From NCBI GenBank assembly GCA_017475035.1, contig JAFVGK010000127.1, positions 1 to 37,912 of the forward strand: a stretch of DNA of 37,912 nt. Direction: 5' to 3'. Numbering within the stretch: the stretch's first letter is position 1; every line of letters starts with the position of its first letter. The notes beneath the pieces were generated by a model. That model did no database searches, was not told where the DNA came from, and saw nothing but the letters and a program-made list of their open reading frames with translations. The position numbers and the translations under genes were made by a program. Positions 1 to 37,912 of this stretch are shown one piece after another. This stretch comes from Blautia sp. (GTDB lineage Bacteria; Bacillota; Clostridia; Lachnospirales; Lachnospiraceae).

Positions 1-140
1 AAATGAGTGGATTCCGAGTGGCTGTAGGTTGCTGCATGCCAGTGGCATGCGTTTAGCAACGACCGAGCCGGGAGGCGAGACGCGAGAGCAGCTCCGCTGC
101 GAAGCGATCCGTAGAATCAGGCTTTTGTCGATGCAATCAT
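1..140 (+). repeat. Dispersed repeat R1, long copy, cut by the window start
   Basis: These bases match 19070-19208 with about seven differences by hand alignment, so this is the right half of a longer repeat whose left half lies outside the window. It is rich in nested inverted repeats: GTTGCT and AGCAAC enclose GCATGCC and GGCATGC (about 28-60), and GCAGC pairs with GCTGC near 88-100. It ends with the family-typical CTTTTGTCGATGC (122-134). The downstream gene's Shine-Dalgarno site begins about 40 bases later. Open reading through the repeat in the downstream gene's frame is a by-product of the repeat, not a believable N-terminus. Confidence 0.8.
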
Positions 141-187
141 ATGATTCCTGTACGAAAAGCACTGAACAAGGCGGGGAGGAAACAAAC

Positions 188-841
188 ATGCAGCGACGCG
201 CTTTTGCGTTACAGATGAAAAAGGGAGCCTTTGAGGGCTTTCGTCAGACATTGAAAAACGTGTGGGGCAGCGTGACGGTTTTGCTTGATGAGATCGGCGC
301 TCATAATTTCAGCCTGTGGCAGATTGAGGACCTGGTGTTCGGATATTATGAGACGGAGGGGGAAGAAGCTCCGGTGCTGACACAGAAACAAAAGGAGCTT
401 TATCATCAGGTGATGACTGCTCTCGATCCCCATGCAGAATGGATCAGCCCTCCGGACAGCGTCATGCGCCTGATGTACGAGGACTTTGGGATTGTGAGGG
501 ATCATAAAGAGCTGATCCGGCATCGGGTCTTTGTCACCCGTCTCAAAGGGGATTTTCAGGAAGAGTACAAGGCACGACATGATGCGCTGATTCTGGCGAG
601 AGACGGAACTGTGGATCCGGGACCGGACAGCAATTTCTCGATCTGGAATGCCGGCAGATATATCTTTGGATATGATGAGATCGATGTGACGATGGAAAAA
701 GCCGAAACGCAGGAGTCGAGGGAAGAAACGATCCGCTGGGAAACGGGCATGCTGGAAATCATGGAATGGCTGACGGATGATGTGGACTGGATCACCGGGC
801 TGCATCACAGCCATATCCAGAGGATTGGTTATCATAACTGA
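188..841 (+). CDS. Tandem-duplicated L-rhamnose mutarotase-like (RhaM/DUF718) protein
   Basis: The 217-residue product is about twice the usual RhaM length and reads as two ferredoxin-like units. Residues ~1-100 begin RRAFALQM and contain GAHNFSLW and VFGYYE. Residues ~110-217 begin HRVFVTRL and contain NFSIW and IFGYDE. Known RhaM proteins interconvert anomers of L-rhamnose; nothing nearby concerns rhamnose, so the substrate is open. From memory of E. coli RhaM, the acid/base histidine follows the first helix (EEYQRRH). Unit two keeps it in EEYKARH; unit one has leucine at that place (EGFRQTL), suggesting one degenerate and one active unit. The start at 188 is chosen because GGGGAGG lies eight bases upstream; the in-frame upstream ATG codons lie in repeat R1. 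A terminator follows directly. Confidence 0.7.
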   Translation: MQRRAFALQMKKGAFEGFRQTLKNVWGSVTVLLDEIGAHNFSLWQIEDLVFGYYETEGEEAPVLTQKQKELYHQVMTALDPHAEWISPPDSVMRLMYEDFGIVRDHKELIRHRVFVTRLKGDFQEEYKARHDALILARDGTVDPGPDSNFSIWNAGRYIFGYDEIDVTMEKAETQESREETIRWETGMLEIMEWLTDDVDWITGLHHSHIQRIGYHN

Positions 842-845
842 CAGA

Positions 846-891
846 TAAAACGGAGGGCTCTTTATGTACGATAAAGAACCCTCCGTTTTAA
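846..891 (+). terminator. Intrinsic terminator after the RhaM-like gene
   Basis: AAAACGGAGGG pairs with CCCTCCGTTTT, extended inside by TCTTTA/TAAAGA around a small loop. A T-run ends the plus-strand arm and an A-run begins the other, so it may also stop minus-strand transcription from the phosphoesterase side. Confidence 0.8.
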
Positions 892-896
892 AGTGA

Positions 897-938
897 GGAG
901 TGATCCGCAGGATCAGACTTTTGCCTGTGCAATCTTAT
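897..938 (+). repeat. Fragment of repeat R1 (right end only)
   Basis: GATCCGCAGGATCAGAC followed by TTTTGCCTGTGCAATCTTAT matches, with scattered changes, the right end of R1 at 106-140. No left end is visible, so it is a decayed piece. The rest of 939-1017 shows nothing else. Confidence 0.5.
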
Positions 939-1017
939 TTTCTGACAGCGGCGCAAAGGAAAATGTCAGCAGAGCAGACATAAGACCTGCCGGGAAGAGA
1001 AGCTTGAGGAGTTTCAT

Positions 1018-1899
1018 TTACTCTGCCGCGTTTAAGGTATGCCGGTGGAGTCTGACGATGTCGTGATAAAGCACATGAATTTTTCCGTCTTCATAATCGG
1101 CTTTATGATGGTAGTGTCCCATATACCAGTCACCAAAATCACAACGGTCATGGATTTCCTGAAGATAATCCGTGAGTATGTCTGTGCGATGGATATCATA
1201 AAGATCCTGCTCAGAGAGCGGGACAGTGGAAGCCGAGGGTACATTTCTGCGCTCCATCAGCATCCGGACGACACGCTCCTTACAGACCGGATTCAGTAAG
1301 GAAGGCGCAACGTGGGTCAGGATATGATCCACCTTCCAGCCGTGTGCTTCCAGATTTTTCCTTCCTTCATCCAATTCAGGGGAATCCTGTTCAGGGAGCT
1401 CTCTGGCCCACCAGGATTCATTTACGACACGATAGCGCAGATGGTCCCTTTCACAACGCCTGCGCTTTTGCCGGAAATATCTGTCCTCCCTGTCCAATAT
1501 TCCACCCTCAAACCCGTCATGGGTTCTGCCGCCTCCGAAGGTCCAGAATGTCTCTCCGTCAATCGTATAATACTGTCCGCGCATCAGATGGATCACATGA
1601 TCGGAGAGAAAATGAACCTTGCCGCCCAGGAAGGCATCTACTTTCATGGCGTCAAGAGCAGCGTGATTTTCATGGTTTCCATCCACAAAAAGGATCGTAA
1701 AAGGAAGCGTTTCCAGCCACTTCAGCCAGTAGAGCCACTCTTTCATATTATTGTTATGCGCGCTTCCCCAGGGGCCGACCCCAAAATCCCCGAGTACAAT
1801 CATATAATCCTGCTTGCTGAGGCCGCTCCCCTCAGGGAAATTTTTTTTGCTCAGCTTACGGAAATCGGAATGACAGTCTCCGGTAAGAAAAATACTCAT
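1018..1899 (-). CDS. Calcineurin-like metallophosphoesterase
   Basis: A 293-residue member of the binuclear-metal phosphoesterase superfamily. The ordered motifs are visible: FLTGDCHSD at residues 4-12 (metal-binding D and H), VLGDFG near 40, GNHEN near 79 (the GNHD/E signature), ILTHVAPS near 200 (metal-binding H) and GHYHH near 265 (GHxH). It should hydrolyse a phosphomonoester or diester; the substrate cannot be told. No signal peptide is seen, so it is probably cytoplasmic. The start at 1899 is chosen because AAGGAGG lies seven bases upstream; an in-frame start 18 bases earlier would fall on the Shine-Dalgarno site itself. It is monocistronic, with its own promoter (2085-2113) and a roughly 180-base leader that carries an L element. 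Confidence 0.85.
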   Translation of the reverse strand: MSIFLTGDCHSDFRKLSKKNFPEGSGLSKQDYMIVLGDFGVGPWGSAHNNNMKEWLYWLKWLETLPFTILFVDGNHENHAALDAMKVDAFLGGKVHFLSDHVIHLMRGQYYTIDGETFWTFGGGRTHDGFEGGILDREDRYFRQKRRRCERDHLRYRVVNESWWARELPEQDSPELDEGRKNLEAHGWKVDHILTHVAPSLLNPVCKERVVRMLMERRNVPSASTVPLSEQDLYDIHRTDILTDYLQEIHDRCDFGDWYMGHYHHKADYEDGKIHVLYHDIVRLHRHTLNAAE

Positions 1900-1904
1900 G
1901 GAAT

Positions 1905-2008
1905 CGCCTCCTTCCAAAACGAAGTTTTGTACGTTGACTCAATGACCACGGATGACTATTTTGCAGCCACGCCTGCAAAAAACACAGCCATTGGCAAAAT
2001 ATGTCTCC
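1905..2008 (-). repeat. Dispersed leader element L, copy B (5' of phosphoesterase)
   Basis: Read on the minus strand it begins GGGGAGACATATTTTGCC, continues with a base stem ATTTTGC/GCAAAAT around an inner imperfect hairpin, then a conserved stretch with TTGAGTCAACGTACAAAAC, a mini-hairpin CAAAAC-TTC-GTTTTG, and ends in GGAAGGAGG, the gene's Shine-Dalgarno site. It is nearly the same as copy C2 (31614-31718). The frame reading VVIESTYKTSFWKEAIP stops at a TGA that overlaps the gene's ATG (ATGA). It lies downstream of the -10 box and is therefore expected to be transcribed as 5' leader. Confidence 0.75.
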
Positions 2009-2084
2009 CCCCTGCAATACGCCGGCTTTTCCGGATCTGCGGCTCGGACTATCAGACATTTCAGTAATCTGCGTCGATTTACAT

Positions 2085-2113
2085 TGTATAGCATTAAAAT
2101 CCGGAAAGAGCAA
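2085..2113 (-). promoter_or_regulatory. Sigma-70-type promoter of the phosphoesterase
   Basis: On the minus strand TTGCTC (2108-2113) and TATACA (2085-2090) are separated by exactly 17 bases. The predicted leader is about 180 bases and includes L copy B. Confidence 0.55.
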
Positions 2114-2131
2114 GGGGGATTTTATCAAAGA

Positions 2132-2186
2132 AAGAAGAAGGAAGGGGCTTCTGCCAATAATATGACAGAAGCTCCTTCCTTTTTCC
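2132..2186 (-). terminator. Bidirectional terminator at the end of the arg operon
   Basis: GGAAGG-GCTTCTG pairs with CAGAAGC-CCTTCC around an AT-rich loop. On the minus strand it is followed by TTCTTCTTTC and on the plus strand by TTTTT. It is the first strong hairpin downstream of argD. Between it and argD (2187-2302) nothing further is seen. Confidence 0.65.
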
Positions 2187-2302
2187 CGTTGCCTCAGAAG
2201 AGCTGTCTGGAAATCTGCCGTCCGGCGCCGGCCGATGATTTTTCCTTCTTATGCCATTTACGCAAGGAGTCGTCCAAAGGAAGATTCCATCGGTTGATCA
2301 GA

Positions 2303-3496
2303 TCACGGCACCAGGATAGTCCGCAGAATCTCTGTCATCTGATCGATATCCTCCCGTCTGATCACAAGCGGCGGGACGATACGCAGAACGTCGCTTCCTG
2401 CGGAGATTACAAGCAATCCTTTTTCCAGGGCTGCTTTGGTTACTTCGCCGACTTTCATCCCGGTGATTACCAGCCCCTGCATGAATCCCATTCCCCGGCG
2501 CGCGGATACATAAGGAGAAGCCTGAGCCAGCTCGTCGAGCTTCCGGACGAGATAAGGCGTGGTTTCCCTGACGTGTTCCAGGATATTGTCACGCTCATAG
2601 ATGTCAAATACAGCGCTGACTGCCGCACAGACAAAGGGATTTCCGCCGTAAGTCGTGCCGTGGTCTCCCGGAGCGAGAGAGTTTGCTCCGAGTTTTTCGT
2701 TCAAGGCAAACGCGCCGACAGGGACGCCGCAGCCAAGGGCTTTTGCGGAAGTCATGATATCCGGGCGCACACCGTAATTCTGCCATGCAAAATATTCACC
2801 GCTGCGTCCCATGCCGCATTGGATTTCATCGAAAATCAATACGATGTCTTTTTCATCGCAGAGCCGGCGAAGTCCGGTCAGAAATTCTTCAGTCGCGGGA
2901 TAGATGCCGCCCTCTCCCTGGATCGTCTCAATGATGACCGCGCAGGTTTTTTCATTTACCAGAGCCTTTACGCTGTCCAGGTCATTAAACGCCGCAAAGC
3001 GGACGCCGCCCATCAGCGGCTCAAAGGGCTCCCGATAATGAGCATTGCCGGTTACGGAGAGAGCGCCGATGCTTCTGCCGTGGAAGGATTGCTCCATAGC
3101 GATAATCTCATGTCCCGCATGACCGTCCCGATTATAAGCGTATTTTTTTGCCGCCTTCAGAGCTCCTTCGATGGCCTCCGTTCCGCTGTTCGTAAAGAAC
3201 ACCTTATCCATGGTGCTGGCTTTCACCAGCTTTTCCCCGGCGCGGATGATCGGCTCATTGTAATACAGGTTCGAGATATGGGTCAGCTTATCGATCTGGG
3301 CCTTTAAAGCCTCGTCATATCCGGGATAGTGATAACCCAAAGCGTTGACCGCGATGCCGGCGGCGAAATCCAGATATTCTTTTCCCGCGGTATCATACAG
3401 GCGGACGCCCTGTCCATGATCAAAAACAACAGGAAAACGGTTATAGGTATGCAGGATATTCTGCTCGGCGTGGTCCATCTGTTCATTCATATTCAT
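2303..3496 (-). CDS. argD: Acetylornithine aminotransferase
   Basis: A class-III pyridoxal-phosphate aminotransferase of 397 residues, the usual ArgD length. It converts N-acetylglutamate semialdehyde to N-acetylornithine with glutamate as amino donor. Visible landmarks are NSGTEAIEGALK (residues 103-114, phosphate-binding turn), SFHGRSIGALSVTG (137-150), IIETIQGEGGI (188-198), the cofactor-binding aspartate in IFDEIQCGMGRSG (D223) and the Schiff-base lysine in TSAKALGCGVP (K252). It is the last gene of argC-argJ-argB-argD, 39 bases after argB. The start at 3496 has CGGAG about 11 bases upstream; a second ATG two codons later is also possible. Related ornithine or GABA aminotransferases look similar, but the context settles ArgD. 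Confidence 0.95.
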   Translation of the reverse strand: MNMNEQMDHAEQNILHTYNRFPVVFDHGQGVRLYDTAGKEYLDFAAGIAVNALGYHYPGYDEALKAQIDKLTHISNLYYNEPIIRAGEKLVKASTMDKVFFTNSGTEAIEGALKAAKKYAYNRDGHAGHEIIAMEQSFHGRSIGALSVTGNAHYREPFEPLMGGVRFAAFNDLDSVKALVNEKTCAVIIETIQGEGGIYPATEEFLTGLRRLCDEKDIVLIFDEIQCGMGRSGEYFAWQNYGVRPDIMTSAKALGCGVPVGAFALNEKLGANSLAPGDHGTTYGGNPFVCAAVSAVFDIYERDNILEHVRETTPYLVRKLDELAQASPYVSARRGMGFMQGLVITGMKVGEVTKAALEKGLLVISAGSDVLRIVPPLVIRREDIDQMTEILRTILVP

Positions 3497-3535
3497 AGTT
3501 CATATCTCCGGTTATATCGTTTTTCATGCCTGTTT

Positions 3536-4429
3536 TTACTTTTCGTTATGAAATTTCACTCCGTCGTCCCGCAGGATTGCCGTGCCGATTCCTTTGTTGG
3601 TGAAGATCTCCAGGAGGAGGCTGTGAGGCAGTCTGCCATCCAGGATGTGGACCCGGTTTACTCCGTTTTCAATGGCGTCGATACAGTTCTGCAGCTTGGG
3701 AATCATACCGCCGCCGACATTGCCCTGGCGGATCAGCTCTGTTGCTTCACTGACTCTGAGTTCGGAAATCAGGCTTTCCGGATCATCCTTATCACGGTAT
3801 ACCCCTTCGATGTCAGAGAGAAAAGCAAGCTTCTCCGCATGAACAGCCTCGGCTATGGCGCAGGCCGCGTCATCTGCGTTAATATTATAGGTTTCTCCCG
3901 CCTCATCCAGGCCGATCGGATAAACGATAGGAAGGAAATCCTTTTCCAGAAGATCATGCAGGAGCTTTGGGTTTACCTTGGTGATATCGCCGACGAAGCC
4001 GATGTCCTCGCCATTGGAATACTTCTTTTTACAGGTGAGGAGACGGCCGTCTTTTCCGCAGACGCCCACTGCCTGTACGCCCAGGGATTCCACATAGGTA
4101 ACCAGCTCTTTATTCACTCTGGCGAGCACCATTTCGGCAATCTCCATCGTATCCTTGTCCGTGACACGCAGCCCGTTGACAAAACGGGGCTCCATGCCGA
4201 CCTTGCTGATCCAGCGGCTGATTTCCTTCCCGCCTCCGTGGACAATGATCGGCTTAAATCCGACCAGCTTCAAAAGGACGGCGTCCTTGATTACATTTTC
4301 CTTTAACGCGTCATCCAGCATTGCGCTGCCGCCATACTTGATGACAACAATCTTACGGTTGAACCGTTGAATGTACGGGAGGGCTTCAATTAAAACCTCC
4401 GCTTTGTCCAGATATTTTTGTTTTACCAT
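3536..4429 (-). CDS. argB: Acetylglutamate kinase
   Basis: A 297-residue amino-acid-kinase-family protein that phosphorylates N-acetylglutamate. Signature elements are [10 protein letters not shown] (residues 28-37, ATP phosphate binding), [10 protein letters not shown] (62-71, substrate loop), the INADDAA segment near 180 and GGMIPKL near 235. The N-terminal helix ([18 protein letters not shown]) is of the kind that in hexameric, arginine-inhibited ArgB proteins joins dimers, so feedback inhibition by arginine is plausible; that is inference. A GGTAAAGG site lies about nine bases upstream. A 248-base gap, unusually large for an operon, separates it from argJ. Confidence 0.95.
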
Positions 4430-4490
4430 AATTTTTTGCCTTTACCTGATTGCTTAGACTGCGGCATTTGCTTTCCCTTTTTTTTCATAA

Positions 4491-4510
4491 GTCCGTCTGT
4501 GCAGACGGAC
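4491..4510. other. Near-perfect 20-bp palindrome between argJ and argB
   Basis: GTCCGTCTG and CAGACGGAC flank a two-base centre. A run of T precedes it on the plus strand, hence a run of A follows it on the minus strand, so it is not a normal terminator for the arg transcript. It could be an mRNA-processing or stabilising hairpin, or a protein site. The remainder of the 4430-4677 gap shows no gene. Confidence 0.4.
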
Positions 4511-4677
4511 AGTTTTAAGGGGCGGCAGGATCGCTCCGGATCAGGGCGGGATCCCGGATAAATGCCGAAAAGATTTTTTTATAGTATGCCCGCGGATTTA
4601 CAGTGGAAACATGCCGCTGACGCGGCGCAGATTCTGTTCCTTTTTGCAGGGGATGCTGTCCGGAACCGGCTGCATCG

Positions 4678-5913
4678 TCAGGAACGATAATCCGCGTTTA
4701 TTTTAACGTAATCATAGGTCAGGTCGCAGCCCCATGCCGTGGCTGTTTCCCTGCCTTCCTTAATGTCCGCGACAGCGGTCACGGCCTCAGCGGTCAGAAT
4801 ACGGGTGGCTTCTTTTTCATCATATCCGGTGGAGACCCCGTTTTCGATAATCTTGATTTCGCCGTTTTCGCTGGAGAACCAGAGATCCACCTTTTCCGGA
4901 TCAAAGGAAGCGCCGGAATAGCCCATGGCGCAGAGGATTCGTCCCCAGTTGGCGTCATGGCCGTAGATGGCAGCCTTTGTAAGGGAAGAGGAGACAACGG
5001 ATTTTGCCAGGGTCACAGCCTGTTCATGTGTGGATGCGCCGACAATCTTTACCTCGAACAAAGCGGTAGCGCCTTCCCCGTCTCCGGCGATCTTTTTTGC
5101 AAGTGCTTCATTGACCATATAAAGAGCCTTCAGGAAGATTTCATAATCTCTGCCTTTTTCGGAGATCTCTGTGTTGCCGGCTTTGCCGTTAGCGAGGAGA
5201 AGCACGGTATCATTGGTGGAGGTGTCACCGTCGACGGAAACCATATTGTAAGTATCTTTGACGACGGTGCTCAAGGCTTCCTGAAGAAGCGGCCGGGAGA
5301 TACAGGCATCCGTTGTAAGGAAAGAAAGCATCGTGCACATGTTCGGATGAATCATTCCGGAGCCTTTGCACATACCGCCGATGGTTACGGTTCTGCCGTC
5401 CAGCATGAAGGAGGCGCAAACTTCCTTTTTCCGGGTGTCAGTGGTCATGATCGCCATGGCTGCGGAGGTTCCCGCTTCAACAGAACCATCCAGGGCTTTG
5501 GACATCTCTTTTGTTCCGGCGGCGATTTTGTCAATCGGGATCTGCATGCCGATGACTCCGGTCGAGGCTACGAGGACATGGGAGGGATCAATTCCCAGGA
5601 TTCCGGCAGCTGCTCCGGCTGTTCTTTCACAGATGTCCATGCCCTCCTGCCCGGTACAGGCATTGGCAATTCCGCTGTTGCAGATGACGACCTGGGCTTT
5701 CCCGATATCATAGACGATATGCTGATCCCATTTGACGGGAGCGGCTTTGACTACATTTGTGGTAAAGGTTCCTGCGACATGGCAGGGTACCTGAGAGAAG
5801 ATCATGGCCATATCCGTGCGGTCCTGATATTTGATTCCTGCGGCTGTGGCAGCAGCCATAAAGCCTTTAGGGGAGGTAACGCCCCCTTCGGTCAGGGTGA
5901 TGTTGTCCGGCAT
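4678..5913 (-). CDS. argJ: Glutamate N-acetyltransferase / amino-acid acetyltransferase (ArgJ)
   Basis: A 411-residue ArgJ-family protein. It recycles the acetyl group from N-acetylornithine to glutamate; bifunctional members also use acetyl-CoA, so a separate argA may be unnecessary. ArgJ is made as a precursor that cuts itself before a conserved threonine; here the site is MCTMLSFLTTDA with Thr194, and the residue before it is Cys rather than the common Ala. Other landmarks are GGVTSPKGF at the N-terminus, TNVVKAAPV near 52, CNSGIANACTG near 78, STGVIG near 117, KGSGMI near 183 and YGHDANWGRI near 315. The start at 5913 gives the standard MPDN-type N-terminus after GAAAGGAAAGG; an ATG 18 codons upstream falls inside an AT-rich tandem repeat and lacks a site. 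Confidence 0.93.
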   Translation of the reverse strand: MPDNITLTEGGVTSPKGFMAAATAAGIKYQDRTDMAMIFSQVPCHVAGTFTTNVVKAAPVKWDQHIVYDIGKAQVVICNSGIANACTGQEGMDICERTAGAAAGILGIDPSHVLVASTGVIGMQIPIDKIAAGTKEMSKALDGSVEAGTSAAMAIMTTDTRKKEVCASFMLDGRTVTIGGMCKGSGMIHPNMCTMLSFLTTDACISRPLLQEALSTVVKDTYNMVSVDGDTSTNDTVLLLANGKAGNTEISEKGRDYEIFLKALYMVNEALAKKIAGDGEGATALFEVKIVGASTHEQAVTLAKSVVSSSLTKAAIYGHDANWGRILCAMGYSGASFDPEKVDLWFSSENGEIKIIENGVSTGYDEKEATRILTAEAVTAVADIKEGRETATAWGCDLTYDYVKINADYRS

Positions 5914-5937
5914 AAGAGAAAAACCTTTCCTTTCTGT

Positions 5938-6056
5938 TCTATATTCACGTAACTGTTTTATGTTCATGTAATTGTTTTATGTTCACGTAATTGTTCCCTA
6001 TTCACTTACTGAACTTTATTCACATATATGTTCGGCATTCATGTATCTGTTTTTTC
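5938..6056 (-). repeat. Degenerate 19-20-bp tandem repeat 5' of argJ
   Basis: On the plus strand the unit TTCACGTAATTGTTTTATG recurs about three times in good form (5943-5998) and then decays through ATTCACTTACTG, ATTCACATATATG and ATTCATGTATCTG up to about 6056. On the transcribed minus strand it reads as GTGAACATAAAACA-like units. No peptide is evident. The spacing near 20 bases puts successive TTCA half-sites on the same DNA face, as expected of tandem operator half-sites. Confidence 0.5.
6010..6022. promoter_or_regulatory. ARG-box-like site upstream of argJ
   Basis: TGAACTTTATTCA (minus strand TGAATAAAGTTCA) is an imperfect dyad close to the ArgR/AhrC consensus of TGAAT and ATTCA half-sites around an AT centre. 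It suggests arginine-repressor control of argJ or of an internal promoter. The evidence is motif similarity only. Confidence 0.35.
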
Positions 6057-6168
6057 ATGACTGCAATTCAGGCCGGCATTGACGGAAGCCTGATTCCTTT
6101 GATTGGCTTGCGGCGGAGCACTCCCGGGAGCTTTCACGAAACGATCCGGATGCGGCTTGAGGCGCTTC

Positions 6169-7209
6169 TTATGGCATCATCGGGATCTGCCGCAGCCCCT
6201 CAGCTTCCGCAAACCCGAAAAGAAGATTCATGTTCTGGACGGCCTGTCCTGCGGCGCCTTTGACCAGATTGTCGATCGCGCCCATCATGATGACGCGATT
6301 TGTACGAGGATCTGCCGCGAAATTGACATCCACATAATTGCTGCCCTCAACCCATCTTGTCTGCGGCCAGACTCCTTCGGGCAGAACACGGATAAAGGTT
6401 TCCTTTTCATAACAGGCTTCATAGGCACGGCGAATCTGTTCCTTTGTGACGCCTTCTTTAAGCGAAGCATAAGCGGTTACCAGGATGCCGCGGTTCATGG
6501 GAACGAGATGCGGCGTGAAGCTGATCCGCACGTCCTGGCCACAGGCGTAACCCAGCTGATCTTCGATCTCAGGGGTATGCCGGTGCGTGGCGACTCCATA
6601 CGGCTTGATGCTTTCATTGACCTCACAGAAAAGATTGTCGACCTTTGCGCCACGGCCCGCTCCGGAGGTTCCGGATTTGGCGTCGATAATGATCGTATCG
6701 GGATCAATCAGGCCTTTCTTGACCAGAGGATAAATCGAGAGGGTGGAACAGGTCGGATAGCAGCCCGGGTTTGCGATCAGCCGTGCCTTTTTGATGTCTT
6801 CTCTGTTGATTTCGCATAATCCGTATACTGCTTCGTCAATAAACTGAGGGGAAGGATGCTTGATACCGTACCATTCTTCATAACGGTTGACATCCTTGAT
6901 ACGGAAATCAGCGCTTAAGTCAACTATCTTCACCCGTGACAGGATATCTTCATTTACCATCGAGGCACAAAAGCCCTGCGGGGTAGCGGTAAAAATCACA
7001 TCCGCCTGCTCCGCCAGCTGTGTCATGTTGTCATCGAGGCATACGGCGTCAACCATGCGGAAGAAATTCTGATAAATTCTGGCATAGGCCTGGTCAATGT
7101 AACTTCTTGAGCCATACCAGACAATCTCAACCTCCGGATGTGCCAGAAGAAGCCTTACAATTTCATTTCCCGCATAGCCGGTAGCACCGATAATTCCTGC
7201 TTTAATCAT
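6169..7209 (-). CDS. argC: N-acetyl-gamma-glutamyl-phosphate reductase
   Basis: A 346-residue NADPH-dependent reductase that makes N-acetylglutamate semialdehyde. The N-terminal nucleotide-binding fold begins IKAGIIGATGYAGNE (residues 2-16, GxxGxxG type). The catalytic cysteine is in NPGCYPT (Cys150). The segment AKSGTSGAGRGA near 187 and HRHTPEI near 215 (catalytic His region) are standard. It is the first gene of argCJBD and is divergent from argG across a 582-base regulatory gap. The start codon follows GAGGAGGAGG, which is the end of an L leader element (copy A). There is a 255-base gap to argJ. Confidence 0.95.
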   Translation of the reverse strand: MIKAGIIGATGYAGNEIVRLLLAHPEVEIVWYGSRSYIDQAYARIYQNFFRMVDAVCLDDNMTQLAEQADVIFTATPQGFCASMVNEDILSRVKIVDLSADFRIKDVNRYEEWYGIKHPSPQFIDEAVYGLCEINREDIKKARLIANPGCYPTCSTLSIYPLVKKGLIDPDTIIIDAKSGTSGAGRGAKVDNLFCEVNESIKPYGVATHRHTPEIEDQLGYACGQDVRISFTPHLVPMNRGILVTAYASLKEGVTKEQIRRAYEACYEKETFIRVLPEGVWPQTRWVEGSNYVDVNFAADPRTNRVIMMGAIDNLVKGAAGQAVQNMNLLFGFAEAEGLRQIPMMP

Positions 7210-7216
7210 AGAAAAA

Positions 7217-7323
7217 CGTTTCCTCCTCCTCTAAAAACGCAGTTTTGTACGTTGACGCAATGTCTTCGCATGACGATTTTGCTGCTTCGGCAGCCGGGCT
7301 GCCGAAGACAATAATAGTCTCCT
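7217..7323 (-). repeat. Dispersed leader element L, copy A (5' of argC)
   Basis: On the minus strand: AGGAGACTATTATTG, a perfect 11-bp stem CTTCGGCAGCC/GGCTGCCGAAG with almost no loop, GCAAAATCG, then GCGAAGACATTGCG, TCAACGTACAAAACTGCG and finally GAGGAGGAGG. TGTCTTCG on the 5' side can alternatively pair with CGAAGACA downstream, which would open the first hairpin. A frame opening at an ATG (7347-7345) reads through the whole element, including VFGSPAAEAAKSS and EDIASTYKTAF, and ends at a TAA that overlaps the argC start (ATGATTAA). It lies about 150 bases inside the predicted argC transcript. Confidence 0.8.
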
Positions 7324-7408
7324 GCCTGATAGTCTGATTCATGATCAACCCTTTTTCCATGCCCCGGATGTCCTTGCATCAGTCGTATTATAATCTGAAG
7401 AACACGGA

Positions 7409-7428
7409 GCGCCTGAAGGCGCCCTTTT
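7409..7428. other. GC-rich hairpin in the argC leader
   Basis: GAGCGCC-TGAA-GGCGCCC is a short strong stem. On the plus strand it is followed by TTTTCTTTT, so it resembles a plus-strand terminator although no plus-strand gene precedes it. On the argC (minus) strand the T-run would lie before the stem. It may block antisense read-through, or be part of argC leader folding. No T-box signature was found in this leader. Confidence 0.35.
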
Positions 7429-7473
7429 CTTTTGGGCGGATCCGGCAGTGAAAGTGCGCCAATTCTGACAGCC

Positions 7474-7502
7474 ATTATAGAGGGTATCTGCATAATATGC
7501 AA
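7474..7502 (-). promoter_or_regulatory. argC operon promoter
   Basis: Minus strand TTGCAT (7497-7502), 17-base spacer, consensus TATAAT (7474-7479). The predicted untranslated leader is about 258 bases. The neighbouring ARG-box-like sites start about 20 bases upstream of the -35 box. Confidence 0.75.
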
Positions 7503-7520
7503 GGTCGATTTTAAAAAAAG

Positions 7521-7586
7521 CTTATGAATATACAAGATTTGTGAATAAATATGCAAAAATCGCTGATAAACATGTATTTTTATGCA
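7521..7586. promoter_or_regulatory. Cluster of ARG-box-like operators between argC and argG
   Basis: Three AT-rich motifs fit the Gram-positive arginine-repressor box (CATGAATAAAAATGCA-like): TATGAATATACAAG (about 7523-7536), TGTGAATAAATATGCA (7540-7555) and CATGTATTTTTATGCA (7571-7586). They lie between the two divergent promoters, so one bound ArgR/AhrC hexamer could act on both argC and argG. The repressor gene is not in the window. Confidence 0.6.
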
Positions 7587-7597
7587 ACATTCCTGTC

Positions 7598-7626
7598 TTG
7601 CGTTTTTCCTTATTCTGGTGTATAGT
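7598..7626 (+). promoter_or_regulatory. argG promoter
   Basis: TTGCGT (7598-7603), 17-base spacer and TATAGT (7621-7626). The leader is about 160 bases and carries a hairpin AGAGAAGC-GGAG-GCTTCTCT (7644-7663). The nearest ARG-box-like site ends 12 bases upstream of the -35 box. Confidence 0.7.
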
Positions 7627-7791
7627 AACGCCGATAGCCATTGAAGAGAAGCGGAGGCTTCTCTGAACAGGAGCCGGCCGTAAACAGACAGAACAAGAGA
7701 TGAAAATCTGTATACGGATGGATCCTTTGGCCATACAGTAAAAAGGCATCATAAAAAGGATGCCGGAAAAAATCGAGGAGGATTTTTATTT

Positions 7792-9012
7792 ATGAAGGAA
7801 AAAGTTGTACTTGCCTACTCCGGCGGTCTTGATACGACAGCCCTGATTCCGTGGCTGAAAGAGAATTTTGACTATGAAGTAATCTGCTGCTGTGTAAACT
7901 GCGGACAGGGTAATGAGCTGGATGGCCTCGAGGAGAGAGCAAAGCTCTCCGGAGCGTCAAAGCTTTATATCGAGGATATCGTGGACGAGTTCAGCGAAGA
8001 GTTTATCATGCCTTGCGTGGCGGCCGGCGCCGTTTACGAGCATAAATACCTTCTGGGAACTTCCATGGCGCGCCCTGCTATTGCCAGAAAGCTGGTAGAG
8101 ATCGCCAGAAAGGAAAACGCCTCCGCGATCTGCCATGGGGCTACCGGAAAGGGAAACGACCAGATTCGTTTTGAACTGGGCATTAAAGCCCTGGCGCCCG
8201 ATATCCGTATTATCGCTCCGTGGAGAATGACGGATGTCTGGAAGATGAAATCAAGGCAGGATGAAATAGACTATTGCGCCGCCCATGGCATCAACCTTCC
8301 CTTTGACGCAAGCCACAGTTACAGCCGCGACCGCAATCTCTGGCACATCAGCCATGAGGGACTCGAGCTTGAGGATCCCAGCCAGGCACCGAATTATGAT
8401 GATATGCTGGTCCTGAGCGTAACACCGCAGAAGGCTCCGGATCAGGAGACAGAGATCACGATGACCTTTGAGGGCGGCGTGCCTAAGACTCTGAATGGAA
8501 AAGCGATGAAGGTTTCCGAGATCATCACCGAGCTCAATGCGATCGGCGGGGCAAACGGTATCGGTATCGTGGATATCGTGGAGAACCGCGTCGTCGGCAT
8601 GAAGTCCCGCGGCGTGTATGAGACTCCCGGAGGTACGATTCTGATGGAGGCTCATGAGCAGCTGGAAGAGCTGATCCTGGATCGTGAGACTCTTGAGATG
8701 AAGAAAAAGCTCGGCAGCCAGTTTGCCCAGATCGTTTATGAAGGCAAATGGTATACTCCTCTGCGTGAGGCGATTGAAGCGTTCGTCTGGTCTACGCAGA
8801 AATACGTGACAGGCGAAGTAAAGCTGAAGCTTTACAAGGGCAATATCATCAAAGCCGGTACGACCTCACCCTACAGCCTGTACAACGAATCGCTGGCTTC
8901 TTTCACGACCGGTGATCTGTATGACCATCATGACGCGGACGGATTTATCACTCTCTTTGGCCTTCCGCTGAAGGTGCGTGCCATGAAGATGGCAGAAGTA
9001 AATAAAAAATAA
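7792..9012 (+). CDS. argG: Argininosuccinate synthase
   Basis: A 406-residue enzyme, normal for the family, that joins citrulline and aspartate with ATP to give argininosuccinate. The N-type ATP pyrophosphatase P-loop is [12 protein letters not shown] (residues 7-18). [14 protein letters not shown] near 117 and [19 protein letters not shown] near 175 are the conserved substrate-binding stretches. It has a good GAGGAGG site upstream. argH, which commonly follows argG, does not follow here; the next feature is repeat R1 with a strong hairpin, so argG appears monocistronic and under ARG-box control. Confidence 0.97.
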
Positions 9013-9024
9013 CAGGATTCTGGC

Positions 9025-9138
9025 GGCAAAAGGTCATGCAGAAGGAGCGGGGCCTTGCCGCATGCCAGTATCGTGACCTGACAAAAAGCCGTACCCCTGC
9101 TGCAGACAATTGCAGCAGGGGCACGGCTTTGTCGATGC
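9025..9138 (+). repeat. Repeat R1 copy 2, directly after argG
   Basis: The left end GGCAAAAGGTCATGC (9025-9039) and right end GGCTTTGTCGATGC (9125-9138) match the ends of R1 copies at 18950 and 30185. Inside, GGTCA/TGACC bracket a first hairpin and a 16-bp stem fills the second half. The repeat begins only 12 bases after the argG stop. Confidence 0.65.
9088..9127 (+). terminator. Likely argG terminator inside repeat R1
   Basis: GCCGTACCCCTGCTGCA pairs with TGCAGCAGGGGCACGGC around GACAAT. Only a short T-run follows (TTTG), so termination may be partial. The stem is supplied by the repeat, as though R1 has been taken on as a terminator. Confidence 0.5.
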
Positions 9139-9189
9139 TGCCGCTTGAGCAGCGTAAATCCGGCATAGAATTTTAGTGATTCGGTTTCT

Positions 9190-9330
9190 GAAAAAAAAAG
9201 AGACCCCAAAAAAGGTCTTAAAAGAAGGAGGGCCGGGTTCTTTCGAACCCGGCGAGTATGAAAAAGAAAAAGAGTGACGACTCCCACATCGAAGGTGGGG
9301 GCTTCCTTTTCGGATGTATGTCCGTCTCGG
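9190..9330. mobile_element. Hairpin-rich stretch, possible IS200/IS605-type end remnant
   Basis: Three hairpins stand in a row: GAGACC/GGTCTT (9200-9220), a perfect GCCGGGTTC-TTTC-GAACCCGGC (9232-9253), and CCCAC-ATCGAAG-GTGGG (9283-9299) followed by GGGCTTCC. The last resembles, from memory, subterminal hairpins of IS200/IS605 elements. No transposase is recognisable here. A short open frame 9258-9458 (66 codons) covers part of it but has no recognised similarity and little sign of coding. 9331-9564 shows nothing else except an AT-rich tail. Confidence 0.3.
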
Positions 9331-9564
9331 GACTCATCAAAGGCGATCCCCGTGCGCCACACGGTTCTTGTCACATAGAAAACTATGGACCCGGCATTAC
9401 TGCCATGAGCAAACATATCGATTCTCTGGGAGGGAGAAGTATAAGATATGTCTGCTAAGAAGATACTTTTTTATCTTCTTGCGTTATTTATATCATCTAA
9501 ATATGAGGAAATTATGTGGAAATTATGTGCAAAAATTAAGAATTTTATGAACAAACTGTAAACA

Positions 9565-10527
9565 TTATTCTTCGTCAAGGAAAATGACGAGAACTTGATT
9601 TGCCTGGTCATCGGCAGAGGCTGTTTCCGTATCTGATTTTTCAGATGCCATGTCTCCACGCCTTCTTTTCTCGACAGTCAGACGAATCACCATATCTCCC
9701 GCAATAAAATCTTCTTCATCATCTGCTTCAGCGTCTTCTTCGGCAGCTTCGGCATCCTCTTCGGCAGCCTCGGCATCCTCTTCGACAGCTTCGGCATCTT
9801 CTTCGGCAACTTCAGCATCCTCTTCAGCAGCTTCAGCATCCTCTTCGGCAGTCTCGGCATCCTCTTCGGCAGCGTCAGCATCTTCTTCGGCAGTCTCAGC
9901 ACCTTCCTCGGCGGCTTCAGCGTCCTCTTCGGCAGTCTCAGCACCTTCATCGGCGGCTTCAGCGTCCTCTTCGGCATCCTCAGCATTTTCCTCTACGGCT
10001 TCAGCATCCTCTTCAGCAGTCTCAGCACCTTCCTCGGCAGCTTCAGCGTCCTCTTCGACAGCTTCAGCTTCTTCCTCAACTGCGTCAGTGTCTTCCTCGT
10101 CGGAGACATAATTCATGATAACAACAGATTTTCCTTCCTGTTTCGCGCGGAAAATAAACTGGGCAGTATCGGAGCCCTTCTCTTCTCCTTCTTCGGCAGC
10201 AGGAGCTTCTATATAGGTCTGAGACTCCAGCTCAATGACGGAAGGATCTGTGATTTCGTATGTCCAGGAATAACCCGATGACTGGTCAGCAGCCAGTTCG
10301 AGGATCAGGGCGTCACCGTCTGTTTCGACATTGCCCTCTACAGATGTTTCTTCCTCGATCTCACCGGTCTCCTCTTCTGTGTTTTCCGGCTCAATGAACC
10401 CCTCTTCAGAAGAGGTTTCCTCTATTTCAGGCTGGGGCGGAGGTGTGAGGGTTTCCTTTTTTTTGCCGCATCCCGCGAGAAGAAGGGAAGAAGACAGAAG
10501 CAGTGAAAGAATAAGTATTTTTTTCAT
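9565..10527 (-). CDS. Lipoprotein with chagasin-like (I42) inhibitor fold interrupted by an acidic heptad repeat
   Basis: A 320-residue precursor. Residues 1-20 form a lipoprotein signal with lipobox LLAGC (Cys20), so the product should be anchored outside the membrane. An acidic linker follows to ~68. Residues ~70-141 look like the chagasin/I42 cysteine-protease-inhibitor fold: the signature loop is AADQSSGYSWTYE (family pattern NPTTGYxW) and the later strand is AQFIFRAKQEGKSVVIMNYV. Where the family normally has its third inhibitory loop (RPW-like) there are instead seventeen 7-residue repeats (residues 153-271), after which FIAGDMVIRLTVEKRR completes the last strand. The fold assignment is by motif and is moderate. 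The start at 10527 has AGAGAGG seven bases upstream. Confidence 0.6.
   Translation of the reverse strand: MKKILILSLLLSSSLLLAGCGKKKETLTPPPQPEIEETSSEEGFIEPENTEEETGEIEEETSVEGNVETDGDALILELAADQSSGYSWTYEITDPSVIELESQTYIEAPAAEEGEEKGSDTAQFIFRAKQEGKSVVIMNYVSDEEDTDAVEEEAEAVEEDAEAAEEGAETAEEDAEAVEENAEDAEEDAEAADEGAETAEEDAEAAEEGAETAEEDADAAEEDAETAEEDAEAAEEDAEVAEEDAEAVEEDAEAAEEDAEAAEEDAEADDEEDFIAGDMVIRLTVEKRRRGDMASEKSDTETASADDQANQVLVIFLDEE
9715..10071 (-). repeat. 21-bp coding tandem repeat (17 units of a 7-residue motif)
   Basis: Units read DAEAAEE, GAETAEE, DAEAVEE and close variants, seventeen in a row with no frame-breaking change. The unit is a multiple of three, so copy number can change by slippage without breaking the frame. 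The peptide is almost only Ala, Glu and Asp and should form a long, strongly negative helix. The opposite strand is also open (Ser/Ala-rich) for the same compositional reason and is not a gene. Confidence 0.95.
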
Positions 10528-10851
10528 GAGACAACCTCTCTTTCTGGATGAATCTGATTCTATGATGTATAAATAAAGGCGAAAGGCGGATTGTATAAAC
10601 CTACTCCACCTCACTTTATATTATAGCATAGAACATTGGCCGGATTCAATATAGGAATGGTGAAGATTGCGTAAACCTGCAGAGAATGTGTCATGCAATC
10701 GTGCGGGAGGGGATTACGCCCTGTATCTTGCGATTATACCTGTGACCGCAATGAACTGCCGGTTCAGGACTGAAAGATGAACGTGTTCATTCGTTATACA
10801 CGGTTTTTTCGTGAATAATTACGATAATGAGTATAAAATATAACGTTCTGG

Positions 10852-10880
10852 TTGCGAGAAAAGCCTTTTTGTTGTAAAAT
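10852..10880 (+). promoter_or_regulatory. Promoter of the TerB-like gene
   Basis: TTGCGA (10852-10857), 17-base spacer, TAAAAT (10875-10880). The gap 10528-10851 otherwise holds no gene; it contains only AT-rich sequence and short inverted repeats. Confidence 0.6.
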
Positions 10881-10966
10881 ACATCACAGCGCGGTTTATG
10901 AAGACAGTTATTTCAAATCGTGAAGGACAGCCATAGAAGATTTATAGTATAAAGGAGGAAAATCTG

Positions 10967-11383
10967 ATGTTACTTAGTTATGTATCTGATTCTGATGTTA
11001 AGAAAGAGAGCTTTATCGAACTGGCATATAAGCTGGCTTATTCCAACAGAGATTACCCGGAAGCACAGCGGGAGCTTTTGATGCATTATAAGGAAGCGTG
11101 CGACATCCAGGTTATCCCGAATACCTCGACCAAAGAGAAGCTGATTGAATTCTTCGGTAAGGAGAGCCCAAAGGTCAGAAGGATCGTATATTTTGAAATT
11201 TATATGCTGTTTGCTTCTGACGGAAAGATCGATGAGAATGAAATGAAGAATCTCAAAGAACTCAGGACGGCTTTTGGCATTTCTGATGAGGAGGCGGAAA
11301 AGATCCAGGAACAGGGACTTCTGGTAAGACAGGCTCATCAGGATCTGGAAAAACTGCTTTGCATCGATGGCGCGGCAGAGTAA
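10967..11383 (+). CDS. Small TerB-like helical protein
   Basis: A 138-residue, all-helical, acidic, soluble protein. The segment IYMLFASDGKIDENEMKNLK (residues 79-98) with following FGISDEEAEKI is like the core of the TerB/tellurite-resistance and DnaJ-associated TerB fold, in which a short acidic loop (DGKIDENE) lies between two helices and may bind metal. No partner Ter genes are near, so a tellurite role is not implied. It has an AAGGAGG site, its own promoter and a terminator, so it is monocistronic. The fold call rests on one motif. Confidence 0.5.
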   Translation: MLLSYVSDSDVKKESFIELAYKLAYSNRDYPEAQRELLMHYKEACDIQVIPNTSTKEKLIEFFGKESPKVRRIVYFEIYMLFASDGKIDENEMKNLKELRTAFGISDEEAEKIQEQGLLVRQAHQDLEKLLCIDGAAE

Positions 11384-11404
11384 TTCAGTAATATAGTCAG
11401 GAGG

Positions 11405-11442
11405 AAACCCGCCAATCGTGAATCAGCGATTGGCGGGTTTTA
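11405..11442 (+). terminator. Terminator of the TerB-like gene
   Basis: AAACCCGCCAATCG pairs perfectly with CGATTGGCGGGTTT around TGAATCAG and runs into TTT. The A-run on the left arm makes it usable in both directions. Confidence 0.85.
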
Positions 11443-11518
11443 CTGTATTTATATGATCCGATGAACGAAAATTCCGGTTTATGGCTTAAATCTGCCCATG
11501 TATTTTAGTTACATATTG

Positions 11519-11547
11519 TTTACAATCACTGTGTTTTGCTGTAAGAT
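11519..11547 (+). promoter_or_regulatory. Promoter of the flavoprotein reductase gene
   Basis: TTTACA (11519-11524), 17-base spacer, TAAGAT (11542-11547), about 90 bases before the start codon. Confidence 0.55.
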
Positions 11548-11637
11548 AACATCATCTCACCGGTTTCCAAAGACGAAGTGAGAGAGACCGTGAGGAAAAT
11601 AAAAATGCGGGAAGATACCCGCGGCAAGGAGGATGAC

Positions 11638-13533
11638 ATGAAGTTCAGGACAATGCGGCGTATGCTCCTCGCGATGACGCTCTCGGCAGCTATGGTATTC
11701 GGAGCTGCAGGCGTAATGGCAGAGGAATTGACTGGCGTAGGTTCCGCACCGGGCATCGAAGGCGAGGATGTTGTCGTAGAGGTCGTAGCGACCCCGGACG
11801 AGATCATTTCCGTTACCGTGACCGAGCAGAATGAGACACCCGGTATCGGCAGCGTGGCAGCGGAAACCGTGCCGGAAGCGATTGTGACAGAGCAGACTCT
11901 TGAGGTGGATGATGTGGCCGGGGCTACCGTGACAAGCAATGCGGTCAAGGAGGCCGTTCGTCAGGCTCTGGAGAGTGTGGGCCTGGATCCGGCAGCTTAT
12001 GACGGTTCCGGCGCGGGTGAAGCCGCAGACGCAGAGCCGGCCGAGGATGTGACCCTTACCACGGACGTGGTGGTTGTCGGCGCCGGCGGCGCAGGCATGA
12101 CAGCTGCGATCGAAGCAAAGGACGCAGGCAAGGAAGTAATCGTTGTGGAGAGCCAGGCGATGGTAGGCGGCAACTCTGTCCGCTCTACAGGCGGCTTGAA
12201 TGCTGCCAAGACTGCTCTGCAGGATGAGAATGCTTTTGACGAAGGCGCCGGCGTGGAAAAACAGCTTGCTGCTGCAGCCGAGAACTATGCCTCAAACGAA
12301 ACCATCACCGCTCTGGCGGCAGCTGTTCAGGAACAGTGGGATGCATACAATGCAAACCCGGAAGGATACTTCGATTCCGTTGAATTGTTTGAGTTGGATA
12401 CCATGATCGGCGGCAAAGGCATCAACAATCCGGAACTTGTAGCTGCGCTCTGTGAAAATTCTGCGGCAGCGGTTGACTGGCTGGAGTCTGTCGGAGCTCC
12501 GCTTCCGAGCGTTTCCAGCTTTGGCGGCGCGTCCGTAAAGAGAATTCACCGTCCGGTTAATGACGAAGGAAAGACGGTTTCCGTCGGTTCCTATATTGTT
12601 CCGATTCTGAAGCAGAACCTGGAGGACCGCGGGATCGAACTGATGCTGAACACCACCGCCACAAAGCTTCTGACAGAAGAAGGCAAGGTTGTCGGTATCG
12701 AGGCAGCCGGCGCTTCAGGCGAGACCGTTACGATTCAGGCAGGCGCCGTTGTTCTGGCAACAGGCGGTTTTGGCGCGAACCTGGAGATGGTTTCCGAACT
12801 GAAGCCGGAGCTGGATGGCTTTATGACGACGAACGCTTCCGGCATTCTCGGACAGGGCATTGCCATGGCTGAAGAAATCGGCGCTGCGACGGTGGATATG
12901 GATCAGATCCAGATTCACCCGACCGTACAGGCAGACACGGCATCTCTGATTACGGAAGGTCTGCGCGGTGACGGCGCGATCCTTGTAAACGAAGAGGGTC
13001 TCCGCTTTATCGATGAAGTAGGCACAAGAGATGTGGTTTCCGCTGCTGAGATCGCCCAGACCAACAGCCACAGCTATCTGATCGTAGACCAGGCTATGGT
13101 GGATGCGTCCAGCGTGATCCAGGGATATATCAACGCAGGCTTTACTCTGACAGGCGAGACCTATGAAGAACTGGCGGAAGCAGCCGGTATCGACGCGGAA
13201 GCGTTTGCAAAGACCATGGAGACCTGGAACGGCTATGTGGCTGAGAAATCCGATCCGGAGTTTAACCGCACAAGCTTTGCCAATCCGCTTGACACAGCTC
13301 CCTTCTATGCCATCAATGTGACGGCAGGCATCCACCACACCATGGGCGGTCTGTCGATCAATCCGGACACGCAGGTTCTCGATGCTGACGGAAATGCGAT
13401 CGAAGGTCTTTACGCTGCAGGCGAGGTTACCGGCGGCGTTCACGGCGCAAACCGTCTGGGCGGAAACGCGGTAGCTGATTTCGTAGTCTTCGGTCGTATC
13501 GCAGGACAGAATGCGGCAGCATATGTAGGATAA
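11638..13533 (+). CDS. Secreted FMN-binding/FAD flavoprotein reductase (fumarate- or urocanate-reductase-like)
   Basis: A 631-residue precursor. Residues 1-28 are a Sec signal peptide (cut near GVMAEE). Residues ~44-113 are an FMN-binding domain whose AGATVTS motif (94-100) is the site where ApbE-type transferases attach FMN to threonine. Residues ~143-630 are the fumarate-reductase flavoprotein fold: FAD site VVVVGAGGAGMTAA (144-157), VVESQAMVGGNSVRS near 169, the substrate/active-site run near IHPTVQ and LRGDGAILVNEEG, and C-terminal GEVTGGVHGANRLGGNA. Known relatives reduce fumarate, urocanate or other enoates outside the membrane; the acceptor here is unknown. The start at 11638 has AAGGAGG five bases upstream and gives a clean signal peptide. 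No apbE is in the window. Confidence 0.85.
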   Translation: MKFRTMRRMLLAMTLSAAMVFGAAGVMAEELTGVGSAPGIEGEDVVVEVVATPDEIISVTVTEQNETPGIGSVAAETVPEAIVTEQTLEVDDVAGATVTSNAVKEAVRQALESVGLDPAAYDGSGAGEAADAEPAEDVTLTTDVVVVGAGGAGMTAAIEAKDAGKEVIVVESQAMVGGNSVRSTGGLNAAKTALQDENAFDEGAGVEKQLAAAAENYASNETITALAAAVQEQWDAYNANPEGYFDSVELFELDTMIGGKGINNPELVAALCENSAAAVDWLESVGAPLPSVSSFGGASVKRIHRPVNDEGKTVSVGSYIVPILKQNLEDRGIELMLNTTATKLLTEEGKVVGIEAAGASGETVTIQAGAVVLATGGFGANLEMVSELKPELDGFMTTNASGILGQGIAMAEEIGAATVDMDQIQIHPTVQADTASLITEGLRGDGAILVNEEGLRFIDEVGTRDVVSAAEIAQTNSHSYLIVDQAMVDASSVIQGYINAGFTLTGETYEELAEAAGIDAEAFAKTMETWNGYVAEKSDPEFNRTSFANPLDTAPFYAINVTAGIHHTMGGLSINPDTQVLDADGNAIEGLYAAGEVTGGVHGANRLGGNAVADFVVFGRIAGQNAAAYVG

Positions 13534-13588
13534 AATAGTGAAAAGATTTGCGAATTACCTGTCCTGACAGGGCTGCAGATTGCATCAG

Positions 13589-13635
13589 AAACAAAAGCGC
13601 CTGCTTCAAAAGCTTGAAGCAGACGCTTTTGTTTT
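13589..13635 (+). terminator. Terminator after the flavoprotein gene
   Basis: AAACAAAAGCG and CTGCTTCAA pair with TTGAAGCAG and CGCTTTTGTTT, giving a stem of about 20 bp ending in TTTT. It ends just before the Shine-Dalgarno site of the transaminase gene, so that gene depends on read-through or on an internal promoter that is not obvious. Confidence 0.85.
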
Positions 13636-13658
13636 ACAGGGGAGGAGTGGATACCGCA

Positions 13659-14498
13659 ATGAAGACGCTGGGGTATTATAATGGGAAATATGACGAGATA
13701 GAGAATATGGTTGTTCCGATGAATGACCGTTCATGCTGGTTCGGCGACGGCGTCTATGATGCGCAGCAATGCAGAAATTATCATAGCTTTGCACAGGATG
13801 AGCACCTTGACAGATTCTACCGGAGCGCTGCAATGCTGAAAATCGCCATGCCGATGGAAAAAGAGGAGTTTAAGGCTCTGCTTGACTCACTGGTCAGAAA
13901 AATGGATACGGGAGATCTGTTTGTGTATTATCAGGTAAGCAGAGGAACAGGAATGCGAAGCCATGTTTTTCCGGATTCCCCGTCAAACCTGTGGATTACA
14001 TTAAGACCGGAAGAGTTTGTGGACGGAACGGAGCCGATCCGTCTGATCACGGTGGAGGATACACGTTATTTCCACTGCAATATCAAGACGACAAATCTGA
14101 TCCCGAATATTATGGCAGCACAGGCCGCACGGGAAGCCGGGTGCACGGAAGCCGTGTTCATCCGTCCGGGAAACCAGGTGACGGAATGTGCCCACAGCAA
14201 TGTCCACATCCTGAAAAACGGATGTCTCCGCACGGCCCCCGCTGACAACCTGATTCTTCCCGGCATCGCGAGAGCCCATCTGATCAAAGCCTGCCATGTG
14301 CTTGACATCCCGGTGGATGAGACCCCGTTTACCAGAGAAGAACTGATGGGAGCCGATGAGGTGATCGTTACCAGTACCGGTGATTTTTGCCTGCGGGCGG
14401 AAATGATCGACGGGATACCGGTGGGAGGAAAGGATCTTCTGCATTTCGAGATGCTCCGGAAATATCTGGTTGACGAATATCTTGAAGCGACGAAATAA
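13659..14498 (+). CDS. dat: D-amino-acid transaminase (class IV)
   Basis: A 279-residue fold-type-IV PLP aminotransferase. It should interconvert D-alanine and D-glutamate with their keto acids, feeding peptidoglycan precursors. FGDGVYDAQQ (residues 28-37) opens the family. The PLP lysine is in NIKTTNLIPNIMA (Lys143). RGTGMRSHVFP (95-105) carries the Arg-x-His pair (Arg100, His102) that binds the substrate carboxylate in D-amino-acid transaminases and separates them from branched-chain enzymes. VTECAHSNVH near 174 and SGTG-like TSTGDF near 238 are the PLP phosphate loops. The start at 13659 follows GGGGAGGAG at about 11 bases; upstream in-frame codons lie in a terminator. Confidence 0.85.
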   Translation: MKTLGYYNGKYDEIENMVVPMNDRSCWFGDGVYDAQQCRNYHSFAQDEHLDRFYRSAAMLKIAMPMEKEEFKALLDSLVRKMDTGDLFVYYQVSRGTGMRSHVFPDSPSNLWITLRPEEFVDGTEPIRLITVEDTRYFHCNIKTTNLIPNIMAAQAAREAGCTEAVFIRPGNQVTECAHSNVHILKNGCLRTAPADNLILPGIARAHLIKACHVLDIPVDETPFTREELMGADEVIVTSTGDFCLRAEMIDGIPVGGKDLLHFEMLRKYLVDEYLEATK

Positions 14499-14597
14499 AA
14501 CAGGCCTGAAAAAGCGAAAATGCTCCCGCTGCTCCTGGCAGGACGCCATTCCCATCGGTGGAAGATTTCTGACTGACGTCCCTGTCATAATGTAAAA

Positions 14598-14637
14598 AGG
14601 ACAGATCCATGTTGACATGGGGTCTGTCCTTTTTTTT
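14598..14637 (+). terminator. Terminator after dat
   Basis: GGACAGA-CCATGT pairs with ACATGG-GTCTGTCC and is followed by eight T. A clear plus-strand intrinsic terminator. Confidence 0.9.
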
Positions 14638-14734
14638 CGCGATAAGGCTGGAGAGCGGGCATCGTGCTTGTACGGACGCACTTTCGACGGCAAACGTAAA
14701 TCGGACTTTGCCGCGAGAGGTGCGCATAGCGTCA

Positions 14735-14763
14735 GGACAGGGGAGAAGAATTCTCCCCTGTCC
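14735..14763. other. Perfect 29-base inverted repeat between convergent genes
   Basis: GGACAGGGGAGAA and TTCTCCCCTGTCC are fully complementary around a three-base centre. It lies about 60 bases past the stop of the minus-strand M13 peptidase gene but lacks a T-run on either strand. The rest of 14499-14825 has the dat terminator and no credible gene. Confidence 0.5.
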
Positions 14764-14825
14764 GATCATGACAGCAAAGCTGCGCAGACGAAGCTGTAAG
14801 CGGAACCGCAAGGATATCAGGATCC

Positions 14826-16886
14826 TTACCAGATTGTTACGCGGTCTTCCGGCGCGAGGTACATGCCGTCGCCTTCTTTGATGTCGTAGAAATCAAGAAA
14901 CTCATCAAATTGCTGCAGCGTTCCGTTAATTCTCAGATAACTCATGGGATGGTTGTCATTGATGAGCATGTAGGCCATCTGCAGGCTTTCCTTTACCAGC
15001 CAGATATTGGCGTAAGCGCGGAAGAAAGCATCATAGTCAAAGTCTTCCTTCCGGGCGGAGATGCGGAGCATACATTTGAATCCGGCGAAATCTGCGCAGG
15101 CTTCATCTGTCAGGATGCTTCCGTAGAAATCCTGTCCCTCCCAGGGATGCATGTTATTGTAGTATGCGGTCAACTTCTCATTCTTCGCGAGGAAGGCGTT
15201 GTAATCCTCCTCTGTCCACCAGCTGGCCATATTTCCGTCTTTGTCAAACTGAGCGCCTGTAGTATCAAAGGCATGGGATATTTCATGGCCGATGACAATG
15301 CCCAGCTTCGCATATAATTCCTCATCACTCATGTCGCTGTTGTAGAGGTTTCCCTGTGCGAAAGCACCGAGGATCGATATCGTGTTGTCCTGCGGATTGT
15401 AGAAGCAGTTGACGGTCTGAGGTGTAATAAACCACTTTTCTTTATCGACAGGTTCCGAATAATTCTCAACACTTTTCTTAAGATCATAGATACTTATTTT
15501 CAGGATGGCATCCCAAAATGTACCGCCATCCTCTGCAGAAGCAAAATCCAGACCTTCATACTCATATTTTTCCCAGCTGTCAGGGTAAAGGACACGCTTA
15601 TCGATCGCTTCCAGTTTCTCGATTGCCCTGGCTTTTGTTTCATCCGAAAGGAAATCGGCTTCATTCAGGATACCATGGTATTCATCCAGGATTTCGTCGA
15701 TCAATGCGGAAATACGGTCTTTATCCTCCTGCTTCAGGTATGTCTCTGTATAAAGCTGTGCAACCGCCCAGTTCAGCAGAGAGGAAACATTGGAAGAAAA
15801 AACGGTTTCATCGTCCAGCATGCCCTGTGAACCGGATATGATATTGCTGCAGGCATAGTTCCACTCATAACATTCACGGTCCAGAAAACCTGACATTCCG
15901 ATAGCTCCTTGTACGATGAGGTAATCCTTCAGAAGAGTAAGGTTCTCTTCCGTATATACTTCATTCAGCTTTTCAACGAAGTCCGGCTGCAGGATCAGGT
16001 AATCGTCTGCTTCCGGAAAGCCTTCTGCTTTTTCCAGAACATCCAGAACAGGGAGGTTTTTCTGAGCCGTTAAGAATTCTTCCCGGTTGTAATGATTATT
16101 GATTCTGGAGATGTAATCCGGGCTCCCCGACTCTTCCACCGTAAAGATTGCGGGAGCAAGCATTGTTTCCAGCGCAAAACAATTATCGATTTTCTGCGTG
16201 GCTTCTTCTTCGGAATAACCGAGCTTGCACAGCATCCTGGAAGCCAGATCAGAATAAGCTTCTTTTAAGACGGCCCCATATTCTGTCAGCTTGCTGTATT
16301 CTGCAGAGTCCTGAAGCAGCAGACCGTTCACACCCAGATAGAGGATGTACCGGTTCGAATCATTCAGGTCAGTGGTCATGCCGCATTTCAACAGACTTGC
16401 CAGCTGCTTCTCGTAAGGTACATCTGTGAAGTAGGAGGTCAGAGCGTCAATGGAGTCGATGGCTTCCAGAATGTCGGTCATTTCTTTCAGAGGAGCCATT
16501 CCGATCTCATTGCGGGAATCCCAGTCCAGCATCAGATGAAACAGGTCAAAAGCCAGCTTTGCATCGTGGGATTTCGGTTCGCCGGATACAAACATCTCTT
16601 TCAGATCGTTGATCACATTGAACTCCACATCATACATGGTTCCTGTTGCAGGATAGCCTTCGGGTATTTCCAATGAAAGAATATCATCCTTGTTGACATA
16701 TAATGCGTAATTATCTTTAAGCTCTGCAGGCGTATCTGCCGTAACCACGCCTTCAAGGTCGATATCCGGCCACGGAGTACCGGTGGTGTAGTCGGGAGCC
16801 TGGCCTTCCGCCGCGCTTGCAGGCATGGCGGGAAAGCTTGATAGTGTGAGGGCAGCCGTCAGTAAGATACAGAATAGCTTTTTCAT
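14826..16886 (-). CDS. Secreted M13-family zinc metallopeptidase (neprilysin/PepO-like)
   Basis: A 686-residue precursor, typical M13 length. Residues 1-26 are a signal peptide (cut near ASAAEG), so it acts outside the cell on small peptides. Zinc-site motifs are GHEISHAFD (HExxH, His534 and His538) and DEACADFAG (third ligand Glu595, where the family consensus is ENxAD). The run TVNCFYNPQDNTISILGAF (491-509) replaces the usual NAYY-P-N-I-FPAGIL. The C-terminus ends VTIW, like the family's RVW ending. Asp in place of Asn594 and the altered upstream strand mark a diverged subgroup, but the catalytic set is intact. It has an AAGGAGG site and its own promoter. Confidence 0.9.
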   Translation of the reverse strand: MKKLFCILLTAALTLSSFPAMPASAAEGQAPDYTTGTPWPDIDLEGVVTADTPAELKDNYALYVNKDDILSLEIPEGYPATGTMYDVEFNVINDLKEMFVSGEPKSHDAKLAFDLFHLMLDWDSRNEIGMAPLKEMTDILEAIDSIDALTSYFTDVPYEKQLASLLKCGMTTDLNDSNRYILYLGVNGLLLQDSAEYSKLTEYGAVLKEAYSDLASRMLCKLGYSEEEATQKIDNCFALETMLAPAIFTVEESGSPDYISRINNHYNREEFLTAQKNLPVLDVLEKAEGFPEADDYLILQPDFVEKLNEVYTEENLTLLKDYLIVQGAIGMSGFLDRECYEWNYACSNIISGSQGMLDDETVFSSNVSSLLNWAVAQLYTETYLKQEDKDRISALIDEILDEYHGILNEADFLSDETKARAIEKLEAIDKRVLYPDSWEKYEYEGLDFASAEDGGTFWDAILKISIYDLKKSVENYSEPVDKEKWFITPQTVNCFYNPQDNTISILGAFAQGNLYNSDMSDEELYAKLGIVIGHEISHAFDTTGAQFDKDGNMASWWTEEDYNAFLAKNEKLTAYYNNMHPWEGQDFYGSILTDEACADFAGFKCMLRISARKEDFDYDAFFRAYANIWLVKESLQMAYMLINDNHPMSYLRINGTLQQFDEFLDFYDIKEGDGMYLAPEDRVTIW

Positions 16887-16912
16887 TATTTCCTCCTTTT
16901 GGGATCCGCTGA

Positions 16913-16941
16913 TTTATGAATGGATCCTGAAGTACTGACAA
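16913..16941 (-). promoter_or_regulatory. Promoter of the M13 peptidase gene
   Basis: Minus strand TTGTCA (16936-16941), 17-base spacer, CATAAA (16913-16918), close to the start codon. The rest of 16887-17227 shows no gene. Confidence 0.5.
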
Positions 16942-17227
16942 AAAGAAATCTTGTTTTTTTATGGCAGCCACCTGCCGGTGGAGTGCCGGTGACAGGCTGA
17001 AAGAGAAAATATCCGGGCATCCTCTGAAGCCGGATCATCCACGGAAGTATCGCGTATCCGGCATTATGCGTGACAGCGTGGACAAAGAGACGATTGCGAT
17101 TCTTTCAGTATGACTACAGTATACATGAGAGAGGTGTCAATTGTCCAGCCGAATATGTCATTTACACTTTGTGAACTGCAGCGAGATCCTGATACGATGG
17201 AGAAATGCTTAAAGTATAAAAAATATA

Positions 17228-17256
17228 TTGACTCCAAATATAGTATCTGTTATATT
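17228..17256 (+). promoter_or_regulatory. Promoter of the HxlR gene
   Basis: TTGACT (17228-17233), 17-base spacer, TATATT (17251-17256). Its position rules out the upstream in-frame ATG codons at 17110-17197 and supports the start at 17290. Confidence 0.75.
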
Positions 17257-17289
17257 CCTCTATGTTATTTTGATTTGGAGGATTCAGTT

Positions 17290-17655
17290 ATGCGAAAAGC
17301 AGAAAAACCTGATTGTCAGGATATATGTCCTTGCGATGAGACATGCCCGGTAGGCAGTGCGCTTTCGATGGTCGGCGGAAAATGGAAGATGCGGATTATC
17401 TGTACGCTTTATGTCGACGGCACCCAGAGATATAACGATCTTGTCAGGAAGACAAAAGGAATCACAAATGCCATGCTTTCCTCCTCTCTGAAAGATCTGG
17501 AGGCTGACGGGATTGTGACGAGAAGACAATTTGAATCCATACCGCCAAAAGTAGAGTACACACTGACCGAACGCGGAAAAGAGCTGTTCCCTATTCTGCA
17601 CAGGCTGATCCATTGGGCAAAGGGAGAAGCATTTGATGGTGATCATGATGTTTAA
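17290..17655 (+). CDS. HxlR-family regulator with a Cys-rich N-terminus
   Basis: A 121-residue winged-helix protein. The HxlR signature is CPVGSALSMVGGKWKMRIICTL (residues 19-40, split here only as description), then the recognition region LVRKTKGITNAMLSSSLK and the wing ending VEYTLTERG. Cys9, Cys13, Cys15 and Cys19 give a C-x3-C-x-C-x3-C cluster just before the DNA-binding fold. HxlR proteins often sense electrophiles or disulfide stress through such a cysteine (known for HypR and related proteins). It is followed 104 bases later by a radical SAM gene on the same strand and may control it. The start has GGAGG at eight bases. Confidence 0.85.
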   Translation: MRKAEKPDCQDICPCDETCPVGSALSMVGGKWKMRIICTLYVDGTQRYNDLVRKTKGITNAMLSSSLKDLEADGIVTRRQFESIPPKVEYTLTERGKELFPILHRLIHWAKGEAFDGDHDV

Positions 17656-17759
17656 GGGAGACATATTCTGCTCTGGAGCGTGAAATACGACAGGCAGCAG
17701 AATAATCATCACTACGGCATGTCGGTTTATAATCAGTATTGTATGAGGAGGAATGTATC

Positions 17760-18866
17760 ATGAGTGAAGCATTTGATATACAGGCATATATGACGGAAGG
17801 CGTTGAGCGGGTCGTTTCGGACGCTTTGAAAGCTACATTGAAAAATCCGCGGGAGAGCGCTTTCATGCTGAGATTTGCGGCCGCAAGCAAAGCGGCTTCA
17901 AAAAAACGTCGTAAGGCAGAGGATGCGGGAGAGCATATCCCTCCGTTTCTCATTGCCAGCATTACCAGCAAATGCAATCTGCACTGCGCAGGGTGTTATT
18001 CGCGCTGCAATCATGCTACGGTAGACGCAGAGCCTGTCAGTCAGCTGACCTGTGAAGAATGGTTCCGCATCTTTGATGAGGCGGATGAGCTTGGGATCAG
18101 TTTTATCCTTCTGGCGGGCGGAGAACCCATGCTTCGCCGGGACATTATCGAGGAAGCGGGGAAAAAGCCAAATATCATGTTCCCGATTTTTACGAACGGA
18201 ACGTTTATGGATGAACGCTATTTTGACCTGTTCGACAGAAGCCGGAACCTGATCCCGATCATGAGCATCGAAGGAGAGCAGGAGACTACAGACGCCAGAC
18301 GCGGCACCGGCGTCTATGACCGGCTGATTGCCAACATGGACGAGTTAAAGAAACGCGGACTGATTTTCGGAGCGTCCGTGACTGTGACAACCCGGAATAT
18401 CAGGGAAGTATCATCCGACGCTTTTCTGAAGAAGCTCTCAGACCGGGGCTGCAAGGCTGTCATATTTGTGGAATTTGTGCCCGTGACGGACGAGAGCCAG
18501 GATCTCGCGCCGCAGGATGAGGAACGCGCATATCTGGAATCGGAGATTGCCCGGCTGCGTGAGGAGCATCCGGAGATGGTCTATATTTCCTTCCCCGGCG
18601 ATGAAAAAAGCTCCGGCGGCTGTGTGGCTGCAGGACGTGGCTTCTTCCATATTAATTCTCATGGCGGAGCGGAGCCATGCCCGTTTTCACCCTATTCGGA
18701 TGTGAATATCCGGAACAGCTCCCTGAAGGAAGCGCTGCATTCTCCGTTGTTCCTGGCACTGCAGAACGGAGATATCCTGCTGGATGACCACAACGGCGGC
18801 TGTGTTTTATATGAAAAACGGGAGCTGGTAGAACAGCTTCTGGCAGGAAATAGGAAAACAGAGTGA
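17760..18866 (+). CDS. Radical SAM enzyme with a C-terminal Cys-containing (SPASM/twitch-like) region
   Basis: A 368-residue protein. The radical SAM cluster motif is SKCNLHCAGCYSRC (Cys72, Cys76, Cys79). LLAGGEPMLR (near 118) is the SAM-binding GGEP motif. The C-terminal part has GGCVAAGRGFFHIN and GGAEPCPFSPYSDVN, with a last GGCVLYE, so three further cysteines could hold an auxiliary cluster, as in SPASM/twitch proteins. The N-terminal ~60 residues are helical and basic. The reaction cannot be named; no precursor peptide is evident beside it. The start at 17760 has GAGGAGG at eight bases; a -10-like TATAAT lies at 17728-17733. It probably works with or is controlled by the HxlR protein. 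Confidence 0.8.
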   Translation: MSEAFDIQAYMTEGVERVVSDALKATLKNPRESAFMLRFAAASKAASKKRRKAEDAGEHIPPFLIASITSKCNLHCAGCYSRCNHATVDAEPVSQLTCEEWFRIFDEADELGISFILLAGGEPMLRRDIIEEAGKKPNIMFPIFTNGTFMDERYFDLFDRSRNLIPIMSIEGEQETTDARRGTGVYDRLIANMDELKKRGLIFGASVTVTTRNIREVSSDAFLKKLSDRGCKAVIFVEFVPVTDESQDLAPQDEERAYLESEIARLREEHPEMVYISFPGDEKSSGGCVAAGRGFFHINSHGGAEPCPFSPYSDVNIRNSSLKEALHSPLFLALQNGDILLDDHNGGCVLYEKRELVEQLLAGNRKTE

Positions 18867-18907
18867 AAGTATTCCGGTATAAAACTGTGTTTAAAGAGCT
18901 TTCCATG

Positions 18908-18937
18908 TTGTACGGTACCGGGATTGTCTGATATAAT
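18908..18937 (+). promoter_or_regulatory. Promoter reading into repeat R1 and the ybaK-like gene
   Basis: TTGTAC (18908-18913), 18-base spacer and consensus TATAAT (18932-18937) preceded by an extended-10 TGA. The leader would be about 325 bases and consist mostly of R1 copy 3. Confidence 0.5.
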
Positions 18938-18946
18938 GATGATTCA

Positions 18947-19204
18947 GACGACAAAAGGTCATGCGAAAATGAGCTCGCTCATTTTCGCATGAGATTGGGT
19001 CGCCCACAGACACGAGGAAGCAGCCATTTTGCACTATTTATACTTGACTTTGCAAATCTTTCTGTGCAAAATGAATGTATTCCGAGTGGCTGTAGGTTGC
19101 TGCATGCCAGAGGCATGCGTTTAGCAACGACCGAGTCGGGAGACGAGACGCGAGAGCAGCTCCGCTGCGAAGCGATCCGTAGAATCAGGCTTTGTCGATG
19201 CAAT
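18947..19204 (+). repeat. Dispersed repeat R1, full long copy 3
   Basis: The left end CGACAAAAGGTCATGC starts at 18949 and the right end GGCTTTGTCGATGC is at 19188-19201, inverted relative to each other at their tips (GACAAAG/CTTTGTC). Just inside the left end is a perfect 14-bp hairpin CATGCGAAAATGAG/CTCATTTTCGCATG. The right half repeats window positions 1-140 almost exactly, with its nested stems. No protein is evident. A structured RNA or a MITE-like element are both possible. Confidence 0.8.
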
Positions 19205-19262
19205 CATAATGATTCCATTCGTATTAAGTCAACGGACAAATACTTTTTTATGGGAGAGAAGA
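19205..19262 (+). repeat. Degenerate leader element L, copy F (5' of ybaK-like gene)
   Basis: Directly after R1, TTAAGTCAACGGACAAA (about 19226-19242) and TTTTTTATGGGAGAG (19245-19259) match the distal half of L as in copy C1 (TCAACGGACAAAAATGCG then TTTTGAGAGGAG). The first hairpin of L is missing, replaced by AATCAT/ATGATT. The gene's Shine-Dalgarno site, GGGAGAG, is again the element's end. Confidence 0.5.
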
Positions 19263-19268
19263 AAAAAT

Positions 19269-19742
19269 ATGGCGATAGAGGCAGTAAAGGAGTATTTCTC
19301 GAAATACGGGATCGCGGACCGCGTGAAAGAATTTGATGTGTCCAGCGCTACGGTTGACCTGGCAGCCCGGGCACTGGGATGCGAACCATGCAGGATCGCA
19401 AAATCACTTTCGTTTCTTGTGGACAATCACGCAATCCTGGTCGTTACGGCAGGGGACGCTAAAATTGACAACGCCAGATACAAGGCGCAGTTCGGAACCA
19501 AGGCTAAAATGCTCACCCCGGAAGAAGCACAGACGCTGGTCGGCCATGCCGTGGGCGGTGTCTGTCCGTTCGCAGTCAAAGAGGGCGTGACAGTCTACCT
19601 CGACAATTCCCTGAAGAGGTTTTCAACAGTCTTTCCTGCTTGCGGGAGCAGCAACAGCGCGATTGAATTGACGATCGAAGAATTGGAGAAATACTCTTGT
19701 TTTGCATCCTGGGTAGATGTCTGCAAGAACTGGCAATCCTGA
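19269..19742 (+). CDS. YbaK/ProX-type aminoacyl-tRNA deacylase (tRNA editing) domain protein
   Basis: A single-domain 157-residue member of the YbaK/prolyl-tRNA-editing superfamily, which hydrolyses mischarged tRNAs such as Cys- or Ala-tRNA(Pro). Family marks are AARALGCEPCRIAKSLSF (residues 31-48, with the conserved Lys in IAKSL), DAKIDNARYK (62-71), GHAVGGVCPFAV near 95 (GGVxP loop) and DNSLKRFSTVFPACGSSN near 113. The exact tRNA cannot be told. It is the first of a plus-strand run of four genes up to 25.5 kb. The start at 19269 is set by GGGAGAG upstream. Confidence 0.85.
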   Translation: MAIEAVKEYFSKYGIADRVKEFDVSSATVDLAARALGCEPCRIAKSLSFLVDNHAILVVTAGDAKIDNARYKAQFGTKAKMLTPEEAQTLVGHAVGGVCPFAVKEGVTVYLDNSLKRFSTVFPACGSSNSAIELTIEELEKYSCFASWVDVCKNWQS

Positions 19743-19745
19743 CCC

Positions 19746-19853
19746 TTTTTGGGAAGGAGACTGATTTTGTCTTCGACAGCCTGCTGACGAAGCAAAAAAT
19801 GTCATCCGAAGACATGGAGTCAACGTACGAAACTACGTTTTGGGAAGGAGAAT
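19746..19853 (+). repeat. Dispersed leader element L, copy D (5' of the 387-residue protein)
   Basis: It starts four bases after the ybaK-like stop. TTTTGGGAAGGAGA-like sequence stands at both edges (left 19748-19760; right 19839-19852), an apparent direct repeat. Between them: hairpin TTTTG-CTTCG-CAGC/GCTG-CGAAG-CAAAA (bulged A on each side), ATGTCATCCGAAGACATGG, TCAACGTACGAAACTACG and GGGAAGGAGA, the Shine-Dalgarno site. TGTCTTCG and CGAAGACA can pair as an alternative. The frame MSSEDMESTYETTFWEGE ends in TAG one base before the gene's ATG. Confidence 0.8.
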
Positions 19854-19856
19854 AGA

Positions 19857-21020
19857 ATGGATAAGCAGGATCAGAACCAGAACGGAATGACGGAACTGAT
19901 GTTTCAGTATGCCGCAGAGGGTGATCTGACAATGGATGAAGCAAAATCAAAGCTGCATGAGAATGCGTACATCAGGACTGCCAATGAAACTCTTGCAAAG
20001 TATTGCGGGGTCGCTGAGGATGATCCGAAAATGCTCAAAAAAAAGGTGTCCGCTCTTTTGTCGGAAAGTGATCCCTCACAGAAGAAGGAGTCAAATGATA
20101 AAAAGGTACGGACATGGGTGAACAACAAAGTCCGGTACATCAGCAGAGAGAGCGCGATACAATTGGCTTTTGCGCTGCGCCTTCCCGTAAAAGACGCAGA
20201 AGATATGCTTTGGCGCCTATGCGGCGAAGGGTTCCATTGGCGTGACCCACAGGATATCATATGGCTCTATGCATTGGAACACGGAATGGAATATGTTGAC
20301 GCGTGTGCCTTATCTCAGCGTATGGTTTCGGCTTACCGGCTTTCCGAAGACACAGAAAAAGATTCAGAGACCATGACTGAAAACATAAAACAGCAGGTTA
20401 TGCAAGTTCAGAGTGAGGAAGAGCTTCAGGCGTTTCTGAAAGAAAACGCTCCGCGCCTCGGAGCATTGCACAACACTGCATATAAGCTGTTTATGGAGTT
20501 CATGCAGCTCCTCAGATCAGCCAGCCTGGAGGACAATCTGCCGGAATCCCGCAATATGCCCGCAAATGAAATCGTCACCACATATCTGTACAATCATCTG
20601 ATACCACGGGAAAAAAAGGGCGTAAAAGGCTCCAAAGACATAGCCGGGATTGTCAAAGACGCAATACAGCGTGATATTCAGCAAAACTGGCCCGATGAGT
20701 ATGCTCTTTCCCGTATGGCTAACCGGGAAACAGATGTAACCAGAAAAGTCCTGATTCTCTTATTCCTGGCATGTGACGGGGGAGAATCAGAATATGGGGA
20801 TGACTGCGGCGAATCTCCTGAAGACGTATTCGAAGACACATATGCAAGATTAAGCAGCATGCTCGCTGATTGTGGTTTTTCACCCCTTGATCCAAGGGTG
20901 CCGTTTGACTGGATGGTTCTGTACTGTATGGTCGCGGATGATTTTGTCGATATTGATGAGAATATTCCCAGGTTCCTTTCAGAAATATTCCGGATTCCTG
21001 TAGATGATTCGGAAGAATAA
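19857..21020 (+). CDS. Helical protein with an HTH-like segment; probable partner of the kinase-NACHT protein
   Basis: A 387-residue, mostly helical, acidic cytoplasmic protein of no family I can name. Residues ~30-125 hold a compact unit with WVNNKVRYISRESAIQLAFA then LRLPVKDAEDMLWR, which reads like a helix-turn-helix with a following helix pair (FHWRDPQDIIWLYAL). Residues ~165-210 look coiled (MQVQSEEELQAFLKENAP). The C-terminal part (~270-387) has Cys-Asp-rich stretches (ACDGGESEYGDDCGESPED) and ends acidic. It sits 201 bases before the kinase-NACHT gene, and both genes are introduced by their own L element, suggesting shared control. It could be a regulator or an adaptor/substrate of the kinase. 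Confidence 0.5.
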   Translation: MDKQDQNQNGMTELMFQYAAEGDLTMDEAKSKLHENAYIRTANETLAKYCGVAEDDPKMLKKKVSALLSESDPSQKKESNDKKVRTWVNNKVRYISRESAIQLAFALRLPVKDAEDMLWRLCGEGFHWRDPQDIIWLYALEHGMEYVDACALSQRMVSAYRLSEDTEKDSETMTENIKQQVMQVQSEEELQAFLKENAPRLGALHNTAYKLFMEFMQLLRSASLEDNLPESRNMPANEIVTTYLYNHLIPREKKGVKGSKDIAGIVKDAIQRDIQQNWPDEYALSRMANRETDVTRKVLILLFLACDGGESEYGDDCGESPEDVFEDTYARLSSMLADCGFSPLDPRVPFDWMVLYCMVADDFVDIDENIPRFLSEIFRIPVDDSEE

Positions 21021-21120
21021 AGGAACAATCCTCCCGGAAAACACTTGCAATGCAAAAAGACCGAATGTGTTATCCTGATACGGAAATTAAGCAAAAAGGA
21101 GATGAATCTCTGCAGCGGCG

Positions 21121-21215
21121 GCAGGAGACGGCTTTTGTTCTGGCAGCCCGGCTGCCAAGGCAAAATCACCTTCCGAAGACATGGAGTCAACCTGCAAAAC
21201 TGCGTTCTGGGAGGA
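21121..21215 (+). repeat. Dispersed leader element L, copy E (5' of the kinase-NACHT gene)
   Basis: It begins GCAGGAGACGGC, then hairpin TTTTG-GGCAGCC/GGCTGCC-CAAAA, TTCCGAAGACATGG, TCAACCTGCAAAACTGCG and GGGAGGAATG. The Shine-Dalgarno GGGAGG (21209-21214) is the element's 3' end. In the frame conserved among copies it reads GSPAAKAKSPSEDMEST and ends CKTAFWEE, TGA, two bases before the gene's ATG. A different frame is open into the kinase, which would give a spurious N-terminal extension. Confidence 0.8.
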
Positions 21216-21221
21216 ATGAAT

Positions 21222-24116
21222 ATGATAGATAAAAGGAAAGGCCTTCCGAGAGGAATCATTTTAAATTTTCCGGGAATTTCCTGTGAGGTAGAAGAAGAAA
21301 TCGGGCGGGGTTCCAACGCCCTGGTATATCATGGCAGTTACAGAGATGCTTTTGATCAGGAACAGGTGCATCACATTCTCATCAAAGAACTGTTCCCTCT
21401 GCACCCGCAAGGGAAAATTTACCGGCAGGAGGATGGCTGCATCGTCATAGAGCCGGAAGCGCAGGCTTCTTTTCAGATGCATCGGCTGAGCTTTGAGACC
21501 GGAAACAGAGCACATCTTGCGCTTCTGGAAACCTGCCCTGATCAGATCGGCGCGAATCTGAACACATACTCTTTAAATGGGACGCTGTATACTCTTCTTG
21601 GGGTGAGCGGCGGAGAAAGTCTGTCAAAAATACAGAAGGCGCCTGCCCGTATACTGCGCTCATGCGCGTCCCGAATGCTGGCCATCCTGGATGCGCTGGA
21701 GATCTTTCATGTAAATGGATTGGCCCATCTGGACATTGCCCCTGACAATATTATCCTTCTGGGGGAGGGGAAACGGGAAAGAGCGCTGCTCATAGATTAT
21801 AACAGTACTATGGCAGTGGGATTAAACAGGCAGAAGGAGTCAGCCGTATTCAGCGTAAAGCAGGGATATACGGCTCCGGAGGTTCGTTCCGGGCGATTAA
21901 AGGACATCGGCTTTGCTTCTGACATGTATTCTGTAACGGCAGTATTTTACCGGATGATAGCCGGAACTGCTCTGACAAATTTCCAGATGATCCGCGCATT
22001 GCCTCCCGACGTTTCGGAATGTCCCTGTGTGGAAAGAGAACCTGATACCGTGAAAGCCTGGGTACGGGAAATCCTCAGAAGAGGATTACAGACCCTTCCC
22101 GCACGCAGATATCAGGATACAGCCTCCATGCGGCGCGATCTTGAGGAACTGATTGACCGCATCGACGGGGTGGGCATCACCCACTGGGCTCTCTGGGAAG
22201 CAGGACGCGCACAGGTAGAACGAATGGTGCGGGACAATCCATCCCTCTCATTTATCCGAAATTCCGCTAAGCTCTTTCCTGCCATGGTGACGGACGGAAA
22301 AGATATCTATCCTGCAGAAGAAGGCATCAGGAACGGGAAGGGAAGCTGCATTCTTCTTGCCGGCGGCGGCATGGGAAAAACAACCTCTCTCTTACATATT
22401 GTGTTTTCACAGCAGACACGATACAGACCGGATGTCCCGGCACTCATGTATCTGTCCTTATATGGATATCAGCCGGGAGAAACAGATTACATTATCAACA
22501 GTCTGTTGAACGGGCTGCATTTCCGGTCTGAGACACATACCTGTGAAGATGCCCGTAAAGCGTTGTATGATCTGCTGGAACGGCCGATTGAAACAGCAAA
22601 AGGAGAAATTCCGGTACTGCATCTTCTGCTGGACGGATTGAATGAAATTACAGGCGATCCCAGATCGCTGCTGGACGAAATAAAGCGTTTATCCGGCATG
22701 CGCGGCGTCAGGATTGTTGTTGCCGGCCGGACGAACGAGGAAACGCTCTCTTTTCCGCAGCTTCATCTGACAGAACTGACGGATCAGATCGTGCGGGAAA
22801 CCATATCCGGGGAGGGCATGCTGTTGCCGGAAACCGCTGATATGCAGATGGCGCTTCGTACGCCGATGTTATTGTCCATGTACATTAAATCGGGGCAGAT
22901 GGGTCAAAGCCAGGTAAGAGTAAAATCAGCCGACGAGCTTCTTGAAACGTATCTGCGTGCCTTAAAAGAAAAAGCGGTGCATGATCTGCCGGAGCAGACC
23001 GACAGACGATGGCAGATTGACGCCGCCGTGAATTTCGTGCTTCCTGCAGTCGCGTCTGACATTTATAAGAAACAATGCGGAAGGAATGACAAAGATCTGC
23101 TGCCTGTTGTCGACAGGTGCTACCATATGCTTAACGGCCGGCTGTCAAGAAGGTTCTTCCCACAGTGGATCGGGCGCACAGCTTCCATCAGGGGCGGAGC
23201 CGGAAATTCCGAGGAGTGGTATGGGCAGATCATTCATGATATTCTGTGGAAGCAGCTTGGACTGATCGTGCGGGACGATCAGGGACGATATTTCATTTCC
23301 CATCAGGTGATCGAAGAATATCTGCTTAACCTGGACAGGGATAATCGGAAAAGAATTCTGCGGTATCACCGTGTGCGCACCGCAATCATATGTATCTGTC
23401 TGGGCATTGCGGTTTTTTCAGCTGCTGTCGTATACAGAACGTTTCTCGCGCCTCCCCCATACGAAGAGACATTTGCGGAAAATGTCATGTCCCGGGCTCT
23501 GGATGCATATGTCAGCGCCGGAAAACAGTATGAGATGCTTTCAGACTTAACGGAATGTGCCATGGAATCTCCGGATTTGTTTGAATCACAGTTGAATTTG
23601 TTTAAAAATGCGATCCCATATAAAGGAATGTCCGTGGAAAGCTCTCTTCAATATCTTTCGAGCATGCTGGATACAGGAAAAGTGATGCCCTGGTCAAATA
23701 AACCGATGGATGAAGACGCGTGCGCATCCCTTATGACCCTTTCCGGGGACAGAGAGGAAGAATATAAGCTGTTTGCTTCTGTTTTAGAGTTTGTGATGCA
23801 TGATGAATATGCAAACCGTCACTACGGCAGGAAATATCCGCAGCTTCTTGCTTCCGTGCTGGAAACGGATGCGGATATTGCGGCGGAACTGTATCAGATC
23901 GTATGCACGCCTCATCTGACGGGGAAATATGCTGATCAATCGGCAACGGCACAATCCTTTGGCAGCTTATTTTCTTCCGTATCCGGGCAGAATGAACATT
24001 TAACCGGAGAAAATGTAAAACAGGCCCGGGAAAGCCTGACGGCATTGGAAGGGACAAGACAGACACGGCTGGGCGAACTCTACCAGTGCGGAGCATTTGC
24101 CGCTTATGGTGAATGA
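21222..24116 (+). CDS. Ser/Thr protein kinase fused to a NACHT-type NTPase and a membrane-anchored outer domain
   Basis: A 964-residue multidomain protein. Residues ~20-315 are a protein kinase: glycine loop IGRGSNALVY (27-36), ATP lysine in LIKE (Lys55), catalytic loop HLDIAPDN (169-176; Asp171, with HLD for HRD), DYN for DFG (192-194) and APE (218-220). Residues ~360-520 are a STAND/NACHT-like NTPase: Walker A GGGMGKTT (381-388) and Walker B LLLDGLNE (468-475), followed by helical sequence. One transmembrane helix lies at ~720-738. The remaining ~225 residues, helical, should be outside. The start at 21222 has GGGAGG at seven bases. Kinase plus NTPase suggests a signal-activated switch that phosphorylates a partner, perhaps the preceding gene's product; that is inference. 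Confidence 0.8.
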   Translation: MIDKRKGLPRGIILNFPGISCEVEEEIGRGSNALVYHGSYRDAFDQEQVHHILIKELFPLHPQGKIYRQEDGCIVIEPEAQASFQMHRLSFETGNRAHLALLETCPDQIGANLNTYSLNGTLYTLLGVSGGESLSKIQKAPARILRSCASRMLAILDALEIFHVNGLAHLDIAPDNIILLGEGKRERALLIDYNSTMAVGLNRQKESAVFSVKQGYTAPEVRSGRLKDIGFASDMYSVTAVFYRMIAGTALTNFQMIRALPPDVSECPCVEREPDTVKAWVREILRRGLQTLPARRYQDTASMRRDLEELIDRIDGVGITHWALWEAGRAQVERMVRDNPSLSFIRNSAKLFPAMVTDGKDIYPAEEGIRNGKGSCILLAGGGMGKTTSLLHIVFSQQTRYRPDVPALMYLSLYGYQPGETDYIINSLLNGLHFRSETHTCEDARKALYDLLERPIETAKGEIPVLHLLLDGLNEITGDPRSLLDEIKRLSGMRGVRIVVAGRTNEETLSFPQLHLTELTDQIVRETISGEGMLLPETADMQMALRTPMLLSMYIKSGQMGQSQVRVKSADELLETYLRALKEKAVHDLPEQTDRRWQIDAAVNFVLPAVASDIYKKQCGRNDKDLLPVVDRCYHMLNGRLSRRFFPQWIGRTASIRGGAGNSEEWYGQIIHDILWKQLGLIVRDDQGRYFISHQVIEEYLLNLDRDNRKRILRYHRVRTAIICICLGIAVFSAAVVYRTFLAPPPYEETFAENVMSRALDAYVSAGKQYEMLSDLTECAMESPDLFESQLNLFKNAIPYKGMSVESSLQYLSSMLDTGKVMPWSNKPMDEDACASLMTLSGDREEEYKLFASVLEFVMHDEYANRHYGRKYPQLLASVLETDADIAAELYQIVCTPHLTGKYADQSATAQSFGSLFSSVSGQNEHLTGENVKQARESLTALEGTRQTRLGELYQCGAFAAYGE

Positions 24117-24153
24117 TCTGCCGCAAGAACAAAGCTTCTGTGAAGCGATCCTG

Positions 24154-24191
24154 GAGCACTCGAAATCCGCTCATTTTTGTTTTGTTTTTTT
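24154..24191 (+). terminator. Weak terminator after the kinase-NACHT gene
   Basis: GAGC and GCTC form a short stem around a T-rich 3' flank (TTTTTGTTTTGTTTTTTT). Just before it, CTGTGAAGCGATC (24138-24150) matches an internal segment of R1 copy 4 and may be a repeat fragment. Confidence 0.35.
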
Positions 24192-24281
24192 CATCTGAAT
24201 CATCATGAGAAGCACATGTGAACGTAGAACAAAGGCCGGTTAACGGATGCAAAGATCCTGAGGGAAGAAAGGAAACCGACA

Positions 24282-25502
24282 ATGAAAAAAACGTTTCTCG
24301 TATTCATGATGCTGACTATGGCGGCAGCATCCTGTCAGACCATAGCCTCTGCTGAAAACGGAGTTCATTCTGAAGCAGCGGAAGCGGATTCCGCTGCATC
24401 GGGAGAAGAAAGTACAGCGGAAGTAAAAATGCTGAACGACCTGGTCGGGTACATATACCAAAGCGAGAATATGTACGGGGATATGCAATGGGTATTGGAT
24501 GCCTTTGAAAGATTAGATGCGGAGAAAAGCTGGGAAAACCTGCAGCTTGCGAGAGCCAGCCTGGCGATTGCAAAGGATGATATATCCATGTACAGCCTGC
24601 CGGAATCAGAAATGACGGTGGAAGACCAGATGGAGCTTATGCGCAGAGGCATCGATGTCAGTTTTATGGAAAATATGGAAGCTGCTTTTGAAGGGGAAAA
24701 AACAACTCTTCTGAACACATGCGGCAATCTGCACTACAGCGTTATGGATGGAGTCTTTCTCCAAGGCGACTGGGACGTCTCCATGCAGCATGTCCGTCTG
24801 CTGAAGGATCTGACAGCCTGTGATATCCAGTATCTTGCAAATACGGCAGACTGGGTTCTGGCAACTTTGAATGATGATGAAATTACGGAAAGATTTTCCG
24901 AAGTAATGGACACTTATTGCCCGCTGACACATGCGTGCCAGGCTGAAAAACCTGAGAATCCTGAAGCTGTTGAGGAAGTGACAGATTCTCTTCTCGATCA
25001 TGTCGGGGATCTTCTGATTGATGAAGCAAAAATACTCGGAGCGCACAGCAACCGCCTGAATCTTATGACGGAGCTGGTTGAGCAGGAGGACTACCTGACA
25101 ATGGGGAAAGATCTCCTGGAAATATCTGATATGCCTCCGGTTCTTTTTTATCCAACCTGGTATGATGACGAGGACATACATTATTTTTGGAAAGAAAATG
25201 ACGAGATCATCGAAACGCCGGCTCCCGGTACAACATTGGAAAGAGTTCCGGATATCTGCCTGATCAGAACCAAGGGCGTATCCGCGGATGAAGTTCTTGA
25301 CTATCAGGAAGAATTGGAAAAAGCCGGCCTTCCCTGTCTGGGAAGCACGGAAGATGATGGAAAACTGAGCATTCTTTATGAGTATCAGGGCAACACTTTT
25401 GTGCTCATCTGGGAAGATGAAAGCGTAGAGATTCTGATGACGGATGATCCTGTCTGTTTTGTTCCGAGATGGTATCTGCCGGCATGCGATGCCGTAAAAT
25501 GA
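24282..25502 (+). CDS. Secreted acidic protein of unknown function, third gene of the kinase cassette
   Basis: A 406-residue precursor. Residues 1-24 are a signal peptide; AAASC could be a lipobox (Cys18) or cleavage may follow IASA. A low-complexity Ala/Glu/Ser linker follows to ~45, then long amphipathic helices (~45-270) and a C-terminal alpha/beta part with the repeated core LSILYEYQGNTFVLIWEDES near 365. I recognise no family. It is 165 bases after the kinase-NACHT gene, on the same strand, and ends at a strong terminator. As the kinase has an outer domain, this protein may bind it at the cell surface. GGGAAGAAAGG lies upstream. Confidence 0.5.
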   Translation: MKKTFLVFMMLTMAAASCQTIASAENGVHSEAAEADSAASGEESTAEVKMLNDLVGYIYQSENMYGDMQWVLDAFERLDAEKSWENLQLARASLAIAKDDISMYSLPESEMTVEDQMELMRRGIDVSFMENMEAAFEGEKTTLLNTCGNLHYSVMDGVFLQGDWDVSMQHVRLLKDLTACDIQYLANTADWVLATLNDDEITERFSEVMDTYCPLTHACQAEKPENPEAVEEVTDSLLDHVGDLLIDEAKILGAHSNRLNLMTELVEQEDYLTMGKDLLEISDMPPVLFYPTWYDDEDIHYFWKENDEIIETPAPGTTLERVPDICLIRTKGVSADEVLDYQEELEKAGLPCLGSTEDDGKLSILYEYQGNTFVLIWEDESVEILMTDDPVCFVPRWYLPACDAVK

Positions 25503-25520
25503 GAGAGGAACAAGGATGAG

Positions 25521-25589
25521 AAAGGGACAGCCCCCATATATCCATCGTGAAGTTGTTCATGATGGATATATGGGGACTGTCCCTTTTTT
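25521..25589 (+). terminator. Strong terminator closing the kinase cassette
   Basis: AAAGGGACAG and CCCCATATATCCATC pair with GATGGATATATGGGG and CTGTCCCTTT, about 24 bp with one mismatch, followed by six T. It may act in both directions. Confidence 0.92.
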
Positions 25590-25711
25590 GTGTGATGTAC
25601 AGCCGGCGCATTCCCTGAAATCGCCTGACTCTGGCAGCAGCTGCATCGGGGCGGTTGTTATCCTTTGACCTATCCGCTTTAGGAGAACGAGACGCGGCAG
25701 CTTTTTTACAT

Positions 25712-25781
25712 GACCGCATCGACAAAAGCCGGATTCTACTGATCGCTTCACAGAGGAGTTTTTTGCATAACCTTTTGTCGC
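25712..25781 (-). repeat. Repeat R1, short copy 4
   Basis: On the minus strand it runs CGACAAAAGGTTATGC, a short middle, GTGAAGCGATCAGTAG, AATCCGGCTTTTGTCGATGC. The tips CGACAAAAG and CTTTTGTCG are exact inverted repeats. Most of the long-copy interior is missing. The other parts of 25590-26024 show no gene; a short minus-strand open frame there is a by-product of the repeat. Confidence 0.7.
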
Positions 25782-26024
25782 CGTAATCTTTTATGTTCGG
25801 AAGGTGTCTGCAATATATGTGTTTCCATGGTGCTATGATTTCATCAGAAAACAAAACGAATCAATTCACTTCTTCGGAAGGCAGATGCAATTGTTCCAAA
25901 AGACTTTGATATACTGATTACATCGAAGGACATACGAACAGGGCTGCCGATTCTGTCAAAGCAGCGATGTGTTTATTACAAAGCGGATCAGCATTTATAA
26001 CAAATCAGGAAAGGAGTAACAACC

Positions 26025-26603
26025 ATGATGAACGGTGTAATGATGAAACAGGCAGTTTATGCTCTCAATGATACCATGAAAGAAATCGGGCGAGAGGTCA
26101 ATGCAGAAGAAATCGCCGGGATTGTCGAAAGCCATGCGATTGCTACTTCTCTCAGCGCGGCAGCTGCCGGCGTTGTTCCCGGTGCCGGCGGTGCCGTTGC
26201 ATTTGGGATTGCCTGTACTTCCACGATTACGATGTACGGCCGTCTCGCAAAGGCCATGGGTGTACGCCTGAATAACGGGCTGATCCGGGCGGTTGCTTCA
26301 GCTGTGGTTGCTGATCTTGCAGCAGCTGTAGCAGCAACTGTCACAGCAGCTGCGGCGATCTCCTTTATCCCCGGTGTGGGAAGCATGGCATCCGCAGCCC
26401 TGAATGCAGTCACCAACTTTGGCTTTGTCTATCTTGCAGGAATCATTTTTATCAAGCTGGTCGCTGCTCTTGGCGTTTCTAAAGTAGAGTCCATGTCTGA
26501 GAATGAGATCAAGGAAAAAGCAAAAAACATCCAGAATGAGATGGATATCAAGGCAGCAATGAAAGAAGCGAGGACAATTTATAAAGACCGTAATTCAGAT
26601 TAA
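26025..26603 (+). CDS. DUF697-like hydrophobic protein
   Basis: A 192-residue protein with two long Ala/Gly/Val-rich hydrophobic stretches (residues ~40-75 and ~88-150), containing VVPGAGGAVAFGIACT, then SFIPGVGSMASAALNAVTN. The paired proline-glycine hairpins (VPGAGG and IPGVGS) and a following charged helix are like the DUF697 region found alone or behind Era-like GTPases. It is probably membrane-inserting. The ends are charged and helical (ENEIKEKAKNIQNEMDIKAA). No GTPase is adjacent. AAGGAG lies eight bases before the first of two successive ATG codons. A terminator follows. Confidence 0.55.
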   Translation: MMNGVMMKQAVYALNDTMKEIGREVNAEEIAGIVESHAIATSLSAAAAGVVPGAGGAVAFGIACTSTITMYGRLAKAMGVRLNNGLIRAVASAVVADLAAAVAATVTAAAAISFIPGVGSMASAALNAVTNFGFVYLAGIIFIKLVAALGVSKVESMSENEIKEKAKNIQNEMDIKAAMKEARTIYKDRNSD

Positions 26604-26618
26604 GATCATGACTCTTGA

Positions 26619-26648
26619 AGCTGGCCGGAGAAATCTGGCCGGCTTTTT
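26619..26648 (+). terminator. Terminator of the DUF697-like gene
   Basis: GCTGGCC and GGCCGGC pair around GGAGAAATCT, followed by six T. Confidence 0.85.
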
Positions 26649-26672
26649 TCAATCTTTCTGTATGTTTCAGCT

Positions 26673-26786
26673 TCACTGGGATATTATGCTGACTATGCTG
26701 CAACTGCTTCGCATTATGTAGATGAAAACGGAGACCTTCTTACGGAGGATACAGGCTGCAGCTCACGATTCAAAAATGCAGGATAA
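26673..26786 (+). pseudogene. Possible 3' remnant of a lost gene
   Basis: One plus-strand frame reads GYYADYAATASHYVDENG then DLLTEDTGCSSRFKNAG and stops at 26784-26786. It has a natural-looking composition but no start, no ribosome site, and lies straight after a terminator. It could be the tail of a decayed coding sequence. I do not recognise it. Confidence 0.25.
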
Positions 26787-26788
26787 AT

Positions 26789-27607
26789 TCAGTTTCTTTG
26801 CTTTTTGTCCATCGCCGCGCGGATCACGGCAATGTCACGTTTCATCCAGTCATAATTCCTGGAAAACAGCGGTGCATCGTTGTAGTTGTTCTCAGTGACG
26901 ATGGTCCCGGTATAGTTCATTTCCCGCAGGAAATGCATCACTTCGTGGAACGGTCCCTCACCTTCCCCGAGCGGTGCGCTGCATTCACTCGTTCCGCACT
27001 TGACGTGTACATGCGTTCCAGTCCTGTCGTAGTGTCTGCGCAGTACATCCATTGCGTAAGGGAGGCCAAAGTGCTGATAATTCTGGCTGTCAAAGAGAAG
27101 AAGAAGGTTGTCACAGCTGCAGTCCGTGAACAGTTGAGACATTTCATCGACGGACAGTACATTTTCCGTGTAAACTGTCAGTCCCATCGGTTTCGCGTAT
27201 TGACAGGCGTGGCGAAGCGCCAGCACTGTATTATGATAATGAGAAGCTTCAAGGATACGATTATCTCCGAAATTGGGCACGGTGATCCCTTCCAGATGCA
27301 TTTTGGCCGCTGCCTCAATCCCAGTCTCCAACGCCCGGATGGCGATAACTCCGTCATGAGTTTCCAGCCCGTTCACAAACGGATGCCGGCACAGATCGTT
27401 TATCGTCAACGGGAGCAGTGCCAGACCGTTTTCCCGGCTCGCCTCCAGATAACGCTGTCGGTTTTCTTCCGATGAGAGCGGAAAAAGATCTTCCCAGCCC
27501 CCCAATTCCAGCTGCACTGCGTCAAATCCTGCTGTTTTTGCCTGATCCAGTGTAGAATCCGTAAGGCCGGGAAAGAACCACTGCGTAACACCGATCGAAT
27601 AAGTCAT
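26789..27607 (-). CDS. Sugar-phosphate isomerase/epimerase-like TIM barrel (AP-endonuclease-2 family)
   Basis: A 272-residue xylose-isomerase-like TIM barrel. Metal-binding residues lie at the expected strand ends: Glu in VYTENV (E148), Asp in LFDSQNY (D173), His in HVHVKCG (H199/H201) and Glu in IVTENNY (E239). GITVPNFGDNR near 107 is a typical strand/loop. Relatives are isomerases or epimerases of sugars and inositols, or hydroxypyruvate-isomerase-like; the substrate cannot be named. Cytoplasmic. It lies 72 bases after the TIR gene on the same strand, possibly co-transcribed. GGGAGGA lies seven bases upstream of the start. Confidence 0.8.
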   Translation of the reverse strand: MTYSIGVTQWFFPGLTDSTLDQAKTAGFDAVQLELGGWEDLFPLSSEENRQRYLEASRENGLALLPLTINDLCRHPFVNGLETHDGVIAIRALETGIEAAAKMHLEGITVPNFGDNRILEASHYHNTVLALRHACQYAKPMGLTVYTENVLSVDEMSQLFTDCSCDNLLLLFDSQNYQHFGLPYAMDVLRRHYDRTGTHVHVKCGTSECSAPLGEGEGPFHEVMHFLREMNYTGTIVTENNYNDAPLFSRNYDWMKRDIAVIRAAMDKKQRN

Positions 27608-27679
27608 TTTTCTGTCCTCCCTTTAGATACAAAAACGGATCGTTCTTTTGTCGCCTGAATCATATCATAATTCAGCATG

Positions 27680-30064
27680 TCAGTACATTTCCTTATTCAT
27701 TTCAATCAGTGTTTCCTCTTTTTTGTTCTGTATCCCTAATTCATCATATATTTCAATGGCACGTTGGAAACAACCGACCGCATCTTCCCTGTGACCCATG
27801 GCTTTGTAAATGTAGGCGCGCCAGACGAGATTGAGTGCCATATCAGCATGTTTTTCTCCAAACATAGGATACTGCATATCCCATGTTTTCCGGCTGAGTT
27901 CCAAAGCTTCATTAAATTGTCCCTGCCTCACTCTTACCTGTCCCAGACAATCATAGACAAAGCTCCTGGCCCAGCTGTCATGAAGTTTATCAAACTCTTC
28001 TGCTGCAGCTGCCAACAGCTCCTCGCTTTCTTCCAGATCGCCGGATGCATTTCGCATACACAACGTGCGTGCCAGATGATAGAGCGTCCACCCAAGACTA
28101 TCCTGACGCATGATATCCTTATAACGCTCACATAGAGAAAGGGCTTTATATCCCCATTCTGCAGATGTATCATAATCACCCAATTCACGTGTGGACTCAA
28201 TCATGCGCATAATGAGATGTTCGATCCGGTATCCGTCCTGATACTTCAAACTGCCCTCCGGCTTTTCAGTGACACGTTTCCAGCCTTCCAGCGCCTGCGC
28301 ATAAGCCTCCTGATACCGACCGCTTAAAGCCATTGACTGTGAAGCCAGCGAGCATGCATAAAGACTTAAAGCCAGATCATCCGATTCTTTATAGAGCTGT
28401 AAAAACAAAGGAATGCATTCATCGTACAGCGTCATACTCATTGCAGCGCTGGCGCGGATTTTCAATACTTTACTCCGCATTGGATGATCTTTCGGCAGAC
28501 GATTGTAAATCTCATACGCATAGTCCTTCAACTCCAGCCGTTCAGTAATCGGCTTCCCGGTAATGCCGAGTTCACGGTATAATGTATTGATCAATGCTTC
28601 GCAGCATTCCGGATCTTTTCGCACCTCTTCCAGCAAAAGCTGGGAAATGAGCGGATGCAGATGCACATAGTCTTTCACCGGATCATACATAATCCAGCTT
28701 CGGTGGATCAGATTGTCAATGACGTCATAATCATCAAGTTTACACCAGTCGAAGAGCGTTTCTACCGCGATGCCTCTGATCGGAATCAGCGACAGGTTCT
28801 TCAGGATGAATAACTCCTGTTCCGTAAGCGCAGACAATGAAAACACCTGACGCAGCTTTCCATACAACATATCTGCCGCTTTGGCATTTTCATTTTTGAG
28901 AGTTTCCTGTCCCTCCTTGATCATCGAAAGCATTTTTACAGGAGAAATACGGCGGTTCTGCATCACTGCCGCAATCAGTCTGATCGTCAGAGTATGGCTT
29001 TCCAGATAATGAATCAACTCTGACACCGCGGCCAGATTGTTTTCGTCCAGCGCTCTGGAATATTCTGCCTGAAACAAAGCGAGAAGCTCTGACCGTTCCG
29101 TGAACGAAGTTATCTCGATTTCCGGAAGATTGGGACGTATTTTCCGGCATCTGGTAGTAAAAAGCAACGTATAGCGTCCGCCGCAAAAATCGTCGAGATT
29201 TATATCGTCTTCCACATCAAAATTATCTATTATAATGAGGACTTTTTCATCTGCTATTTCCTTCAATGCGCGAAGCTTTCTTTCAAAATAGGTTTTTTCA
29301 TCATCCTGCGGATATGAGCTTCGACTTATCCCCTGGATCGGCAGCGCGCTGTCACTGGCAATGGTATGCTCAAGTGTTTTGTCAAAGGAGACCCAAAGCA
29401 CGACATCATAATCACGAGCATGGCGCTTTGCGTACATTTTTGCTATTTCACTTTTCCCGATACCTCCCATTCCCGTTAAAAACAATACATTTTCCGTGCT
29501 TGTCAGGTTTTTTTCTATTTCTGCCAATTCCTTTTCACGTCCGACAAAATGATTGTCCGGATAGACAAGGGATCCCGTCACCGCTAATGAAGGCTCTTTT
29601 AAGGGCGATCGTGATGAAGGGGCAGTCTTTACAGGCCTTCGGTCCAGCAGTGAAGCAATGCGGTCCTGCAGTTCCTGCATCCGTGTTTCCTCCGGAGGCT
29701 GCGTACCATCCATCGTATGAAACCGTCCCAGGTAATAATAGATCGAATTAGACATCGTACAATTATCAAGCTTAAACGGAAGCAGCTCGATATCTTCTTC
29801 GTTTTTGAGGCGGTCAAAGGCACATTTTATTTCATTCAGTACTTCATGTGAGATATTGGAATATTCATTAAGAAGAAGCAGGAAGACCCTGCTGTGGCGA
29901 ATAGCTTCTACAATAGAGTCAGCATATTCCTGGCCGCAATCTCTCGGTGCATACCAGCATGTGATATTTACTGCCTCCAGTGCCTGTACAATTTTATGTA
30001 CAACGTCAGCGGCGCTGGCAGTATGATAGCTGATAAATACATCTCTGGTTTCGTTCGATATCAT
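27680..30064 (-). CDS. TIR / NB-ARC / TPR STAND protein (NLR-like)
   Basis: A 794-residue protein with the layout of plant and animal immune receptors. Residues ~6-130 are a TIR domain: DVFISYHTAS (8-17), CWYAPRD (36-42), and NISHEVLNEIK (70-80), whose Glu78 is at the place of the catalytic glutamate of NADase TIRs. Residues ~170-480 are an NB-ARC-type ATPase: FVGREKEL (173-180), Walker A GMGGIGKS (198-205), Walker B LIIIDNFD (276-283), sensor FTTR (302-305) and a winged-helix end with LHPLIS (469-474), the MHD-like site. Residues ~510-790 are TPR-like helices (EESEELLAAAAEEFDKL, REDAVGCFQRAIEIYDEL). The family point is a ligand-triggered oligomer that degrades NAD or makes a nucleotide signal, often in phage defence. 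No separate effector gene is adjacent. Confidence 0.9.
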   Translation of the reverse strand: MISNETRDVFISYHTASAADVVHKIVQALEAVNITCWYAPRDCGQEYADSIVEAIRHSRVFLLLLNEYSNISHEVLNEIKCAFDRLKNEEDIELLPFKLDNCTMSNSIYYYLGRFHTMDGTQPPEETRMQELQDRIASLLDRRPVKTAPSSRSPLKEPSLAVTGSLVYPDNHFVGREKELAEIEKNLTSTENVLFLTGMGGIGKSEIAKMYAKRHARDYDVVLWVSFDKTLEHTIASDSALPIQGISRSSYPQDDEKTYFERKLRALKEIADEKVLIIIDNFDVEDDINLDDFCGGRYTLLFTTRCRKIRPNLPEIEITSFTERSELLALFQAEYSRALDENNLAAVSELIHYLESHTLTIRLIAAVMQNRRISPVKMLSMIKEGQETLKNENAKAADMLYGKLRQVFSLSALTEQELFILKNLSLIPIRGIAVETLFDWCKLDDYDVIDNLIHRSWIMYDPVKDYVHLHPLISQLLLEEVRKDPECCEALINTLYRELGITGKPITERLELKDYAYEIYNRLPKDHPMRSKVLKIRASAAMSMTLYDECIPLFLQLYKESDDLALSLYACSLASQSMALSGRYQEAYAQALEGWKRVTEKPEGSLKYQDGYRIEHLIMRMIESTRELGDYDTSAEWGYKALSLCERYKDIMRQDSLGWTLYHLARTLCMRNASGDLEESEELLAAAAEEFDKLHDSWARSFVYDCLGQVRVRQGQFNEALELSRKTWDMQYPMFGEKHADMALNLVWRAYIYKAMGHREDAVGCFQRAIEIYDELGIQNKKEETLIEMNKEMY

Positions 30065-30183
30065 AAATAGAACCTCCCTGGCGTAAAAAACGAACTCTGT
30101 GTATTGTTTCCACAGAATAGGCTGTCAAAAGAAATTCGAGTCTGGACTTAAAGGAGTCATTTTGCGCTGGTTATATGATTCAT

Positions 30184-30260
30184 GAGACAAAAGGTCATGC
30201 AAACGAAACCCAATCATTTTTGCATGAGACAGGGCGTATGAATCAGGCTTTTGTCGATTT
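30184..30260 (+). repeat. Repeat R1, short copy 5
   Basis: It starts AGACAAAAGGTCATGC and ends GAATCAGGCTTTTGTCGAT. The inner hairpin TCATGCAAA/TTTGCATGA is present with a loop of about 14 bases. It lies between the divergent TIR and J-domain genes. The remainder of 30065-30474 is AT-rich and holds no gene; the TIR and J-domain promoters must be there but are not sharply defined. Confidence 0.7.
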
Positions 30261-30474
30261 AAACAGTATATATCATAAACAAAATCGGTACAAGGCTTTA
30301 AACAGGTTTTCCTTTTGTAGGGATGAGGTCGGTTAATCTTTGCACATTTGTGTTCCCGGTGAAAATACAGACTGTCCGGCAGCCGATTCTTTGAACAGAA
30401 AAAGTATGATGCGATAACATTTTGTGATATACTGAAAGGGAAAGATCGAAATCTCACTATAGGAGTAATCACCG

Positions 30475-31530
30475 ATGGACATTAGTCTGATTCCCTCCCA
30501 ATCTGAATATGAGAGTCTCCTGGCGGAGATAAAGCAGCTGCAGGCGCGTGTAATCGAGCTGACCGCATTTCGGGACGATCTGGTTTATCACGTGTGCCCA
30601 TCGCTGCGGGCTTTATATGAAGACAAAATAGCTTCTCTGGAGCGGGAGCTGCTGGCGGCACAGATGTACCTGCGGGAAAAGCAGAGGATTCTGGAGTTTC
30701 TGCAGGCAGAATTGAACCGCCGGAAAAATCCCACTTTTGAGCAGGCGGAAAAACAGGCCAGGGAAGAGCGGGAAAAATATGAGGAAGATCTGAAAAAGAA
30801 GGCTGAGGAAGCAAAAAAATTCCGGGATTACTGGAAGAACAAGTCAAAATGGTCAGAGCATGATAAGACTGAAAAAACCAGTCAGTCACAAAAGACAGGC
30901 TCTTCTGAGAAAAGAAGGGCAGATGATGCATCAGGCTCAGAAAACGACGGTGAAAATCAGAAGACTTCCCGAAAAGAAGATCGTGATCAGGAAAGGCATC
31001 ATGGCTCTGAAAATCAGGGAAAGACAGGTTTTGATGAGTCCGGCTGGGGGCAGAATTCAGATGCCGCTGCTAAGCAGACCCAGACACCGGCCGCAGAGCT
31101 GAAGTCATTATATCGGAAAATAGTAAAAAGACTTCATCCGGATGTCCATCCGGATCCGACACCACGTGAAAAAGAGTTGCTGAACCAGGCTCATGAGGCT
31201 TACAAAATCGGCGATCTGGAAAAGACGCGCAGAATCTGGGAGGAGATTGTCGGCATGGATCCGCCGGAAGACCGCTTTGAGGATTCGGAGGAGGGACGGA
31301 AGCAACTTCGGGACCTTCTGAAGACACTTCAGCTGAGGTGCTCTTCACTGGAAGATGAGATTCTGAGGATCCGGTCGGAGTATCCATACACCATGAAATC
31401 GTTCCTGGATGATGAAAACGCGGTTGAAGAACGCCGGCGTGAGTTGAAAAAGCAGATTGAGGATGTCCGTGAGATGGACAGACAGATGACAGAATATATT
31501 GAAAGACTGAAAAAGAAGATCGGAAACTGA
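30475..31530 (+). CDS. J-domain-like protein with flanking coiled coils
   Basis: A 351-residue soluble protein. Residues ~10-130 are strongly coiled-coil (LLAEIKQLQARVIELTAF, then EQAEKQAREEREKYEEDLKK). Residues ~130-205 are a low-complexity Ser/Lys/Glu/Asp linker. Residues ~208-262 are a DnaJ-like domain with the HPD tripeptide in YRKIVKRLHPDVHPD and the following helix NQAHEAYKIGDLEKTRRIW. Residues ~270-351 are coiled-coil again. J-domains stimulate DnaK ATPase, and the coiled coils would pick the client. It is divergent from the TIR gene and ends at the TGA that also begins L copy C1. Confidence 0.7.
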   Translation: MDISLIPSQSEYESLLAEIKQLQARVIELTAFRDDLVYHVCPSLRALYEDKIASLERELLAAQMYLREKQRILEFLQAELNRRKNPTFEQAEKQAREEREKYEEDLKKKAEEAKKFRDYWKNKSKWSEHDKTEKTSQSQKTGSSEKRRADDASGSENDGENQKTSRKEDRDQERHHGSENQGKTGFDESGWGQNSDAAAKQTQTPAAELKSLYRKIVKRLHPDVHPDPTPREKELLNQAHEAYKIGDLEKTRRIWEEIVGMDPPEDRFEDSEEGRKQLRDLLKTLQLRCSSLEDEILRIRSEYPYTMKSFLDDENAVEERRRELKKQIEDVREMDRQMTEYIERLKKKIGN

Positions 31531-31617
31531 TTTGCTGCTGCGGCAGCCTGACTGCCGCAGCAGCATAATCGTCATCCGAAGAAATTGAATCAACGGACAA
31601 AAATGCGTTTTGAGAGG
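31520..31617 (+). repeat. Dispersed leader element L, copy C1 (first of a tandem pair)
   Basis: The left edge GGAAACTGATTTG overlaps the J-domain gene's stop codon. The first hairpin is a perfect 14-bp stem TGCTGCTGCGGCAG/CTGCCGCAGCAGCA, different in sequence from the stem of copy A at the same place. Then TCGTCATCCGAAGAAATTG, TCAACGGACAAAAATGCG and TTTTGAGAGGAG. The 3' GAGGAGA is shared as the 5' edge of C2. Confidence 0.8.
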
Positions 31618-31718
31618 AGACATATTTTGCCCACGGCTGCGTTTTTTGCAGGCGTGGCTGCAAAATAGTCATCCGTGATCATTGAGTCAACATACAAAAC
31701 TTCGTTATGAGAGGAGGA
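31614..31718 (+). repeat. Dispersed leader element L, copy C2 (second of a tandem pair)
   Basis: Close in sequence to copy B (1905-2008): GGAGACATATTTTGCC, hairpin CCACG-CTGC/GCAG-CGTGG inside ATTTTGC/GCAAAAT, AGTCATCCGTGATCATTG, TCAACATACAAAACTTCG, and GAGAGGAGG. Compared with copy B the stem has CG where B has mismatched AT, so C2 is the better-paired form. It ends in a Shine-Dalgarno site ahead of a GTG-started 31-codon frame. Confidence 0.8.
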
Positions 31719-31725
31719 AAGCAGG

Positions 31726-31821
31726 GTGTCTGATCAGGATCCGGACAGGAATCATACCTTAAGCCACAAATCCTCGCGATTTCATCATCATTATCAGGCA
31801 AATTGGATTCTTCCTTTTTGA
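31726..31821 (+). CDS. Tiny ORF behind the tandem L elements (31 codons)
   Basis: GTG start seven bases or so after GAGGAGGAAAG; it encodes a basic, His-rich peptide beginning MSDQDPDRNHTLSHKSS and ending WILPF. It has no signal peptide or known family. Either it is a real small protein, or it is the stump of a lost gene that kept its leader and ribosome site. The very good ribosome site is the only positive evidence. Confidence 0.3.
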   Translation: MSDQDPDRNHTLSHKSSRFHHHYQANWILPF

Positions 31822-31853
31822 TATAAAAAGACAGTCTTAAGAAATAATCGAAT

Positions 31854-31899
31854 CACAAAAAAAGCGTCTGGATCAGGTGTTTCCTCCTCCGGACGCTTA
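31854..31899 (-). terminator. Orphan minus-strand terminator
   Basis: On the minus strand AAGCGTCCGG pairs with CCAGACGCTT (one G-T) and is followed by eight T. No minus-strand gene lies upstream before the plus-strand gene at 32297, so the transcript it ends is unknown. The stretch 31900-32296 includes another hairpin, GCCTGTATGACCGGACAGGC (31979-31998), but no credible gene. Confidence 0.6.
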
Positions 31900-32296
31900 G
31901 CCGCGAAGACCATCCATGACGGTGCGTGTGTCCACAGTTATTTGCGGACGATCAGCCTGATTTGTGCAGAGGCGGCGCTGCCTGTATGACCGGACAGGCA
32001 CCGGTTTCCTGTTATTCCGAGCAGGATGCGGTATCTGTATAATGAAAATGATTTTCCAAAATAGATACAATCATGAAAACCGCTGCAGTGCTGCGCCTTG
32101 GTCTAAGGCAATTCCCTTTTCTCTGGCACAACTGCATTGCAGAGAAGTGAATAAAACAGCCGGGCAGTAATTTCGTAAAAATTACCAAAATATATTGCAT
32201 CATTCCCCTGAAATATGATAAACTCTTGCTATCAGTCTACAACGAAACTCTTCTTGTGACTTATTTAAGAAAAAACAGACAAAGGGGGAATTTCAT

Positions 32297-34351
32297 ATGG
32301 CTAAAAATATTACTCGACTTGATTTCCTGAAGGGCACAGCAGCAGGAGCAGCGACGATTGCGGCAGCCTCTTTCTTGGGTGCCGGCTCTGTACTGGCTGA
32401 AGAAAAGGCAGGAACTTATATTCCGGGAACCTATACCGCTGCGGCCCAGGGCCTGCAGAGTGAAGTAACCGTCACCATGACCTTTGACGAGACCAGTATC
32501 CTGGATGCGGTCGTTGATGTCAGCGGGGAGACAGAGGGTATCGGCGCAGCTATCGGAGAAGAGATTGCCTCTATGCTTGTTGAAGCTCAGAGTGCGGAAA
32601 TTGATGCCATCGCCGGGGCTACCGTTACATCCAATGCCGTAAAGGAAGCTGCTGCTGCCTGCATCGCCCAGGCTGCCGGAGCACAGGCACCCGCCGCGGC
32701 AGAAGAACAGACAGCAGAAGCCTCTGCCGAGGAAGACTGGCTGGGTGAGGAACCGCAGATTGACCAGATCGATCAGACACTGGACTTTGACGTCGTCATC
32801 GTAGGCGCCGGTCTTTCAGGCGTTGCAGCAGCACGTGCAGCTGCCGAGGAAGGAGCAAAAGTCGCAATCGTGGAGAAATCCGCAAGCTTCAACTGTCGGT
32901 CCGGTGAATTCGCTCTGCTCAACGGTACCCTCAACAAGCGCTGGGGCCGGGAAGGCATCGTCGATACAGACGTCGTTGTGAACCGCCTGATGCGTGAGTG
33001 CACCTATCGTAATAAGCGTTCCATCCTGAAAAAATGGGCAGATCATGCACATGAAGTCATGGATTGGTGGCTGGAAGCCTATCCGGATCTGACGATCTGC
33101 GATAGCACGAGAGAAGTCGTTACCCAGGAGCAGTTTGACAAAGGTATTCTGGTTCCCCTTTCCTGGCCGCTTCCGGAAGCTTATGACTACACAAAAGAAG
33201 AATTCCCGACCTTCCCCACCTCTATGGAATTCCGTTCCAGCAGGCCGGATCAGCAAGGCTTCATGGTTGAGGCAAACCTCAATGCTGCCTTGGAAAAGGG
33301 TGCGGAAACCTTCTTCGGCTGCTTTGGAACCAAGCTTTTGAAAGACGACGATGGCCGTGTTACCGGCGTCATCATCCGCGACGCCAATAATGGAAATTCC
33401 TATATTCAGCTGAATGCTTCCAAGGGTGTTATCCTTGCGACTGGTGACAATAGCGGTGACGAGCGTATCATGAAGCATTTTGCCCCGGAGATCGTAGAAA
33501 AGAAGATCGGCAACATGGGCGCTATGGGTATGTTGGGCGTAGACGTGGAAGGCAAGCCCATCAGCACCGGCGACGGTCTGCGCATGGGCGCCTGGGCAGG
33601 CGCCAAGGTGCAGGATTTCCATGCTCCGATGACCCATCATATGGGAGCCGGCATGGGCGTGACACCATTCCTGCAGATCAATAAGCACGGCGAGCGTTTC
33701 ATGAATGAATGCATTCCGGGACAGCAGCTGGAAAATCAGATCGAACTGCAGCCGGAGCAGAAGAGCTTCCAGATCTTTGACAGCAACTGGCCGGAGCAGA
33801 TCCCCTTTATGCCGCCGAATCATGGGGCACTTGCTTATATTATCCCGGAAGACGAGGATGAATCAAACCCGAACTTTACGGATCGGCAGTATACCAAGGT
33901 CTCGGCAAAGGAAGGCGCGTATGCCGCAAAGGGTGACACCATCGAGGAGCTTCTTCAGAATCTTGGCTTTGAGGGTGAATATCTGGAGAAAGCCCTGGCT
34001 TCCGTGGAACGTTATAACGAGCTTGCCAGGAATGGATATGATGAGGATTTCGGCAAGCCGGCATCCAGGATGTTTGCCCTGGAAAACGGCCCATTCTATG
34101 CCTGCGAGTGGTCCCCGACGATCATGCTGGTCTGCGTAGGCGGACTGGAAAGTGATGAGAACTGCCATACCTTTACAGCCGGTACTCCGGATATGCCTAC
34201 CCGTGATCTCATCAAAGGCCTTTATGTCTGCGGCAATGTCCAGGGAAGCCGCTACGCTGTAGAATACCCAATCTGCCTGCGCGGCATCAGCCATTCCCTG
34301 TGCGTTTATTATGGCTATATAGCAGGTAAGAATGCTGTTTTAGAGAACTGA
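32297..34351 (+). CDS. Exported FMN-binding/FAD flavoprotein reductase, second paralogue
   Basis: A 684-residue precursor. Residues 1-34 are an export signal; ITRLDFLKGTAAG looks like a twin-arginine motif (SRRDFLK) with only one arginine kept, so Tat or Sec is unclear. Residues ~40-125 are an FMN-binding domain with AGATVTS (106-112), the ApbE flavinylation motif. Residues ~163-684 are a fumarate-reductase-type flavoprotein: FAD site VVIVGAGLSGVAAARAA (166-182), VVIV-EKSASFNCRSGEFAL near 190, and a C-terminus reading CGNVQGSRYAVEYPICLRG rather than the GVHGANRLGG ending of the paralogue at 11638. The substrate is therefore probably different from fumarate. GGGGGA lies nine bases upstream. 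Confidence 0.85.
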   Translation: MAKNITRLDFLKGTAAGAATIAAASFLGAGSVLAEEKAGTYIPGTYTAAAQGLQSEVTVTMTFDETSILDAVVDVSGETEGIGAAIGEEIASMLVEAQSAEIDAIAGATVTSNAVKEAAAACIAQAAGAQAPAAAEEQTAEASAEEDWLGEEPQIDQIDQTLDFDVVIVGAGLSGVAAARAAAEEGAKVAIVEKSASFNCRSGEFALLNGTLNKRWGREGIVDTDVVVNRLMRECTYRNKRSILKKWADHAHEVMDWWLEAYPDLTICDSTREVVTQEQFDKGILVPLSWPLPEAYDYTKEEFPTFPTSMEFRSSRPDQQGFMVEANLNAALEKGAETFFGCFGTKLLKDDDGRVTGVIIRDANNGNSYIQLNASKGVILATGDNSGDERIMKHFAPEIVEKKIGNMGAMGMLGVDVEGKPISTGDGLRMGAWAGAKVQDFHAPMTHHMGAGMGVTPFLQINKHGERFMNECIPGQQLENQIELQPEQKSFQIFDSNWPEQIPFMPPNHGALAYIIPEDEDESNPNFTDRQYTKVSAKEGAYAAKGDTIEELLQNLGFEGEYLEKALASVERYNELARNGYDEDFGKPASRMFALENGPFYACEWSPTIMLVCVGGLESDENCHTFTAGTPDMPTRDLIKGLYVCGNVQGSRYAVEYPICLRGISHSLCVYYGYIAGKNAVLEN

Positions 34352-34407
34352 GAACAGGACAATAGTCTGATTCAGGAGTGAAGCATCTATTCATAGTATA
34401 ATCAAAA

Positions 34408-34443
34408 GAAGGGCATCAAACAGTTATCTGTTGATGCCCTTTA
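34408..34443. terminator. Bidirectional terminator between convergent genes
   Basis: AGGGCATCAA pairs with TTGATGCCCT around ACAGTTATCTG, flanked by an A-run on the left and TTT on the right. It serves the flavoprotein gene and the Sel1 gene from the two sides. Confidence 0.85.
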
Positions 34444-34457
34444 AATACTTTTCCTGC

Positions 34458-35627
34458 TCATTCCGCAGCGATCCGGCTCAGAATTTCAAGGTTGTGCTGA
34501 GCGTATGTATTCCCTTGTTCTGCAGCTTTCCGATACCATTTTATTGCTTCGGTATAATCCTGATCGATTTCATATCCATAATAATACATGTCTCCAAGGC
34601 TGTTCTGAGCCGATACATTCCCCTGCTCTGCGGCTTTGATGTACCACCTGACAGCTTCTGAATAATCCTTTTCAACTCCATATCCGTATCGATACATAAA
34701 TCCAAGACTATACTGACCACCGGCAAGCCCTTCCTCTGCAGCTTCCCGGTACCATTTTACAGCTTCTGAATAGTCTTTATCGACGCCATATCCGTTCTGA
34801 TACATAAAACCAAGATGATACTGAGCTGATACATTTCCCTGCTTAGCAGCTTTTTTGAACCACTTTACAGCTTCAGAGTAATCTTTATCGACGCCATATC
34901 CGTTCAGATACATCCATCCTATATTGTCATATGCTGAAGTCAGTTCCATTTTTGCAGCGAGCAAATACCATTCTAATGCTTTTTCAAAGTCTTTTTTTGT
35001 ATAAAAAGTATCACCCTTCTCGTATGCATACTGACCTAGTTGATCTGATTCGGCGGAGCGACTGAATTGATCTGAATCTTCCACTGTTGGGAGCAGAGTC
35101 AGATCCTTAAAATATGAAACGTTTTTTCTCTTTCCGGCCTCCTTGATCTTTTCCTTGTCTCCTTCACGCGAATACATAAACACAAGGGTATGCGCAAAAT
35201 CTGTCAGAGCATACACAGATGCAGAGATAACCTGATCAGATGACATGGAATACCAGATATTCGTTCTTATCCCCGCCCAGGTATCAAAACTTTTCAATGA
35301 TTCCGGAAGGATATCCAAAATATCCTCTTCACTGAAGCGGACTCCAAAATAGTCCTCAGCTTTCTTTATAGAATACTCCTGGAGATCATCAATCATCTGA
35401 TCTTCCGCAGCGAGAATGGCGAAGGTATAATTAATTCCGTCTTCGGTTTGAAATAAAGCAGGATAGCCTGTATCCATAATTTCCATAGAATAATCATCCG
35501 GATTGCAGATGCATTCGAAGCAATTTCCATGAACCAGTATTCCTTCATCAATCAGCTCCATCTCAGCTGAATTTACCGGTATGGTTAAAGAAAGCAGCAA
35601 CATGAGAATAAGGATATGCTTTTTCAT
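34458..35627 (-). CDS. Secreted Sel1-repeat protein
   Basis: A 389-residue precursor. Residues 1-20 are a signal peptide (LMLLLSLTIPVNSAE). Residues ~20-180 are a domain I do not recognise, with an acidic loop set. Residues ~195-389 are about five Sel1-like repeats (SLR), 36 residues each, such as YLNGYGVDKDYSEAVKWFKK, then NGYGVDKDYSEAVKWYREAA, RYGYGVEKDYSEAVRWYIKA, YYGYEIDQDYTEAIKWYRKA. Such solenoids bind proteins. The repeats are very alike, suggesting recent expansion. The start at 35627 has GGAGG five bases upstream; a GTG four codons earlier overlaps that site. Confidence 0.85.
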   Translation of the reverse strand: MKKHILILMLLLSLTIPVNSAEMELIDEGILVHGNCFECICNPDDYSMEIMDTGYPALFQTEDGINYTFAILAAEDQMIDDLQEYSIKKAEDYFGVRFSEEDILDILPESLKSFDTWAGIRTNIWYSMSSDQVISASVYALTDFAHTLVFMYSREGDKEKIKEAGKRKNVSYFKDLTLLPTVEDSDQFSRSAESDQLGQYAYEKGDTFYTKKDFEKALEWYLLAAKMELTSAYDNIGWMYLNGYGVDKDYSEAVKWFKKAAKQGNVSAQYHLGFMYQNGYGVDKDYSEAVKWYREAAEEGLAGGQYSLGFMYRYGYGVEKDYSEAVRWYIKAAEQGNVSAQNSLGDMYYYGYEIDQDYTEAIKWYRKAAEQGNTYAQHNLEILSRIAAE

Positions 35628-35849
35628 ATTTACCTCCACACGAATTTCTGGCTGAGGATAGGATAATCTGTCTGTTCATAGTATACAATCAGTTCAGAGT
35701 AATTGTAAATCATTTATTATTTTTGTTTGGGATAAAAGAAGACCAGGAAACGTCCTAAGGAAGATACCGTTTGTCGGTGACGGGCGGCTAGGAGGATGGC
35801 TGATGAAAAAACGAGCCCGCGGCTTGCAGCGAAAATGAAATCATATCAT

Positions 35850-35889
35850 CAGAAAAACAAACGGGAGGTTTCTATAGAAACCTCCCGCT
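35850..35889 (-). terminator. Terminator of the AAA/nuclease gene
   Basis: On the minus strand CGGGAGGTTTCTA pairs with TAGAAACCTCCCG, perfect 13-bp arms with no spacer, followed by TTTGTTTTTC. It begins about 10 bases after the stop. 35640-35849 holds no gene. Confidence 0.88.
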
Positions 35890-35898
35890 GACGTAGAT

Positions 35899-37695
35899 TT
35901 AAGAAACAATCAGCACTTTTTTTCCGCGAAAGCCAAAGCCATACTTTCGAATATCTTCTCTTGCAAATCCTTTTTTGATTAAGTCAAGGTCATATTCCAT
36001 ATCCTCAATTTGTTTTCTTGCTCTAACAGCCGTATCCAAGAGCGATCGATCTCCTTTTCTTTTGTCAAATACCTTAAATTCGATCAAATAGGCTTCTCTG
36101 AATTGACTGCGGTCAATCGGTTCCAGACAAAGGTCATACCTTCCTTCGCCGCTTTCACGATTAGAAGTCATGGTATAAAACTCGGAGAGACAGAAAAGCA
36201 GACCCGTTATCAGTCCATGAAAATAATTCTCAGGCTGAACACTCCCTCGTGAAGGTTTCACTCCACTGTCGAAACTGGAAACAGCCAGCAATACAACCTC
36301 TGTCATTTGCTTGTTCATCTCAGGTAAATCATTGAGAAGCAAAGCCTGAGCAAATGAATGCATATAATCCACTGTTCCTCTTCGAAACCATCTGCGGGCC
36401 ATCTGAAGAAAGCTGAGCCTGGTTTCATGATTTGTGAGGCTGATTCTAAACACTTTAATCCCGTCATTAAAAAAGAGGAAAGCTCCTTTCTGCCCTGTAA
36501 ATTCGTGACTGGAAATGTCTAATGCCTGTCCGATCGGCTTTACATAGCCTGCCGCAACCATAAGGCTCCAGATCGCAGCGTCATCGTTATCCAGGTCTGA
36601 GAAAATTAATGCATCCAAGAGCTTAACCGTCGTTTCTTCCCCACATATAAGCTTTTGCATTGCCTCATGTAAGGATGGATCTCCTCTTCGTACGACCAGA
36701 TCTACAAGTCCGGTTCCTCCGGATTGTGCCCAGTAATCTTCTGGCTGGTACATTCTTCTCGCAAGAAAGCTGACCACCGACCAGGGATTATAGATTCCGG
36801 TTTCTTTCCCAATAGAAAAACCATCATACCAGAAGCGAAGCTCTTCTTTCTTATCCTGAATCTGGTACTCTTCTAAGATGTCATCCATTTCTTTTCCTGT
36901 GAAACCGAAAACATCGTCATATCCTCCGGAAATCATGGAACACACGGAAAAATTGTTCATTTCCGAGAAGAGAGATTCTTTTGCGATACGTGTAATACCT
37001 GTAAGAATCGCTCTTCCCATATATCGGTTGTTCTTTAAAGACACAGAAAAAAGCTCCCTGATCAGCCAAAGTGCATCATCGTAGTAATGATGAAGATATG
37101 CTGCCTGCAGAGGTGTGTCGTATTCATCAAAGAGGATCAGAACTTTCTTTTTGTGATATTTGAATAACCACTCAGATAGCCAGGCATAACCATTAATGAT
37201 TCTTTGCACATAAGCCAGATACTCACCTTCATCGGTATCGGAATCCGGCAGCTTTTGATTCTTTTCGCACAGGCGCTTATACAATTTCTGTTCCGATACG
37301 GAAAGTGTCCCGCTCTTGATCAGATAAGAAAACTGATCATAAATCCTTGCCGCTTCTTCCGTAAGAGTAACCAGAAGCTCCTTATAAGTCCTTGGCTTAA
37401 CCGAAGCGAAAGAGATGCTTATTGTAGGAATTGTTCCCTGCAGCTTCATCATCTCTTCATCCTGGCTGATGGCTAATCCTTTGAATAGTTCTCTTCTTTC
37501 TGCGTACGCAGTCGAAAAAAAACAATTCATCATATCCATGGTCAAGGTCTTGCCAAATCTTCTGGGTCTCGCAATCAATGTGATGTCATCCTGTTTTTGA
37601 TACCATTCCCGGATGAATTCTGTTTTATCCACATAAAACAGATGATTTGCCCGGATCTTTTCAAATTCCTGTATCCCAATCGCAACTGTACGCAT
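35899..37695 (-). CDS. AAA-ATPase-like protein with C-terminal PD-(D/E)XK nuclease domain (DUF1703 type)
   Basis: A 598-residue protein of a family that is common in gut Clostridia and Bacteroidetes. Residues ~1-230 are an AAA-ATPase-like domain: GIQEFEKIRANHLFYVDKTE at the start, Walker A ARPRRFGKT (42-50) and Walker B LILFDEYD (186-193). The middle (~280-450) is helical. The C-terminal ~100 residues are a DUF1703 PD-(D/E)XK-like unit, with YDLCLEPID supplying the Asp and AYLIEFKVFD the E-x-K. The function is not established; multi-copy genes of this kind are often found near mobile DNA. The start at 37695 is chosen because AGGAG lies five bases upstream; upstream in-frame codons run out of frame through tnpB. 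Confidence 0.85.
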   Translation of the reverse strand: MRTVAIGIQEFEKIRANHLFYVDKTEFIREWYQKQDDITLIARPRRFGKTLTMDMMNCFFSTAYAERRELFKGLAISQDEEMMKLQGTIPTISISFASVKPRTYKELLVTLTEEAARIYDQFSYLIKSGTLSVSEQKLYKRLCEKNQKLPDSDTDEGEYLAYVQRIINGYAWLSEWLFKYHKKKVLILFDEYDTPLQAAYLHHYYDDALWLIRELFSVSLKNNRYMGRAILTGITRIAKESLFSEMNNFSVCSMISGGYDDVFGFTGKEMDDILEEYQIQDKKEELRFWYDGFSIGKETGIYNPWSVVSFLARRMYQPEDYWAQSGGTGLVDLVVRRGDPSLHEAMQKLICGEETTVKLLDALIFSDLDNDDAAIWSLMVAAGYVKPIGQALDISSHEFTGQKGAFLFFNDGIKVFRISLTNHETRLSFLQMARRWFRRGTVDYMHSFAQALLLNDLPEMNKQMTEVVLLAVSSFDSGVKPSRGSVQPENYFHGLITGLLFCLSEFYTMTSNRESGEGRYDLCLEPIDRSQFREAYLIEFKVFDKRKGDRSLLDTAVRARKQIEDMEYDLDLIKKGFAREDIRKYGFGFRGKKVLIVS

Positions 37696-37796
37696 ACGAA
37701 CTCCTATTATAACCATTACGTTATGAAAAATGATAAATACAATAAATATTATTAAATTATTTATGTAAATAACTTTTCTCTGTTGTTCAATATGGC

Positions 37797-37912
37797 TTAT
37801 GCCATATTTACTACAACCGGATGTAACGCCCACCCTCCATCCCATTTGATTGGGAATGCTTTTCTCAGAATCTGATAAGCACCGTTTAAATCCGCATTGA
37901 TGCATGTCCCTT
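37797..37912 (-). CDS. tnpB: TnpB (IS200/IS605-type OrfB) C-terminus, cut by the window end
   Basis: The last 37 codons of a TnpB-like nuclease: GTCINADLNGAYQILRKAF holds the RuvC-III aspartate (NADLNGA), then a VVVNMA end like the family's usual VxPVRI tail. The gene continues past 37912, so whether it is intact cannot be told. The bases after the stop lack the hairpins usual for an IS200/IS605 right end, and the AAA/nuclease gene starts about 100 bases later. Confidence 0.75.
   Translation of the reverse strand, partial: GTCINADLNGAYQILRKAFPIKWDGGWALHPVVVNMA

Follow-up and report, generated by a model that had tools for sequence, protein, structure and literature searches.

The locus raises the question of whether a structured segment that recurs upstream of unrelated genes, and ends in their ribosome-binding site (RBS), is a regulatory RNA leader or a mobile element. 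The window analysed here is the whole 37,912-nucleotide stretch of Blautia sp. contig JAFVGK010000127.1. All six good copies of a preliminary description were recovered as covariance-model or profile matches (Table 1); on the model, the second copy of the tandem pair spans 31616–31716, and the frame downstream of it has 31 codons only. A seventh, divergent copy, with a radical SAM gene downstream, had been absent from that description, and its supposedly degenerate copy gave no covariance-model match; the neighbour of the latter is a different dispersed repeat, and this copy is regarded as unproven. The genes served are indeed unrelated, as the Pfam domains differ from copy to copy. The TGA of the first tandem copy terminates the upstream ORF 30475–31530. 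An Rfam scan of the whole window revealed no family reaching its gathering score, and one copy run at low threshold gave sub-threshold matches throughout.

Table 1 Copies of the element in the window, and parts of the second copy of the tandem pair
Position	Strand	Feature	Basis or remark
1908..2008	-	Copy, type B, upstream of 293-codon ORF	ORF phosphoesterase-like by eye; no Pfam match
7226..7322	-	Copy, type A, upstream of argC-like gene	Semialdehyde dehydrogenase domains
17657..17750	+	Copy, type D, upstream of radical SAM gene	New relative to the preliminary description
19205..19262	+	Doubtful remnant upstream of ybaK-like gene (tRNA-editing domain, Pfam)	No model match
19756..19850	+	Copy, type A, upstream of 387-codon ORF	ORF without Pfam match
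21124..21216	+	Copy, type A, upstream of 964-codon gene with protein-kinase domain	Pfam
31522..31619	+	Copy, type A, first of tandem pair	Model match
31616..31619	+	GGAG, both 3' end (SD) of copy 31522..31619 and left target of the next copy	4-nt tandem overlap
31620..31716	+	Insert proper AC...GAGGAG, 97 nt, type B, second of tandem pair	Model match, 95.1 bits; boundaries deduced from empty sites of other genomes
31616..31629	+	P1 5' strand, GGAGAC-A-T-ATTTTG	Fold and pair counts
31661..31674	+	P1 3' strand, CAAAAT-A-GTC(A)TCC, bulged A conserved	Fold and pair counts
31631..31657	+	P2 inner hairpin, centre variable	Compensatory changes among types A, B and C
31695..31709	+	P4 hairpin, CAAAAC/GTTATG, one mismatch, immediately 5' of SD	Covariation between subfamilies and genomes
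31711..31716	+	GAGGAG, SD carried by the element	Right-end conservation

The element is spread in the source bacterium, and in some other gut bacteria, far beyond the window. Further copies are abundant, with at least 150 in the Blautia sp. genome (a lower bound, as the model accepted 150 of 150 scored candidates) and 1 to 122 in each of 13 other Clostridia-type MAGs, two of which carry 122 and 120. A 25-nt core, allowing up to 3 mismatches, occurs at 118 places compared to 0 for the reversed control, so the repeat is not a matter of chance. Among the relatives searched the element was present in only one of 40, and under strict filters the source genome is the sole carrier among 392 genomes of the order. 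Copies from different genomes, all of them draft or metagenome assemblies, are up to 94% identical, as compared to 76% for purM DNA (522 nt aligned). Carriage by phages or plasmids was discarded: two patterns gave 0 matches in viral contigs, as did one copy against phages and plasmids. Among the literature entries listed for SD-targeting or dispersed RBS-bearing elements and their relatives, no recognisable match was seen.

The position of the copies relative to start codons was assessed with a mechanical ORF criterion (a start codon no more than 25 nt away that opens an ORF of 60 or more codons), not by gene calling, on 69 of the 75 model rows; the 6 weakest, three of which are antisense matches over other copies, were left out. 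A start was found for 54 of the 68 copies not trailed by another listed copy, compared to 23.5% of random positions, 8/69 for the reverse strand read from the 5' edge, and 25/68 GGAGGAG motifs elsewhere. The same test is passed elsewhere, in the other genomes, by 68 of the 91 copies that could be used (from 97, with 6 too close to a locus end), against 14/91 on the reverse strand. The bias to the bases just before start codons is present in the source and in other genomes alike; the copies with no qualifying start downstream (14/68 and 23/91) include some that are tandem. The 3' GGGAGGAG was proposed to be the Shine–Dalgarno (SD) site of unrelated genes, which is supported, and this SD is the element's own, as the empty sites show.

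Occupied and empty alleles were found at six sites in sister species (L215/L194, L187/L267, L189/L259, L192/L276, L197/L257 and L188/L222). The insert, AC...GGAG, lies immediately 3' of a host GGAG in purine-rich, usually SD, sequence, with GAGGAG as its own 3' end, and no duplication beyond GGAG is seen at the junctions. As the insert ends in its own GAGGAG, the spacing to the start codon is unchanged in the pairs carrying one; L197 lacks a clear ORF start downstream. L188 starts with GGAGAA instead of GGAGAC, and it should be noted that in L189 and L188 divergence extends to the host DNA adjoining the site on its left, the exact junction being that of the right side only. Taken alone, the six pairs may also be compatible with precise excision. 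Across 122 regular-edged copies the left flank, RRRA before GGAG, looks host-like, and the right-end GAGGAG is near-constant. Among 10 sites compared between the species G046 and G051, six are empty in one of them, one is common and three are unreadable due to divergence of the intergenic DNA. In another pair of sister genomes (G043/G044) the sites are common to both, and the tandem number is unequal at three of four (3 vs 1, 2 vs 1 and 2 vs 1). Tandem partners were counted with nhmmer, as cmsearch drops overlapping ones; 10 of 12 pairs overlap by exactly 4 nt in raw coordinates, with a common GGAG, and the remaining two overlap only with an extrapolated model edge, having GGAA and GAAG in common. 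At 14 congener purE–purM loci (15 further ones were left out, their start not being located) a plain GGAG precedes purM and the element is absent, albeit at about 75% identity, where the junction is unreadable. In summary, the proposed mobility is supported by the occupied and empty alleles.

We attribute these observations to a miniature mobile element that is non-autonomous, gene-less and about 97 nt long, and consider this very probable in preference to a conserved regulatory leader. The insert sits directly 3' of GGAG and brings GAGGAG as a replacement SD, and the genes should stay translated; if further copies landed behind the new GGAG, tandem copies would have one GGAG in common, as they do. 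The element may move as a circle or single strand, with the folded P1 hairpin, crossover between GGAG and AC, recognised by a putative recombinase. GTCATCC may also read the target, since it pairs with GGAG and the adjoining AC. The SD carried along would make insertions nearly harmless, by which a high copy number could be reached. A Y1 transposase (Y1_Tnp, PF01797), a reverse transcriptase (RVT_1) and an integron integrase (TIGR02249) were each rejected as the common mobiliser, since of 11 carriers 4, 4 and 11, respectively, gave no qualifying match; these genomes are drafts and possibly incomplete. Weak TIGR02249 matches below the cut-off occur in 10 of the 11 carriers and likewise in all 14 control genomes. 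No convincing longer, autonomous form was seen among 333 loci, in which 25 spaced half-pairs were judged by eye.

A single-strand element of the IS200/IS605 or REP type, inserted 3' of a tetranucleotide and moved by a Y1 transposase, is an unlikely form of this mobility. It would explain insertion 3' of GGAG with no other duplication as well as the hairpins, and target choice in IS200/IS605 follows complementarity to guide tetranucleotides (PMC8266576). Conversely, the carriers without a Y1_Tnp match include two with 120 and 36 copies, and P2 and P4 are unlike each other. GTCATCC pairs with GGAGAC, as a guide would, but is located 3' of the hairpin, where an IS200/IS605 guide is expected 5'.

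The preliminary description had seen in the element a regulatory module with selection on its RNA structure, and the fold itself is supported. The plan comprises P1 with a bulged A, a variable P2, and P4. Single-sequence folds of the six copies gave z from -1.38 (1908–2008, for which 14 of 200 shuffles fold equally well) to -5.05. Stems that differ and still pair are reflected in strong covariation between subfamilies: in P4 the paired bases change together from one subfamily or genome to another (e.g., GTGAAC/GTTCAC and TATAAC/GTTATA), and double-changed stem cells exceed all shuffles and slides. Conservation of P1 in A3 is by construction, as the pattern that retrieved loci L054–L133 required the P1 boxes; P2 and P4 were left free by it. 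Neither of the outcomes named beforehand as speaking against the description, namely a lack of further copies or of start-codon bias and covariation, was observed. The double changes, together with the position before starts, are what a cis-regulatory leader would show, i.e. one bound by a regulator or acting as a riboswitch, copied to many genes and with its fold under selection. A second, mutually exclusive helix covaries as well (mean run 4.21 vs 3.41 ± 0.09 shuffled), and such a leader would have its switch in the alternative pairing between the 5' arm of P2 and a segment further downstream.

The individual copies argue differently. In those of the source genome, from stretches picked for copy density, stem cells hold 112 G–U against 141 A–C, whereas tRNA stems used as control hold 24 against 1, with the acceptor-stem register set for most Watson–Crick pairs, a choice that biases the control towards a clean stem. 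Stem changes on one side only, counted within subfamilies, gave 94 G–U and 116 A–C (63 of 75 copies, 12 unassigned ones excluded). Subfamily B diverged by 7.0% in stems and 5.6% in unpaired positions. Subfamily A shows 13.4% in paired and 18.6% in unpaired positions, and 36 of its 57 double stem changes are Watson–Crick, a point in favour of the leader that may reflect older sub-subfamilies inside A. The sole divergent copy common to G046 and G051 is 79% identical between them, with flanks at 89–92%, and has thus changed faster than its flanks. Since the subfamilies covary strongly, pairing mattered in the source elements; the covariation mainly reflects those and not the upkeep of each leader. 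The inserted copies decay without RNA-level constraint, and some may have a regulatory effect. With the downstream genes unrelated and the element missing from one species at 6 of 7 readable G046/G051 sites, a copied leader under selection is decidedly improbable, and regulatory RNA as the main reading was abandoned on the G–U/A–C test with its tRNA control and on the empty sites. What stands of the earlier interpretation is a mobile module that supplies the RBS, not a selected regulatory RNA.

Mobility at the RNA level, in which the RNA would insert into the SDs of mRNAs and then be reverse transcribed, has a still smaller chance of being correct. The sense orientation at SDs is slightly more frequent than purine-rich GGAG sites would lead one to expect (54/68 vs 43/75, Fisher p = 0.007), but the target motif alone accounts for much of the SD bias, and the host reverse transcriptase asked of a group II intron-type retroelement was unmatched in the 4 carriers mentioned above. 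A classical DDE MITE with GGAG as target duplication would leave the insert flanked by GGAG at either end, as observed, and is hardly credible, given a right end that is element-like through GAGGAG and the absence of terminal inverted repeats (identity over 15 nt of 0.253, compared to 0.258 after shuffling, in 161 copies).

Returning to the miniature mobile element, few short sequences precede as many bacterial genes as the RBS does. With the RBS as its address, and with an RBS put back at each insertion, an element finds near-neutral landing sites in large number, and these would account for hundreds of copies at genes of every function. Tentatively, and as a possibility below even odds, the element may be a site-specific, integron-cassette-like hairpin of a new kind, with the SD as attachment site and a putative recombinase acting on the folded strand, evading purifying selection by replacing the RBS that it displaces. 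The element also gives a well-defined starting point, open to experiment, for finding a new recombinase, and perhaps a means of placing 5' leaders precisely at translation starts.

Among known systems, the cis-regulatory RNAs of Rfam are likewise structured and upstream of start codons; the element differs in reaching no family's gathering score and in its lack of RNA-level constraint in the G–U/A–C test. MITEs and short intergenic repeats (ERIC, BOX, Correia) are gene-less, high in copy number and close to genes, whereas the element has no terminal inverted repeats and its insertion is fixed to an SD-like GGAG. REP/TnpA-REP and IS200/IS605 sequences share small size, high copy number, mostly intergenic position, palindromes and a conserved tetranucleotide, and REPs also a bulged stem in some cases and possible single-strand mobility (PMC8266576). 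Unlike REPs, the element is about 97 nt long with two unlike hairpins, is oriented to the gene and brings an SD, and a Y1 enzyme was not found in 4 of 11 carriers. In plan the element most resembles the attC hairpin of integrons, although the cores differ: the attC box is RYYYAAC/GTTRRRY, that of the element GGAGAC/GTCATCC, and, unlike integron cassettes, the element has no gene and its 11 carriers no integron integrase above the cut-off. Both have two paired boxes around a variable centre with unpaired bases and a crossover within a box, and circularised cassettes can insert at genomic sites via attC/attG and form arrays (PMC12901181 for attC and attG).

The six good window copies of element L, a dispersed hairpin element of about 97 nt, aligned over their full length to a common design, GGAGAC - spacer - ATTTTG - variable hairpin - CAAAAT - GTCATCCG - ... 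- small hairpin - GGGAGGAG. A profile search of 437,912 bases of the window's own genome, G000 (the window and twenty 20-kb stretches picked for dense copies), gave 91 matches, counting partial and antisense ones. R1, a covariance model derived from 48 of these, returned 75 non-overlapping matches in the same DNA and at least 150 copies in the 5.08-Mb genome, the latter a lower bound because all 150 scored candidates passed. The core, with up to three mismatches allowed, occurred in 118 places and the reversed control in none. Across the window there was no Rfam match at gathering score, and one typical copy gave weak sub-threshold matches only. Shared design and further genomic copies bear out the dispersed multi-copy element of the preliminary description.

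Insertion was read from sister species: G046 (36 copies) and G051 (5 copies), with purM regions 88.6% identical, and G043 and G044 (31 copies each; 88.1%). The first comparison covered 13 copy regions and four further loci of G046 and about 1.2 of the 3.5 Mb of G051. Flanks on both sides were matched in the sister at ten distinct sites: six are occupied in one species and empty in the other, L199/L212 carries the element in both, and at three (L188 near 2018, L194 near 1979, and L196) divergence of the intergenic DNA prevented a reading. In the clearest pair (L215/L194) the empty site joins ATACAGGAGGAG directly to TGGGAACATGG, whereas in the occupied site ACATATT...TTTTGAGAGGAG stands between ATACAGGAGGAG and TGGGAACATGG. 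The same junction rule applies to L192/L276, L197/L257 and L187/L267, with a few altered bases left of the site in L187; L189/L259 and L188/L222 show an exact right junction and a left side ending in GGAG, host bases farther left having diverged. The insert, AC...GAGGAG, is therefore placed directly 3' of a host GGAG, and host sequence continues after the element's GGAG. Where a start codon is present its distance is unchanged by insertion; L197/L257 has no clear ORF start in the compared stretch. Sequence on the left is as a rule rich in purines and looks like host DNA, and most of 122 regular-edged copies end on the right in GAGGAG. The second GGAG therefore belongs to the element and is not merely duplicated target. 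G043 and G044 share one site unchanged and differ at three in tandem number (1 vs 3, 1 vs 2 and 1 vs 2). The G000 DNA searched contained 12 tandem pairs. Ten overlap by four nucleotides, GGAG, and the L009 pair (GGAA) and one L012 pair (GAAG) show such an overlap only once an edge is extrapolated. Both mobility and the supply of the Shine-Dalgarno (SD) sequence by the element, as previously proposed, are thus upheld.

A start codon was scored when an ORF of 60 or more codons began within 25 nt of a copy. The 75 R1 rows yielded 69 copies once the six weakest were dropped, 68 of them without another listed copy next. A start follows 54 of the 68 (random positions, 23.5%; reverse-strand edges, 8/69; other GGAGGAG motifs, 25/68), and some of the 14 failing copies open a tandem pair. 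Of 91 usable copies in other genomes, 68 pass, compared to 14/91 on the reverse strand, with GGAG 5–10 nt from the start codon in 56 of those passing. The proposed bias towards the bases before start codons is thus present, and much of it is due to the target motif itself: a qualifying start follows 215 of 632 GGAG and 43 of 75 RRAGGAG sequences at non-coding sites outside copies, and copies exceed the RRAGGAG sites only modestly (Fisher p = 0.007).

In the fold, P1 pairs GGAGAC-N-K-ATTTTG with CAAAAT-M-GTC(A)TCC and contains a conserved bulged A, the variable hairpin inside it is P2, GAC and GTC pair weakly as P3, and P4 is the hairpin immediately 5' of the SD. Five of six single-copy folds were clearly better than their own shuffles (z −2.3 to −5.1). 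The pairing register is constant across subfamilies despite differing sequence: the K/M pair of P1 is G-C or U-A, one P2 position is A-U, U-A or C-G, and P4 occurs as CAAAAC/GTTTTG, TATAAC/GTTATA, TTACAAT/ATTGTAA and GTGAAC/GTTCAC. Double-changed cells exceed shuffles and slides in G000 (78 vs 30.5 ± 4.1) and in 97 copies from other genomes (271 vs 113.7 ± 13.0), P1 conservation in the latter being by construction because the search pattern fixed the P1 boxes. One of five measures was weak in G000, where 13 pairs with any double change were equalled or exceeded by 127 of 500 shuffles. A second helix, between the P2 5' arm and the segment after GTCATC, excludes P2 pairing and also covaries between subfamilies in three alignments (A2, A3 and A4), as GTCTTCGG/CCGAAGAC, GCTTTCGG/CCGAAAGC, GTTGTCG/CGACAAC, CCCACGG/CCGTGG and GTCCG/CGGAC. 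Its mean run was 4.21 vs 3.41 ± 0.09 shuffled (127 copies with locatable segments); on 48 copies its pair count passed three of five measures, pairs with double change and further pair types being no better than shuffles.

Under selected RNA pairing, single changes to G-U should outnumber those to A-C. Over all pairs the counts were 112 and 141 in the 75 G000 copies and 74 and 80 in the 97 foreign copies. Within subfamilies, leaving out 12 unassigned G000 copies, they were 86 vs 98 in A (52 copies) and 8 vs 18 in B (11 copies). The same count for 24 tRNAs of the retrieved loci, taken over acceptor and T stems, was 24 vs 1. By this main test the fold is not kept in each copy. Subfamily B diverges similarly in stems (7.0%) and unpaired positions (5.6%). 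In A, divergence is lower at paired than at unpaired positions (13.4% vs 18.6%), and 36 of 57 double changes give a Watson-Crick pair, which probably reflects a mixture of older lineages within A. The SD varies least of all parts (8.2% in A, 3.0% in B). The shared copy L199/L212 is identical at 77 of 97 positions, its flanks at 267/300 upstream and 460/499 downstream. From the change counts and subfamily divergence it follows that structure was constrained in source elements, whose copies then largely decay except for the SD. The stems unlike in sequence yet paired were confirmed, and the selected regulatory RNA read from them was not supported.

Among relatives, one of 40 genomes carried the element (congeners 1/24, others in the order 0/16), as a single copy. 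With ten candidates scored per genome under strict filters, only the window's own among 392 genomes drawn from the order passed E ≤ 1e-6. A pattern scan of GTDB species genomes located the element in at least 91 stretches, with 1 to 122 matches per genome in thirteen carriers; among the 80 stretches listed, records name Clostridia, Clostridiales, Lachnospiraceae or Blautia, several being ruminant gut by title. Two exact patterns were absent from 2.9 million viral contigs, and one copy as query found none in phage or plasmid collections. A G000 copy and a Blautia MAG copy are 94% identical over 101 nt, vs 76% over 522 nt of aligned purM DNA, which for a decaying sequence suggests horizontal transfer. 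The sole copy in the congener G018 looks, by eye, closer to those of G046 and G051, and its identity to G000 copies does not exceed 75%; a separate acquisition or a mis-binned contig is suggested.

Other repeats and individual copies are collected below. The ~60-nt core of the second dispersed repeat recurs in six further loci (L008, L011, L013, L014, L018 and L021). Template switching at a hairpin in the course of replication would give the arrangement of the L010 copy.

Positions of individual copies of element L and of other repeats
Feature	DNA	Positions	Remarks
Element L copy	window	1908-2008	fold not clearly better than shuffles (z −1.38)
Element L copy	L010	12071-12171	3' part is reverse complement of own 5' part
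Element L copy	L053 (G018)	1501-1607	
Second dispersed repeat	window	1-148 and 19069-19216	95% identical; both just upstream of genes, one at contig end
Tandem array	window	9653-10135	21-nt spacing; 15 overlapping copies listed; within acidic lipoprotein-like ORF
Four 108-nt repeats	window	34487-34918	host ORF with Sel1-like repeats by eye

In summary, element L is a mobile miniature element that targets SD-type sites and brings its own SD. The topology is that of a circle, AC...GGAG, inserted at GGAG, or of a strand transfer giving the same outcome. P1 lies across the joint, GGAG+AC being paired with GTCATCC, so that target recognition could be a further role of this complementary stretch. 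Element L has no inverted repeats, and 2.8 Mb of loci held no convincing longer form. Y1 enzymes, assigned to IS200/IS605 or REP systems in passages of PMC8266576, were not found in four of 11 carriers, nor was an RT in four of 11; no integron integrase matched over cut-off in any of the 11. An open-access-weighted literature search gave no recognised description of the element. In plan, the hairpin is like integron attC, for which parts of PMC12901181 describe paired boxes, unpaired bases, a variable centre and a crossover within a box; element L has all four, but on a different core sequence.
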